Part shown: one piece after another, positions 1 to 64,000 of the stretch | How the letters are laid out: each line of letters begins with the position of its first letter | Position numbering within the stretch: the first letter of the stretch is position 1 | NCBI GenBank assembly: GCA_900618425.1 | Contig: UZAN01039579.1 | Span: forward strand, 76,697 to 140,696 | Direction of reading: 5' to 3' | DNA: 64,000 nt | Source of the DNA: Echinostoma caproni | Lineage: Eukaryota > Platyhelminthes > Trematoda > Plagiorchiida > Echinostomatidae | Notes under the pieces: generated by a model | Database searches by the model: none | The model's input: only the letters and a program-made list of their open reading frames with translations | Told to the model about the DNA's origin: nothing | Translations under genes and position numbers: made by a program

Positions 1-1049
1 CAGTGAATGCTATGCGATAACAAACTCGACAGTCAGTTGAAGAGAGTAAACCCTGACAAAAACACTTTAGATTTGTTAATTTCATCGTTTAATTAGGCGT
101 ACCTTCGTATCACTACATCAAGTGGGGTTATTATCCATTTTTTCTTGGAACTCAGGTACAATTTGTGGTTACTTGTAACGGACTATTTTAGATTTACCGC
201 ACGTTTTATTGGAGAGTAACCCATGGCTCTGAAGCAAATCGGACTTCTCAAAAGTTTTTCGGGTCAAAGTACTGGGGCTCTAACCACTTCGCTACCTTTT
301 ACCGCAGACAATATATCTTTCACATTTTCAATTCATTGGTACAGCGAAAACGAAACGCTCCAACGTACCCATATCAAGTTTACAAATAGGGTATAAGACC
401 CGATGTGCAAAGGTTGCCGGATACGGAAGATCTACTCATTCCGGGTGGTGTTTGTTTACGACAATGTGGTGTTTAAATATCATAAAATTTAAGCAATCAT
501 CAACCTATGCAGTATTTTGTTACCATCAACCATAAACGACTATCTCAGTTGACAACGCTTACAGCCACTGCTCCAGACCAGTGGGTCACATTACGACCGA
601 ATCGATTTCAGCATTAGACTATGCAACACCAATCAATCTTGATTATCTGAGCTTTAGCTTTTCCGAAAAAAAGTATAAAATTCTCTTAACTTTAACCCTG
701 AGGTTTCTGTTCTCGATTCTCTGATTCATCATAGCCTGGCCAAAGTTTCTTAGGCACCGGCAATCAAATACATTGAAAAATAGCATCAAGATATCTCATG
801 TTGGGTTGCATGTGCTCTTTCTCTGAATACAAAATTCTAAATTATCTGAATCGAAATTAATGAAACGCTTCCGTTGATTTTNTTGGAACTTGTGAATGTC
901 TGGAGATTGTTTCTTTCCTCAACTGGATACAGTCGCAAACCTGCATAGAGGATAAATCTGATGTTTTGTATAAGTAATACGATACTACTTTTGAGGCAGT
1001 AATCCACAAGAATTAATTCAAATATATTGGTACGGTTAAATTTATATAT
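1..1049. other. Unannotated AT-rich intergenic stretch
   Basis: I see no gene, RNA or recognisable repeat here. Reading frames are short and broken on both strands. A single unresolved base sits at 882. The right edge grades into the LINE fragment that starts near 1050. Confidence 0.5.
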
Positions 1050-1445
1050 CTTATCACTTGGTTTTGCGACTTGTATCATTGACCATCCTATTAATCTCCT
1101 CTGTCGTCATTTTAAGTAGGATGATGATATCACCATTTCTGTTTCTGTACTGTTCAATCCTAACTGGCCGCATATAAAACACATCCCCCTGACTTGTTAC
1201 GTTTTCTTTTCTATCCGGTTTCAATCTTAACCAATATAAAATGCATTGTATGTTTTACCTTAAACCGTTTTTCATTGCCCTTCGACAATGTACAGATTCA
1301 AGGATAGCCAATTTGCAGGGTGTCACTATTGAGCGTAACCTTCAGAGGCCTTTACATACCCATAATGTGCTCGCAAGCTGAAAGTTTTATCTTTTCAGAT
1401 AAGAGGGCTCCGCCACTTCTGTTCAGATTTTTCAGCGATCGAGTA
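1050..1445 (+). mobile_element. CR1-like LINE fragment, reverse transcriptase C-terminal part (copy 1)
   Basis: This is a decayed piece of a non-LTR retrotransposon. It is recognised by base-level similarity to the longer copy at about 6520-6930. Both share a GACTTRTATCA block, a motif C region, a TGTACAGATTCA block and a TTTTCAGATAAGA block, in the same order and spacing. In the longer copy the motif C codons read YADD. Here the equivalent codons at 1117-1128 read stop-Asp-Asp-Asp, so the polymerase is dead. The stretch covers the end of the palm and the thumb. It is truncated on the left, and on the right LINE similarity stops abruptly at a GC-richer insert. It cannot encode a working protein. 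Confidence 0.7.
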
Positions 1446-1459
1446 AACCGGACGTACTC

Positions 1460-1745
1460 TGGGCTCTCGCAGCGCAGTGGAGTGAGCAGAAATGCGCAAC
1501 AGCATGTGCATCGCCTCGCATTGTTGTAGATCAAGCCAATACGATACTTTGCGAGCGACAGAAGACGGCGGGGGAACGACAGCAGGGTGACCGGGGCACG
1601 AGCTGGAGACAAAACACGAGAAGACATTCTCCTAGGGTCTGAGTTAAGGTTAACCTGCAAGGCAAAACAAGTAAAACGCCAGGAGCCTGGTAAGTTGCAA
1701 GCACTCACGAAAAAATATTACTGGTGCGTTCGCAACGCATCACAA
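1460..1745 (+). repeat. GC-richer insert interrupting the LINE, possibly a solo LTR
   Basis: Between two blocks that match the LINE copy at 6.5-8.5 kb lies about 285 bp of clearly more GC-rich sequence with no counterpart in the LINE. It ends in a GCATCACA-like terminus, and its TTACTGGTGCG segment resembles the ends of LTR elements as I recall them. I could not define matching terminal dinucleotides or a target-site duplication, so a solo LTR is only the favoured guess. It overlaps a 118-codon frame on the minus strand that I regard as incidental. Confidence 0.35.
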
Positions 1746-1749
1746 TAGG

Positions 1750-1830
1750 AGCTTTAGATGAACGATGTGCTCTCCCTATACCTTTGACTGCTCCCTTGTG
1801 GTTTTTCTCTATCTGAAAGCTTAAGTGTAA
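1750..1830 (+). mobile_element. CR1-like LINE 3' segment (copy 1, continued)
   Basis: The stretch 1764-1823, including CTCCC, GCTCCC and TATCTGAAAGC-like blocks, aligns with 8450-8512 downstream of the second LINE copy at roughly 70 percent by eye with small gaps. It is therefore the continuation of the LINE 3' region after the insert. It is non-coding. Confidence 0.55.
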
Positions 1831-3105
1831 CTCGCTTCAGCTTCGATATTAAATAATACACATGCTGGTTGCTTCAAGAAAATTTACTGTTTCAAAGCAG
1901 TTACATTGATTGTCTTGAACAGGTATATCCTGGACTGATTTCTAGCACTCAAATACTTTAAAACACCTGACACATATTTTTAGATGAGGACTGACCTCCA
2001 TTTTATGTTTATTGTCACAATCCCCGAGAACTCCATCAAAATGCTATTTATTTTTAGACGCATTACTACCAAATCAACAAGTTCCTGAAGCGTAGCCTCA
2101 AAACATACCACTGTGATTGTTGAACATGTTAATGTTTGTAAGACGCATGTAAACTAAACAACTCGCAAATCATGCAATCCACATACGTGTCTCACTAGTT
2201 TACGTTGGTAGGGATTCTATTGTACACCGTAGAGATGTTAAAAAACAATTTGACCTTTTAGTTTGGCGTGCATACTCGGTGAATAAATCGATGAGCTGAT
2301 CAGCGGACATTTCTGAGTAGATGGAAAATAATTCGAACACACACAAATATATAATTAGTGCGCCAATATATAAATCCTCCGATTTAAGGAAGGCAAAAAT
2401 TTTCTGTTGAGTGTGTTACTGCGATTAGGTTTGTTTTACAAAGTCAAATCAATTCTTTGGTGTAGCATTCAAAAAAATGGCTAATAAATATATTATTTGA
2501 AAATACAAACCCGCGGTGGGGTATATTGAGTACTGTACCAACACAATTTAGAAGTTTTGTATCAATTTAACTGGACTGGCTTCTGGAAGCATTCAAGTAA
2601 TCCATTTTTTACTAAATTCCCAATGGATACAGCTCTCATCACTGCAAGCATCACGGTTGCCCCGAAGGTCTCCTGTATTCAAGCATCCCCTCTCCCGCGG
2701 GGCATAACTCCTAAGTTAGAGACGAAGTATGTCCTCCTGATCGACTCCATTTCTCAACATCTGAGATACAATTTATCCGAATCCGGCAGTGTTTGCCTAC
2801 ATCTTTTCTTTTATTGAATAAGATGCATCCGCGTCAATAAAGCAGATGCGGACTTAGTGCAAAGCAAATCCGTCGTAAGGAATCAATACCACCGACTAAT
2901 TTCAATAAATGACTGAAAATTGTGATATGGGATGAAAAGAAATGACGGTGATTCACTACGGAATCTTAAAATTACCATTTGCTTGCACACGGGTGCCTGT
3001 ATCTGAAGTTTGGTAAAGATGATTGGAACTGACCATCCTTCAAACTTCACGTTCACTCGCGATCCTTAGTTCTTCCAGTCAACCGTACACTCAGACTTGC
3101 TATGA
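1831..3105. other. Unannotated stretch
   Basis: No gene is recognised. A GC-richer patch at about 2640-2800 lies in an 86-codon frame (2557-2817, plus) whose product I do not recognise. A short inverted repeat GAAGTTTG/CAAACTTC lies at about 3007-3055. Confidence 0.4.
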
Positions 3106-3171
3106 GCTGGTTGGCGAAGTGGTAACACATGCCTGCCATCCGAAGCGTCCGTAGTTCAAATTCCAAACAGG
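3106..3171 (+). repeat. tRNA-derived (SINE-like) sequence
   Basis: This resembles the head of a tRNA-derived retroposon. An A-box-like block, TTGGCGAAGTGGTAAC, lies at about 3111-3126 and a B-box-like block, AGTTCAAATTCC, at 3153-3164, at normal tRNA spacing. A CTGCCAT segment sits where the anticodon loop would be, similar to a glycine tRNA. No full acceptor stem forms, so this is a pseudogene or SINE head rather than a working tRNA gene. Confidence 0.45.
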
Positions 3172-4638
3172 ACGAATAGCTGAGCGGCACGCGTGGAAGT
3201 AAAGTTTGAAGAATAACCTATTTCAAATGCAACTGTGAGGCAAATGCGAACGTTAAAAATGATTTGACAAATCACACTGAAAGCATTTTTACTAACCAAT
3301 GACATTCCCGGGTAATTTTTATCTGTGGACGCTCCTAACGGAAGATGTGTATTGCAACATTCAGTATGGTTTGTGACCTATTTCATCTAGTTGTGGATCT
3401 TTTTCTGGAAATCGATTGAGCATAGTCCAACCAAACATTTTGCCTTACATCATCATTAGTAGAGATTTCTAGTTTGAAAATGCACCCAAAATGCACGGTT
3501 AAGAAACAGCGTGAACCTCGTTAACTGCAGCACGCTAACGATTCCAGAAAAGAATGGGATTCACATAGATCACCTGAAGAAAGTATCTTTCAATAAATTT
3601 AGTTTCTTTGGGTCATAAGCCTAACCAGGGTTGCTATATCGGTGAATATAAAACAGTGCACACGAAGGAAACGAAAGGAGAGCTATTTGATCTCGAGGAG
3701 ATAAACGCAAGACCTGAAGATGTGCAAAAACACCGCAAGGGAAAGATCGAACTGAGAAATAAAAGAACCCAGTTGGATTTAGGTTGAATTGTTCATTAGT
3801 TTACAGAGCAAATAGAGACTAACCACTTTTGATACACAACACTATTATTAATTAGCAAACAGTGATAGAAATGCAATACGGTCGGCCCACATGAAGTTTC
3901 GTGATACCAGCTAACTGTGATGCACTCATTAGGAGGAAGACATGCGCACTGTCAAAAGGATTATGAAACATGAACAACAAAGTGAATAATGCCTTTTTTA
4001 CAAAAAGGTCTGTGAGTGAACTATAGTTTTCGGATAATCCTAGTCCCACTAAGCAAAAGGTAGAACCGGCTAACACATGCTACTCAATCGATGGACGGTG
4101 AACAGAGTCCTGACAAAAGCAACGATTGAGGTGANGATCACCGTTTATTTTTCAAAACCCGTCTTCCCCAGAATGACCGGTGCAGGCTCTTCAATCACGT
4201 CGGATTAGTTCGGAGAAAAAGTCCGAATACAACATTCATCTTGTCCCAAGTAGAGAAAGGTTGCATCGACCAAGATACTATATGCCCAGCCACACCCAAA
4301 TCCGTTTGAACCTCTGCTTTCTCTCCCTGTGATCAAAATGCTTAACCCAAGCCAGTGGCTTTCAGTAAGGAACCAGGTTTTCATCACGTATTGGATATAT
4401 TACAGCATGATCAGAATACTCAAAAATAACTGTCCACTGACCAGCTAAATGCGCGCCCCTCGAACGGCTACGCTACAATTTATCTCCACTGTTGTATTCT
4501 GGAATTTTCTACCCAGTTGCTAATTATGCGTGCTTTAACCATATACACAAAACAATTCATGTTAAAAATTAAGGATGTTGTTATGAAAAACAATGCTGCC
4601 ATTTTTGGAGTGCCAGTCACTAGTCAAACGCACAAATA
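3172..4638. other. Unannotated stretch with one open frame
   Basis: Frame 3578-3787 (plus) is open for 69 codons without a usable start. It is rich in charged residues (Lys, Glu, Arg) and may be a coding relic of an unidentified element, but I recognise no family. The rest shows no gene or named repeat. An unresolved base lies at 4135. Confidence 0.3.
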
Positions 4639-4698
4639 GTGCAAACGCGGAGAACGCCATCTTACCGGTTGGCAAACTGTTCTTGGTCGCATCGTACG

Positions 4699-5400
4699 TC
4701 TCCCAGAAGAATGATTGCACCTACCATTGTGAATAACAATGTTCGTTCTGTGTTTGGGAAGCTTCCAGATTTGTCCTACCTGCTCCAGCGGAAGGAATTT
4801 CGCACCTCTTGTGCCTTATGTCTACAGGAGTTATGGTTGACTGATGATGTTGACGATTCCGTGGTCCAACTGGATAATTTCGTCTGCTTCAGACAGGATA
4901 GACAACAGTGTGGCAAGAAGTTGAGTCGGTTGTGTTTACCTATATCAATTTCAATTGATGTGCCAAGTCCGAAGTACGTTTTATGTATTCAAAGAATGGC
5001 GTTGATTTCTTGACTGTCGTCTGTCGCTCCGAATTCTCCCGCTTTCTTTTATTGTTATCACTGATATATACATTGCACCCGATTACAGGTTATCAGACAG
5101 TGAACCATTTTTCTGATTACTTCCTACCGGCTGTTGCCTCATCTCTTGCTGACAGCTTGCAACTAATAGCTAGTGACTTTAAACACGCCCCCTGCACCCG
5201 TTATTTTGTCTAAACCTCAGTGATCTGTTTATTGAACCAACTAGAAGAACTTCTCATTTAGACCACATAATCACAAATCATGCTGACACGTTTTCTACCA
5301 TAGATACCACCTTAGGCACTAGTTATCACAACCTGATCCTGGTTGGGCCTAGGATTAACTCAAAATCAGGATATTCTTCTTTTACTCGACCGAAACGCAT
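4699..5400 (+). pseudogene. LINE endonuclease domain, broken
   Basis: Three frames together give an exonuclease-endonuclease-phosphatase-type domain, which in LINEs nicks target DNA. Visible landmarks in order are an N-terminal NNVRSVFGK segment at about 4729, a LCLQELWL segment corresponding to the catalytic Glu motif (usually QETWL) at about 4816-4839, and near the end LDHIITN (about 5258) and a degraded Ser-Asp-His motif reading SYHNLILV at about 5323. The Asp-to-Tyr change in that motif and several frameshifts make it inactive. The GDFN-like block is replaced by SDFKHAP near 5173. It lies directly upstream of the RT part, as expected for a CR1-type ORF2. Confidence 0.65.
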
Positions 5401-5528
5401 CATGTTCCGTCAGCGAGATCTTTCCCCAAACGATGCTGCCTGCTTAGAGAGTCTCTTAAGTTAGTTATCAATTGTTTTCCTTTAAACACAACCTTTCTAA
5501 CAGAAGTGTTGAACTGTGTTTGTGACAT

Positions 5529-6026
5529 ATGCTGTCCTGTGATAACTTCGTTCCTTCAACATGGCAGAATATCGACACTTTTCTCAAACGTTTTCGCGAT
5601 GAAAAGGAAGGTGAATTTAAATCGGGCAGGAGGGCTGAAATGTTACTATTATCTTTTATGATCAAGAGTGATATAAGACGATTGGATGTCTTTTATGTAA
5701 GTCAGTTTTTTGGGAGGAGGAACTGTAAATTTATGTGGCGTAAAATGAATCTACTCTGCAGGCAGAAGAAAGTGATTTCCAGTTCCTCTATTGATATTGA
5801 GAAACTGAATCCTGAATTTGTTCTTTCTTCGCCCGAAACATACCCAAGTTACGTTGATTCCAGTTCTCCAAAAGTCCAACATTCTTCTGATCCCATCACT
5901 TCTAGCGAGATATATAAACACATGTGTTCTCTCAAGGTGTCGACCGCACCTGGTCTAGACAACTTAAGTCCTGCCTGTCCAAAACACGGTGTTCTGCCAC
6001 TCTCACATTTTTGCACTTATAGCTAA
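5529..6026 (+). pseudogene. LINE ORF2 linker and N-terminal RT region, broken
   Basis: A 165-codon frame covers the region between endonuclease and RT. Its latter part, a SSEIYKHMCSLKVSTAPGLDNLSP-like stretch at about 5905-5977, matches the conserved RT entry segment in which KSxxxPGxDGIxP precedes the palm. The equivalent segment in the copy at 62.4 kb reads NNASGMDKISPVVLK. The frame shifts afterwards into PLKLQTIPDSWR, the usual 'LP..W' segment, in another frame at about 6029-6064. Not functional. Confidence 0.6.
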
Positions 6027-6099
6027 TCTTCCACTAAAACTCCAAACTATTCCGGATTCTTGGCGCTCAGTGAGAATTACTGTCATCTCCAAAGGAACG

Positions 6100-6600
6100 T
6101 AAAAAGCCCTAATAGCGAAGCGTTTTTGACCAACTGCTTTCACGTCCAATGGTTTGAAATTGATGGAGCGATCAGTTCTGCATTGCTCTCGATTATTCCT
6201 TACTACCCCCAATGATACCTATCAGTTTGCATACAAACATAACCGTTGTAAACTAAATGCTGTTTTTTCTCTAGTTCATTTCATCTGTAATTTCCTTAAC
6301 GAGAAGGTCAAACATGTGCACTCTGTGTTTCTTGACTAGTTCCCCGCTTTTGACTTGGCGTCCCGTTTCCCGTTTACTTAACGTGCTCCAATCTTTTGGC
6401 TGTCCCGCTTCTCGTATTCAAGGTTACTTTTCGCAAAGATATCGGCATGATAACTTGGGAAGAAGGCAGTCAACTTCATCACTCAATAGAGTGCTGTTAT
6501 AATACCCTATGGGTTTTCGACTTATATCAACGATTTACCTATTACTCCCCCTGTATGAAATTTTAGGTATGCTGACGATGTAGCCATTTCTATTAACATA
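6100..6600 (+). pseudogene. LINE reverse transcriptase palm, broken
   Basis: Fragments in different frames give the QFAYKHNRC segment (about 6224), a HSVFLD motif A start (about 6321), an AFDLASR continuation after a frameshift, and motif C YADDVAIS at 6568-6591. The catalytic Asp-Asp pair is still legible, but stops and shifts before and after it rule out a working polymerase. Further thumb sequence follows (LYLNPEKC at about 6675). Confidence 0.65.
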
Positions 6601-6937
6601 TCTAACCAATCAGAATAAGTTTAATATAACACAAACCTATCCCACCTCGTTTCTTATACCACTTCATCTGGTCTTTATCTTAATCCCGAAAAATGCCTTG
6701 AATGTATTTTTACTCTAAACCGATACCGTTCTCCGTCGGACAGTGTACAGATTCATGGAAAGCGGAAAAGCGGGGCCAGTCATGTGGAGTACGTAGATGT
6801 CACACTTGAAAGCAACCTTCGCTGGTCCTTACATAACCAAACCGTTGCTCGAAGTTGAAAATTCTCTCTTTTCAGATAAGAAGACTGCGTCACTTCTGTT
6901 CTAATTCGTCGACGATAGAAGCTTTCGTTCAATAATG

Positions 6938-6963
6938 TGTTAGAATGGAGCGCACAGAATCCG
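6938..6963 (+). repeat. 5' LTR stub
   Basis: TGTTAG plus CGCACAGAATCCG blocks are shared with 8107-8132, differing at three positions. Only the first 26 bp or so of the LTR remain; integrase-domain coding sequence follows at once. The left flank is LINE sequence, which marks the insertion boundary. Confidence 0.65.
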
Positions 6964-7223
6964 CTTGCATTCTATTCGCTGAAAGAGTTGTGATTCCCAA
7001 GACGCTACAGAGAAGAGCGCTTCAACAATTCCACACCGGACAGCCAGGAATCAACAGCATGAAGTCACTCGTCCGTAGTTACTTCTATGGCCGTTCATCG
7101 ATAAACAACTGGAAGAACTCGTCCACAGCTGTCACCAATGCGCCTTTGCCTCCAAGATACCAGGAAAAACCAAACTTCCCAGTTGGCCAATTCATGACAA
7201 ACCCTGGTCGCGTATTCACGTAG
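6945..7223 (+). pseudogene. Ty3/gypsy integrase zinc-binding (H2C2) region, broken
   Basis: A 92-codon frame contains AERVVIPKTLQRRALQQFH followed by GQPGINSMKSLVRSYFYG, the typical stretch leading into the His-His-Cys-Cys zinc-binding domain of gypsy integrases. The second half is frame-disturbed: the expected Trp-Pro after YFYG is lost and only one segment with a cysteine-like context (CHQCAF in another frame near 7133) remains. The domain normally helps integrase bind the element ends. The first residues derive from the LTR stub, so the ATG is not a natural start. Confidence 0.65.
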
Positions 7224-7648
7224 AATTTGCAGGATCGATCAATGGGCATTTTTACCTTATCGCTATCGATGCCTTCAGCAAGTGGCCCGAGGTCTTCCTC
7301 GTGGATAGCCCTACGTCAACCTCACCAATGGCAAACCTCCGGCAGATTTTCAGTCGTTTTGGTGTCCCTGAAACGCTAGTTAGCAACAACAACACTCAGT
7401 TCACATCACAAAAAATTAAGGAATTCTGNGAATTCTGCAAGCGGAACGGCATGACCCACGTACACTCCCCGCCTTATCGTCCGCAATCAAACGGCCAAGC
7501 GGATAGATTTGTAGATACCTTCAAGCGAGCACTCCAGAAATCAAAAGAGGAGGGAGCAACCGCAGAGTCATTGAAAGTTTTCTGTTCCTATATTAATATA
7601 ATCCAAATCCAAACTCACCAAAACGAGTTTCCCCAGCAGAGGCGTTGA
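7204..7648 (+). pseudogene. Ty3/gypsy integrase catalytic core, inactivated
   Basis: This is the rve-type integrase core that would insert element DNA into the host. From 7204 the frame reads PWSRIHVEFAG, then LIAIDAFSKWPEV near 7257 and, after a shift, FSRFGVPETLVSNNNTQF at about 7348-7400 and SPPYRPQSNGQADRF at about 7468-7512. Those are the three conserved blocks of the Asp-Asp-Glu site. The Asp of the first block is present, but the second carries Asn in place of Asp, and the third ends with Asp in place of Glu. With the frameshift near 7290 and these changes the enzyme should be dead. Confidence 0.8.
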
Positions 7649-8106
7649 TGAAACAAAAGTTACGAATGCCGTTTGACCGGTTGCGCCCAACCACTTACCA
7701 NTGGAAGAACAGTTCAATTGGTAAGACGGAGCCTTGCAGCGTTGCTTTGCCTCAGGTCAAGCAGTATTAGCACGATGCTTCTGAAGAGACGGTTCTCGCT
7801 GGGTAACTGGCAGAATTCTGAGAAGACGTGGAGCTGTATTGCATGAGGTACAAGTACAATTCAAAGTTTGGTTGCATCAGGCAAATCAATTAAAGTCAAC
7901 GAAATGCCACGAAGAAAGGACTCAAAGTCCACAACTACCCTTTGACATGCTGTTGGAAACCTTCAGTTTGCCGAGAGCACCACAGTCAAGTAAAGTATAG
8001 CAACAACCACAGATTTTGCCAAGCCGACGTATAAGGAGAAAACGGAAGTAAACCACCAGACTGCAAATTGACCCCAAATTGCGAACGTACATCTCAAAAA
8101 GGAAGG

Positions 8107-8420
8107 TGTTAGTACGGAACGCACAGAATCCGTCCTGCCAGCGGACCGCGTCACATCACAAGTGCACTCGTGACGCCCATGCCGAATCGACTTCTGATTG
8201 GATGACTAAGGCGAATCAAAAAGCTGTCATCCGATCGATCAGCCTGAGTGTCAAGGTCGCGATCTGATTGGCGCGTCATCACGTCTTTTCGCGTACGCTC
8301 AATTTACCACACATAGTTGCTTGTTGTTTCATGATCAAGAATGCACTCTGACTGTCGTTTCTCAGCCGTATTCTTTCTCCAATTGTTGGGGTCTAGACAA
8401 AGAGGTGCACGTAGCGATCA
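8107..8420 (+). repeat. 3' LTR of the Ty3/gypsy remnant
   Basis: It starts with the TGTTAG...CGCACAGAATCCG block shared with 6938. The right end is uncertain: LINE similarity begins again near 8432, so the LTR is roughly 290-320 bp. No clean CA terminus or target duplication was found. Confidence 0.5.
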
Positions 8421-8431
8421 TTCGTCTTTGC

Positions 8432-8960
8432 ATAAGAAATAACACAATGTGTCCTCCCTTTACTCCTTTGCCGCTCCCCTGTAACGTTCCCTATTTTTCT
8501 GAAGGCTGATTTCAAAAGCTGAGGCGGGGCCTCTCAATGCTCAGCCTTGTATCCCAAGTTCAATTATCTGTTTCTGATTGGCAATATGTGTAATGTCCAT
8601 ATTGATGCGTGCTTGAAGTTTGCTGACAATATCTTATCTGACTGCACCCACCCTCGACACTGTGACCTGTGTGTGCGCAAATCCCACTCACCTCATCCGT
8701 TTTAAATACAAATATATCCCGTTTCGCGTATCTGCTTACAGGAACTCCTTGATGCCTTATCTTTCTTGGACAAGAAAAGTGTTCATTCTGAGCTTTCCAA
8801 TACACTTAGTAACTAACTAATATTTCCAAACGTTTTACGTTCCCCTTTTCCAAATTGTTTTTGCCAGAATTGTAACGGCGTTCCACTTTTTGGCTAAAAT
8901 CTTGTATGTAACTATCCAAAGTTTTAATACAATGCAATACAACGTAATTAACTTCAATTT
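8432..8960 (+). mobile_element. CR1-like LINE 3' region (copy 2, continued)
   Basis: The 8450-8512 stretch aligns with 1764-1823 of copy 1, which places it downstream of the RT in the same LINE. The following sequence to about 8960 is non-coding, ends in repeated ATACAA/ATGCAATACAA motifs and may include the LINE 3' untranslated region. The exact end is not defined. Confidence 0.45.
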
Positions 8961-9484
8961 TATTACTTCATTTTGAGAATAATCAAGCGTTTGAGGTCGT
9001 TTAAATAATAATATTTCTGTGGGGTTTAGTCAATTTGTATTATTAAAATCAATAGTATCCGAAAATACGCCATCAGCGCCAAGTCAGGTCAATACTATGC
9101 AGAAGTCCAAAGTGACTGAAAATGAAGATATCTGTAGCGATGTCTAAATGCTAAATTGCGGACTAAAATGGAGTTAAAACACAGTGGGGTTTTCATGCAT
9201 GGTCGTGACCTTCGACATTGTTTCTAAAAACCTTCTGTGCTATGTGACTTTAAGTGAATAAAACGTTCAGTATAATGCCACAGAAGTTCCATTGTTTGAA
9301 CATTTTCGGTATTGAATGCTGTTTACAAATTGTTCCAACAGTCTGGTTGATAAGCACAAACAAAATATTCTTGCACCCTTAAGTTGAACGATGCAGTTTA
9401 ATTCTTTGGAATGTTTTGCTTTTGTTTTTTATCGCCATTGCACAACGGAGGGCACATGCGAATTGAAAAAGAAAGGATTTTATT
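8961..9484. other. Unannotated AT-rich stretch
   Basis: I see no gene or recognisable repeat between the LINE 3' end and the SINE unit. Confidence 0.4.
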
Positions 9485-9837
9485 CAATTCCAAATCAGAG
9501 TTCGTCGTGTTTATAGCAAATGAAGCGTGAACTGAAAACCTAAGAAACACTGGATAGCTGTTTTGACCTGATTGTCCATGCAACAAGCTTGAAAAGATGG
9601 GTTGTAATATATCGTGTAAGTGAAAAATGAAAACGGTTTGATCGGCTTCCCCGTGACTTAGTGGGTAGCATGCTTGAGTTCTACCTATGAGGTCCCAGGT
9701 TCGACCCCCCCCCGTTGGGTCGATGGATTGGGACTACCGATGAGACCCAGCCAGATAGAACCAGCTAACCAGTGCTTTCTAGCTTTTCAGTTCACGTTTC
9801 ATTTGCTATTTACATGCCGAATGAGCGTTTGGAGTTG
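9485..9837 (+). mobile_element. Hammerhead SINE unit with inverted arms (degenerate)
   Basis: One unit of a tRNA-derived family. The left arm, 9485-9598, is the family tail and ribozyme region in reverse orientation (CGTCG...AGCAAATGAAGCGTGAACTGAAAA). A spacer with GGGTTGT...ATATCGTGTAA lies at about 9599-9640. A tRNA-like head follows (A box about 9654-9670, B box GGTTCGACCCC at 9698-9708), then the ribozyme region 9731-9775 and the tail. The outer 11 bp, 9485-9495 and 9827-9837, pair with two mismatches. The ribozyme core is mutated: CTGATGA reads CCGATGA, GAAA reads GAAC and the cleavage triplet GTC reads AAC. It should be inactive. Confidence 0.75.
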
Positions 9838-10018
9838 CTTTATGCATCTCGTATTAAAAATTCGAAAGAAACTGCGCAATATAACATAACAATATAATAC
9901 AACAAACTTAAAAATAACAATACCATGCAATGGTGTTTCTGGGGGATGAGAAATACCCGTAACGTCTTCTAGAAGATTGTTTTACAGGACTTGAGGTAGT
10001 GTGCCACCACATTCTGTA
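9838..10018. repeat. AT-rich tail sequence
   Basis: The segment 9878-9925 is a run of ATAACA/ATACAACA-like motifs that could be the 3' tail of the minus-strand LINE next to it. A 12-bp perfect palindrome, TCTTCTAGAAGA, lies at 9965-9976. Confidence 0.3.
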
Positions 10019-10730
10019 CTACATGTTCCCGTGGTATGAGACTGCACAGAAACATAAATTTATGTATCGGAAAATTAGTTCATGGTACTTCTTAAAAAGA
10101 TGGGCAACGGTAACAAGGGTTCCATAGGGTCGGTGGGGCCAAACGTAGGCAGAAACAAACGCCTTTTGAGATGCGATAAAAGGTATGTTAAGATATAAAG
10201 CATAAAACGTGATCTCCTTGACCTTCAGATAGATATCTTTGACTTGGTCCGACGAGGTGAGGTTACGTGTGTAAATAACGCCAAGGTATACAACAGCCGG
10301 TTGGCGATGCATTCGGTCACTGAAGATAGATAAAGGCGTGCTGATAGTTGACAGTTCATCATATTTTTGATCGTGCAAAAGGGGAAAAAAGGCGTCATTA
10401 TATTTTTGGGGGTTCATATGGAGGTTCCTTCTTTGAGGCCATTGCAATACGTTTGACGTATCGCCTCGTAGAGTGGTCTGACATCATGGGTTGAAGTAGG
10501 GCAGTCCGAATATTAATTATATCGTCTGCATAACTAACAAGAAGAGAAGAATTTCTCATGGGTAGACCCTTTGCGTCCACAGCAGTAGATGCGCCAGATC
10601 TTCGCATAAAGGCTTGCCAGGTATCATTACTACCTTTGTTGTCAGTCGGAGCACGAACGTACAAAGAGTTAAGCCTGCAGATTTCACCCCTGATAGAAAG
10701 CGTGTGCATCTTTTGACTAAGGTTGCGAAA
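10019..10730 (-). mobile_element. CR1-like LINE fragment, RT C-terminal half (copy on minus strand)
   Basis: Two overlapping minus frames (10398-10709 and 10019-10447) give the second half of a LINE reverse transcriptase. Motif C reads SYADDI, with YADD codons at 10521-10532. Downstream come the thumb segments HMNPQKYND (usual form LNPxKC) and VVYLGVIYTRNL (usual form KYLGVxL...LSW), in the expected order. Upstream of YADD the match to a palm is poor. The switch of frame within the overlap shows at least one frameshift. The element is truncated at both ends and not functional. Confidence 0.65.
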
Positions 10731-13587
10731 ACTATCCCTGGTTAAGTTGTTGATCTATGGGATGAACAAACATAAGCCTTAGGCATTAACTGAAGAAGTA
10801 ATTTCGGGATATACTCATTACAGCCCTGCGTTTCATTACATGACCGTCAAGAGATTTGCTGAGACAAATCGCTACACATCGAAAAACTGTAAATAACATG
10901 TTTACATTGGTATTACCGTTTATATCTATGGATTTAGAAAACACAATACGCACTACAACTGCAACCTGAGGAAGGTCGTTGCACCGTGAAATCTAATAGA
11001 CAGTGGCGCCAACAGTGCCGTCCACTCAAAGTAATTTACAGCATCTGCTCTGCGGAACATTTTCCACAAAATGTAACTGTTCCAAATGAACGAGATGCAG
11101 AAAAACCATGTTTATTTCGTTCACGTGTATGTGATAGCATATCAGAACCTTTAACGCTCAGATTCCTGTTTGCCACTTAACATTTTGATCTTATTCAGCT
11201 TTTGTCAATTTTTTGATGTGTATCGACCCAGGAAACTGGAAGAGTTCTTGGTCAACCACAAATATTACAACAGTACAAAAATATTACTCTACTGTTCATT
11301 TAATTTCTCGAATAAAGCCATTCGATTGTTTTGAATGAACATGGCGAGAAAAATTGATCAATATCCACTACATTTGTGGTCATTATGTTTTCCGTTTTGT
11401 TAGGATATTCTTTCTTGAAGTTAACACAAACTGTTTCAGTACCGCAACATAAGTTATCGTTTCAATAAGCACAGTGGAAGAAAAGTCAACTGGGATCAAA
11501 AAAATGTTGATGAGGGTCGAACGTTCGATTGGTTTTGAACTACAATGGACCATACCGCTCGGATTTTGTTGATAATTTGCTGCACGCACGAGTTATGAAA
11601 CTGGATTCTTTATGGGCACATGCATGCTTACTAATTAAAGCGTCGTCTGTTGGGAAATTCTCCATGGTTCCCGGAACTGAATAAAATAAACAAAAACAAA
11701 TTAACACACGCAAAATAAATATTCTAATACACGTTATAAACAATTAGTGATCCATATACTATCGACTGAATGTCTCAAAACAGATTTTGTTTGTTATGAA
11801 GTTTGTAAGCGAAGCAGCGCTTTGTATACTGTTTCTGTTAATTTCAAGAAGAAATCACCCGGTTATAAAATGATAATCAATTTGTCTGGCTTACTCTCCC
11901 GTTTATAGATGCTCGTATTGATCTACTTCTGCACTTACCTGCATGACGAAAGTATCCTTTTTCAGTGAAATTCCAACTGAATTTCTAGCAGAAGAAAAAA
12001 CGGCAACACGAATACTGATCATCTCATTGCATGCTATGACTCATAAATTCGGTTTGTGCACAAACAAGAAGTTTCTGACTTTTATTTTCAAGTTAAACCA
12101 ATCACGTCATAGAGGGGAACATGTCCTTTGTGCTTATTTCAGAACTGACTGGGTTGATAATCATCATGGTTCTACGTTCTGTATGATGAGGTTGAGTGAA
12201 CGATGCAGACTGTGATGAAATGATTCAGATGGCGGCAAAATGGTATTGCTTTTTCGCACTAGAAGCATGGATGAACAACCATTTTCACTGAATGAATTGG
12301 GGTGATTATTTTCTTCGAAACATATGAAAAAAGAAGGATCACATTATTTTTCGTTTCTAATGGTTCATTTTTATGGGTTCCAATGATTAACTAACTGGAT
12401 TCTTCAGTTATTGAATGTATGATCCCTTTTTAAAGAAAAAAACCGAGTGAATATACGCCGCATCGGAAATAATGTTGTGAAAAGTCTACTGGTTAGTTTA
12501 TTCAATATGATAATCAATCATCTCAGTAGGCTGATGATTAGACATATTTGTTCCATAATGTCTCCGTCGCGTACCATATGAAAATATTCATCATCAAGAC
12601 AGTTCCATTCAAAAAAATACGTGGCTATGAAATGCAGGTTATCCGGATTGTATTAGTTTATTATGAAGTCAAATATGTGTGCACAATTCTAGTCACTTTC
12701 ACTGGTAGTGAGAGATAATATAATAATCTTAAATAAACTAACGAGAGCGATTATGTGTACCTTTTGATGAATCGTCAGAAGACGAAGATAGTCGTGCAAT
12801 GATTCCGAAACCTGTTTGATGGTGGGTAACACAATGACCTTACATGACAAATACGCTTGTATAAACCCTACCATGTTTCATCACTGCAGGCACGTTTCTA
12901 TATAACGTGCGACGTTTTGCGCAAACTCGCTGGCACCATAAGGGTGCCATTAACAGAATCCAACAGTTTTTAATAATGCAATATAATTGCACGCTTCGTG
13001 CCACCCCTTCGACTTGATTGTGGTGTGTATTATACTATGGTGCCATTACGTTTCCCCAGCAAGCTTCCAGGACCAGTCTCTTCCCAGCTTGATCTGGGTT
13101 TTGGAGCCAAATGAAAAATTTATCCGCAACCAGGAGAGCAAATAACCACAAGCAGCATTGTGTCAACTAGACGTGCATGATGTGAAAGTAACCAATGGTA
13201 GGGGATTGGAAAAGCATCATCACCAAACGTACCACATTCAACCCTAACAAATCCATAAAAGCAACATAAAAACGAGAATAGTCAGTGGGTAGGAATTCTA
13301 AAACGTGATTAAAGGCTGTATATCATACAAAAGGCAACATATATAGATTAAGAAAATGGTAAATCAATTGAAACTTTCTGTTTCATACGTTTCTGTGAAT
13401 ACGCATTTGTACTGTTCCACCTTGTCATCATGGTGCTTCACCAACCCAAATCCCAAGGCTTCTTCTTTTACTTTTCTTCTTCTTTTAATTTTACTTCCTT
13501 TTATTGAACACGCAATGGTACGATTTTCAGGAAGGGGAGAAGCGACCAATCAAAGGGCAGTCATTCAACACACAATGGGTAAAGTCA
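10731..13587. other. Unannotated AT-rich stretch
   Basis: No gene is recognised. A small hairpin GGCACC-ATAAG-GGTGCC lies near 12931-12947, and a pyrimidine-rich run TTCTTCTTTTACTTTTCTTC at about 13459-13500. Frames are short and unlike any family I know. Confidence 0.4.
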
Positions 13588-13662
13588 GGCGGTGGTGGTG
13601 GAATTCGAACACACATCCCCCGGATGATAATTTGGTAACGTTACCACCGGGCCACCACCGCC
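13588..13662 (-). repeat. tRNA-like sequence with closed acceptor stem
   Basis: On the minus strand 75 nt are closed by a perfect 11-bp inverted repeat, GGCGGTGGTGG at one end and CCACCACCGCC at the other. The A-box-like block reads TGGCCCGGTGGTAACG and the B-box-like block GTTCGAATTCC. The middle forms CATCC-GGG-GGATG rather than a normal anticodon arm, so it is more likely a tRNA-derived pseudogene or SINE head than a working tRNA. The A and B boxes resemble those at 3.1 kb. Confidence 0.5.
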
Positions 13663-16600
13663 CGGCTTTGGTTCACGATTCCCATGAGTGATCAGAAGGT
13701 CTCTGGTATTGCATGGTTTTCATTCTACCACCAGTATTTAATTGTAACCTGTTACTTTACACACAAAAGATGACGGGGTTTTTCTGGTCAGTCGTCCATC
13801 ATTGATGCAGGCGAAAGATTAATCAAAGGACAAATTTTGAACGAGACCAAAAGCCTCATCAACTGTGAACCAAATGAAAACTCCGCATTCTCCCTCGTCG
13901 GATTTTGGATGTATGAATACATCCGTCGGCTTTTATTGGTTATTTTGGCCAAAAACCTGTTCATAAAATTAATTTTGTTTGCTTGAAAAAGTAGGCTGTA
14001 TGTCAAAATACACCTCCCAATAGCTGTTCATTACTGACCTAGTGGCAATACTTGCTCGTTTTGAAGCTGAATGTACCCATTGAAATGCTTTCAATAGCAT
14101 CCGTTTATATGTATATTCTGGTACACAGTATCCTGAATAGCCAGAGACATTCTCTCTCATGGACCTTGATCGGGTCAGTAGTTGATACAGCTCGTCAAGG
14201 TTTGGGAAACCCATAATCTATTGTCAGGTGGATCATATACTTGACCTGATTAGAAACGCTTCGTACACATGTTGAATGTGCCCGCAACTGCGTGGTGGTA
14301 CATATGAACCCAATATTCGTGAATGTCTTTAGCTAGAACACTTTTAGGTAATTCTGATCCAGGTTTCCGGAAGGCAGCTTGGTTTAACTTCGGCGTTACA
14401 TTTTTTTAAGAACGTGTGTCAAATTTACCTTCCTATCCAATATACATCAAATACGTGTTTGCAAATTCTAGAACACTCGATTTCATTCACGTGTGCTCCA
14501 ATTTACTTAACGAAATAATGCTTTATTATTACATGACCGTAAGCATGGGAGAATTTAAAAAGTACAGGAACTCCAAACGTTTGAACTATCTGGAGAAATC
14601 CAAGGTAAAGTCTTCGATAACAGTAAACAACAATATTCTACTTCCCGGAATCTGTAAGGGAGTGGAGTTCAGACAATGTCGTCAATATAAAAGAAACAGC
14701 ATGATGTTTTAAGTGTGCGTGTGTGCAAAGCCTTTGCAATAAATCATGTGCTGGTTAAACACAATTTTCTGCTCCGACACTCCCGACTATTTTTGTTTCC
14801 AATGATATCAGCAATTGTGAGTAACTTCTCAGAACGCATAGAGAAGCAGCGTTTTGCTTCAAAACATTTTTGTGATAGAAAATAGTGATAAATTGCGTTT
14901 CACTATTCGGCTTTGTCAAAATTTGTGGCATGGTAAACTGCACGAAGAAGCAATTTTCTAGGAGTATGGAATCAAACGTTGGAATGAGGGCAAACTGTGT
15001 GTATCAAATGGTCAACTAGTATATACATAACGTTGCCATCTCATACGGTACGTATCACGTGTGAACGAAAAGAGTCTCAACTGCCTGGGTACCTAGAAAA
15101 ACTGAAGAATACATAAACTATGTTTTGTAAGCCCTCAAGTGTCACGTGTTGATACCCATTAGAAGCCAGGGGTAGCAAACGCTAGAAATATGCCGCATGT
15201 TTTATGACCACCACAAATTTGGGATTCTTTACGGTCCTCAAAATGCTCGATGTGATATACTGCAATGCGAAAATGTGGATAAAATGCCGCTTTAAAATGA
15301 GAGATAATACTACACATTTTTTTCCAGCACAGGTCTACTGCACCGTGCCGTGATACAGAGGACACAATATAACCTTTTGAATGTACTCGAAGCTGAACTT
15401 AGTCAGACCGGGAATACATATCTGCCAGTTTAACAAGCTGACGCAGGTACGAAATTTGTCAATTTCTAACGGAAGCCAGTATAATTCAGTCGAACGGAAA
15501 AATCATGCAGATGAAGCTTTATCTGCGTTGAATTCGTTTAAATTTATTCGTGCTGTAGATCTGAATTCTTTGATTGTCAAACAACCTTTCTTTTGAAATT
15601 TACTGTCATGTGATGCATTTTAAATTTGGGCTGAATTCACAATTGGTCAAACATTTTCTACCTCAATGGAGACGAAATTGCAAAGAAACCGGTTCAGAAT
15701 AAGGATTGTGTAAGGATGAAGGGTGGCAAAACCAACGTTTTCTATGTAAAAACTGTTAGTCATCTTAGAGTTGTCCGGAAACTGGACAACCGTAACATTA
15801 TCTAAGGTTGACACAGAAAAAAGTTAATATTTTCTGGTTCGAAAAAAATATATTTGACTTCTTTCACCCAGAGCGCATATTTAGTTTATATTGGAAGATT
15901 AATCGCAAGGTGAGTTTGCATAAACAATTGTGGTAACTTATTCAACACTTGGCACACGTATTGGGTTCGATTAAAGTAAACCGAATCACGGAAGAAAAAG
16001 CATCTAAGCAGGTAAGATGATGAGTTTCCGCTTCTATGCTTCTGTGCGTACGTGCTCGTTTCTATTTGCACAGAGTGTTGATGTGCACAGCAAGTTGCAT
16101 TTTGCCGTAGTTCGACGATCGGACAGAATCAAGGACTATTAATGTTATCAAGGAAATGCAATGGAAGGTGAACAAGTCATACAGAATTTATTGAACGACC
16201 ATTTATTATCCCGCAGTATTCACTGAAAAAAGACCTTTCACCTTCAAAACGTTAGTTGTAGTAGTTCTTTGAGTGCAGTTATTGCTAAGGTTGATTACAT
16301 ATGCCAACAATTTAGCGCAGCTTCTATAATTTAGCATTTCTATGGAACTTCAGCAACTGTGCGACAATTTTCTATAATGCAACCTCTGATTTTACTGCTG
16401 CACTTCTCAGTTACACGTCTCAACAAGTAAATCAATCCTCCTTCAAATTTGATTTACTTCGGATGGGAAATTAGTTCCACCTTTATTGATGAAATTCATA
16501 GTATAAAGAACGTGAACACTGGATAAATCTTAGAAACTGATAAGATAGTGTGTATATTACTAATCATCTAGTAAGACTAAGTTAAGGGTTCATTTCTTCG

Positions 16601-18749
16601 ACAACATAAGTGTACAAGGAGGATGCTCGAGTCAGTCAGATGAATATTGAAAATGAACAAAAGTTTCTGTATATTTGTGGAGGTGGTGCGATTCAAGCGT
16701 TCAGCCTAGCTCGCTTAAGACTTTTCAGTGATAATGGAAAAGTATGTCGTTGATACCACACTACATGTGGTGTTTATCGTCAGCATAAAGAAAGAAGTGA
16801 ATGGATAGCGAAATACTGTTGGCATTAGTGAACACGCGTGTAAAATGCAAACATGTTTGTCCTATATCTCCATGGAGTAGATGGTGATTGTTTTCAAATC
16901 TACATTTCGACAGATTATAATCCGCCACAGAAATAAACAGTTGTCATATCAGAAATAGTTAAACTCATTGAGCAAGCGATCACGTTTCGTTGTCATTCTT
17001 ACGCGCCTAACATGCGAATATTTGGGAGAATCCATTTTGTTATCACAATGATAATCATACTTCACATTCAAGGGGTATTCTGTTTGATGAAATCGCATCG
17101 ATGCGTAGTGAATGAATGACGTGTTTTAGTATTTTTTGATCTGAGGACAAAGTGATGTAACAGATAATTGGGCTTAAGTTTCTCCGCATAAATCTGGAAC
17201 ATGGTTTACAAGCTGTCAGTTCTGTGTGACTCCAACCCAACAAATATAAACTTAAGTATAGGTTTTCAGCGAACTCGTGCAACATGACTCTCATTTCCAA
17301 ATTGCATATCACTTTTCCAATATCACACTTGTACGTTGATAGTTATGTTATTTCTCTTCTATCAACGTTTAATTTCGTCCGCCTTGAGTGTTACAATGAA
17401 TAATCTTAGTTCGAAAGTTACAGATTTAGCAAATATTTAATGCGAAGCAGCATGGATCCTTATTTTTTCTAATACGATATTACTGTTGCATGAAACGTGT
17501 TTTGACCAGCTTATATCTTCCCAATTAGTGCTAAGTAAACAAACCAATTATTGAAAGTTGTTTAACCTAAAGAAATTGATAAATAATCAGGCTGGGGAGT
17601 ACTTATAGATGAAGGTTGGAATATCTTCTCACTTAAAAATGAGAGTACAAAATAATGAGACCTCAGAAAACATTTTTATTTCTCACTTATGCAGTTTTTG
17701 GATGAGCAAAATTCGAATGTCAAACCCATTCAATTACCTCTCATCAGTTGGGGTTTGAATGCAATAGCAACATTTCCCTTGTGTTCGAAAAAGTTATGTT
17801 AGCTGTCTCGACACAGGTCGTCAGAAGCGGGGGTGTTTCATGTTTCAGAGGAAACTGGCAAATACTGTTTGGTAGTCTGTTTGGTAGACTCCATGCAAAG
17901 GCGACTGCCTCCGGCGCTTATAGAGGAAGGAGGACAAACAGGTTGACAACAGGAAAGTATAACACGTGCATCGGGCCTACCAGTTGTTTTTATACATAAA
18001 TCCTGATTGTATTTTTACTGAGTCTTCGTCATTTTACAACTGGTGCACCAGCAACCGTCGTTGAAATCGAGAAATGGTAAATTTTATTGGCGTTTGGCAA
18101 AAAGAAGCGGAACCCCCAATGAATATTATTAAATATTCTGTTGCGCCTGATGTGGGGTTATATTATATACAATCCCGCGAACGACGCCTGGGATACTGGG
18201 CGCGGGGATGAATGAATTTAACGAAAGTCAGTGGGTTGCATGAGTTTGATCAATACCTATAATGAACATAAAACGAGTGACAAGATCATTCTACAAAATT
18301 TTATTTTTTGTGACCTTTCTTTTGAAGTATAATACAGCGTTTACTATGCAACTCAGAAGTAGAATCAGCACTCAAGACAAATCAGGACAGTGCCATCATG
18401 GCCTCCAGGCTATACTGATTGTATTTTCAGATAAACGTGACGTTCGTTCATTCGCCGGTTGATTGCGATCAAATCGCATTGCATCGCATCCAACACATCC
18501 GAAAAAGCAAACATGTTGCTGTTAGTTGTTCAAGTTCGGCAGGCGCGAATACCAAACAGAGCTACACACCAGCGTGAATGTTCACAATTACTTTGACATT
18601 TCGTAGCTTTCTCACTCTTGTGTTGTCCGATGGACACGAACAACGAAATGAAACGAAAATTACACAGAGGAAAGAATCAGGTCACATGATTTGCTGCTGA
18701 TGCTAATTTGAGTTTAGGTTCTTGTACCGTGAATGTTTCATTTGCCTCC
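13663..18749. other. Unannotated AT-rich stretch
   Basis: I see no gene or named element in about 5 kb. A GC-richer patch at 17,815-17,960 contains a short tandem duplication of CTGTTTGGTAG around 17,866-17,890. Its 83-codon frame (17748-17999, plus) is unrecognised. Confidence 0.4.
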
Positions 18750-18837
18750 GTGTGCTTCGACAATAGAGGATCCTTTCTGAGCCGATTTTTGGGGCAGTCG
18801 GTGCCGACTTGGGCAACTTTCCGATTCAGGTGCTACT

Positions 18838-19131
18838 TCAGCAGCTGATGCAGTTTAATGTTAAAGGCAACTGCCTGCTGCAGAACACAAAATGGAATGC
18901 CTGCAGTCTAGGTATGCACCTAGCTGAGCGGTTAGTGGGATGAAGCAATGCTGTACCATAACCAGTTTCCTCTATGAGGTTCCCTCTCATTCGTCCTCTC
19001 TTGAGGGAGAACAGGTATAACCTCCTGAGATTCACGCTGTATGCAACGCCACTCATGCCTTCTATGACCCTCGTGAACCTTCTTTGTACATCATCTGTTG
19101 GCACTTGCTTAGGTTCAGCGGGAGTTCCCAT
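18838..19131 (-). pseudogene. LINE RT thumb/C-terminal fragment
   Basis: A 97-codon frame contains DDVQRRFTRVIEGMSGVAYSVNLRRLYLFSLKRGRMRGNLIE. It matches the common C-terminal pattern of CR1/Jockey polymerases (VQRRxTK...LP YxERLxxLxLxSLxxRRxRGDLIE). The family pattern stops after NLIEETGYG, so the end is frame-disturbed. Sequence to about 18,750 may be the 3' end of the element. Confidence 0.7.
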
Positions 19132-19640
19132 TGAACTGTCCTCTCCTGGATCTTGTTCAGATCCTCTTGCAATTGCGGCACATATGGCCGGCCTAGGATT
19201 TTAACGTTGTCATCAAACAACTGGAGCGGCGAGCTCAGGCCACTGGCCATGTCGTTGATGTATACGAGGAACAGTATGGGACCAAGAACCGAACCTTGGG
19301 GGACCCCACTACAAGCTTCGGCAGACCCTGATATATCGTCGCCTACTCTCATCCGAAAGCTCCTGTTGTGCAGGTAGGCTCTCAAGCAATCTACTACCCA
19401 CAGGAGCAACCCTGAGACACTCCAACTCGTGTGGCAGAAAGCGATGGTTTACCGAGCTGAAAGCTTTCCTGAAATCTAGGTAGCATACCTCGACTCGCTC
19501 TCCCCTATCAAGCCGGTTCGACACCTCATCCAGGTACGACAGCAGGCTGGTCTAGCAGGATTTACTTTTAACGAAGATATTCTGCTTATTAGCCATTAAT
19601 CTATTTTTCGTAAGATGTTCGGCCAGTTTGTTTCTAATAA
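19062..19640 (-). pseudogene. LINE reverse transcriptase palm, broken
   Basis: Frames 19309-19524 and 19062-19409 carry consecutive RT motifs. Motif A reads VCYLDFRKAFSSVNH, with Ser replacing the usual Asp in AFDSV. Motif B reads CSGVPQGSVLGPILFLVY. Motif C reads LFDDNVKI, where the family norm is FADDVKI, so the catalytic pair is altered. The frame changes between motif A and motif B. The region just upstream (HLTKNRLMANKQNIFVKSKSC, about 19,550-19,620, in another frame) is the fingers segment. Confidence 0.75.
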
Positions 19641-19722
19641 CCCTTTCGAATACCTTCAACACAATCAATAATTTGCCGGCTGTTCTCTATTGCCCCCTTT
19701 GTGAGTGGGACAACCATTGCAG

Positions 19723-20541
19723 TCATCCAATCTCTGGGCAGCCGCGCAGTACGGAGGGACCAATTGAACAGCTCCGCGAGGGGTCCGGCCACGATCGCCG
19801 CAGTGGATTTAAGGAGGTCGGGATGAATATCATCCGGCTCTGCGGCCTTTTGCACATTAGGCTTTGTACATTATCCCTTATTTCATCTGGTGTTTCTCGG
19901 AAGCCATTCATTACGGAGACTGAGTTCATCAGCATCCTACCCGGCGGTTTACTGGGGTGGACACTTTTGGAAAACCTACGCATTTCCTCGGCTTTCTCGC
20001 CGTTGGTCCGGGCGTCCAGGCCTCGAGCGTTCCTTATGCATCCTACCGCTACTCTGGTAGCTCCACTGGACTGGACATAACTAGAGTATGCCTTCGGGCA
20101 GTCCTTGGCTTTGTTTGTCAGTTTTCGTTCAAATTGAAGACGGCAGACCCTCTGGACTCTTTTAGCTCTTTCACTCCTACACTTGTAACAGGCACCTGTG
20201 GATCCTTTTTCTTTTGAATCGCCTCCACGCTTGCTTGTTTTCATTGCTGTGCCTTGGTGGCCCGGCTCGTCCACGGGGCCGGCCATCGTTTTATGTAACA
20301 GTTCTAAGTAGTGCAAATTCCTCAGTGAACCGCCCGAGCTTCTCCTTGAAGAGGTGCCAACCTTCTTCAACACTCCCGTACGGCGAGTTCCATTCCAGTC
20401 TTCCAGGCTCCTCGAGCTTGCGCTGTTTGTTGATTTTTTACAATCCCTTGTTAGCTTCAGTTGGGGCACATCTATCGCACCTGGGATGGTGAAACGCAAC
20501 ACTCCATGGTCACTCCGCCCAAGTGGTGCTGTGATTCTCAA
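19723..20541 (-). pseudogene. LINE ORF2 fragment: endonuclease end and linker
   Basis: This 272-codon frame is among the longest uninterrupted coding relics in the window. It opens with APLGRSDHGVLRFTI, the final endonuclease motif, so its first Met is internal to the original protein. It continues through a basic linker containing RLQFERKLTNKAKDCPKAY and SYVQSSGATRV, the usual stretch before the RT in this group. It then loses the reading frame, because the RT entry (AEPDDIHPDLLKS, PLAELFNWSLRTARLPRDW) is found in the overlapping frame 19634-19855. No start codon or untranslated leader is evident. Confidence 0.7.
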
Positions 20542-21110
20542 TTAGTTGACCTGGCGGGAATGTTTCCTGATCACCAAGTCCATGTGACCCAGGGTTATAC
20601 CCTACCCGCCACCTTGTTGGACTTGTGACATGCTGAGCAAGAATGAAGTCTAGTACGAACTTGACTATATCGTCCTCAAATGTGTTGGGCGGAGCAATCA
20701 GTTCCTCCCACATTGCCTCAGGGGCGTGGAAATCTCCAACAATTACTACGGTTTTGTTTGTCTTTGGTACAATCTTTAGGAATGATAGCAGCTGACGATC
20801 TTTGTCCTCACTTGATGCTGGGCTTCGGTATGCATATGCTACCCAATTAACCCTTTCTGATGCTTTGATGTAACAAGAAGTGGCTTGAACGCTAGGCGTC
20901 ATTTGACTGCTTTCCCCCCCAGTCACTTGCTTATGATTGTTGGCTACCGGCATCATTATCTTTCGCCAATCCACCCATCACTTCTATCTGCCCTGTAGAT
21001 GCAGTATCCTGGCGGTGCCAACATTTCTACCTTTATATCCTCATGCAGTGGATTTGGCATTTTTCGTTGAAATGTTGAGTTGAATTGCATTGTCAGTGTA
21101 TGTCAGAATC
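20506..21110 (-). pseudogene. LINE endonuclease domain, frameshifted
   Basis: A 154-codon frame (20510-20974) plus an upstream frame to about 21,110 make most of an exonuclease-endonuclease-phosphatase domain. It shows WVAYAYRSPAS (expected NVYRPP-like), VVIVGDFHAPEAMW (the usual GDFN with His for Asn) and VTSPTRWRVGYNPG followed by a degraded LDLVIT-like block. The final SDH motif is in the next frame at about 20,506-20,514 and is intact as Ser-Asp-His. At least two shifts break the domain. Confidence 0.7.
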
Positions 21111-23399
21111 TCGGTCAAAAGAACGTTTTCTTTACCGCAAAAGCAACGGAGGAAAATTCCATGTGACAATAATTTTATTGGGGAAGGCTTCTATGAAAGC
21201 AATGGGCATTTATATTGAAATGTCATCAAACTGTCTTCAACGAATTTCATAGTTCTCAATTGCAACTTTGATCTAGAGAAAGGTGATGGTTTTGTAAGGC
21301 ACAATTAATCTCCACAATTTATGGACGTAGATCAAATTTGAATAAAACGTATTGGATAGAGAGGTGGTTTTGCGTTCCTCCGGTGATTTATGATTTGAAT
21401 TTCTACTGTACATTTAACAATGTGCACATGATGCGTTTCCCGTTTAACGATTCGTCCGGTTGAATTTAAGTTTGTTCCATGTTTAACATTTACCACTGAA
21501 ACGCATCATTGTCCCAATCAAGTTTGCTAACTAGTAAGTAAAGAAACTTATTGAGGAACATAGAGGAGTGATTTCAAACCGTTGCATGTGATGAACAGTT
21601 TGTTTTATATAGCGCAACAATAGGTCACTTGGTTGCAAAATCGTATACGATACTGAGTTAGTATGAGGATGAGTTGACTGCTTTTCAACAGTACGGAGTA
21701 TCGATTATTTTTACTTACAAGGTTATAATTATCTTGTAAGACTGTTGACAGTTCGAATTGTATTTGGACATTTGTCATTTCATCATCCTCACAGTCAGTC
21801 TTTTTACGGAACACCTATTCTTTCATTCCTGCTTACGCGTTGTCTCATTATTTTATTCGGTTTATTGAAACTCCAAATATGCTGAAATGTGACCCATATT
21901 TTATCCTTTTTTGTGTAGGACCAAGTCATTTGAAGTTCTCCCTTACACGGATTTTGTTTTTCAAACTCTCATCCCTTTGCGACTCTTGATGATGATGATG
22001 ACAATTTTTGCCGACTGATAATGTAGATCTTTGACCATTTTGGAAGTATTCTTTCGTCAATATGTCGGTGATATTTGTAGCATTAGCGCCACAAATCTTT
22101 TTATTTGCATAAGAGATATGCATTGATTATCACCCAAAGGATTTTTTAAAACTTTGAGTATAAACTTCTCAAAAAATACACCACACATCAAATTGCAAAA
22201 ATAGTCATTATTTATGTGTTGCATCGAACGAATGAAAGCATACATAAATGCTCTGACTTGAGGAGATCTCATCAAAAACGGACGCGGGATTGATGAATAC
22301 CGGAGGCTGTTGGCTCCAGTATTGTTATAATCAAAGTCATTATACCCTAGAATACTTACAGCAGAAACTCTAGGGTATACCGTGATGCCAGTCGGTAGCA
22401 CTCGTGCGGTGTTCCATTATCTACCCGCTATTCAGTTGAACAGATTTCTATGCCCAATGGTGGTTAGTGTTGCGTGACTGTTGCTGCGTGCCTAATGAAT
22501 GGGCGTAAAGGCTGATAGATATTATCAACCACATGCGGAATAAACGATAACCACTGAACAAAATACAAAATCCTGATGGCCCCTGACATTTGGGTTGACG
22601 TTATCAGGATTGTTTTCAACCGCGTACGAGTATTGATTCCTACGTTCGATCTCGATGAAAAGTAGTGGTCGTCATTAACGCAATAATTTCGACAATCTAA
22701 CATTTTGCATTCATGTGGAATGAAAAAGCTGCGTGAACATGAATTTATAGTTTTATGTTGACTGAATAAAACGGTTTTCTGACTGAGGGCTTTGGAATGA
22801 TATGAGGACTATAACAAAGGATTGTACTAAATCAGACAATATAGTTAATTAGGTGAGGATGGTTTGAAAATCTTCGTCGAAATAAAAGCGTTGAAATTAT
22901 TTAGCCATTTTTCACAATTGTACCATAGATATCTTTTACATTCAATAATTTTGACCCAAACCCAATTTACAGCGGCAGTTTCCCGAAAGCATTCTGAATA
23001 TTGGGTATATATGCTCAGTGCTATAGAATGCTTTGCTGAACAAGTTTTGCACTTTCTCTTTAATTCTATGCTTTCCATAAAAATATTTTCATTACTTAGA
23101 AGCATTAATTTCGCAACAAGACTGAACAATACATATGTCGCGCGATCTTAACATTTCGTTTGTTCTTCTCAGTCGCTGACGTAAAACAAATAAGCACACT
23201 GGATTTGTTAATCCTAGTGAACAGACATGTACAGGTAGACAGAGACTATTACAATTAAAAATAGTAGGTCAACTCCACGACAAGCGAAACGATTAGGTCA
23301 AAACCTTTTGGGCTCACAGAGGGGATGATGCAATCGGCTTACCAACACCTGACGTATTGCCAAAAGTTTTCATTGAGGTTACGTAACAATGGTTTGGAA
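21111..23399. other. Unannotated AT-rich stretch
   Basis: No gene is recognised. A short GAT repeat lies near 21,987-22,001. Frames up to 114 codons (22057-22401, minus) show no family I know. Confidence 0.4.
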
Positions 23400-24000
23400 G
23401 AGGAAGCGAGATCAATTGTGTTTGGTTGTCAAGATGTGTTTTGCAACTGATGACCCCGGGTTACGTGTTATCACCCGAATAATGGGTGTGGGTTGCGAAG
23501 TCCACGTCACCAACTGGTTGGCAATCCAGTTCTGTCTCACACACTGTATACCATTTCACTTGCAGTTGTGGTAACGTATACATAGGGAGAACTACAGCAG
23601 ATATTCGAACAAATCACAACTCTCAATTTACCGAAGAGCGACATGGAATGGCCAATACCTACACATTTGCAATCATACATGAGGTCTACTTACAGTTTAT
23701 ATCAAGTGATTTTTCGTGTCTCATCACACCTATTGGAAGCAACCATAGAGACGATTAGTATCCGATTCATGAAGCCTGAGCTGTGCGCACCAAAAAAATA
23801 TTCAAGGTATCAAACTTCCCCGATCAAGGGAAGAGGAACCTGCTTCTTCACATGACCATGACGTAACATACCGATTTGTGTTTATGAAATCCAAACAGCA
23901 TATCGATTTGAGTTCTCTCAGGCTCATTACCAAGCCCATGGCTCATCCACCTTTCTGTGTGACCCTGTTGCGATTGTTTTACGTGATTGTGATTGTAAAG
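23400..24000 (+). mobile_element. Penelope-like element fragment with GIY-YIG endonuclease (copy A)
   Basis: The frame 23486-23758 reads VYHFTCSCGNVYIGRTTADIRT, the opening of the GIY-YIG nuclease that forms the C-terminal domain of Penelope-like elements. In another frame at about 23,750-23,815 the sequence reads ETISIRFMKPELCAPKKY. That aligns with EAVAIRHHKPDVCKQLDF in the copy at 38.3 kb, so both fragments come from the same family. The frame between them is broken. A downstream TCATCCACC...CTGTGTG...GCGATTG block at about 23,942-23,985 resembles the sequence after the stop codon of the 38-kb copy. No RT part is visible upstream. Confidence 0.7.
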
Positions 24001-25929
24001 TCTAGAAACGTAATTCCCCGAAGACACATGTTTGCCTACATTTTGTTCACAATCAATGGGCTTTTTTGTTGATTTAAAGAAAATATTTCCCTAACCTCTC
24101 ATTTTCCCTAATATCAAGAACACAATGAGTTCAGTTTTATTGTTATCCGGGAGCCCGGTTCATGTACTCAAAAAGTACACGAACTGGTGAAAAATTCAAA
24201 GCAGATTGAAGTTATACAGGAATTACAAAACAAGTGTTATATCTATTTTTGAGCGTATTCTTAAATCGGATTTCTGACATCATACATCCTTCTCCCGTAC
24301 GTGTTAATCAAAGGGCCGTGATTGTCAGCAACACTATGAAGAAATTAAAGGAATAACAGACAACCATTTGGTGGCATTTGCGCATCAACAAGAACAACCC
24401 ATTCTGGTTTGTGTATTTTTATAATGTTCTGTTATCTCGTAAATGCTACAGAGCAAACAATGACGCGTTATAAACCGAAATGGAAGTGTGCAGCGCCGTT
24501 CGATACGTTTTCTAATTTCCTTGTATTGTCATACTCATTCGTTCCGTCCAATAGAAATGTCATAAATTTTCATAATGACGGTCATGAGTTACTTGTGGTG
24601 AACCGGAAGGAATTACATTGTTCAAAATCACTCCATTTCTACAGACACTATTCTCGTTTTGTTTAATGTCTAACGACTTCGAGAAATCGCTTAAACTTCA
24701 AGCACACCAATCAGTCCTCCGTGATATTCAACATATTATAACCAAATCTATGAGCGTAGTTTAAATAATACCATTGGAATGCTGAAAGACTAACAACGAC
24801 GATAAAAATGCTAACCATACATGAACACCTCCCACGCGAATTACTACTGCATGCTGTCCCGAGCTGAGTGGAGAAAATGAATGAAATCTGGTAAACTATT
24901 GCATCTTCTCATTAGTACGTTATGAAATTCCAGTGGTTGAATTTAACAAAAGGTTTACATAGCAATCGTGAAGTGTTTGCAAACGGTTTTGGTTATGACA
25001 GTGATCACTTTCCGTCACTCTTATTGACTGCTACACGAACCGTATCAGCCTTGCATTAATTAGGGCACCGGTTTAAAAACGGTTCACATGACATGCTGTT
25101 TGGAACAGGAACACAACGACCCGTTTACTCATAACGAGAAGTATAACATTAATAAGAAATTATTCTAACTCTATTCTCAGATTTATGGACTGAACAAAAA
25201 CAGGCAGTCTCTGTTTTGACTAAATGCCGACAATATACATTCACTTCGCAAAATAATTCAACGGTATCAATTTGTGTCAATAGGGTTAACACATTTTTAT
25301 TTCTGTAATCATAACTTTGGTTTACTTGTCAATGCTGTTCTTATACCAACTTCATGTAGTGCTGTCAAGTAAACAGTGCACTCTCATTATTGTAGTTCTT
25401 TGTTTCACTGTGATGGTTTGGGCTTTGAAACCCTCATGAAATGCATATGATATTTTGCAAAACGTCCCCATTAATACGATACAATGGTTGTGTATGTTAT
25501 TGGTTCGTAGTCTACGGATATGAACTCTTTCATTGTGTACACAATTTGGATTCTGCACAGTAAGAATTCTCATAAAACTTTGCACCGTCAATTCAATTGC
25601 CGCGCACACAGTAACTTGTTGCTTTCCACACAGTCGAACAGCGCCGGTACCTTTGGAATTCTGGTCCCAGGTCAAGTTTCTTTCCATCCGATTGTTCCTT
25701 TTAGATATGACGAACGTCAAATAGGATCATATTTATAAACTAGTTATTGTATGTATTTGTAAGTATCCCTCGACAAATGAAAAAGCATCGTACCATTTGA
25801 TAAAAACATCATGTGTATCGGTGCCATCACGATTGCATTGTACTCTTGACAAGTATGCATGTACTGCTTTTCTTTCTATAGACATTCTGTTTTATTTCCC
25901 AATCGTTTGTTCTGTTGTATAGCGAGGTT

Positions 25930-25934
<5 letters not shown>
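24001..25934. other. Unannotated AT-rich stretch
   Basis: No gene or repeat recognised. Two opposed frames around 25,352-25,738 are unrecognised and cover each other. Confidence 0.4.

Positions 25935-25970
<36 letters not shown>
25935..25970. repeat. (CA)18 microsatellite
   Basis: A pure dinucleotide run of about 36 bp, flanked by ACTG on the left and CCGGATCC on the right. It is likely length-polymorphic. It creates a spurious Thr-His run in one frame. Confidence 0.95.
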
Positions 25971-25972
<2 letters not shown>

Positions 25973-26233
25973 GGATCCCCAATGACGATAGAAACAAAAT
26001 ACCAGTGATTAATCACCCAATTCGGGGGTCACCATTAGGCGAGCGATGCGATTTCAGCCGGGATAAATCCTCATATCATCTTCCGTTTTTCAGGGCAAAA
26101 TGGACATCAAGTGAAGTAATTGTCGGAATCAATTAAGAGGATGAATGTGCACCGGAAAAATAGTTGTTCAAAGGAGTTATTTTTGGTCGATATTATTAGG
26201 AGTTTCATGTGGGTAATGAAGGATTTGGTTAAA

Positions 26234-26417
26234 TTTCAAATGACAATTCGTCGTGTATATAGCAAATGAAGCGTGTAGTCCCGGTTTCGATCCCCAGTCG
26301 GGTCGATGGATTCGCACCGCTGATGAGACCCAGCCAGGTCGAAACAGCTGTCCAGTGCTTCCAAGCTTTTCAGTTCACGCTTCATTTGCTATATACACGA
26401 CGAATTGTCATTTGAAA
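26234..26417 (+). mobile_element. Hammerhead SINE unit with perfect 42-bp inverted arms
   Basis: A 184-bp unit. The left arm, 26234-26275, and right arm, 26376-26417, are exact inverted repeats over all 42 bp. The right arm is the family tail (CGCTTCATTTGCTATATACA, then CGACGAATTG). Between them the tRNA-like head is reduced to its B box (GGTTTCGATCC, 26283-26293), followed by GGGTCGATGGATTC and an intact hammerhead core. Compared with the 41.7-kb unit, the spacer and A box are missing, so it is probably an internal deletion derivative that lacks a full pol III promoter. No target duplication is visible. Confidence 0.85.
26314..26358 (+). ncRNA. Hammerhead ribozyme, intact core
   Basis: This is a self-cleaving RNA motif. 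Stem I is GCACCG (26314-26319) against CAGTGC (26353-26358), five pairs and one C-A mismatch. The core CTGATGA is at 26320-26326. Stem II is GACC/GGTC, four perfect pairs, closing a six-base loop CAGCCA. Then come GAAA (26341-26344), a CAG/CTG stem III and the cleavage triplet GTC, with predicted cleavage after C26352. Past stem I, GGA and TCC can pair across an asymmetric internal loop. CAGCTG leaves no hairpin loop for stem III in a single molecule, so cleavage would favour a dimer or multimer. Every conserved core base is present. Activity is predicted, not shown. Confidence 0.88.
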
Positions 26418-28344
26418 CTATTAGGAGCTGTTGGGGTGGCTTCTGATGAGGCAAAACATAAATCCATCAAAGTGCGTGGATATTCATTCAGATATCTGCT
26501 CGAACGTATGGCACGCGAGGTGCTTTTTGTGAAAGGGTTTTGCAGCTTGTAGTTGATAAGATACCTTTTGTTCAAAACCCTTTGTGGTTTTGAGACGGAA
26601 AACTATGCTCCATGGTTCAAACTGTACCCTCCGAAGTTGGACTTCATATGAGTATCACTTTGCCTCCTTGAGCCCAGTGAACTGCTCCCTAATCTTTGTT
26701 GAAAGTGAAACTACTAAGTGCTATGGGCAACTATGCAGTCCTGAAATTCTACATGGTCTCTCAAGTTTTACAGCAAAATCAAAGAGTGGTTAATTTGATT
26801 CCAAATTAACCATGCCTTAGGTTGAGCCTGGCATGGTACATTCTCTTACAAACTATTAGGTGATTCGGAACAATCCATGTTGGGGCGATATTATTGTGTT
26901 CATTGATGGACTATATGTTACGTCCGTTGCAGTATCAGGTTACTACTAGCATAATTATGCCAGCTATGATCAAGAGGAAAAATAAACTGATGTTTTGCCT
27001 TGTAAATCATACTGCTCTAGAGCGTGATTCATAATTTGTAAAAATAGTGAATGAATATTACTAAAAGATGTTACCTAAAATAGGCCAAACTCTATGGTTT
27101 TTACAGTAAAGTAGTTTCCTGCCAAACATAAGTAGCACTTACGCGGAAACGAAAGCATGCTAGATCATATGTCAAAAAGGTTCCGCGAAATTGCAGCCTT
27201 GACGACTGTCGGAGAGCACAGATGGCGGACAGTTAATTAAACACTGCACACGTATGACTTATGCTATCTGAATATATGAAGCATTTGTCCTACAGTGCTT
27301 TTCAAAGCCGTTGTTGTACAAATGAACTTAGAAGCTTTTAGTGCATCAAATTTAGCTAGGTAAATATGATGCCCTCAAATAATTTCTAACCTGAGAACAG
27401 AACCTAGGGAACTGTGTCGAGAAACCTATGAAGCCAAGTTAGATGAGAACAAATTAATCTGTTTTTATACTGAAAATAAATTCATTTTAATGGATATCAT
27501 TTTTTGTTTCATTAAACCGGAAAATATTCTTTTATCGACTTATATAAAGTATAATTGGAAACATTCATGATGGTATCGATCTGGCCAAAGTTGATGTCTT
27601 ACACTATGGTTTTGCAAGTAGCGCCAACCATTTGGAAAGGTCAAAAACCAAAATATTCAAAGGGATTATTGTAAATGAACGAAAAGGTGTATGTGCGTTC
27701 TAAATCGATTGGTGACGGTGTAGTAAGAGCTCAATCCAAAGTTACTCTGCTAATTATAAATGAATAAACTGAAGCAAATCAAGATTGAAGCCAATGACGC
27801 TCACATAACAAAGAGAGGGGTATGATGTCCACCGAACAGATGTGTACATGGTAATCATCTAGGTCCCAACAACCAAATAATTTTACACGACCGGAGTCAG
27901 TTGCGAATGTGGAAGCGCTTTATGTGTAAACGTACTACTCTGTTCTGTCACATATATGGATTTGCAGAGAATGCTGACATCCGATTGACTAAATGCTTTA
28001 TTTTACCTCCATTTGGTTATTCCGTGTAAAGAACTACATGCAATCGTGTCGATACTTTAACATGTCGCATTAAAATCTAATGTGACTCATAATACTTTCT
28101 AAGGAACTATTTCGTAACGTAAAGAGTACAACGAATTGTGAAAGCTAGGTGGCCTAAAATAGCGTAGCTGGAATTAGAATGTCAAGCTTCACTACTGATT
28201 TTAAAGGTTAATCAATGAGTTCGTGGTCTTTGCAGCATCGTCGGCTTATGACGTTTTTCAAACTAATTCAATCTATGTCACCGGATTGAGGGTTCACCCT
28301 ACAAACGCGTCTACGGCAACGTATCTGCGATCATCTATAACATA
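26418..28344. other. Unannotated AT-rich stretch
   Basis: No gene is recognised. A 46-codon open stretch immediately right of the SINE (to 26,552) has no family match I can name. Confidence 0.4.
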
Positions 28345-28365
28345 TTATATATATATACATATATA
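28345..28365. repeat. AT-rich simple repeat
   Basis: Alternating TA run with one CA interruption. Confidence 0.8.
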
Positions 28366-28863
28366 GCGATATATTCATCAGTTCAAACTTATTCAAAAGT
28401 AACTGAGTAAAGATAAGTATATACTGTTTTCACAAGGGGTACATCTCCAACCCCCTTCGTATTGAAATTAATAAAATTGCATAACAGCGCGTCTGATTTC
28501 GTCCCGTGGAACTATCCAGAACAATAGGTATTGATTAACCAAACTAATCGATCTATCGTTATGTGACGACATATGTGTGGTATAGTTGCTGTGTGAAAAC
28601 ACAGGTAGCACCGTGATACAGAATACTTTAGGTTTTAAACTGCTCTTCAAAAAGCGAACTTCACTGGTTAAACTACAAAGAGGATAAGCTAACACCATTC
28701 CAGCTAGTTGAGACCGCGGAAAGTTCTACTTGCGATAATGTGCGGAGCACTTGATGAACTTGAAATGGTTATTTGCTGCTCCAACAAGACCTTAAATTCA
28801 ACACGTATTTTCTTTATTTTACAGAATAACAGAGTATTTGACTGTTATCTTTCCTGAGTTGTG
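28366..28863. other. Unannotated AT-rich stretch before the gap
   Basis: I see no gene or named repeat. A 76-codon minus-strand frame (28468-28698) is unrecognised. Confidence 0.4.
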
Positions 28864-29741
28864 NNNNNNNNNNNNNNNNNNNNNNNNNNNNNNNNNNNNN
28901 NNNNNNNNNNNNNNNNNNNNNNNNNNNNNNNNNNNNNNNNNNNNNNNNNNNNNNNNNNNNNNNNNNNNNNNNNNNNNNNNNNNNNNNNNNNNNNNNNNNN
29001 NNNNNNNNNNNNNNNNNNNNNNNNNNNNNNNNNNNNNNNNNNNNNNNNNNNNNNNNNNNNNNNNNNNNNNNNNNNNNNNNNNNNNNNNNNNNNNNNNNNN
29101 NNNNNNNNNNNNNNNNNNNNNNNNNNNNNNNNNNNNNNNNNNNNNNNNNNNNNNNNNNNNNNNNNNNNNNNNNNNNNNNNNNNNNNNNNNNNNNNNNNNN
29201 NNNNNNNNNNNNNNNNNNNNNNNNNNNNNNNNNNNNNNNNNNNNNNNNNNNNNNNNNNNNNNNNNNNNNNNNNNNNNNNNNNNNNNNNNNNNNNNNNNNN
29301 NNNNNNNNNNNNNNNNNNNNNNNNNNNNNNNNNNNNNNNNNNNNNNNNNNNNNNNNNNNNNNNNNNNNNNNNNNNNNNNNNNNNNNNNNNNNNNNNNNNN
29401 NNNNNNNNNNNNNNNNNNNNNNNNNNNNNNNNNNNNNNNNNNNNNNNNNNNNNNNNNNNNNNNNNNNNNNNNNNNNNNNNNNNNNNNNNNNNNNNNNNNN
29501 NNNNNNNNNNNNNNNNNNNNNNNNNNNNNNNNNNNNNNNNNNNNNNNNNNNNNNNNNNNNNNNNNNNNNNNNNNNNNNNNNNNNNNNNNNNNNNNNNNNN
29601 NNNNNNNNNNNNNNNNNNNNNNNNNNNNNNNNNNNNNNNNNNNNNNNNNNNNNNNNNNNNNNNNNNNNNNNNNNNNNNNNNNNNNNNNNNNNNNNNNNNN
29701 NNNNNNNNNNNNNNNNNNNNNNNNNNNNNNNNNNNNNNNNN
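28864..29741. other. Assembly gap, 878 unresolved bases
   Basis: All N. Reading frames that appear to cross it have no meaning. The two flanks share no obvious sequence. Confidence 0.99.
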
Positions 29742-32688
29742 TCGTTGAAAGAACATATCAATCAAACAGAGCACACACGAAAATGCTGTGTTTACATGAA
29801 CTTCACATTAAGCTATTTCACTGATGCATTCCCTATGGGACGGGTAATTTTACGGTGCAGTACATGGTAAAACCCAAGCCTCAAAGAACTGCTTTTGAAT
29901 TCAGAGATGAAATCCAATGTTTGGATAGAGATCGTTTGTGGTGTGCAGGCGATGCAACACCTAGGTCAGTTTGATGGTGGTGACCAAGACGTCTGTTGAA
30001 TGATACAAAACAACGTATCAATTTCATTTTTCATTTTTTCATTTTCCATCAAGGAAATTAGTCTGTACCTGGTCAGATTGTCGTACATGAGGGAATGAAT
30101 GCCAGACGATGACCATTGTCTAGAAATGATTCAATCAATTTGTTTGGTGACATGCTGCAGAGTCGACGTACTCTAGGATTTGATGTATTAGCCAATGAGT
30201 GAATCAAGCACGGCGAGTTAGTGGTTAATTTGTACTGTTCATGTTGGGTGGAATCCATAACAATAAATGATGATAGTATTCTCAAGTCCGGTGTTTAGTT
30301 TCGATGCACCGTTTCAGTACTTCACGTTTTAAAATTGTGATCCCTGTGATTATTCACGCTTTTTCACTAGTTACAGTGGTTATATATATAAAAACTAAAA
30401 ATGTAAACCTAAAACTTACGGTTCTCATTCATCATCAATTTTTAGTTTCCTCAAAGTGTAAATCTTTTTTTTCAAAATGTACTCCCAGTCGTGATATATA
30501 AAAAGGTTCCAATAATAATGGGATTTTTGTTCCAATCAATACACGGAGTGATTTTACGGACGTACTTGTCCCAAGGTACTCCTTACCGAGACAGATATAG
30601 GTTAGCGTTTCTCTCTCTCTAACGCTCTAAAAGACGATGAGATTCACCGCGTTTGAGTAGATACCATATATTTTAAAGTCTTGACACATTATTGGTTGGA
30701 GAGTAAAAAATACCCACTTCAAATCCCGCAAATCGTCAACAGTGGCTTAGTTTGAACTCTATATCTGTGCATAAAAACACACGCTTCATCATTATGCCTC
30801 AAATTAGTACTTCAATTAGTTTCATAGGATTAAACCAGGGATTACGGAATGAATGTGCGGTCCAGAAGTTCGATAAAGTTGTTCAACAACGAAACTTTCA
30901 TGAAGTATACCTTGTGAACATATTCAAATTTTCGTTGGAAAATGATCTCCTTTGCTTTGTCCTGATATGCAATCGAAGACAATGATCGTCATGTGACCTG
31001 ACTTATATACCTGTTTTAATGCTTCGGATTTATGAACGCTTGAGTTTCACTGGGAACGTTACTCCAGTCATAATATTTGGACTTTATCAAGCATGGTGTT
31101 GTTTTTGTTCTTCGTTTTCCCTAATTTGCTGAGAGGCGGTTTATTTTCAGCAATAACTCTGGGATTCCGTTCAGCGGCTTGGCCGGGAGAAAATTTTCAC
31201 TTCTCCCATATCAATAAAGTCACACTTTATACCATCATACCCTAAAAGCGGAAATGAAAATTTAAAAAAAATAATAATGAAATTAGAAATCATCGTAAAT
31301 CTGGTATGCCAGGGGAAATGATCATCGCCAACGCGTTTTTGACAAGTAAGGTTATATGAACAAGCATTATTTGGCAAAGTTGCTATAAGACATTGTAGTA
31401 AGTAATCGGGTCCGGTAACTGATTAACCAAGTATTGACAAGGATGGTAATTAAAACAAGAACATGACCGGAGTTGAAAACTGTGGATATGGCAGTTGAAG
31501 TTAACATTGTTTGGTGCACGGATTTTGACACGTGCTGCTTGCCTTTTCTCACGATCGAGATCATTGTACTAATAATAACATGCCAATATAGGTTACATAT
31601 TTTAGGAACCGTCGATACGGAGTGTTTGAGAGAAACAAGGCTACGCGTAAAATATTTGCTTGTATGTTCACAAAAAAGCGAATATTATTTTTTTGAAGGC
31701 TTTTATTTTAGCTACGAAGAAGCAAATACTTACTTTTTCGTTCCAGCAGATGGCGGTTTTTAAGGTTGGTTTCAAAAATTTCCAAAATAAATTGTGCTCC
31801 CTCCTGATGGTGAACTATCGGTATATGCTTATGTGTTCGGAACGCAGAAGAAAAGCACATAATTCTAAGCACACGATTACTGTCTGGGGAAGAAAACGTC
31901 ATGAGAGCAGTTTGGTTTATTATCACATTCCTGTTTTGTAAAACAGTAGGATGTATTTTACTTTAACATTCAAGTTTCAGCATGGGAGTGGAAGATGAAA
32001 ATGTTTCTAAGTGAGTAAATGCACTCAGTCTTGAGCAAGACCTATTTCCCACTATCAGGCAAGGTAATTCATGGCCTCTGTCAGAAGAAAGGAAACTGCA
32101 TTTTTCACCAAAGTCCTCAGATGTAATCAAAGCTTAATTGGAACAAAGAACTGTACATTTCTTCAACAAGTTGTCGTCTCCCCTGTTGTTTGTGTCTAGG
32201 TTTCCTGAAGTGTCTTTTCTATGCTTTCAGGTCTGATTTGCCTGACTGGAACCTAACCTCGCATTCGTGAGAAATGGTTTCAAAGGAGAGCGGAAAGTAC
32301 TCTCATACTCCTTGTAATGTAGTACTATTTCACATTTTGGCTGTTACATCACCCAACAAGTCTAATTTAGCCAAATTATCTGCCCTGCTATGCATGATTT
32401 ATTCTACATTGGAATCCCTTAGCATTTTTCGTCTACAGTGGTACAATTCTAACTGCGGTTTTTCCGTCATCTGATTTTACTTTCAATTCGGATTATTTGC
32501 CAGCGAATATCTTACCGGCTTGACTCCTAGATTGGATTCTGTGTTCAACAACAACCGTTCTCAAACGTTCATTGGTTAAAAATAAGTGTCTGCGATTCGA
32601 GGAAGAATTTGTCTTAGACCGAACACGTGATTTATATGTATATATCGTGTATACATATTGCAATTGCCACACCGGAAGAGTGAGACAC
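29742..32688. other. Unannotated AT-rich stretch
   Basis: No gene recognised. A low-complexity TTTCATTTTTCATTTTTTCATTTTCC-type run lies at about 30,021-30,048. The minus-strand sequence 30,110-30,290 has a mosaic of GTCGAC, CTCGCC and ATTGGCTAAT motifs that looks like an old dispersed repeat, but I cannot name it. Confidence 0.4.
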
Positions 32689-32716
32689 ACAGAGAGAGAG
32701 AGAGCTNGAGAGAGCT
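32689..32716. repeat. (GA)n microsatellite with an unresolved base
   Basis: A GA run with an N at 32,707. The same GAGAGAGCT block stands on both sides of the N, which suggests a collapsed or mis-joined repeat. Confidence 0.85.
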
Positions 32717-33199
32717 CGCGCGACCGAACCGTTCATGCATGATCGTCGTCCACTGGCGGCATCAACACCACCTTTTGCACAGTAAGCCACGTGAAAGGTA
32801 GAAAAGCAAGAATCACGTTCGCGAGGCGCAATGAAGCATACAGTTTACCATCCCCTTGGTAACGCGGGATTTTTCAATACATTTTTCCTTCAATGTGGAT
32901 GGCGAAAAATATGTTCCATGCATTTAATTAAAGTGTAATTTAAGTGCGCAAAATATTCCCAGTACAAAACAATGAACTATGATTATGTCATAGGTCGGTA
33001 AATTTGTTTTAGATATATTGATAGTTACCCAGAAGTATGGCCCTTTTTGATAGTGCTTAGATTAGAGTAGAGAAAAGAGTATGAAATTAAAGAACCAGAA
33101 TAAAATAAGACACATTGCTCATATTTTAAATAAATATACGCATTGGATTTCCTGTGTAATAATATTCAGTCTGCATTTTAGATAAAAAAGTTTTATTAG
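32717..33199. other. Unannotated stretch
   Basis: A GC-richer patch at 32,715-32,850 gives way to AT-rich sequence. No gene or named repeat seen. Confidence 0.4.
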
Positions 33200-33603
33200 T
33201 AATTGGGTTTCATCATGCATCTAGCGAATGAATCGTAAACCACAGTGCTGGTGGGTACATGACAACGATTTTGATCTGATTGTGAATTCGTCGAACCCGA
33301 GACCTTACAGGTAGCTTGAGAGCATACCATCACCTCGTCCAACGAACCGTTGACGAGATCGTTTTCACTTCGCTTTTGTACAACATAGCACTGCCCATCT
33401 TTCTAAACTTATTGCGGTCATGGCCTTTTGCTCATCTCAGCGCTAGTCTGCTGGGTTAAGGAGTAGTTTGCTTGCGTTGTATCTGTGCAGTCTCCCACTA
33501 GGTCGATAAAGTCGCATTGCTGACCAAGCCGAATCAACTGTACTGTGCTTCTCTATCTTTCAGTTCATGGTGCAGTTGCTCTTTTTACGACACAATCAAT
33601 TGC
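33200..33603 (-). mobile_element. Hammerhead SINE unit with inverted arms (old, strongly diverged)
   Basis: The minus-strand half, 33200-33400, shows in reverse order a tail (TAGCGAATGAATCGT), a ribozyme region, a tRNA-like head with CGAACCCGAGACCTTACAGG, and the leader GATCGTTTTCACTTCGCTTTTGTACAACATAGCACTGCCC in degraded form. That leader matches the spacer of the 41.7-kb unit. The plus-strand half, to 33603, has GGTCGATAAAGTCGCATTGCTGA followed by CTGTGCTTC and the tail. Outer ends pair loosely. Both ribozyme cores are destroyed: the plus copy has lost bases after CTGA, and the minus copy reads CAATCAGATCAAAA. It is the oldest of the four units by divergence. Confidence 0.6.
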
Positions 33604-36600
33604 ATAAATGTACTTACATGGGACCAAAGATAATTTTANTTATTAATTGTTGAAATGAGGTGTGCACGACTATGTGCTTCATAATGTGGTATAGCACCAT
33701 TTATATCATCATTTATATAATGAAAATCAAATTTCTTTTCCCCAAGTTGAATACACGATTGGGCGTGATTTTGGGCTTTCTAAGACGATAGGTTGTGGGT
33801 GGGAGTAAATATAATTCTTTATTTCGCTAAAGTTTGAATTTAGCCCTTTAATTTCGATAACTANCATAATTCATGCTCGCGAACTCGAACCGATGAATGA
33901 TTACCCTTATTACCGTAAAGTGTTATTTCAGAATATCAGCCGCTATTCCCAAAATAAAGTGGTGGATATAAACTGCTGACAGTTTCTGCCAGTGACGAAG
34001 CGACAAATTCCTAACCCATCCAAGGCTTCAGAAATCTATAATCTGTGAGTTATTATATTCTAACAGAAGGTGCTATTTTCTAACGGTTTGGATTGACGGA
34101 TTAAGAAACTGAAACTATAAAACGAGTTGATTCGAACGCATTTATTCGCGGTAGACATGGACCTTTTGGGGTGATATAAATGTCTTACTCGCATCCTTTG
34201 ATACAAATGAGATCGAGTTCTTTTACATGGATTCATTCGAATTGAACTGTTTTCTTATTATATTCCACAAAATTTTGTTTAGCTTTGTCTCGTATTTTCC
34301 TATAAATTTAGAATAAAGTTCATGCATTTCATTGGAATTTTTCCTTCGAACTTTGCGCATGGATTTCCCCTTCCGCGAATGTTTGGTAATTGAACCTCGT
34401 TACAGGAACGTCGTTGTACGCATGTTTTCCAAGCAGATAATCTATAAAACAAACTATTTTGAGGGCGTTCGCGGGAGGAAGAACAAGAATAGGGTGCACT
34501 TTGAAAAACATTCTGCTTCGGTTCACACCCGAGGAATGTCATTGCCAGGTGGCGAGACAATTGTGAATTTGATGAAGTGTGTATTCTTCCTCTAACTAGT
34601 CATTAATACACCACCTACAATTGGGTTTAAATTACAATTGGTGGTCCCAATCTGATGTTTAATAACAGTTCTAGATGGTTATTCATATATCACTCCATAT
34701 TTTCTGGCTGTATCTATACACTTTTACAATTTTACAAAAATCACGCTTTGATCTGAAATACAATAATAAAACCGGAAAGATAAACACAACGGAGCAGGCT
34801 TGAATCGAGAAGCGGGGATGTGTATTCACTGCCAAACAGGGTACTTTCTGAATCTATCTGTGAAACATATTTGCAGAATTTGAATAGTTTAAGGGTTCAA
34901 AAACCCAATCGGTTAACTATATGACTTACTTTGGGTCACCCCATCATTTCAACCATTGAATAAACTTTTTATTTATTTTCAGGGACGTTGACTTCATCAC
35001 CCCGATGAGAAGAGGAGAGAGTTAGGAATAAGCTAATCTATTTTACTACCAATGATGACGTCCAGGTCTAACTTTGGAATTCAATTTGAATCATTAGAAT
35101 GCATAAAAGAAAAGCTGGATGTTAACTTCCATTGAGAGGGGCAAAAAACATTGCAGCACAGAATGACACACACAAACTGGAAAGTTCTATGATGAAGCGA
35201 GGAGACTCAAAATGGTATTCAATCGTTCATAAGCAGATAATAATGCGCAAAGTTTTAAAGATTCACAGATATTCACTGAAGGAATGAGAAAAAAATAATC
35301 ATATATAAGTATACTGCAACGATCAAAGAAATAAAGGGTAGATAAATAACTAGTAGAATTCCTTTACAAAGCATGTATTGTTGAGGCTGAGAACAAGTAG
35401 GGACTAAATTCCGCGGGTGAAAATGGGACATTGGTAGAACTGCCAAAAAGCCGATTTTCGTACTATGAGAACAAAGCATACATATATGTCTTGAGAAGTT
35501 CGGCGGTATCCGTAATCAACGAGGCAAATTACTACCCTGATTTCATCGGTTATCAGCAAATTCACGTGTATTGGATTTACGCAAGGCACAAGCTGAATCA
35601 AGTCAGTCAAACTTGGTCGAATCGAATAACTATGAAACAGAACATGGTGCTGTGCCCAAATCCCGTTTCAGGGGCTCAAGAACTACGGGCAACAAGAAAT
35701 CAGGAAACACCGCGCACCATCTCGGCACTTAATGACTTTTATGTACTAACTAACAACCATGATCTATCTTTGACTGACTCGAGTCAGTAGTACCAAATGT
35801 TGGCAATGTGACGAATGATTAAACTAGAGAATACAACATAACGAAAGTGAAAATGTACATATGCGCTGCTCTAAACCCTAATTGGAGCTAACACAACGTC
35901 TGACGGGAAAATCGACTGGATTTCTCCAAATACTGTTCATTCACATTTGACATTTATTGTTCATAAAAGGATCCGCCGCGGCAAAACAGTGTATTTATCA
36001 AACTCGAGCAACAGTACGACCATCAGTTTTATTCCTCATGAGGTTGAATATGCAAAATGTCCGTAATTATTTCAACCAATGTTTTTGCTTTCACTAGTCA
36101 AATGTCATTAGAATACATAATTTCTCGAAGACGGTTTCTGTTGCATCAGTGAGAAACTAATAAAGCCTCCGTGAAAGCGGAATAAAAGTTTTACTTATAA
36201 AAACGTCTCCTGCGTATTAAACATTTTTCACTTTCGAATTTATCAATGTTTTATTGGTTCTTCTTCATGTTTGAGCGCTGGTGGTGGTCATTTTGCACGA
36301 GATCCACCAAATTGATGTCGAATTTCTTTTTTAGATTTCCTTCAGTACATGTCGTATCCCGGGCACTGAAAATTACTGTTGAGACACCATATTTCAAGTC
36401 AAAGAATTAAATTATTGTGGTCAACTCGCTCGAACTATCTTTCTCACTAGCTTCACACTTGCAATCGTAATGAATTTTCATGTCTCTTTTATGTTATCGG
36501 TTTCGTCCCTCCTGATTTCTGCGTCAAAGTAGAAATTTTGCTGATCTGGTGATAAATCGGATATAGGTTGAATGCAAACACTTGCAGAAATCAGAAACAT

Positions 36601-37249
36601 AGACGGCGAATTAATGTGCCTCTCAACTACGTTGCCACTGACCTTTAACCATTTACCGAAATCTACTGTGCTTTTTCCATCCGCTTTGGGTATAATAAAA
36701 AAGAACATATTCAACCAACCGCACAACACATGGTCACATTTGATGGACAAATGTTGTTGGTCAGAATATATTTTCAGTTACTGTAGGGTAAGGGTTTCCA
36801 AGTAAGGAGCATGTAGCCACATAGTTCATTTAAGATAGGACGTTTTAAATAATCGCCTTAGTTTTGCATGGAACAGATGAAAAATATTCGGTATGCTTGA
36901 ATTGACCAGAATACAAACCCTCATGCAGGTATGAACGTTTATGCTGCTTTGCATAAAATTGTTTTACTTTATGAGATGTAATGTGCAAGCTAATGTAAAT
37001 GTTACCATGATATTCAACGCAAATACAAATGGTGATTTAATAGAACCAAAATATTGCAGCGAGAGATGAATTTCGGTATAACTGCTACCCACCCTTAGCT
37101 GTCGATATGCATGTATGATACTGGAAAGTGAAATGGGTTTCCAAAGTGACAAGCCTCTTAGATGGGTTCGATAAATGACTGCAAAGATGCGGCCTGGAGA
37201 ACTGGAGAACAGATAGAAAAATTGTATGGCGAATGGGAAAAGTCGGGTA
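33604..37249. other. Unannotated AT-rich stretch
   Basis: No recognised gene. Unresolved bases lie at 33,639 and 33,864. A 16-bp perfect palindrome, ACTGACTCGAGTCAGT, lies at 35,773-35,788. A 119-codon frame (35431-35790, plus) and an 86-87-codon pair around 34,300-34,595 match no family I know. Confidence 0.4.
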
Positions 37250-37328
37250 GCCTCGGAGGGATTCGAAACCGCGCACGCACGTTGCTTACGCTTTTAACGT
37301 GCACGCTCTACCAGCTGAGCTACGAGGC
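37250..37328 (-). tRNA. tRNA-like gene or tRNA-derived SINE head
   Basis: On the minus strand 79 nt begin GCCTCGTAGCTCAGCTGG and end CCGAGGC. The acceptor stem pairs at six of seven positions. The D arm GCTCAGCTGGTAGAGC is perfect and contains a canonical A box. The B box reads GGTTTCGAATCC. The anticodon arm is poor: ACG-TTAAAAG-CGT leaves only three pairs and would present AAA, which is not a normal anticodon for a class I tRNA. A longer alternative hairpin GCACGTT/AACGTGC competes. I therefore favour a tRNA-derived repeat over a functional tRNA, though a working gene cannot be excluded without a covariance search. Confidence 0.5.
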
Positions 37329-38086
37329 CACATCGGCGGAACTGATCTTTTCACATTCAAATTACCCATCCAACTTACAGAGGCATGTGGCATCCACCGA
37401 TTAGCATGTAAGCTGACTACCCCGCCAGTTTTTCCTTAGAGTTCAACGCGGCCCACCAAATAAGATTCTAAGGCAAGATTTATTGTTTAAATTGTTATCT
37501 GGCATATTTGAAGTTTGTATGGCCATTGTGAATCCCGCCAAGGCAACTGATATTTTCCAAATCTGCCAAACAACAATTAGAACAAATGAAAGCATTCTTT
37601 GACATAAAAGGTTTCCTCGTACATATGAGAACAGTCCACTGAAATATTCACCCAGTGAGTAGCTTGCATACGTTGTAATGGAACAGAATTTACCACTACA
37701 ACTGCAAACGATGTCCTGTTTTTCATTTGTTTCCAAAGGAGTCGCACCATACACGAACAGACTGTTTTTCTTCTGGAGGCGTATAGTTTTGGTTAAGATC
37801 TATCCCTAATATGTAATTGGTGTTTCTTTGGAGCGGAACCTGCATATATAGGACAACATCATATGCTCCAACAGTCTGGAATAGAGCACGTTTTATCGGA
37901 TGCTACGTGAAGGTCAATACAATATGATTTTCTCAACCTATGCGGAACAAATGATCCAGAACCGGTGTGACCCACACGAGGCTAACAAAAAAGAGCAATT
38001 CGCGTTCTGGTGTGGATGACGTCTCAGAGAATGAAAACCGAAAGCTTTCAGTGATTTCAATTTGTTTTACTGCTAATTAAGGTCAT
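37329..38086. other. Unannotated stretch
   Basis: A 103-codon minus frame (37443-37754) is unrecognised. No other feature. Confidence 0.4.
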
Positions 38087-38480
38087 CTTGATAGACAACA
38101 GTTGGCCACTCGTATTTCAGACTACGTCCCGAGACATTTAGCACTCAACAGCTCGAAGGTCCCCTTCAGCTCTATTGCCCGACATATCTTGGACTGCAAA
38201 TTTTGCATCGATCCAAACCAAGCATTCCGGGTGTTAAACCATCAGAAAACTAGGCGGTCGTTACGGTTTGCTGAGGCCGTAGCCATTCGGCATCACAAAC
38301 CAGACGTCTGCAAACAATTAGACTTTGTGGCCAGCCTAACTCTCGCATGGTAGGGTTGTCACCTTGATCCACATCGATAAACATGTTCTCCCACCCTATC
38401 CCTCTGTTCAACCCGAGTGTGATTGGTGACGTTTGACCTTCACACTGATTTTGTCTAGTCAAGCGATTTTGAAGTTTAAA
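38087..38480 (+). mobile_element. Penelope-like element 3' fragment (copy B)
   Basis: The frame 38102-38353 (84 codons, preceded in frame by RQQL) is a largely intact C-terminal half of a PLE GIY-YIG endonuclease. It reads ATRISDYVPRHL, SSIARHILDCKFCIDPNQAF, RRSLRFAEAVAIRHHKPDVC and finishes KQLDFVASLTLAW before a TAG. The conserved GIY-YIG arginine (here in RIS) and the glutamate in RFAEA are present. The GIY and YIG part is missing, so the element is cut off at about 38,087. The 3' region to about 38,480 is non-coding and shares CCACC...CTGTT...GTGATTG blocks with the 23.9-kb fragment. It cannot transpose. Confidence 0.8.
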
Positions 38481-41400
38481 GATTTGTCATTTTCCTGATC
38501 GAACTTGCACAGATGAATCTTTGTACATAGCTGAAAGGATAAGGCGAAACAGTTAAATTCAACCTATCCTGTGACTATGCTTGTTCTTGCTCTTATAAAA
38601 AGCTGAACAATCCTCATTGTAAGCATACTTCGCGATTTCAAAGTTTGTGAAAAACGTGCATCCACATGTGCACAATGAACGCGTTAATACTGTTGACATT
38701 CTAATTATCTCACATATCGGTAAACGATTCAAGTGTTGCAAGAAAGTTGATTACAGGTGCTCAGAATAAGATGGAACAATGAACGAAGACCGCATTTTTA
38801 AAATGGGCGCGGTTTTCATGTCCCTTAGGATCTGAATTAGTATAATTGAATCAACTAATCGTTAGAAAACAGAGAAACGTTAGGTTAAGGGTACCGACAA
38901 TTACATGCACAATGGCAGACCCATGTTTTAGTCTGCATGTTCTGTTTTTGACCTCGCATTTCTGTTGCTATTTTTTTCAAAAAGCTTTCCTACTTTAAAT
39001 AATTTTGCGGTCCGATCGAACCTCTGGATATGTTTCAGTTGCTTAGATAGAACGTTCTCTCAGGACGTCTACATTTTATAGTTGCACGGTACACGTTATC
39101 AAATTCCAGCTACTGTACTGGAACAAGAGGGGTTCATACAAAGCGCAACTCTCAGTTGCAGCCCCATACTACACATATGCAACCAATCCTAACTGTTAAA
39201 TCCATTTGGTATCCGTCCGATGTTTAGACGCATTCTTTTCTCCACTGTCCACGTAAGCTGGAACGTCGTGCATAAATAAAGCTTATTCTTTTGAATGGAA
39301 ATCTTACTATGAATCGATTCTTATTCCCCGAAGTTTGATGATCGGATGATTGGAGTTGGCTGTCGCAACCCACTTACATATGCGGGTTTTGTGGTATCGT
39401 GCATGGATAAAGTAAGAAATAGTCCAACCAGGTACCCGCTTGCAAGTGAGCAGTACGTTTGGGTCCCAACTGCAAAATCGCCGTTTTTTTCTTTTTGATG
39501 GTTTAATTCCCACCACGGATGAGACGTCACGGTGAACCCCCTGTCATCCAGAAAAATTCAGATCCCGTTCAATTTTATAGGTAAGTTAATTCTATCACCC
39601 AGTTTCGGTCGTTAGTCGCGCAGTCCTCAATTCTGAGGATGTAGCGAAGTACTTTTAGATATTTCTTCCTTATGGTATTTTCTGTTTCACGTACACGTCA
39701 CATTTGTCTGATTAAACAAAGGCGATTTTAAAATTGTATTTTCTACGAGACAATATATTTCAAATATTGCAGTGGTTTGAATTCATTTCACGGAAGATGA
39801 CGGTTTTATTTTGGTAGGCCCAGCGTCTGTGATTTACTCGCTCTCTAACAGAACCCCGTTCTAATGATCATCAGTTACGTTCAAAGTGTTGCATCAAATA
39901 AGATATTGTAAACATTTATTTTCTGCCCAATTGTTTCACAAACGTATGGGTTCCTTCCCATTGTCCAGTATACCTAAATAGAAATGCATTACACCTTGGG
40001 GGAAAAACGTTGTTATTCAAATGTAACAAGAATTTGGTGTTCCTGTGGAGCAATCACTGAAGAGTGTTCAGCTTCTTGAACACAGACAATATCAAGCGGA
40101 ATATTACTCAAAACAAACAAGCCTTATCTGAACTATGGTAACTTGACAGATATTGATTTTCTCCTTTCTTCCTCCCTGGGTTTTGCATTATTCAAATTCA
40201 CGAATGAACAACGTCGCAAAAACATGCATCAACAAACAGGCGTTTGCAAATAATGACATCATTTTCCAGTGAATCCGTACAGACACATAAACATTAAAAA
40301 TACGATACAAATGAGTAATTGGTTGCCAAACATAGACAAATACCAATTGTCTCTAACTAATTGACTGATTAGCTGTTTCAATAACCGAATAGAGAGTCTG
40401 ACTGACCAACAGACGGAACTGATTTCAGGAATGAGCGTTTCTTTAAATGATTGTACTTAAGGTTATTTGATTTAGATCTCTTTACCATCAGAACAATTGA
40501 ATTGCTTTCAGACATGTCTTACAATTCACCGCATAATAACTGATAACTCAGTTGGATTCTCGCTTTTGGTATTTGTGTTGCTCAATTAAATTTCACTCCA
40601 TTTAAAAATGAATTGTTGCCTCTATGCGACTATCGATGTTTCCCTAATCTAAGACGCAGTCAGAGCTTAGGCTGCATTCTTTTATTGGTGGAACGTGGAT
40701 CCTCGTGAATATCTACGGTTTATCCTCTCGATATGTAGCATATGAGAATGTGCTAGATCAAAGTTATGATCCGGCATTACCCATCCCTCTATTTGAGCTA
40801 TTTTGGCAATGACTGACTCTTGATACTTGCTCTTGGTTGCGTAAAATAAGCTTCTCTTTGTTCTCGTTAGCTGAGTCTCTGAGAAATGTAATCTTCAGTA
40901 ACCTTGAATTAGTTTCTAATTACATCAAGTAACTTGGTCGAATTTCGCAGAATGAGGTCCTCAAATTAGATTCATTCACACCGGTTTATTGCACGTGTGT
41001 TCCGCAATCAATCACTCTAATAGAACAAACTTTCACTCACCTTGCGCGTACAGTCCTCGATTGTATGACAGCGTTATCGTGGAACAACTCGACATTATTT
41101 ACTTTTCCACCATATGCATGTAATTTTGCAGTTCTGTTCACCAGTCGTCTTGCCTTCCGACCCAGTTACATACCTATCGCATTCGGACGCTTTTTAAGAA
41201 AAAAAAAACACCTATCTCGATGTTTGACGAACGTCATTCATGATGATTGATGTCTGGTTCCAACTGCCTTGGTTGATCCAGCTATGCCCGTGGTCAGAAT
41301 GGCTTTTTATCAGTCAAATGCTTCAGTCGAGTCGTGCGGAAACAGGTGCATGTGACAAGCTTGGGTAATCTTTTGTCACAGGTGTGTGTGCAAAAATGCG

Positions 41401-41654
41401 CACCAGACTTGAGATGAAACGTGAAACAAAGATGTAAATAGTTCAACTGTGTGTTAATAAATAAATAAATTTTCCCCGTTATGTCTAACTCCGTTTTTAC
41501 GTCGGTAAACCACCCAGGGTGAAACGAGTGAATCGCCGCTTCTGACAAATTGTGGAAACCTCTTGAACCGTTTTCGACAACGGCGAGGGCATAGGAAATC
41601 AGATCTGAACGTTCGTGTTTCTTTCATATTTATCTGTTGACCAAATACTTAAGT
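38481..41654. other. Unannotated AT-rich stretch
   Basis: No gene recognised. 39,307-39,530 carries two minus-strand frames of 69 codons that overlap and match nothing known to me. A GGTTTAATTCCCACC segment near 39,500 resembles a B box but has no partner A box. Confidence 0.4.
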
Positions 41655-41721
41655 ATTTTAAGTCTCAAATGGGAATTCGTCGTGTATACAGCAAATGAAG
41701 CGTGAACTGAAAAGCTCGGAA

Positions 41722-41766
41722 GTACTGGACAGCTGTTTCGACTTGGTTGGGTCTCATCAGCAGTGC
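41722..41766 (-). ncRNA. Hammerhead ribozyme, minus strand, conserved core intact
   Basis: Read on the minus strand: stem I GCACTG/CAGTAC (one C-A mismatch), CTGATGA, stem II GACC/AGTC (three pairs plus a terminal mismatch) with loop CAACCA, GAAA, the palindromic CAGCTG stem III, and cleavage triplet GTC. It sits downstream of the tRNA-like head on the same strand, so a pol III transcript would contain it. The weaker stem II may lower activity compared with the 26.3-kb copy. Confidence 0.82.
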
Positions 41767-41785
41767 GAATTCATCGACCCGACCG

Positions 41786-41848
41786 GGAGTCGAACCCGGG
41801 ACCTCATGGGCAGAACGCAAGCGTGCTACCCACTACGCCACCGAGCAG
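41786..41848 (-). promoter_or_regulatory. tRNA-like head with pol III A and B boxes
   Basis: The A-box-like TGGCGTAGTGGGTAGC at 41825-41840 and B box GGTTCGACTCC at 41786-41796 on the minus strand lie about 30 bp apart, as in tRNAs. The head reads towards the ribozyme and tail. The T arm CCGGG-TTCGACT-CCCGG is perfect. This is the internal promoter type expected for a tRNA-derived SINE. Confidence 0.75.
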
Positions 41849-41916
41849 CTGATCAAACCTTTTTTTCATTTTCCATTTACACGATATAGCACAACCCCAG
41901 TCAGGTCGATGGATTC

Positions 41917-41961
41917 GCACTGCTGATGAGACCCAACCAGATCGAAACAGCTGTCCAGTAC
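41917..41961 (+). ncRNA. Hammerhead ribozyme, plus strand, conserved core intact
   Basis: Stem I GCACTG (41917-41922) pairs with CAGTAC (41956-41961) with one C-A mismatch. The core CTGATGA lies at 41923-41929. Stem II GACC/GATC has three pairs and an internal C-A mismatch around loop CAACCA. GAAA at 41944-41947, CAGCTG and GTC complete the motif, with predicted cleavage after C41955. It lies in the arm without a tRNA head, facing the minus-strand copy. It shares the CAGTAC and CAACCA variants with that copy, which differ from the 26.3-kb unit. Confidence 0.8.
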
Positions 41962-42259
41962 TTCCTAGCTTTTCAGTTCACGCTTCATTTGCTATATACA
42001 CGACGAATTCCCATTTGAAGTTTAAACAAATCTTCCATTACTCCCATGATATTTTAAATCTCCTTGAGACGTCATTAGTTTTGTCAGACTATCGTTCTTT
42101 AACCTATTTTTCCAAGTGATCTGTAAAATGTTGAAACACGAAGTTGCTGGATGGGAAATAGCTCAGATCATGATATCCTTCTGTCAAAGAAATCGTGTGC
42201 TCCCCCATTTGTATTCTTACATTTTCCTGTGATCCTTTGTGGAACTTTGCCAAGCTCCT

Positions 42260-42548
42260 GACTATGTATGTACCTATTCAATCCGGCCCTGTGCATTTTC
42301 ATCTCGTGTATGATAGCCGTCTACAGACTGTATTGGAGCGTGAATCGAGAAGCTAATGGGGATTCGATTGAACAGGCGTCTGCTACTATTTTGCAGTTTT
42401 TGACAGTGTTATGTGCATCCTCTGCCACTGTTTTTTGCTATGATGTGTGCCACAAAACAATTGACCTGTCAAACCGATTACAGTCATATACATGCAGAGG
42501 TCCATGGAAACATTTTCAGACTTCCAAAGGTAAAACAAGACGTACTTA
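42260..42548 (+). other. Possible exon with two hydrophobic segments
   Basis: A frame from 42,262 (first Met at 42,268) runs 93 codons to a stop at 42,549. It contains ALCIFISCMIAVYRLYW and ATILQFLTVLCASSATVFCY, two segments long and greasy enough to cross a membrane. CAAAG followed by GTAAAA at about 42,526-42,532 would make a fair splice donor. I do not recognise a family and could not find a convincing acceptor. It may be chance. Confidence 0.2.
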
Positions 42549-45500
42549 AATAGAAAGTACAGGACACAACTGTTATTCAAAATGCATTCAAGTGAAACTT
42601 CTGACAACATTGGTTAATTGCATAATGAACAAAACGTAATGGGTTTCATAGTCCTTATTTAAACTGTATGTTTCCTGCCTCGTTTATTGAAAGCAACAAG
42701 ATATGTGATCACGAATGGTGAACAGTACGAAGTCACAATAATATCACACATGATCAGACCTAGAGGCGCTAAATACAACTTCATTCGACGACGTTATTGT
42801 TTTCCATCTGCCCTAGCATTTCAACTACTCGGTTTATCAACGAAAACAAAATTTGAGCTACGACGTGAGTGGTTCAATTACTTTACCTGCTATATGTAAA
42901 CAACATTGCTCTAAGACATCTGTATACATTTTTCTTCTTACAAAGCAATAATGTATGCATTTAATGTTGAATGCTTTTAACGTGTTCCACTGACTATCGT
43001 TTGTCTTAGTTTTGAATAAAATGCAAGTCGTTTCATCCTGACTGTCTACACAAATTTTCAAGGGATTTAAATGTCCGAGGTACACATGGATTCTCTTTGT
43101 GTTGTTCTTACTGTGGTATAGAGCAATCAAAATAAGATTTATTCCCACTCCGCCAAATTTGTTCCGTCTGAAGTGTTCTACATTTCTGACTGAAACTTGA
43201 ATTACAATAATTGTTCATTACTGAATAAAAATGAAGCATTCAACACTGGTCTGTTGATACATTATTTCGTGAATGCGATACTAACCTAACAAATCCTTGG
43301 AAGCAATTTTCTCACTTACATAGGAATCCATCCTGGGTATATGATTGATACCCAGTTAACTTCATAGTCTCACTATCTATGATAGCAAACGTAAATATTA
43401 CCATAGTTCATTGGATCGTTTATCAAGTTTTACCACTTGCAAAATAATTTGCAATTAGCAGTGATAATACTCATAAAACATATATCCCTTGATGTATAAA
43501 TTTGCCATTGTCTCATTGAATTTTATCCTCGGATTATTTATCAGATGCGTCTCTGAAAAGTTGGAATCCTTTCAAAATCCGTTGTATCACTCCCTTCTGC
43601 CATCTCCATCTATCAGATTGTGGTAATCCCAATCTCACAGGAAATAATTGGAGGTTGGTCACCGAACAACATTGGACATTTGTCGTTTCTCTGAAGTCAG
43701 CGCCCAACCAAGTTTACGATAATAATGCATTTTTAGCGTTCAGTATTTGGTAAGTAAAACGTGTTGATCAGTTCAATAGTAATTCTATTAAGTGAGTGAA
43801 CGTACGTCTTATGGAATTTCAATTTTCACTTGTATAGGATACGGAAGGTTCTGTTCGTAATCTAACTATGGCTGAAACGCTGTGTAGTTCAACGTATTTT
43901 GCACACAAACAGAGCTAATAATGTCACAATTGGCAATTTAAATTGATTTCGGATATTTAAAAATTAAGAGAACTATTCTTCTGTGACTGTTGAAGAAATT
44001 GAACAGAGAAGAAAACTCTAACATGATTTGGTAGTCACCTGTTTGCTTATAACACGCCGGTTTTGCACGTTGATATGAAGCAGAGAAAAGTGACAATCTG
44101 TGGATTAAAGGCGTTTATGTTTAATTCTTTCAGAAAACGCCGGTATCCAAACCGTGGTGCACTTAAAAGCGATCTAAAACAACATTTTCGGATCCAGTTA
44201 TAGGAATCAAATCAAGGACAAACAGGCGTACCCATACAAAATCAGATTCTTTCCAAGTTGATGGTTACCACTCGGTCCCGTTTCTAGAAGAAAGAAATGA
44301 TCAATTAGGATGAGGAAAAACCCCGGACCAGTCAAAATACTGCAATGATAATCAAACATTATGCAACAGATCTCTGATTTATACTTTTTTCTTCTAGCAC
44401 ACAATCGTAAACAAGTGGCAGCAATTGAGTTTGTACATTTTATAATCACCACTAAAGCGATTGCATTATCTGACATCATTAGCATCGCCGGCAAACATGT
44501 GACTGATCGTTTGTCGGACATACCCATTTGTTTTGCCACAAAAGGCTTTTATTCTCGTGAAAATCTCCAAGTGACCCGATGTCCGAATCCCGATATCATT
44601 CCATTTAAAAAGGTTCAACCGAGCAATGTCTCTCTAAACCAGAGCAATCACGTTTAATCATCTCACAATATGCAAGGTATTATGATAAACAAAAAAAATA
44701 TTCTGGGTGAATGGAATTTATTTGTTGGATGAAAATGGCGTTTTAAATCTCAATCAGTTTGCCACAATGATAACGGATGCCTTGCTAAGGAACAATACGG
44801 AAACGCTATTTATTTGCAGTGAATTAATCTTGAGGACATCGTACTAAGGGGTGTCTATTAGGCAGTAATCCATGGGCTATCTGTATTGCTTATTATCTTG
44901 TCTCATCCACACGGAACGGTCACATTGGCTTAATACGTCCGTTTTCCATTGTTTTCCTTCAACACATGTCGCACTTTCAACTTCCATGTTCACAGTTTAA
45001 GAAAGCTCATTGAATACTCTTCAAAGAACAGAAAACGGTGTGTGATCAAAATAGGATCAGGTATATAAGTAGCGGTTGAAAAAATACCGCTTGTAGGAGC
45101 CCTTCTTTTGTAGCAGTTGAAGGCAATCACTTCGAGTCAATGAATTCACTAATCTGCAGGGAAAAGTAACACATTGCATCATGTTGATGAATGACTTTTT
45201 CAGAAGACATCTTTTCATTTAAACATGAGAACTTTTTGAACAATATGATGGGGAATTTCTCATTATTGCTGCTGTTGTTGTTGTTGATTAAAGCGCACGA
45301 ACAGAATAGCTCGCCTTTATCCTTACCCAAATTTACAGTGGTGTTGAATAGGAAGCTCTATGGTTCACAGTGATGCATTTGTTCGAAGGTGCGCCCTTGA
45401 AAAATGACTTTTCTGGGAATCTTTCGATGGTTCCGTTAACGCAGTGCACTAATATGCAAAACTCTGGTCACCGCACTGATGCTCTCTAGGATTTAAACTC

Positions 45501-47631
45501 CTCCAGAAAAACCAGCACGTACCTGCCTTAGTTCCACTTTCGATACGGGGTAACTAAAGCTGCTACTAGAAACAGTTTTCTTTATTTTCTCTATGGATGC
45601 TGGAAGAAAAGGTAGTGGAAAGGTAAAGTGGTCCCAGTAGATGACGGACAAGGATTTACGTCAGTGTTCTAAAAATGAACCAACTCCTTAGAGTATTAAG
45701 TTTGGATTAGCTTATTCGAATCGGTTGGAGTCCTGACAGGGACACAAAACGTAAGCATTGCTGAAGAGTCCCGAAGCCAAAGAAACATCTATCCAATGCT
45801 ATTAGTCGGTCATCACAAACATTTCCATCGCATTCAAACTTACTCCGCTTTTGATAAGCTTGGTTCTCTGCATCAGGTTATTTTCCGTATGGTGTTTTCT
45901 CGTCGGTTATTTTGCAAACCATGTTTCAATTTACGTTGATACAGTAAATCATATCTAGGCTAAGGTAGCATCTACCCTTAAAAAAAAAGAACTCTGAGTA
46001 TCGAGTGTTCCATGAATTATTCTCACCAGAGCAGTATAGGCAAATAATTGACCGCCAAATACAGGATGAAAACTTCAAGGTCAATTTTGACGCTGACGAT
46101 ACAAATGTCTCATTTTGTTCAAATCGGATCCTTTAGTTCCAGTTTGAATTGATTAAACGTACAATTCTAAAAGGCATGGCAGATGGAAGATTGGCGTTTA
46201 TCAAATGATGCAAAAGTCGAGAAATTCCAAAATGAAAATAAAATGAATAAAAAACGCTTTAATCGAAACACATTGCATTCTATCAAGTTCCCCTGATCAG
46301 AGATCTCGTCAGTCTGGGTCATATTTCTCAAATACTAATAGCTAACAACAAGTAATAATATAATATAAAATAATATAATTTCATATATATAATATAATAA
46401 TAATCAATGAAGTCGATATATCTGTCAGAAGACAAATAAACAAAAAGATAGATTTTCAAACGAAACACAGTCGGTTTCTGCTGTAATCAATCTGAAAAGA
46501 AAATTGAATTCAATATAAACAGCTTATAAAAGAAAGATCTTGTGCTTAGCAATAATGTATCTTTCTCTTTTCCAAGTAAATACCTTTTTCACAAAATATG
46601 TTTAATCACCATCGCATGGTTTGAATGGTTGTTCAGTTTTTCGGTCTTATCTATAACGGGTCAAGTGATAAATTGCGTTTGGTGTCACAGCACACATATT
46701 TGATCGAGGGTTTTCAAAGAACTATACAGAGAAACTCAGCTGTTATGTATTTTGAATCGTTTCACTTCTCTGTTTTTCTACGGAAAATTTTATCTACCAT
46801 TACTTAAGGATTACCAGTTTCAGAAAGCTGCAGACACGAAACAGAGTGTCGTTTAGACGGGATTCTTTTCAAATCGCTCCAAACAAGCTGTTACTTACGG
46901 TGAACACCGCACATGTTACAACCTTGCAAGGCCGGATATTTGTCGCTATGCACATACAGTTTGCGGGTATTTTAAAAAAGATGCAACGCCTACAAAACTC
47001 ACAAAACAGCTGAAATTTTATTCGGTGAGTAAAACATCGATTGACAACAACTGTAATTCTGGTTTTCTAATAATGTTAATATGTTTAGTACCAGGAGGCC
47101 CCTTACGGTATCCCATAATTTATGCCGGGGCATCACAGGTTAATATCCTAGCCTACTAGTCCCGGCAAATCGATTGTTTATCACCCCAAAAATGTTCTTA
47201 TGGTTAGCTAACCAAACTCCATTGAATATCATTCTCAATGAAAGATCTCTTCTCTACTGGCCCCAATACCGCTAATGAGAGAAACGTAATAACACGTTTT
47301 GTGGTTTAGTTGAGAACGGATATTAGCGTTATTCTCGGTGAAAGTTACTATTTGCATTGAGTAACATCAGTTTATCTAACTTCATATCCCTATGGTCACA
47401 AACACCACAATATGTGATCAGCCTTCTTCCGGTTCCTGTTGTCAACGCTCATCACCGGGTGAATATCTATCAACCACGTCCATGAATCAGTCACCTGGTA
47501 AAATACAACATTTAAATCGTTTCATATCATTTTCAGCATGCTAAACTCCACTTATTGTAATACAAATGACATTGAAGTCCCATGACAATTAGGCTTCCTA
47601 ATGTTCTTTAATCTAATGCATGATCATCTAA
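42549..47631. other. Unannotated AT-rich stretch
   Basis: No gene recognised in about 5 kb. Short TGT/TTG repeats lie at 45,267-45,288. An AT-rich simple repeat (TAATATAATA-like) lies at 46,350-46,405. Frames such as 44361-44657 (plus) and 44207-44539 (minus) overlap and are unrecognised. Confidence 0.4.
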
Positions 47632-47979
47632 TCTCCTGAGACCGACGTATGCCACACAATCCATCATTCTCGTGCACAATGCGAAAGGTTATGCGGTATC
47701 ATTTGCGACCCGGGCAAATGTGTGACTAGAAATAATTTGACCGTTTATTTCGCACCCGACAGTTCTATTGTGGCACTGACAGCGTTTTTATTTGATTCAA
47801 ATACCAAAAGGTTCAATGCACCATTCTCCGTATTAGTGCATTTCAACTGGTCAGGCGTGCGGTGTCATGATATCACGTCACTGATTGATGCCAAGTATAA
47901 TCGCAATCGCTTTATGTTTATGTGGAACCCGTTTTTCAATTCCGTTGGACGCAGCTGTGCAATAAATCCGCAGAGATAA
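47632..47979 (+). other. Unrecognised cysteine-rich open frame, possible exon
   Basis: The frame is open from the stop at 47,629 to the stop ending at 47,979, 115 codons. The first 30 residues hold regularly spaced cysteines (C-x9-C-x3-C-x3-C-x4-C) in CHTIHHSRAQCERLCGIICD and PGKCV, followed by a mixed, non-repetitive sequence. A CTCCTGAG before codon 4 could serve as a splice acceptor. In AT-rich DNA a frame of this length arises fairly often by chance, so support is weak. I recognise no domain. Confidence 0.2.
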
Positions 47980-48918
47980 AATGTAGCCAGAACTATTCTT
48001 ATACCAACCTCCAAGTAGCCCAGTCGTAACACAGCATACCGAAAAGAAAGCGTTATCAAGTAATTTAAAAAATGAGGGGTTTGTATGTGTTTGGTTTACG
48101 GCGATCCCAGATCACGCTTTTACGCGCATGGACCGATGGGAATTAAATAACGAAATACTACCACCGAGAGTTGACAACAGTTAACACATAAAACAATTTC
48201 AGGCAAACATTAATGATAATGCGGTAAAATTGATTTTCGGCAGGAAACCCATGGCAAAGGATCATCTCGTTACAATATGCTGAGTGAATCACTCTGTGTG
48301 TACCCTTGGTTCTTCCGTTTCATCTTCGTCCACAACAAGCATTACTATGGTCGAAAACGATAACTTTCATAGAAACCCTTTTCTTTCTGTTCTCACCACA
48401 AGCAAAACACCTTCAGTCGAATTCTGATCTAAGGGAAACGTCGCACGACTTTGTACGATACCTGTAGTTAGCTTCGCCTAATCATATTCTCACATGTTTA
48501 GATCAGTTTAGAGAAACCTAATATTAGATAACGCATGGTTTATCTGACTTAACACGGTGACAAGTGTATACAAAATATGCCAGAAATACACATGATATAC
48601 ATACAAAACCACTTTGGCACAGTCAACATTATAGAGTTCGTTCAACCGGGTAGTCGATTGCCTTGTGATAGGACAAATCGTTCGGGACACGTGATTGATG
48701 ATGCCTTTCCCAACGCTACATGAATCAGATTCATACAAATAAAATTGATTTGGTAACAGGTAATTCTAACCCATAAATGATTCACCAATATGCTATCATT
48801 TTAGCTAACATCCTTTCAAGTGATTTGAACTTGGTTTGTTCATCCCTGCATACCTCACCAGAACGCTCATTCCGTGCAGAGTATTGTTGCAAAACAGTTC
48901 CTTTTCTTCCAATCTTGG
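47980..48918. other. Unannotated AT-rich stretch
   Basis: I see no gene or named repeat. A 76-codon minus-strand frame (48508-48738) is unrecognised. Confidence 0.4.
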
Positions 48919-49320
48919 TTACACCATGAAATTACTGATATTTCTTAAGTTTTCACCCAACTCTACTAATGACTCCAAATGTAGAAACAGATGCGATGTT
49001 GCTTTAATATTTCGCTGGCTCTTTTGTAATACCTTGAAACATTTCAAGCAGTGACCACAAACCATCCATTCAGAAACACATTTGATTTTCTTGCACAGAC
49101 AGAATAATTTTGCCCAATCGCTGCCCAAAGCTAGCATCTCACACTTATTTGCAACGGTCGCAAACATTTTCCAGTATCGACCACCAGCTATGAATTTCTC
49201 TGATCTCAAATATGCACAAAATGTGGTCCACAACACCCCACATCTCAAGATGTTGATGACACGAGTGACATTCCGTTGCCACACACAACGGCCTCCACAC
49301 TGATACCGTACCGGCGGCAT
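48919..49320 (-). other. Unrecognised 133-codon open frame
   Basis: It starts at ATG in a reasonable context (GAAGGATGC) and is open for 133 codons. It is cysteine-rich, with LFCLCKKIKC and CGHCLKCF clusters that look faintly like metal-binding pairs. No signal peptide or known domain is visible. The plus strand has two shorter frames over the same bases, so coding direction is not settled. It could be a chance frame, a small gene or an old element. Confidence 0.2.
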
Positions 49321-49514
49321 CCTTCAGGAACCATAGTTGGTGAGAGCGTTTCATAAATCTGAGCTATTTTTTCTTCGGTGACATAAGTTTTTTTTATGGA
49401 GCGACCTATTTCTGTTTTATTCAGATATCAAGAAACACCATTTTTATGGTTCCCCTGTTTGAACTCGTTACTAATCCGCTGAATTCATAAATCACTAAAA
49501 GGCTACGCACGTCG

Positions 49515-49552
49515 ACGTCACCCCCACTAATGCATCACAAATCAGAGGAAGC
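49515..49552. repeat. 38-bp block repeated across the assembly gap (left copy)
   Basis: ACGTCACCCCCACTAATGCA and the next 18 bases end exactly at the first N. The identical 38 bases begin exactly after the last N at 50,106. Confidence 0.9.
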
Positions 49553-50105
49553 NNNNNNNNNNNNNNNNNNNNNNNNNNNNNNNNNNNNNNNNNNNNNNNN
49601 NNNNNNNNNNNNNNNNNNNNNNNNNNNNNNNNNNNNNNNNNNNNNNNNNNNNNNNNNNNNNNNNNNNNNNNNNNNNNNNNNNNNNNNNNNNNNNNNNNNN
49701 NNNNNNNNNNNNNNNNNNNNNNNNNNNNNNNNNNNNNNNNNNNNNNNNNNNNNNNNNNNNNNNNNNNNNNNNNNNNNNNNNNNNNNNNNNNNNNNNNNNN
49801 NNNNNNNNNNNNNNNNNNNNNNNNNNNNNNNNNNNNNNNNNNNNNNNNNNNNNNNNNNNNNNNNNNNNNNNNNNNNNNNNNNNNNNNNNNNNNNNNNNNN
49901 NNNNNNNNNNNNNNNNNNNNNNNNNNNNNNNNNNNNNNNNNNNNNNNNNNNNNNNNNNNNNNNNNNNNNNNNNNNNNNNNNNNNNNNNNNNNNNNNNNNN
50001 NNNNNNNNNNNNNNNNNNNNNNNNNNNNNNNNNNNNNNNNNNNNNNNNNNNNNNNNNNNNNNNNNNNNNNNNNNNNNNNNNNNNNNNNNNNNNNNNNNNN
50101 NNNNN
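49553..50105. other. Assembly gap, 553 unresolved bases
   Basis: All N. Both sides carry the same 38-bp block directly at the gap edge, so the gap is either a false gap between overlapping contig ends or lies in a tandem repeat. Confidence 0.99.
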
Positions 50106-50143
50106 ACGTCACCCCCACTAATGCATCACAAATCAGAGGAAGC
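50106..50143. repeat. 38-bp block repeated across the assembly gap (right copy)
   Basis: Identical to 49,515-49,552, offset 591 bp in window coordinates, abutting the last N. Confidence 0.9.
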
Positions 50144-53100
50144 AACACTTCCCAATGAAGAAGTTAGGGTTTTGATCAAAGTAGGACGGTTTTGTCTAGC
50201 AAATGATGCTACCCTAGCATAAAGCGACCTTGAAGCTACTGATATAAGCAAACAAGCGGTAGTTTATAACAGAGTTTGAATTTTTCATTATTTGTGGATT
50301 CTCGTGTTGATTGATATGCGAAGCATCACATCGCATGTTGGTGAACACGCAGACATGCCAAGTGTATGGGCATCAATACAGTAAAGTACGTTGTAACTGC
50401 CTCAGGGGCAAATAATACAGTCATGCTTTATGAATTTGTCCACTACGGCCAGTCCTGACAAACTCGCATTGGTTCCACCAGTTCGCAATTACCCAAGTAA
50501 CTATCGGTTATACGAAGAAACCTGTGGATGCAACACACGTGCATTGAGGTACAGTGGCATAAATAGTGCAATACTAAGTGTTACCTTTATCTTGCATTTG
50601 GGCTCTGAAGTGACAAAAGCGGACAAATGCTCGTACGTGTAAACAAAAACGGTGGCGGGAACTGTGAATGTTATATTGTGCAAAGCGGGACAAGGTAAAA
50701 CACATGCAATCATTCGTCGGTTTTCATGTAACGCATTCGAACTTGCAGCTAAGTGATGGATGGACAAAAAAAAACGAATGTTGTTGACGTTGTCGATATA
50801 TATTCGTACACATGGCCACACTATACTTCTTGGATATTGTCCTAAACGGAAAGAACAATATGAATTCTACCTTACGTGTATACCAGAGATGTATGCATTC
50901 ATTGTGAACTATTATATTTTTATATTGCTGAACGGAGATTGAATAATACATTTTGGTTGAAAACAATGTTCTTCGTGTTTTTCACAATTGTTTGTAGCAA
51001 CATCTAATCTCGTTTTTTGGAATACTAATCAATTCCTGTTCACGGAACCATGTGTGGCGTGAGAGTCAAAACTGCTACGGATTCGGAGAACTTAACCGCA
51101 ATAAAATTGCAAAAACGGATATAAACCGAAGGCTACAAAAAGTTGCCAAAAAGAATCATTTAGAAAGAACAAACAATTATCAAAGGCATATATTTTCGCA
51201 CTGCTTGTGTTACATTAAGTCTTTATTGGTGCAAAAACAGTCACAGCTCAACTTCCATACATTTAAATAACAAATCAGGCTATCGTTCGTTTTAAAAATA
51301 CTTTATCTTTGTTCAAATTGTGTGAGAGAATGCGGAAATCATTCAGTTAATTCGGAAACTAGCATGTGTGCATGAGTTTCAAAGCTCACCTGTTCAAACA
51401 TAGCAGGACAAAACTACTGATAAGATACATTCTTTTCATCGACATGCTTGTCTGAAGTTTATCGTGTGTAACAACGGTAATTATGCAAAGGGTAAATCTA
51501 GTACAATTTTAAGTTTTTATTGTTTCTGCTGATCGCAGATGGAAATCCGATCAGCAGTACGAATTACAATCATGTCTTAATTATTACTCCTAATGAGGAA
51601 GAGAACATCTGCTTCTTCCTCTGCATGATCAAAGTCGGGCTGAGTTTTGAGGTCATTACACGTGTTTAAAAAGTGCTAAAGAAAAATTGGTTGTCATGGT
51701 TAATTCCCAGAACATTCATTAAGGGAATATACGTTGCTTCTAATTTGCTGCTGCATTCCGAAAATGAGGAACCTTTTCTTCCCAACCAAAAAAACTGTAT
51801 CAACATGTAACAAGTGGTTCTAGCAATGCAAGAAGATGCGTCAAGGAAAGCGATATCCGGATATGTTCAACCGTATACCTGGATGGTTTAAAAAACAGAA
51901 TGCCTATGGTCATCCATGAAGATGGAAAGCTAGAGGTATGCCCCCAGCGGAAATCGTTGATCAAAAGGGTTTGGGAACTACGCGAGATTAATATAATACA
52001 GAACATGACATTATCTAATAGAACGATTCATTCAGTTAGTCTTAGATAAATACTAAAAACGCGGCAACCGAACTAAACATAAAATACGTTTGACCAGATT
52101 CTATCAATAATAAAGCCCTTTATAAATGTTTCCAGCGAAGCGCACAAAATGTAAAATGTCTGAAGTGAATGCTCCTTAGTAATGAATATGCATACTTAAA
52201 TTATTGAATGCTGAAAGAGCATTCGTGCAACGATGAGAAATGTATTTATAAGCATTGTTTTTCTTTTTTATCTGAAATGGATTTTCACAAGCATTTGTAT
52301 TCAAATGGCCTATGTAGGCTTTTATGCATACGTCGCAGTTACAAATATTTATCTATCGTAATGGTGAATTAAATGTTTAAACTCACAAAACGTTTAACGT
52401 GAAAACTTTCACTGAAATTCGGGTTACACACATACAATGTCTGATATAATTCGGCAGCAACCTGTTCCTTGCTACTCAGGATTTGTGTCTGGCAGGATAC
52501 TTGAGAGTTCGTATAACTGGCAATACGAGAGGGAAATGTCATAAGTTCAGGAGTGTGTGCATGGATCGGAAGAACGAGAATCTTTGGGATAGTCATGTGA
52601 TTGTCATGACTGTGAAAAATAGACCAGCGCAATGCAGTTGATCATTTACGGAATCACTCTTTTATGTACCCAAGTATCTTTCAGACAAAAGTAATATGCA
52701 TCATTGTATAAAAACTTTAAATGAAACTATTTGAATAGGTTATTGCTTGATATTATAGGGTTATGCAATTTGACCGGTCAATGTAAAGACAACAGTTTGT
52801 AATTTCCTTCTCAAATCGTGTCCATGATGAATGCGAAATCAGCAATCTGTACTGAATGTCGCAGCTGTGTGTTGTAATTCAGACAGATACATTTTGGTGC
52901 TAAACTGCGGAATCCGATTTGATTTGATTGTGTATTTTTAAGTGGATCAGTCTTTTAATTTTTAAACTTCTCGAAAAAAATAGAATAAGAAGTACACTAT
53001 ACCTAGGCCAAAAGCGCATTGGTATTTGTAGAGCAAGTTCAGAATAAAATGTTGTTATCTTGCGAAATATTTATAGTTTTAGGAAACAAAACAGCCGTTT

Positions 53101-56100
53101 GTTTTCGCCTTCAGTTAATTGTCTGAATCGGATAATCACAGAATGCGAGTAAACGGGAATTTAGGAAAACCAGAGAAACAAATATACCTTGAACGACCGC
53201 TGAACCTGGTAAAATGTAACATGGTTGTTGCAGCATCAAAACACCTAACGGTCTCGTTTGATTGGAATTTAGGCCCATTTACCAAATGTTTCGATTTTTC
53301 GACTTACTAGCGATGATAAATCACTGAAAGTAAAATACAACTGTCTAAACAACTGAAATCAGTTGAAAAAATTAAGAAAAACACGGAAATTTTCTCATGG
53401 TTCAATGGGCTCTGCAGTGCTTGTAAAGATAACTGCTTAATGATTAACTAATTAGTCATCATTTCTGATTCTGTCATTGTTATTTCGAAGAGAGATAAGC
53501 TCTTCAAACTTCCTTTCGGATGAAATAAACACTGGTAAATAGTTGATAGGCGTGATATAAAGTAATCGAAGAGCATTAGGGATCGTCGAAACATCTTTGC
53601 TCATGGACCAAAGTAATAAATTAAATAAGTGCCCGTGTTCTTTGCTTTGTGACCATGTATCCATCGAAACGTCGTACAATTGTTCCGAAGTTTGACATAA
53701 CTTTGGGTCAACACTGACAATCGATTTAAAATAGGCAGAGTATAAATAACTCCACGCACATCATGAACACTACTCGTGTTTGGTATATTTCAGCAGACGG
53801 TATCTCTTTGGCCGAATGCACTTTGAAGCTTGTGCAATCAACGAACCTCCACAACGGTTTCATCAGTATCTAATCTAGCAAACCTCCTCGAATTTAGTTA
53901 ATCCGAATGAGCATCCCAATAAGACTAGTCAGAGGGGAAAAGCAGAACAGACTTGCTCTCTTACTGTCAAAACCAACTGAGTAAATTCAAGTGCTTTCAA
54001 ACAATCTATCGAGTTATTTGCCAAAAGCTAGGAATAATTCATCTAGCCGAGATTCGGGGTTTTCTTTGGAATATATTTATTTCACGCATTGCAGTGAACA
54101 GCTTTTGCGGTCACAAAATCGATTTGCAACCTTTTTATATTTGTACATCATTGGTTCTTGCAGGTGTGTGGTTGGTCGGTGCACTGGTACCTATCTATTG
54201 ATTACCGTGCATATTGTCTGCCATTCACAAACCCCTTGATCAGAAGAGACGACAAACGTACCGTTCCTGTATGACCAGTAATGTCGGTAAACCATAGAAT
54301 TATGGTTCGCTACGTTCGCAGTAACCGTTCTTTTAATGTAATGCCCGTGGGCCGTCAGTTGTGCCCAACAATGTGAATCTAAAGTTGTTAAACATGCTGT
54401 CATCGAGTAAAAATTTACATATTATTTGCACATCATAGTTCGTTTTTTGAGTATCAGTGATTTTGGATCCCACTTAGAAAGGACAACTCACACCAATCAC
54501 GATGTCCAATGGTCAGATTAAATAACTGCATACAGTATAATAGTTTTTTTTGTATAACTCATTGAAGGAACCCTTTGAAGTTATAATCACTTTCTCCAAG
54601 AAAAATAACATTATGACAGTCGACTGGGATCTTTTAATATTTTTTCTTTGGAAAACAATGTTCGTTTCACAGAAGAGCAAGGCAATTATTAAATATAAAA
54701 TAATGTTTTGCACAATATTCGAACACTTCCGGTTGTGAGACAATTACTTCAGAAATGTCGATGATACGGCTTTGAGCATTCAATCCAGTCCTAGTCTACA
54801 TTGAATTTTCACTTCGCTTCTCATTACTATAAACGATATTGTGTTGTACGTCGGTTTTTTTGATGACATACTGTTGATCATTCCACTTGCCAAATCAACC
54901 AAAGCGGCGTTAGATGGACTGATTTTCTTCCATAAATCCTCCTATCATGTATGAGAGCGTGGTAAAACAATGATCGTATTGGTTGGCTATTCATGTTAAA
55001 CGGCTTCCAAATGCAGTCAAATAATTTCTAATCAGGATCATACAAATGAAATCTCGGCAGCACTGTTCCTATTACGGTAAGCGTCTAAGAACTTGAAAAA
55101 GGAAAGAATTAAAAACAATCAACGTTGTTCACGGAAGCCCTGACGCTAAACTTCTGACCAACAGGTTCCATGCATTGGTGGAGCGAGCGAAATCACTGGA
55201 AGGTTTGGCGGACGGGTAGGCTGATAGTGATATGAACACCCGTTTTTGAAAAAGATGATACTTGTGGACTATAGCTAAGCTAATTTTTAGTTCTGATTTA
55301 TTCACCTAACTAAAGGTATCACAGATTTCGAGATAACACCATCCTTAAATTTGCTTGCACTAAATCCTAAACGTTCAACGAATGTGTGCGAAACCGTCGG
55401 AGTGGGCAAAAGAAGGCAGCTGTGTGCGCATACACACGAACGCTGGTCAAAAGCCACTCGGGTTGTGAATGAAGGCTGCACAAACAATTCAACCCTCAAG
55501 CAGTTGGACAAGACACCTGCGTCCTTAACAGAGGACAGAGTGGTCGGATTGGCGTTTTGCTCCGCAGGTCAATCGAACAGCACCGACTAGTGTTGGATTT
55601 TCAAGCTTCAAATAAACACTTGATAACAGATACAGATACCATCGCAATAAGACAATAAAACACTTGCTATAAGAGAAAAGTAAGGTCAGTGTCACAGTTT
55701 CTTAGGCGGGAAAGTCATGTATTTGAGAAATGATTTCAAATGTGTGCTTTGGATGCACAAGAAATATTTCACCTTCTTTTGCAAGCACGAGCTAAAACAA
55801 CAGAGTGATTCCATTGGTAAACAGCATTCAACCAGACATTTGTGTTCTGTATTCAAATATAATTTTAGTTTTTTTGTCGAAACACAATCATACGTTTTTG
55901 AACTGGATCATTTGCATTGGCAAGACTCATCCCCGTTACAACGGTTGATTAGTGATTCACCAATTCCAGGGCCAACGCCTGATTGGACAAGCCGTAAAGT
56001 TTTTGACTGAAACCAGTACTCCGCACATACATAGTTAACCACCAACCCGCTGATTACATTGTTTGATTAATTGTTTGATGAAAATGATTTCCTCTACACT

Positions 56101-57947
56101 CCAAACAACTGCTCCGGTTGCACTGCAGCTTTACCCGAAAAAAGATGACCACAATGGTCGAGTAGTTCATCGGAAATATAGGGCGATACTTTTTATTCCA
56201 GGTGAAAGATTCTAACGAAATTCACCATAGCTCTGAACATCAAAACAAAATTGTTTTGATGGAAACACAATTTAAATTGTTTCATTTTTCTTCTTTCTTT
56301 ATTTCAATGCAGTTGTATCATTGCACCCTAGAAAAGAATGCTGTGAAAGGCATTCACCAGAATACTGTGTTTACGAAACGAAAGATAAAATCAAAAATGT
56401 AAGAAATTCAGTTACGAAGAGTCATAAAAATAGACCATCGATTCGTATCAGTGATTTACTAATGATACAACCTAATACATACTAGTAAAAGATTAATTTA
56501 GGTTTGTAAATGTGTGTTACCGATTAAAATACCATTTGAATTAATTTTTTTAAATTTTGTTGATGAAAAATTACGTTCGGACAACTCACACTATAAACAA
56601 GCAATCGATAGTACAAGCATGAAATCAATACCTTAAGATTATATAATTTTATCAAATGCGCAACTGTTGTTTCTACTTATTAGATAATTTCGTTGCATTC
56701 ATTGTTCCCAAATGTAACAAATTGACGTTTGTAACTTATTTAACAAAACATTCTTAATTGACTCTAACATAGTTGGATTCACCATTTCCGAGGTTTAAAC
56801 ATCTACATATTTTGTACGTTTATCACGTTGTCATGGATGTACTCCTTACGAGATGCTATGCATCACTGACACCGAAAATGCATTACGTGTTTACTTCATG
56901 ACAAAGACGCCGGAAATTCGCTATCATTGAGACTTTCATTTATCAGGCAGTATTTGACTTATTGAAACAACCGTTTGCCTATTACAAATATGTTATTTAA
57001 TTGATGGTGAAATTCTCAGGCAACAGTGTACCGTTGCCACTTGAAATTGATTAGGAATTTAAGAAACCAAATTCAAAAAAGAAACATTCATGGCTGCCCA
57101 CAGTAGTTGAGCATTCTTGGCTATCCCTATGTATTTCCATAATATACCTGAATGTTCACGAAAGCCCGGAAACCATTGATGTGAGACAACCATCACTCAT
57201 GCATCTGATCAGTTACCAATAATAATCTGAATGCGTGCGCACTTTTCCGGTCCGCTTAAATCTGCAATCATTTCTAAGCAATCATTTTTATAGAGTCAAC
57301 TATTTTGGTACTAACCCTCAGTCAGAATGCCATGGGAACTGACAGGTTACTCAAATTCACTGAACCAATGCTGCTTGCTTGCGTTATTTTAATAAATAAT
57401 TAAGCAACATTGTTGCCAGGTAAGTTAAAATGACAACTTAAAGAAATTTCATGTGAACCAACAACAGAGCAATGCCAGGCGGTGGTGACGGTGTGAACAC
57501 GCTACGGGTTTGATAACAAACTGATTCCCCAGGGCAGTGTTCATCTTGCGTTAGGTGTACTGAATGGTTTCAACGTTCCATTACCGCTTCATTGTTTTCT
57601 TTGCTCGTATATACGTGGGGGGCGTGTACACCAACTTCTTGTTGTAACGAAACTAAATGCGATACTCATAAAAAATTTGTAAAATGCGTGAATTTCTCTG
57701 GCGTTCAAATCTTTACTGTGCCAGTTTAATCACTAATTCACTCGCGGACATCATAAAGTAACAAATTAGAACTGGATTAACGTTTGATGCCACGCCATTG
57801 TTCGTGCGTTAGTTTAATCATGTTACCTTTTGCATAAAAAAGCAACTAAGAATTTAAGCTTCAATGTTTAAAACTTGCAATTTGAAACCAATTGCCTCCT
57901 ATGCAATCATATTCTGTGCACGGATAACAAATTAATTTGTAACCTGA
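50144..57947. other. Unannotated AT-rich stretch
   Basis: No gene is recognised in about 7.8 kb. A GC-richer patch at 55,370-55,590 with a 79-codon frame is unrecognised, as is the 106-codon minus frame at 50,501-50,821. No tRNA-like, hammerhead or RT signature was found. Confidence 0.4.
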
Positions 57948-58178
57948 TCGGTTGTCAATTGGGGAAAGTCAACTATCATGAGTGGACAGTATCAAGACAC
58001 GGAGTGTGTGCTGATTTGTGCGACTGCAAATACACTGCCGCCCGTCTGGATCTTTCCTAGTGGCATTGACGGACCTACAACGATCGACCTGGGTGAATGT
58101 TTTTCTTCAAGTGCAAACTCTATGTTTATAAAAAACAATATTTATTCCAGTCATATTGGTTTGAAGTCAAACAGTTAA
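57948..58178 (+). pseudogene. Possible pogo/Tigger-type DDE transposase fragment
   Basis: The frame reads GKSTIMSGQYQDTECVLICA, then ATANTLPPVWIFPSGIDGP, to a stop at 58,178. Pogo/jerky-type transposases have a stretch where a 'QVSSGERG..VTVVCA' segment is followed by 'xxAxGxxLPPMFIFP', between the first and second catalytic aspartates. The Leu-Pro-Pro-x-x-Ile-Phe-Pro core and the upstream Cys-Ala fit that pattern. No catalytic aspartate is inside the fragment, terminal repeats are not seen, and the match is short. Alternatives are a chance match or an exon of a domesticated relative. Confidence 0.4.
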
Positions 58179-61100
58179 TTTCATTATAACTCACAGTTTC
58201 AATCTGCTCTCACCGCATGTGATATGTGGGGGAGCTTTCAATGCAAACATTGGGGAGAATGTTCAATTTATGATCTCAGAAATATGAAATATTTACTGTG
58301 CTTTATCGCTTACAGCGCAGCAAGCAAAACATTTTGAACAAAAATGTCAAGTTATCTGGGACTATGCTAATCATTCATAGTATATACCAGTGTGTACTAT
58401 AATTTTGTATGGACTAATTTTGTTGATCGGGTTCTGTAGTCTGGACGAATGACCCTAAAAGATGATAACATGCTGCTAACTGTGTGCGGTTTATATGCGG
58501 AACATATTGAACAAAATGAAATGTACCGTATAAATAATATCCAAAATAGATTACAGTAAACATGGAAATCTAGGTTGAAACGGAGTATTCTTTGCGTTTT
58601 GTTCATTAAAGTAAGCATCATACCAAAACGAACGTGTGTGCCACCTGATAATGGTTTTAAAGCCAAATTTTACTGTCCCCTATTTCATAGTTCTCACCAA
58701 TGACTAACCAATGGGGTACATATTCACCCCGCTTAACTAAACGCTATATAATATGGATTGATGGCTGAATGATTACCATCTTTTCTGATGAAAAAAGCAA
58801 TTCAGGTAGCACCTCATGCAGTGATGATTTATAGACAGATCTTGAATTGTACATTTGAGTTTCCTCTGCAAGATACACGGTGTGTCTGGTTACATACATG
58901 AGCTGTGCTGATTAACATTTCCAAGTCCATCTGTTCTGTACTGACTGCTGATTTCAGGGCACATAAATTAGATGACCAGTATGAATTTTGCGAGCACTGT
59001 TACGTTTTGATTCGAAAAGGATAAAACGGAAAAACTACGATTTGGACAGATTGTTTTGTATGTAAATGTACCAGAGTCATTCCAATGTTTGCAAACATCA
59101 GACCCAGTGGGAAAGAATGCCCAAACGTAACTGGAGAAACAGTTCAGTGTAGTGGGCAGGTATGCAATGAAAGATACCGTTCTGTAAATTATTTCTTCAT
59201 GATGCGAATACAATATTGTCATCGTGCATAACAAACGCAGCCGTTGCAATGCATTGACTGTGGAAGACAACACTATATGATAAGTCAGAGATTTGAAAGC
59301 AAAAGTTATCATAAACATATTTACGAACACTGATAGAGGAGATTAGGGGTAAGATAAATTGTAACATTTTAGGGCAATCTGGACCGAGTATAAGGATATA
59401 AGCCTTCAATCATTACATGACTTTTAAACGTACAGTGAACGAAACAAAGGAAAATGTGGAATGACTATAATTCTGGTTTCACTGTCAGCGATAAAAAGGT
59501 GAATCGGCTACAGAATTATGAGATACTAGTCACATTTGCGAGTGATTCGTAAAAGGATGCGATTGGCTATTTCCTTCACCGGTCCAAGACCAGTTGGAAT
59601 GAATTGATGTATTCAGTATGGCTACTTCAAGATGTTGAGTCTAATAGTGAGCTGTTCCAATAGCTCTTCTGTGTGTGTAGGAACTTTGAAGACTCGTCCC
59701 AAATGAGACTTCTGTTTGTGTGCACGCCACTTTGCTGATACCCTGTTAGTTATTCATGATAAGAAATTGTTCTCGTCCGGGCACCGCCTTGTGAAACTAT
59801 AACAAAAGGGATCACTCAAAATAACCCCACAATACATCACAAATATGCCATCCTGCGGTTTTACGGTCGCTTGATTAGAGAACGTTTGACCAGGGAATAC
59901 GTTTAACAAGACAGTTGGTACAACACAATTTGAAACATAATGATTTAAAAATATAGTTCTTGGGCTTGTAGATAAAATTCCTTAATTGCTCTCAACTAAA
60001 TACGGCGTTTGGCAGTGTATTTGAAAAACGGTGCGCTCATCACGAATTCGTATATTTAATCAAGCTTCACTTGGAAACTATGTTTGTTTAGTGCTCTCCC
60101 AAAATCAGTGATCTTTCTGGAGGATACATGGGAACTTCAACGTACGTACCAACTTCACTCGCATCGTAGGATGAATGCATATATATATATATATATGTAT
60201 ATAAATATTGCATATCTTCACATTTGAGCGAGTTTCAAAATGGAAATGTATTCGAAAATCAGCACATAGATTCCATTCTAAAGGTTTGGCCGGTATAAAT
60301 GAGTAGCCTCTAGAGGAATACAACTCTAATCCTACAAATATTGATATAAAAATATAGCTTTGATATATGGTAAATACATCAGCATCTTACAGAGAAAACT
60401 ATCAAGCTGCAAATGAGGTCGCTTCAAAATTGGAGACATCAGAAAATTCACAAAGGGGGCGAGTTTGATGTGATTTGCTCCTGACGACAAAGACTGTTTC
60501 AATCTGACGCCCTGATAAATTTTGCTACCAAAGACGGCTCTCCAAAGCCTGCTACAAGTCTACCATTGCCCGTCAACGGCAAATCGAAAGGAACAGTCAT
60601 TTTTTATTAGTTCGTTTTTTCACGGGAACAACTAATCATCTAGGACGATGCCTAATTAAATGCCTATTAGGTGTATTTCTTACGCTGCTTTCAGCGGTTT
60701 ATCATGGAATGTGTAAACGGTAAAATGTGGATATTGGCCAAATGCAACGGCGTACAACAAGAGAAATAGTAGGATATTTTGCAATTTAAACAATCTCACG
60801 TGAAGGCACAGACGAAATGCGCAACGTTTATTCTGCGTTGTAAATCTACAATCGTTGTTTAAATTAACCAGCACTCAAACATCACATGCAGTTGATAGTA
60901 ACAACAATGTATATACGCGTCCGCGATGGATTTTTGGCCTCCGGGCGTATAGCGACATATTTAATGAACTGCAATAGAAGAAAGATCCGTTGGACGTAAC
61001 TAAAATTAAATTGGCCATTATGTCCGAAGGATGTTTTAAACCAAACAATGAACGCGGCCGAAAATCGTTAAGGGCTTTTTACGGCTACCCTTTGAAACAA

Positions 61101-61424
61101 AAAAGAAGCAATAACATTGAAAATACTTAATAATAATTCAAATTAAATGGAATTTCAAGCATTACTCATATGTTTTTTAGCATGCTAGATGTTTTTTTCT
61201 ACCGAAGCGAAGCCTTTGAATTCGGCCGCACCATTTATCTCGAAATTCATAATTACACTTTTATGGATTTATTGTCTTTAAAATCGTATCGTTATCAATT
61301 TCAAGGATTGCAAATGTACACGAGCACGTTCATGAACTCTTTATGCGCTATCGCTTAAACTGCGCCTTTTGTGAAATAATCCAACAATGCGAGAAATAAG
61401 TTCAAGCGGATGATCAAAACACAA
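58179..61424. other. Unannotated AT-rich stretch
   Basis: No gene recognised. An alternating AT run (about 60,178-60,197) lies in the middle. A 120-codon minus frame at 58,968-59,330 overlaps another frame and is unrecognised. Confidence 0.4.
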
Positions 61425-61499
61425 AATGGCAGTAGGAGAAAACATCGAGCAGGTTGGCAGGTAGCTCTCAGACAGTGTAGCACCAGTCAAATGTAAATT

Positions 61500-62020
61500 C
61501 CTCTCATTTTAACAAGCAATGTTCGTTCTCTGTTGGGAAAAGTCGAGGAGGTAGTAGACATCACACGAAAAAATGAGTACAAAAACTTTGGTATTAATAT
61601 GCTTCAGGAATCGTGGATGCACGAATAAATCCCTAGTGAAATTGTATAAGCCGATGAATATAACTTGTGTCGGGTTGACCGTCCCGTGAGTATCCATACA
61701 CCGGGTGGTATTATAAGTTAAGTTAGGGACAACTGGATTGAATCAACCGTCATCATCTTTTAATACTCAACAGATAAAATCACTTGTCATGTCATCGAAT
61801 GTAAGCCCCTTATTTTGAGTGGGTTTTATTTCATAATTCTTGGAAACTTTTACCTGTCACCAACTTTTTTAGTTTCTGACATAAATAGCTTTTCTGACAT
61901 TTTTTCTACCTCCACAATAACAAAAGCAAGTGACTCTTTGCGTATATTCGTTGGTTATTTCAACAGACAATGTAAAATTCTTCACCACACTAGGTCTACA
62001 AAATTTGGTACATTTTAATA
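61500..62020 (+). pseudogene. LINE endonuclease domain, broken
   Basis: LTSNVRSLLGKVEEVV and INMLQESWMHE (the QExW motif, intact Glu) run at about 61,510-61,626, then a shift. Further on, at about 61,944-61,967, LRIFVGYFNRQ stands for the usual GDFNR block, with Tyr for Asp. Stops interrupt the middle. No SDH motif is legible in the following 100 bp. Confidence 0.6.
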
Positions 62021-62156
62021 CCAGGCTCAATTAACAACCTGATTTAGCTTTTATAAACAGACCGCTTTTTTTTGAATTTCATCAAAGTGCTCCTCTGAGC
62101 AGTTCAGATAATTTCATCCTAAAAGTATGTCCCAATGTAAACAACAAAACTAACCG

Positions 62157-62546
62157 ATGCACATTTTAAGAAGGCCTTCCAAGATAGTGAATCGAAGAAA
62201 TTGTACATCAGGGAATCTAGAAAGGCTAAGATCCATGATTGCTACGACAGATTTTTCGGTGTTTCTTGATCAGAACCCTTCTATCATCCGTGAACACGTT
62301 AGGGGCTACCTTAATTTCTGTTTTAATCAATGCACTGGCCTGCCAGACATAGTTAGCTCTATGCCGATACCAACTATCGAACCCGCCACAGTCCTAAAAG
62401 AGCTACTGAAAACAAAGTTGAATAATGCATCGGGCATGGATAAAATATCACCAGTAGTACTCAAGGTATGCGCGGATACTCTTTCAGCCCCATTGTCTAA
62501 AACATTCGATGGCTCTCTGATAAGCGGAAAAGTCCCTGATATTTAG
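62157..62546 (+). pseudogene. LINE ORF2 linker and RT entry
   Basis: A 129-codon frame ends in LLKTKLNNASGMDKISPVVLKVCADTLSAPLSKTFDGSLISGKVPDI, the conserved RT entry region (usual form K..KSPGPDGIHP..L...A..L..PL..LFN.SL..G.VP..W). The tryptophan codon expected after PDI is TAG, which truncates the frame. The next segment, YHPTACTSVMLKLFERCLL, is in a shifted frame at about 62,589-62,646. The first Met here is not necessarily the original start. Confidence 0.7.
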
Positions 62547-62774
62547 AGACTGGCCAGGATACCTCCCGTTCCAAAACGAACCCGGGGATTATCATCCCAC
62601 CGCCTGCACGTCCGTCATGCTCAAGTTATTTGAGAGATGCTTGTTACCGTGGGTTGTCACTGAGTCGGAGGAAGACGACATACATCAATTTGGATATCGC
62701 TCTTCGCGCTCAACAATTGCTGCTGTTCATTCAATAATTTCGGCACTAAATTAAAAAAATGTGAGACCGTCAGA

Positions 62775-63407
62775 ATGCTATTTTTAGATTACAACAACGT
62801 TTTCGGTATTCTTGATCGATCAGTGTTGCTCAACCTGATTACCGAAAGTGATGTTAATCCAAACGTTAGCAGATTGATCTGCGATTATTTCACAGATAGA
62901 GGTCAGTTTCCGTGTCTCAACGGCAAAACATCCTCCACTCGCCCAGTTTCTTCTGGTGTCCTGCAAGGTGCAATATTTTCCCCACTTTTCTTTTCAATGT
63001 ATGATAAACAATTTCCCATTCCTCCTGCATTCGTTGGCTGTAACTATGCTGATGACGTTGTTATAGGTTGCAAAGCATCCATCCCAGAAGAGACTTCAGA
63101 AATTCAAAGCAAGTTAAACGACGTTGTTACTTGGTCCCTCTCTCGTTCCCTCACATTGAATGCCTCTGAATGCCAAGATGTGTTTTCCCTCTTGGCCGAT
63201 TTACTATATTCAGCCCTCATAGATACGTTCCCCACCCTATCTGCTAATCATCTATTCGTACCAAAATCAACAGTAGTAAAATACTTGGGCGTTACCTTAT
63301 CACTTAGTTTATCATGGTCACTGCACGTTCAAAACATATTCTGTAAAGTTAGAAAGCTTTCGTATTTCTTTCTCACTCTGATTGAGATTGCTTTCTTTTC
63401 CTCTTAA
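62775..63407 (+). pseudogene. LINE reverse transcriptase core, single open frame
   Basis: A 210-codon frame carries the catalytic heart of an RT that copies element RNA at the nicked target. Motif A reads LFLDYNNVFGILDRSVLL (Asp present, Ala of AF replaced by Val). Motif B reads SSGVLQGAIFSPLFFSMY, followed by motif C NYADDVVIG with YADD codons at 63045-63056. Then come the thumb pieces LTLNASECQD and VVKYLGVTLSLSLSWSLHVQ. All catalytic aspartates are present. It lacks the endonuclease in frame, and its C-terminal part continues in another frame from 63,382, so it is a relic, though a young one compared with the others here. Its first Met is internal to the original protein. Confidence 0.85.
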
Positions 63408-63624
63408 GCTGATTGTTAGTTTTTGGAATGTATGCGTGCTATCCCACTGGTTGTATTGCTCCCCAGTGATTTTTCCCGGTATGTTGAACAAAGACTTTTA
63501 TTTACTGGAGAGATTTATGAATCACATATCTAAATGTAGTGGCATTGTCTGGGATAAACTCGCGGATTCTATCATAGACAGACATCTACAAGCATGCAAA
63601 GGTTTCACTTCCAAAATACTCTAA
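63382..63624 (+). pseudogene. LINE ORF2 C-terminal segment
   Basis: An 80-codon frame reads SFWNVCVLSHWLYCSPVIFPGMLNKDFYLLERFMNHISKCSGI and then RHLQACKGFTSKIL. It is the usual cap of CR1-like ORF2 proteins, in which a hydrophobic LLLYCSP..FP-like stretch is followed by a Cys-containing tail. It overlaps the RT core frame by 26 bp, marking a frameshift. The stop at 63,624 comes slightly before the usual end. Confidence 0.65.
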
Positions 63625-64000
63625 TTCATTAGGAGATTCATTGAACCTATCGATCTTTACGCTCCCTCCAACCTCAACAAACTTGTACGGGGGTTAACTG
63701 TTTGCTATCCTCCAATCAAAATTAATTACATTTTCCCGATAGACCACTAAGTTCTCTGGTTTCTTTTCCTTTTACAGTGACCACTCAGTTTCTGCGTATT
63801 TCCGTCTTCTTTTTAAACCACAGGGGTTCTTACAAAACCTTGGCACCAATGATTTCCGTTTTAATACCGGGATTACGGCGAAAAGTAAGGTCCTGTGGAG
63901 CTGTCCACTGAGCATTTTATTTTGTCATGCTAATTTCCACCACAATGTTTATAGCTTTTTCTTGTCTCAACATACGTTTCTATCATTAGGCTTCTCTGGA

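Follow-up and report, generated by a model that had tools for sequence, protein, structure and literature searches.

The inverted, tails-outward arrangement that was noticed at four loci of the 64-kb window (the whole stretch of DNA analysed) is real and common in the genome, and it is not peculiar to the window. We consider it probable that the element concerned is a hammerhead-bearing, SINE-like, non-autonomous retroelement, by its features a metazoan type I retrozyme, and that its integration follows a Penelope-like variant of target-primed reverse transcription. The new point of our analysis is the pairing of the outer ends, where the two arms of an insertion end at two different sites, S1 and S2, near the same end of the unit.

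The family unit and the survey sample

The family is represented by a 363-nt unit (u1-363) consisting, in this order, of a leader, an A/B-box-like stretch, a type I hammerhead and a tail. This unit is without protein-coding capacity and carries a putative tRNA-like promoter stretch, with the A-box-like element at u154 and the B-box-like element at u198 (both placed by eye against the consensus). Hundreds of copies, with 488 pattern matches, were found in the surveyed 426.5-Mb assembly, which contains the window. The pattern sample consists of 60 stretches around the first part of these matches in contig order and is non-random.

A total of 98 insertions were collected, and seven of them, which were cut or adjoined gaps, were set aside, leaving 91 assessable insertions. 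One stretch (L020) was removed before counting as a duplicate of the insertion in L003, the background stretches L040-L042 are outside all counts, and L001 is the window's own copy at 41.7 kb. Twenty-five of the 98 insertions span a unit-unit boundary, i.e., the family has tandem as well as dispersed copies without LTRs. The ribozyme cut is read through by 90 of 126 terminal arms, an observation compatible with uncut multimers or circles as the RNA.

The four loci in the window

The first-pass annotation had described inverted arms at all four loci, and the family was indeed found on both strands with the tails outward at 9.5, 26.2, 33 and 41.7 kb. Three of the loci (9.5, 26.2 and 41.7 kb) had their arms detected by the repeat search. 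The 33-kb arms escaped it, and for these local alignment to the unit was used; they score 56 and 34.5 against shuffle maxima of 14 and 14.5 (100 shuffles each). The annotated features, in window coordinates, are as follows.

9474-9574, minus strand: 9.5-kb insertion, left arm, u345 to u245 in reverse, 85% identity
9580-9836, plus strand: 9.5-kb insertion, right arm, u79-333 with S1 as the outer end, 81% identity
26194-26202, no strand: 26.2-kb insertion, target-site duplication on the left, TATTAGGAG, 9/9 match
26203-26275, minus strand: 26.2-kb insertion, left arm, u362 to u290 in reverse with S2 as the outer end, 95% identity
26274-26417, plus strand: 26.2-kb insertion, right arm, u188-331 with S1 as the outer end, 95% identity
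26314-26358, plus strand: 26.2-kb insertion, type I hammerhead of the right arm, Rfam RF00163, 42.1 bits
26419-26427, no strand: 26.2-kb insertion, target-site duplication on the right, TATTAGGAG
33291-33458, minus strand: left part of an old, diverged two-armed copy at 33 kb, u204 down to u36, 66% identity
33523-33591, plus strand: right arm of the old two-armed copy at 33 kb, u247-315, 71% identity
41654-41666, no strand: 41.7-kb insertion, target-site duplication on the left, TATTTTAAGTCTC, one mismatch in 13 nt, last nt inside the arm
41658-41897, minus strand: 41.7-kb insertion (L001), left arm, u336 to u98 in reverse with S1 as the outer end, 95% identity
41722-41766, minus strand: 41.7-kb insertion, type I hammerhead of the left arm, Rfam RF00163, 47.0 bits
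41895-~42049, plus strand: 41.7-kb insertion, right arm, u206 to about S2, 90% identity
41917-41961, plus strand: 41.7-kb insertion, type I hammerhead of the right arm, Rfam RF00163, 49.2 bits
42050-42062, no strand: 41.7-kb insertion, target-site duplication on the right, TATTTTAAATCTC

The 9.5-kb and 33-kb loci gave no target-site duplication (best score 5 each), and at the Rfam gathering level no hammerhead was found at 9.6 or 33 kb. A fainter similarity extends to the left of position 33291 in the 33-kb copy. The sequence GGGTTGT...ATATCGTGTAA, which had been taken for a fixed spacer between the arms, is the ordinary leader of the 363-nt unit (about u98-118), and the same stretch occurs in single-orientation copies, e.g., L004 and L019. 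The inner ends at which arm meets arm differ among the window loci (u245/79, u290/188 and u98/206).

Two-armed insertions and their target sites

Fifty-eight of the 91 assessable insertions are two-armed, with the tails outward in every one of the 58, and the remaining 33 are single-orientation; L017 was scored among the latter although a short S2 arm is visible by eye in its flank. In the architecture-blind sample 35 of 55 insertions are two-armed, or about 55% once double ascertainment is corrected.

Target-site duplications outside the outer arms, which the first-pass annotation had suggested looking for, are present at 26.2 and 41.7 kb, and a duplication score of at least 9 was reached in 37 of the 98 insertions compared with 2 of 293 shuffled control pairings, the control including one match of score 23. 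L001 entered this count at a score of only 4 because its right end was overextended, and a dedicated comparison of the 41.7-kb locus gives a score of 10. Since the visible duplications flank the outer arms, a two-armed locus is a single unit of integration. No duplication scoring at least 9 was found for 26 of the 58 two-armed insertions.

The duplicated sites are AT-rich and 9-15 bp long in 35 of the 36 that were listed, the other one being a 20-bp dinucleotide run; L016 (score 27, overlapping the unit) was excluded from this table. At most ends the duplication overlaps the unit by several nucleotides. A pyrimidine occupies position -1 of the S2-side cut in 20 of 24 sites as compared with 9 of 24 for the mirrored position at the S1 side, a figure biased by the maximal extension of the duplications, and an A at position -3 of the S2-primed cut (16 of 24) is less touched by this bias. 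The combined A-Y comparison between the two cuts was not significant (p 0.12), and the asymmetry between the S1-side and S2-side cuts is only suggestive.

Paired outer ends and variable inner junctions

The outer ends occur at two sites, S2 (...CACATGAAAT) and S1 (...CATTTGAAAT), with S1 lying 31 nt upstream of S2. The BLAST ends, sorted by windows about 19-33 nt wide, allowed 38 pairs to be classed, and these comprise 35 S1/S2, three S2/S2 and no S1/S1 combinations, against expected values of 18.9, 11.1 and 8.1 respectively. In 20 of the 58 two-armed insertions one side has a site other than S1 or S2. The lengths of the S1 arm and the S2 arm are anticorrelated (rho -0.51, n=29), and the S2 arm extends past S1 in 28 of 29 insertions, so that the two cDNAs overlap extensively.

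Sixty-four inverted inner joins were collected and 62 of them compared, omitting L063 and the second join of L067. These junctions are scattered over the unit, with six pairs coinciding within 6 nt at both ends where simple arithmetic gives an expectation of about five. Among 52 well-fitted joins, 43 have no base between the arms, and in the joins without inserted bases the microhomology averages 2.28 nt compared with an expected 0.68 nt. The arms look as if every insertion had generated its own. Inner ends produced by run-off at the ribozyme cut, as from a self-cleaved linear monomer template, were considered and rejected, since 2 of 104 inner ends lie at u262-271, the interval taken for the cut.

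Proposed integration mechanism

In the mechanism that we propose, an endonuclease would make two cuts in an AT-rich target, one per strand and about 9-15 bp from each other. Both target 3' ends would prime reverse transcription inside the element RNA; one start would be at S2, and the second would usually be at S1, which lies 31 nt upstream. The cDNAs would then each extend over a variable distance toward the 5' end of the RNA, and the two cDNA ends would be joined, usually through a few nucleotides of microhomology. Fill-in would yield a foldback with the tails outward, the S1-S2 extension on one arm and a duplication around the whole. The starting points of this scheme, namely the architecture, the outside duplications, the S1/S2 pairing, the variable microhomologous junctions and the read-through of the ribozyme cut, are as they can be read in the aligned copies; that both primers act on one RNA or in one enzyme complex is a step that we infer, as is the identity of the enzyme, a Penelope-like reverse transcriptase with a GIY-YIG endonuclease. 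A more specific version, for and against which we see the balance as even, is that a single Penelope-like enzyme, which may act as a dimer, holds a single RNA and starts at S2 on one strand and at S1 on the other. Two-ended synthesis would then be the rule, and it would mobilise no fewer than two SINE-like families of one genome that are unrelated to each other, namely the hammerhead retrozyme and a tRNA-type element.

Penelope-like elements are described with inverted pLTRs, an optional 31-bp tail on one of them and target-site duplications of 8-10 bp (PMC3846280). Two adjacent internal reverse transcription start sites have been reported for them, the tail being the sequence between the two, together with extension of both target strands, AT-rich targets and a hammerhead (PMC11167929). 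The retrozyme resembles the Penelope/Poseidon type (GIY-YIG) in its head-to-head inverted arms with a tail of about 31 bp (30-40 bp) on one arm, and it likewise has two adjacent start sites, duplications of similar size, AT-rich targets and a nearby hammerhead; it differs in having no encoded protein and in its putative tRNA-like promoter stretch. For an anole element studied in vitro the strands showed no difference in start site and the starts were not homologous to the cut DNA (PMC11167929), unlike the retrozyme duplications with their overlap of several nucleotides. Cross-mobilisation between Penelope families is described as lacking evidence in PMC3846280.

Penelope-like elements are present in the genome analysed here, as Pfam matches to RVT_1 and GIY-YIG were found in L104 and to GIY-YIG in L103. 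The Penelope-like copy in L104 has inverted arms and a 12-bp duplication, and one of its arms is longer by about 60 nt rather than by the 31 nt of the retrozyme. A tRNA-type foldback at positions 3490-3778 of the same stretch has about 30 extra nucleotides on one arm and a 12-bp duplication; its tail is not similar to the retrozyme tail (1303 of 2000 shuffles were equally good). In outline both copies are like the two-armed retrozyme insertions. No mobilising partner element was found by sequence comparison, and the retrozyme tail compared with one Penelope-like arm of this genome scored 17, below the shuffle mean of 18.9 (228 of 300 shuffles scored at least as high). A join between a Penelope-like element and the retrozyme in L105 was considered as a missing link and rejected: with up to three mismatches allowed, its junction of 25 nt has a single occurrence in the genome, and the join is therefore a nested copy or a chimera. 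Further GIY-YIG matches exist in the genome, and the one in L106 resembles a host nuclease.

Alternative explanations

Twin priming on two strands could instead be the work of a LINE-type enzyme whose endonuclease is of the APE kind, as in human L1, and this would also give inverted arms within one duplication. For L1, microhomologous inversion is known at 18.4% among germline insertions and 21.9% among somatic ones (PMC12016303), the window contains fragments of LINE reverse transcriptase, and the A-rich sequence before the S2-primed cut (A at -3) is reminiscent of LINE targets. However, the second site of L1 is internal and variable, and Alu, which uses the same enzyme, shows inversions in just 0.02% (PMC12016303), whereas the retrozyme is dominated by one pair of sites 31 nt apart and its cDNAs overlap widely. 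A non-exhaustive search found no LINE with the retrozyme tail, and we regard this route as unlikely. Self-priming or template switching, in which the cDNA folds back or jumps to antisense RNA and the second arm is copied from the complement, has been offered for Penelope inverted repeats in rotifer elements (PMC3846280) and is compatible with the heads-together layout and the microhomology at the joins. A snap-back product would share the end site of the first arm or enter an inverted flank, while the outer ends observed are two different sites with a direct duplication around the whole; snap-back cDNA is thus disfavoured because the outer ends are unequal. Some of the insertions may be snap-back or switching events, yet as a general explanation this is distinctly improbable.

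An inherited foldback unit with a fixed spacer, moving as such, was the proposal of the first-pass annotation, and the four two-armed loci of the window, three of them with a common leader stretch, would fit it. As the inner junctions are scattered, differ between copies with near-coincident pairs hardly above expectation, and are microhomologous, and as the supposed spacer is ordinary leader also found in single-orientation copies, such a unit is unsupported and very improbable. Mostly single-armed copies with unrelated junctions had been named as the survey outcome that would speak against it; the junctions are unrelated, but most of the sampled copies are two-armed. Chance nesting of independent insertions, or palindromes produced by assembly, might explain a few complex loci (L067 and L088), and gaps occur in several stretches. 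For the family as a whole this is scarcely credible, given outward tails without exception, direct arm-to-arm contact in most of the well-fitted joins and one duplication that encloses the pair.

Implications

The enzyme that moves animal hammerhead retrozymes was left open by PMC7229834, where Penelope-like elements are a strong candidate. Penelope-like target-primed reverse transcription is structurally supported as such a candidate by the two-site signature found in dozens of the insertions examined, and the S1/S2 signature also turns Penelope-like mobilisation into a concretely testable idea. The mirror-image ends may thereby point to the enzyme family that moves such ribozyme elements. 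If it is true that each strand uses one site, the optional tail of Penelope-like elements marks which primed strand made the arm that carries it. For SINE biology, about half of the sampled insertions being two-armed contrasts with the Alu inversion frequency of about 0.02% (PMC12016303).

Comparison with known systems

SMalpha of schistosomes carries pol III boxes. The retrozyme is similar to SMalpha and Sjalpha, by description only, in being SINE-like, about 335 bp long in their case (W36.2_W001), and in carrying a type I hammerhead (PMC8490949); the passages on these elements in that paper mention no foldback or paired start sites. Our literature search found no report of a foldback SINE with a hammerhead ribozyme and none that joins twin priming and the hammerhead. 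Twin priming of L1 was reportedly described by Ostertag and Kazazian in 2001. As in that process, both target strands of the retrozyme insertion would prime on the RNA, and an inversion junction is enclosed by an outside duplication (PMC12016303). Unlike in L1, the start sites are paired near the same end of the RNA, the cDNAs overlap widely, and the frequency is about 55% compared with 18-22% for L1 and 0.02% for Alu (PMC12016303).

The family also closely resembles the metazoan non-LTR retrozymes (Cervera and de la Pena 2020, PMC7229834), whose repeats are non-coding, measure a few hundred base pairs and contain a type I hammerhead; these retrozymes have RNAs of about 170-400 nt, tandem and dispersed copies, and duplications of more than 4 bp. 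The word 'inverted' is absent from the main text of that paper, whereas in the family described here about half of the sampled insertions are two-armed and their arms begin at paired start sites.

Retrozyme unit and loci in the window

Foldback copies of the retrozyme, a hammerhead-bearing SINE-like family, are real and frequent in this genome, and apparently they are made afresh at each insertion with both target strands priming. The unit, defined from tandem copies within the fetched loci, is 363 nt long (u1-363) and contains the following features.

5' part of the unit: leader, including at ~u98-118 the stretch first taken for a spacer
u154: A-box-like element, placed by eye against the consensus
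u198: B-box-like element, placed in the same way
~u228-272: hammerhead, with the expected cut after u266
u323-332: tail, start site S1, CATTTGAAAT
u354-363: tail, start site S2, CACATGAAAT

The tail word TTTGCTATATACACGACGAATT has 488 exact matches genome-wide against 0 for its reversed control, and a word from the S1-S2 interval has 244 against 0. Contig C636, from which the window comes, belongs to an assembly of 426.5 Mb and 12,689 contigs. All four window loci carry inverted arms, as the first-pass annotation had claimed; a repeat search of the window detected those at 9.5, 26.2 and 41.7 kb, whereas the old 33-kb pair, together with segments of the other three, was resolved by a unit-based parser. 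The fixed spacer proposed between the arms is present as a sequence but lies inside the unit. Duplications outside the arms were found at the 26.2- and 41.7-kb pairs and none was found at the 9.5- and 33-kb pairs. Rfam identified three type I hammerheads in the window, and of eight window frames scanned with Pfam, four matched fragments of reverse transcriptase (RT), endonuclease-RT or integrase.

Frequency and architecture of two-armed insertions

A total of 98 insertions, 91 of them assessable, were obtained from 39 loci found by similarity search with a window copy as seed and 60 loci from exact-pattern matches taken in contig order, once one duplicate was removed. The first-pass annotation had proposed counting single- against double-armed units and looking for target-site duplications outside the outer arms. 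Fifty-eight of the 91 are two-armed (similarity sample, 23/36; pattern sample, 35/55), all 58 with tails outward. As a two-armed copy offers the search two opportunities, the pattern-sample frequency was corrected by two methods, giving 0.56 and 0.55. Duplications scoring at least 9 flank 37 of the 98 insertions (two-armed, 32/58; single, 5/33) compared to 2 of 293 controls in which unrelated flanks were paired. They measure 9-15 bp at 35 of the 36 listed sites, the remaining one being a 20-bp dinucleotide run.

Outer ends

The outer ends of the 58 two-armed insertions pair as S1/S2 in 35, S2/S2 in three, S1/S1 in none, S2/other in 15 and S1/other in five. Were the ends independent, the 38 pairs in which each end could be classed would divide into 18.9 S1/S2, 11.1 S2/S2 and 8.1 S1/S1 (chi-square p 1.4e-7). 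Two of the three S2/S2 insertions consist of more than two segments, four in L067 and three in L073. Single-orientation copies end at S1 in 16 cases and at S2 in 17. The same site is thus seldom used twice within one insertion, though S1 and S2 are about equally used, and this is most simply read as both DNA ends using a single RNA, or a single enzyme complex in which two positions are fixed.

In three loci (L025, L028 and L035, duplications scoring 9-12) the second arm begins near u127-132 (AAAAT, in the leader) and not at S1; this may be an occasional third start site.

Inner ends and template

The inner ends are scattered across the unit. Of the inverted joins, 52 were well fitted; nine of these contain 2-8 inserted bases and the other 43 contain none. 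Microhomology in the 43 averages 2.28 nt against 0.68 expected and reaches at least 2 nt in 28. The ribozyme cut is crossed by 90 of 126 terminal arms, nine of the 126 are longer than one unit, and a unit-unit boundary lies inside 25 of the 98 insertions. Hence in most cases the template was probably RNA that was uncut or re-ligated, not a self-cleaved linear monomer. The lengths of S1 and S2 arms are anticorrelated (rho -0.51, n=29), as if the two syntheses were in competition, although the search word required in one arm contributes to this value.

Same-strand jumps, seen as partial direct repeats of the unit within four insertions (L026, L027, L072 and L083), suggest template jumps during synthesis.

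Penelope-like elements and a tRNA-type foldback

Five GIY-YIG matches were reported in this genome, four of which were fetched (L103-L106). The domain is present in L103 and L104, L104 also having an RT domain; L105 has a similar C-terminal frame, and L106 looks like a host nuclease. In the Penelope-like copy of L104 the left arm is inverted and the right arm direct (108 bp, 94%); the right arm extends ~60 nt further, and the copy is accompanied by a 12-bp duplication, AATTCGGAGGTA. Similarity of this arm to the retrozyme tail does not go beyond that of shuffles. L103 contains a 65-bp inverted repeat. A retrozyme copy lies inside another Penelope-like copy with a broken RT frame (L051; RYMDDTF motif by eye), and at L105 456-700 a Penelope-like arm is joined directly to retrozyme u334-363-u1-149, a junction occurring once in the genome that represents either a nested copy or a template-switch chimera.

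We regard a tRNA-type pair in L104 as a second short, SINE-like foldback element of the same shape, with one clear copy and a decayed one in the background stretch L042.

L104 3490-3778: inverted tRNA-like pair, tails outward (Rfam tRNA 46.1 and 48.8 bits), ~30 extra nt on one arm; 12-bp duplication GCATTGAATTCT, scores of at least 12 occurring in 2/483 random window pairs
L042 9676-9715 and 9813-9871: older inverted pair, tails outward, flanked only by a low-complexity 9-nt direct repeat
Window 37222-37331, minus strand: relative, 80% across 110 nt, with an Rfam tRNA match at 37248-37329 (39.7 bits)

Comparison with known systems

The mobilising enzyme may be Penelope-like, a reading supported by form rather than by shared sequence or experiment. 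Cervera and de la Pena leave the retrozyme mobiliser undecided, with Penelope-like elements as strong candidates (PMC7229834). Rotifer Penelope, in the sections consulted (PMC3846280), has inverted, mostly head-to-head pLTRs, one with an optional 31-bp extension, and TSDs of 8, 9 and 10 bp; the authors attribute the inverted repeats to self-priming on an antisense template and, in those sections, find nothing to indicate cross-mobilisation among families. According to PMC12016303, twin priming accounts for 18.4% (germline) and 21.9% (somatic) of L1 insertions, compared with 0.02% in Alu. Within a limited literature search, linking a hammerhead SINE to the two-site signature of Penelope-like elements is new, as is the rule that S1 and S2 are used one per strand. 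The anole Penelope-like element, as described in PMC11167929, has internal starts at two adjacent sites, extends both strands, cleaves AT-rich DNA, has a hammerhead close by, and carries a 30-40 bp tail equal to the interval between the start sites; its start site is alike on both strands and its start lacks homology to the cut DNA, which differs from what we infer for the retrozyme.
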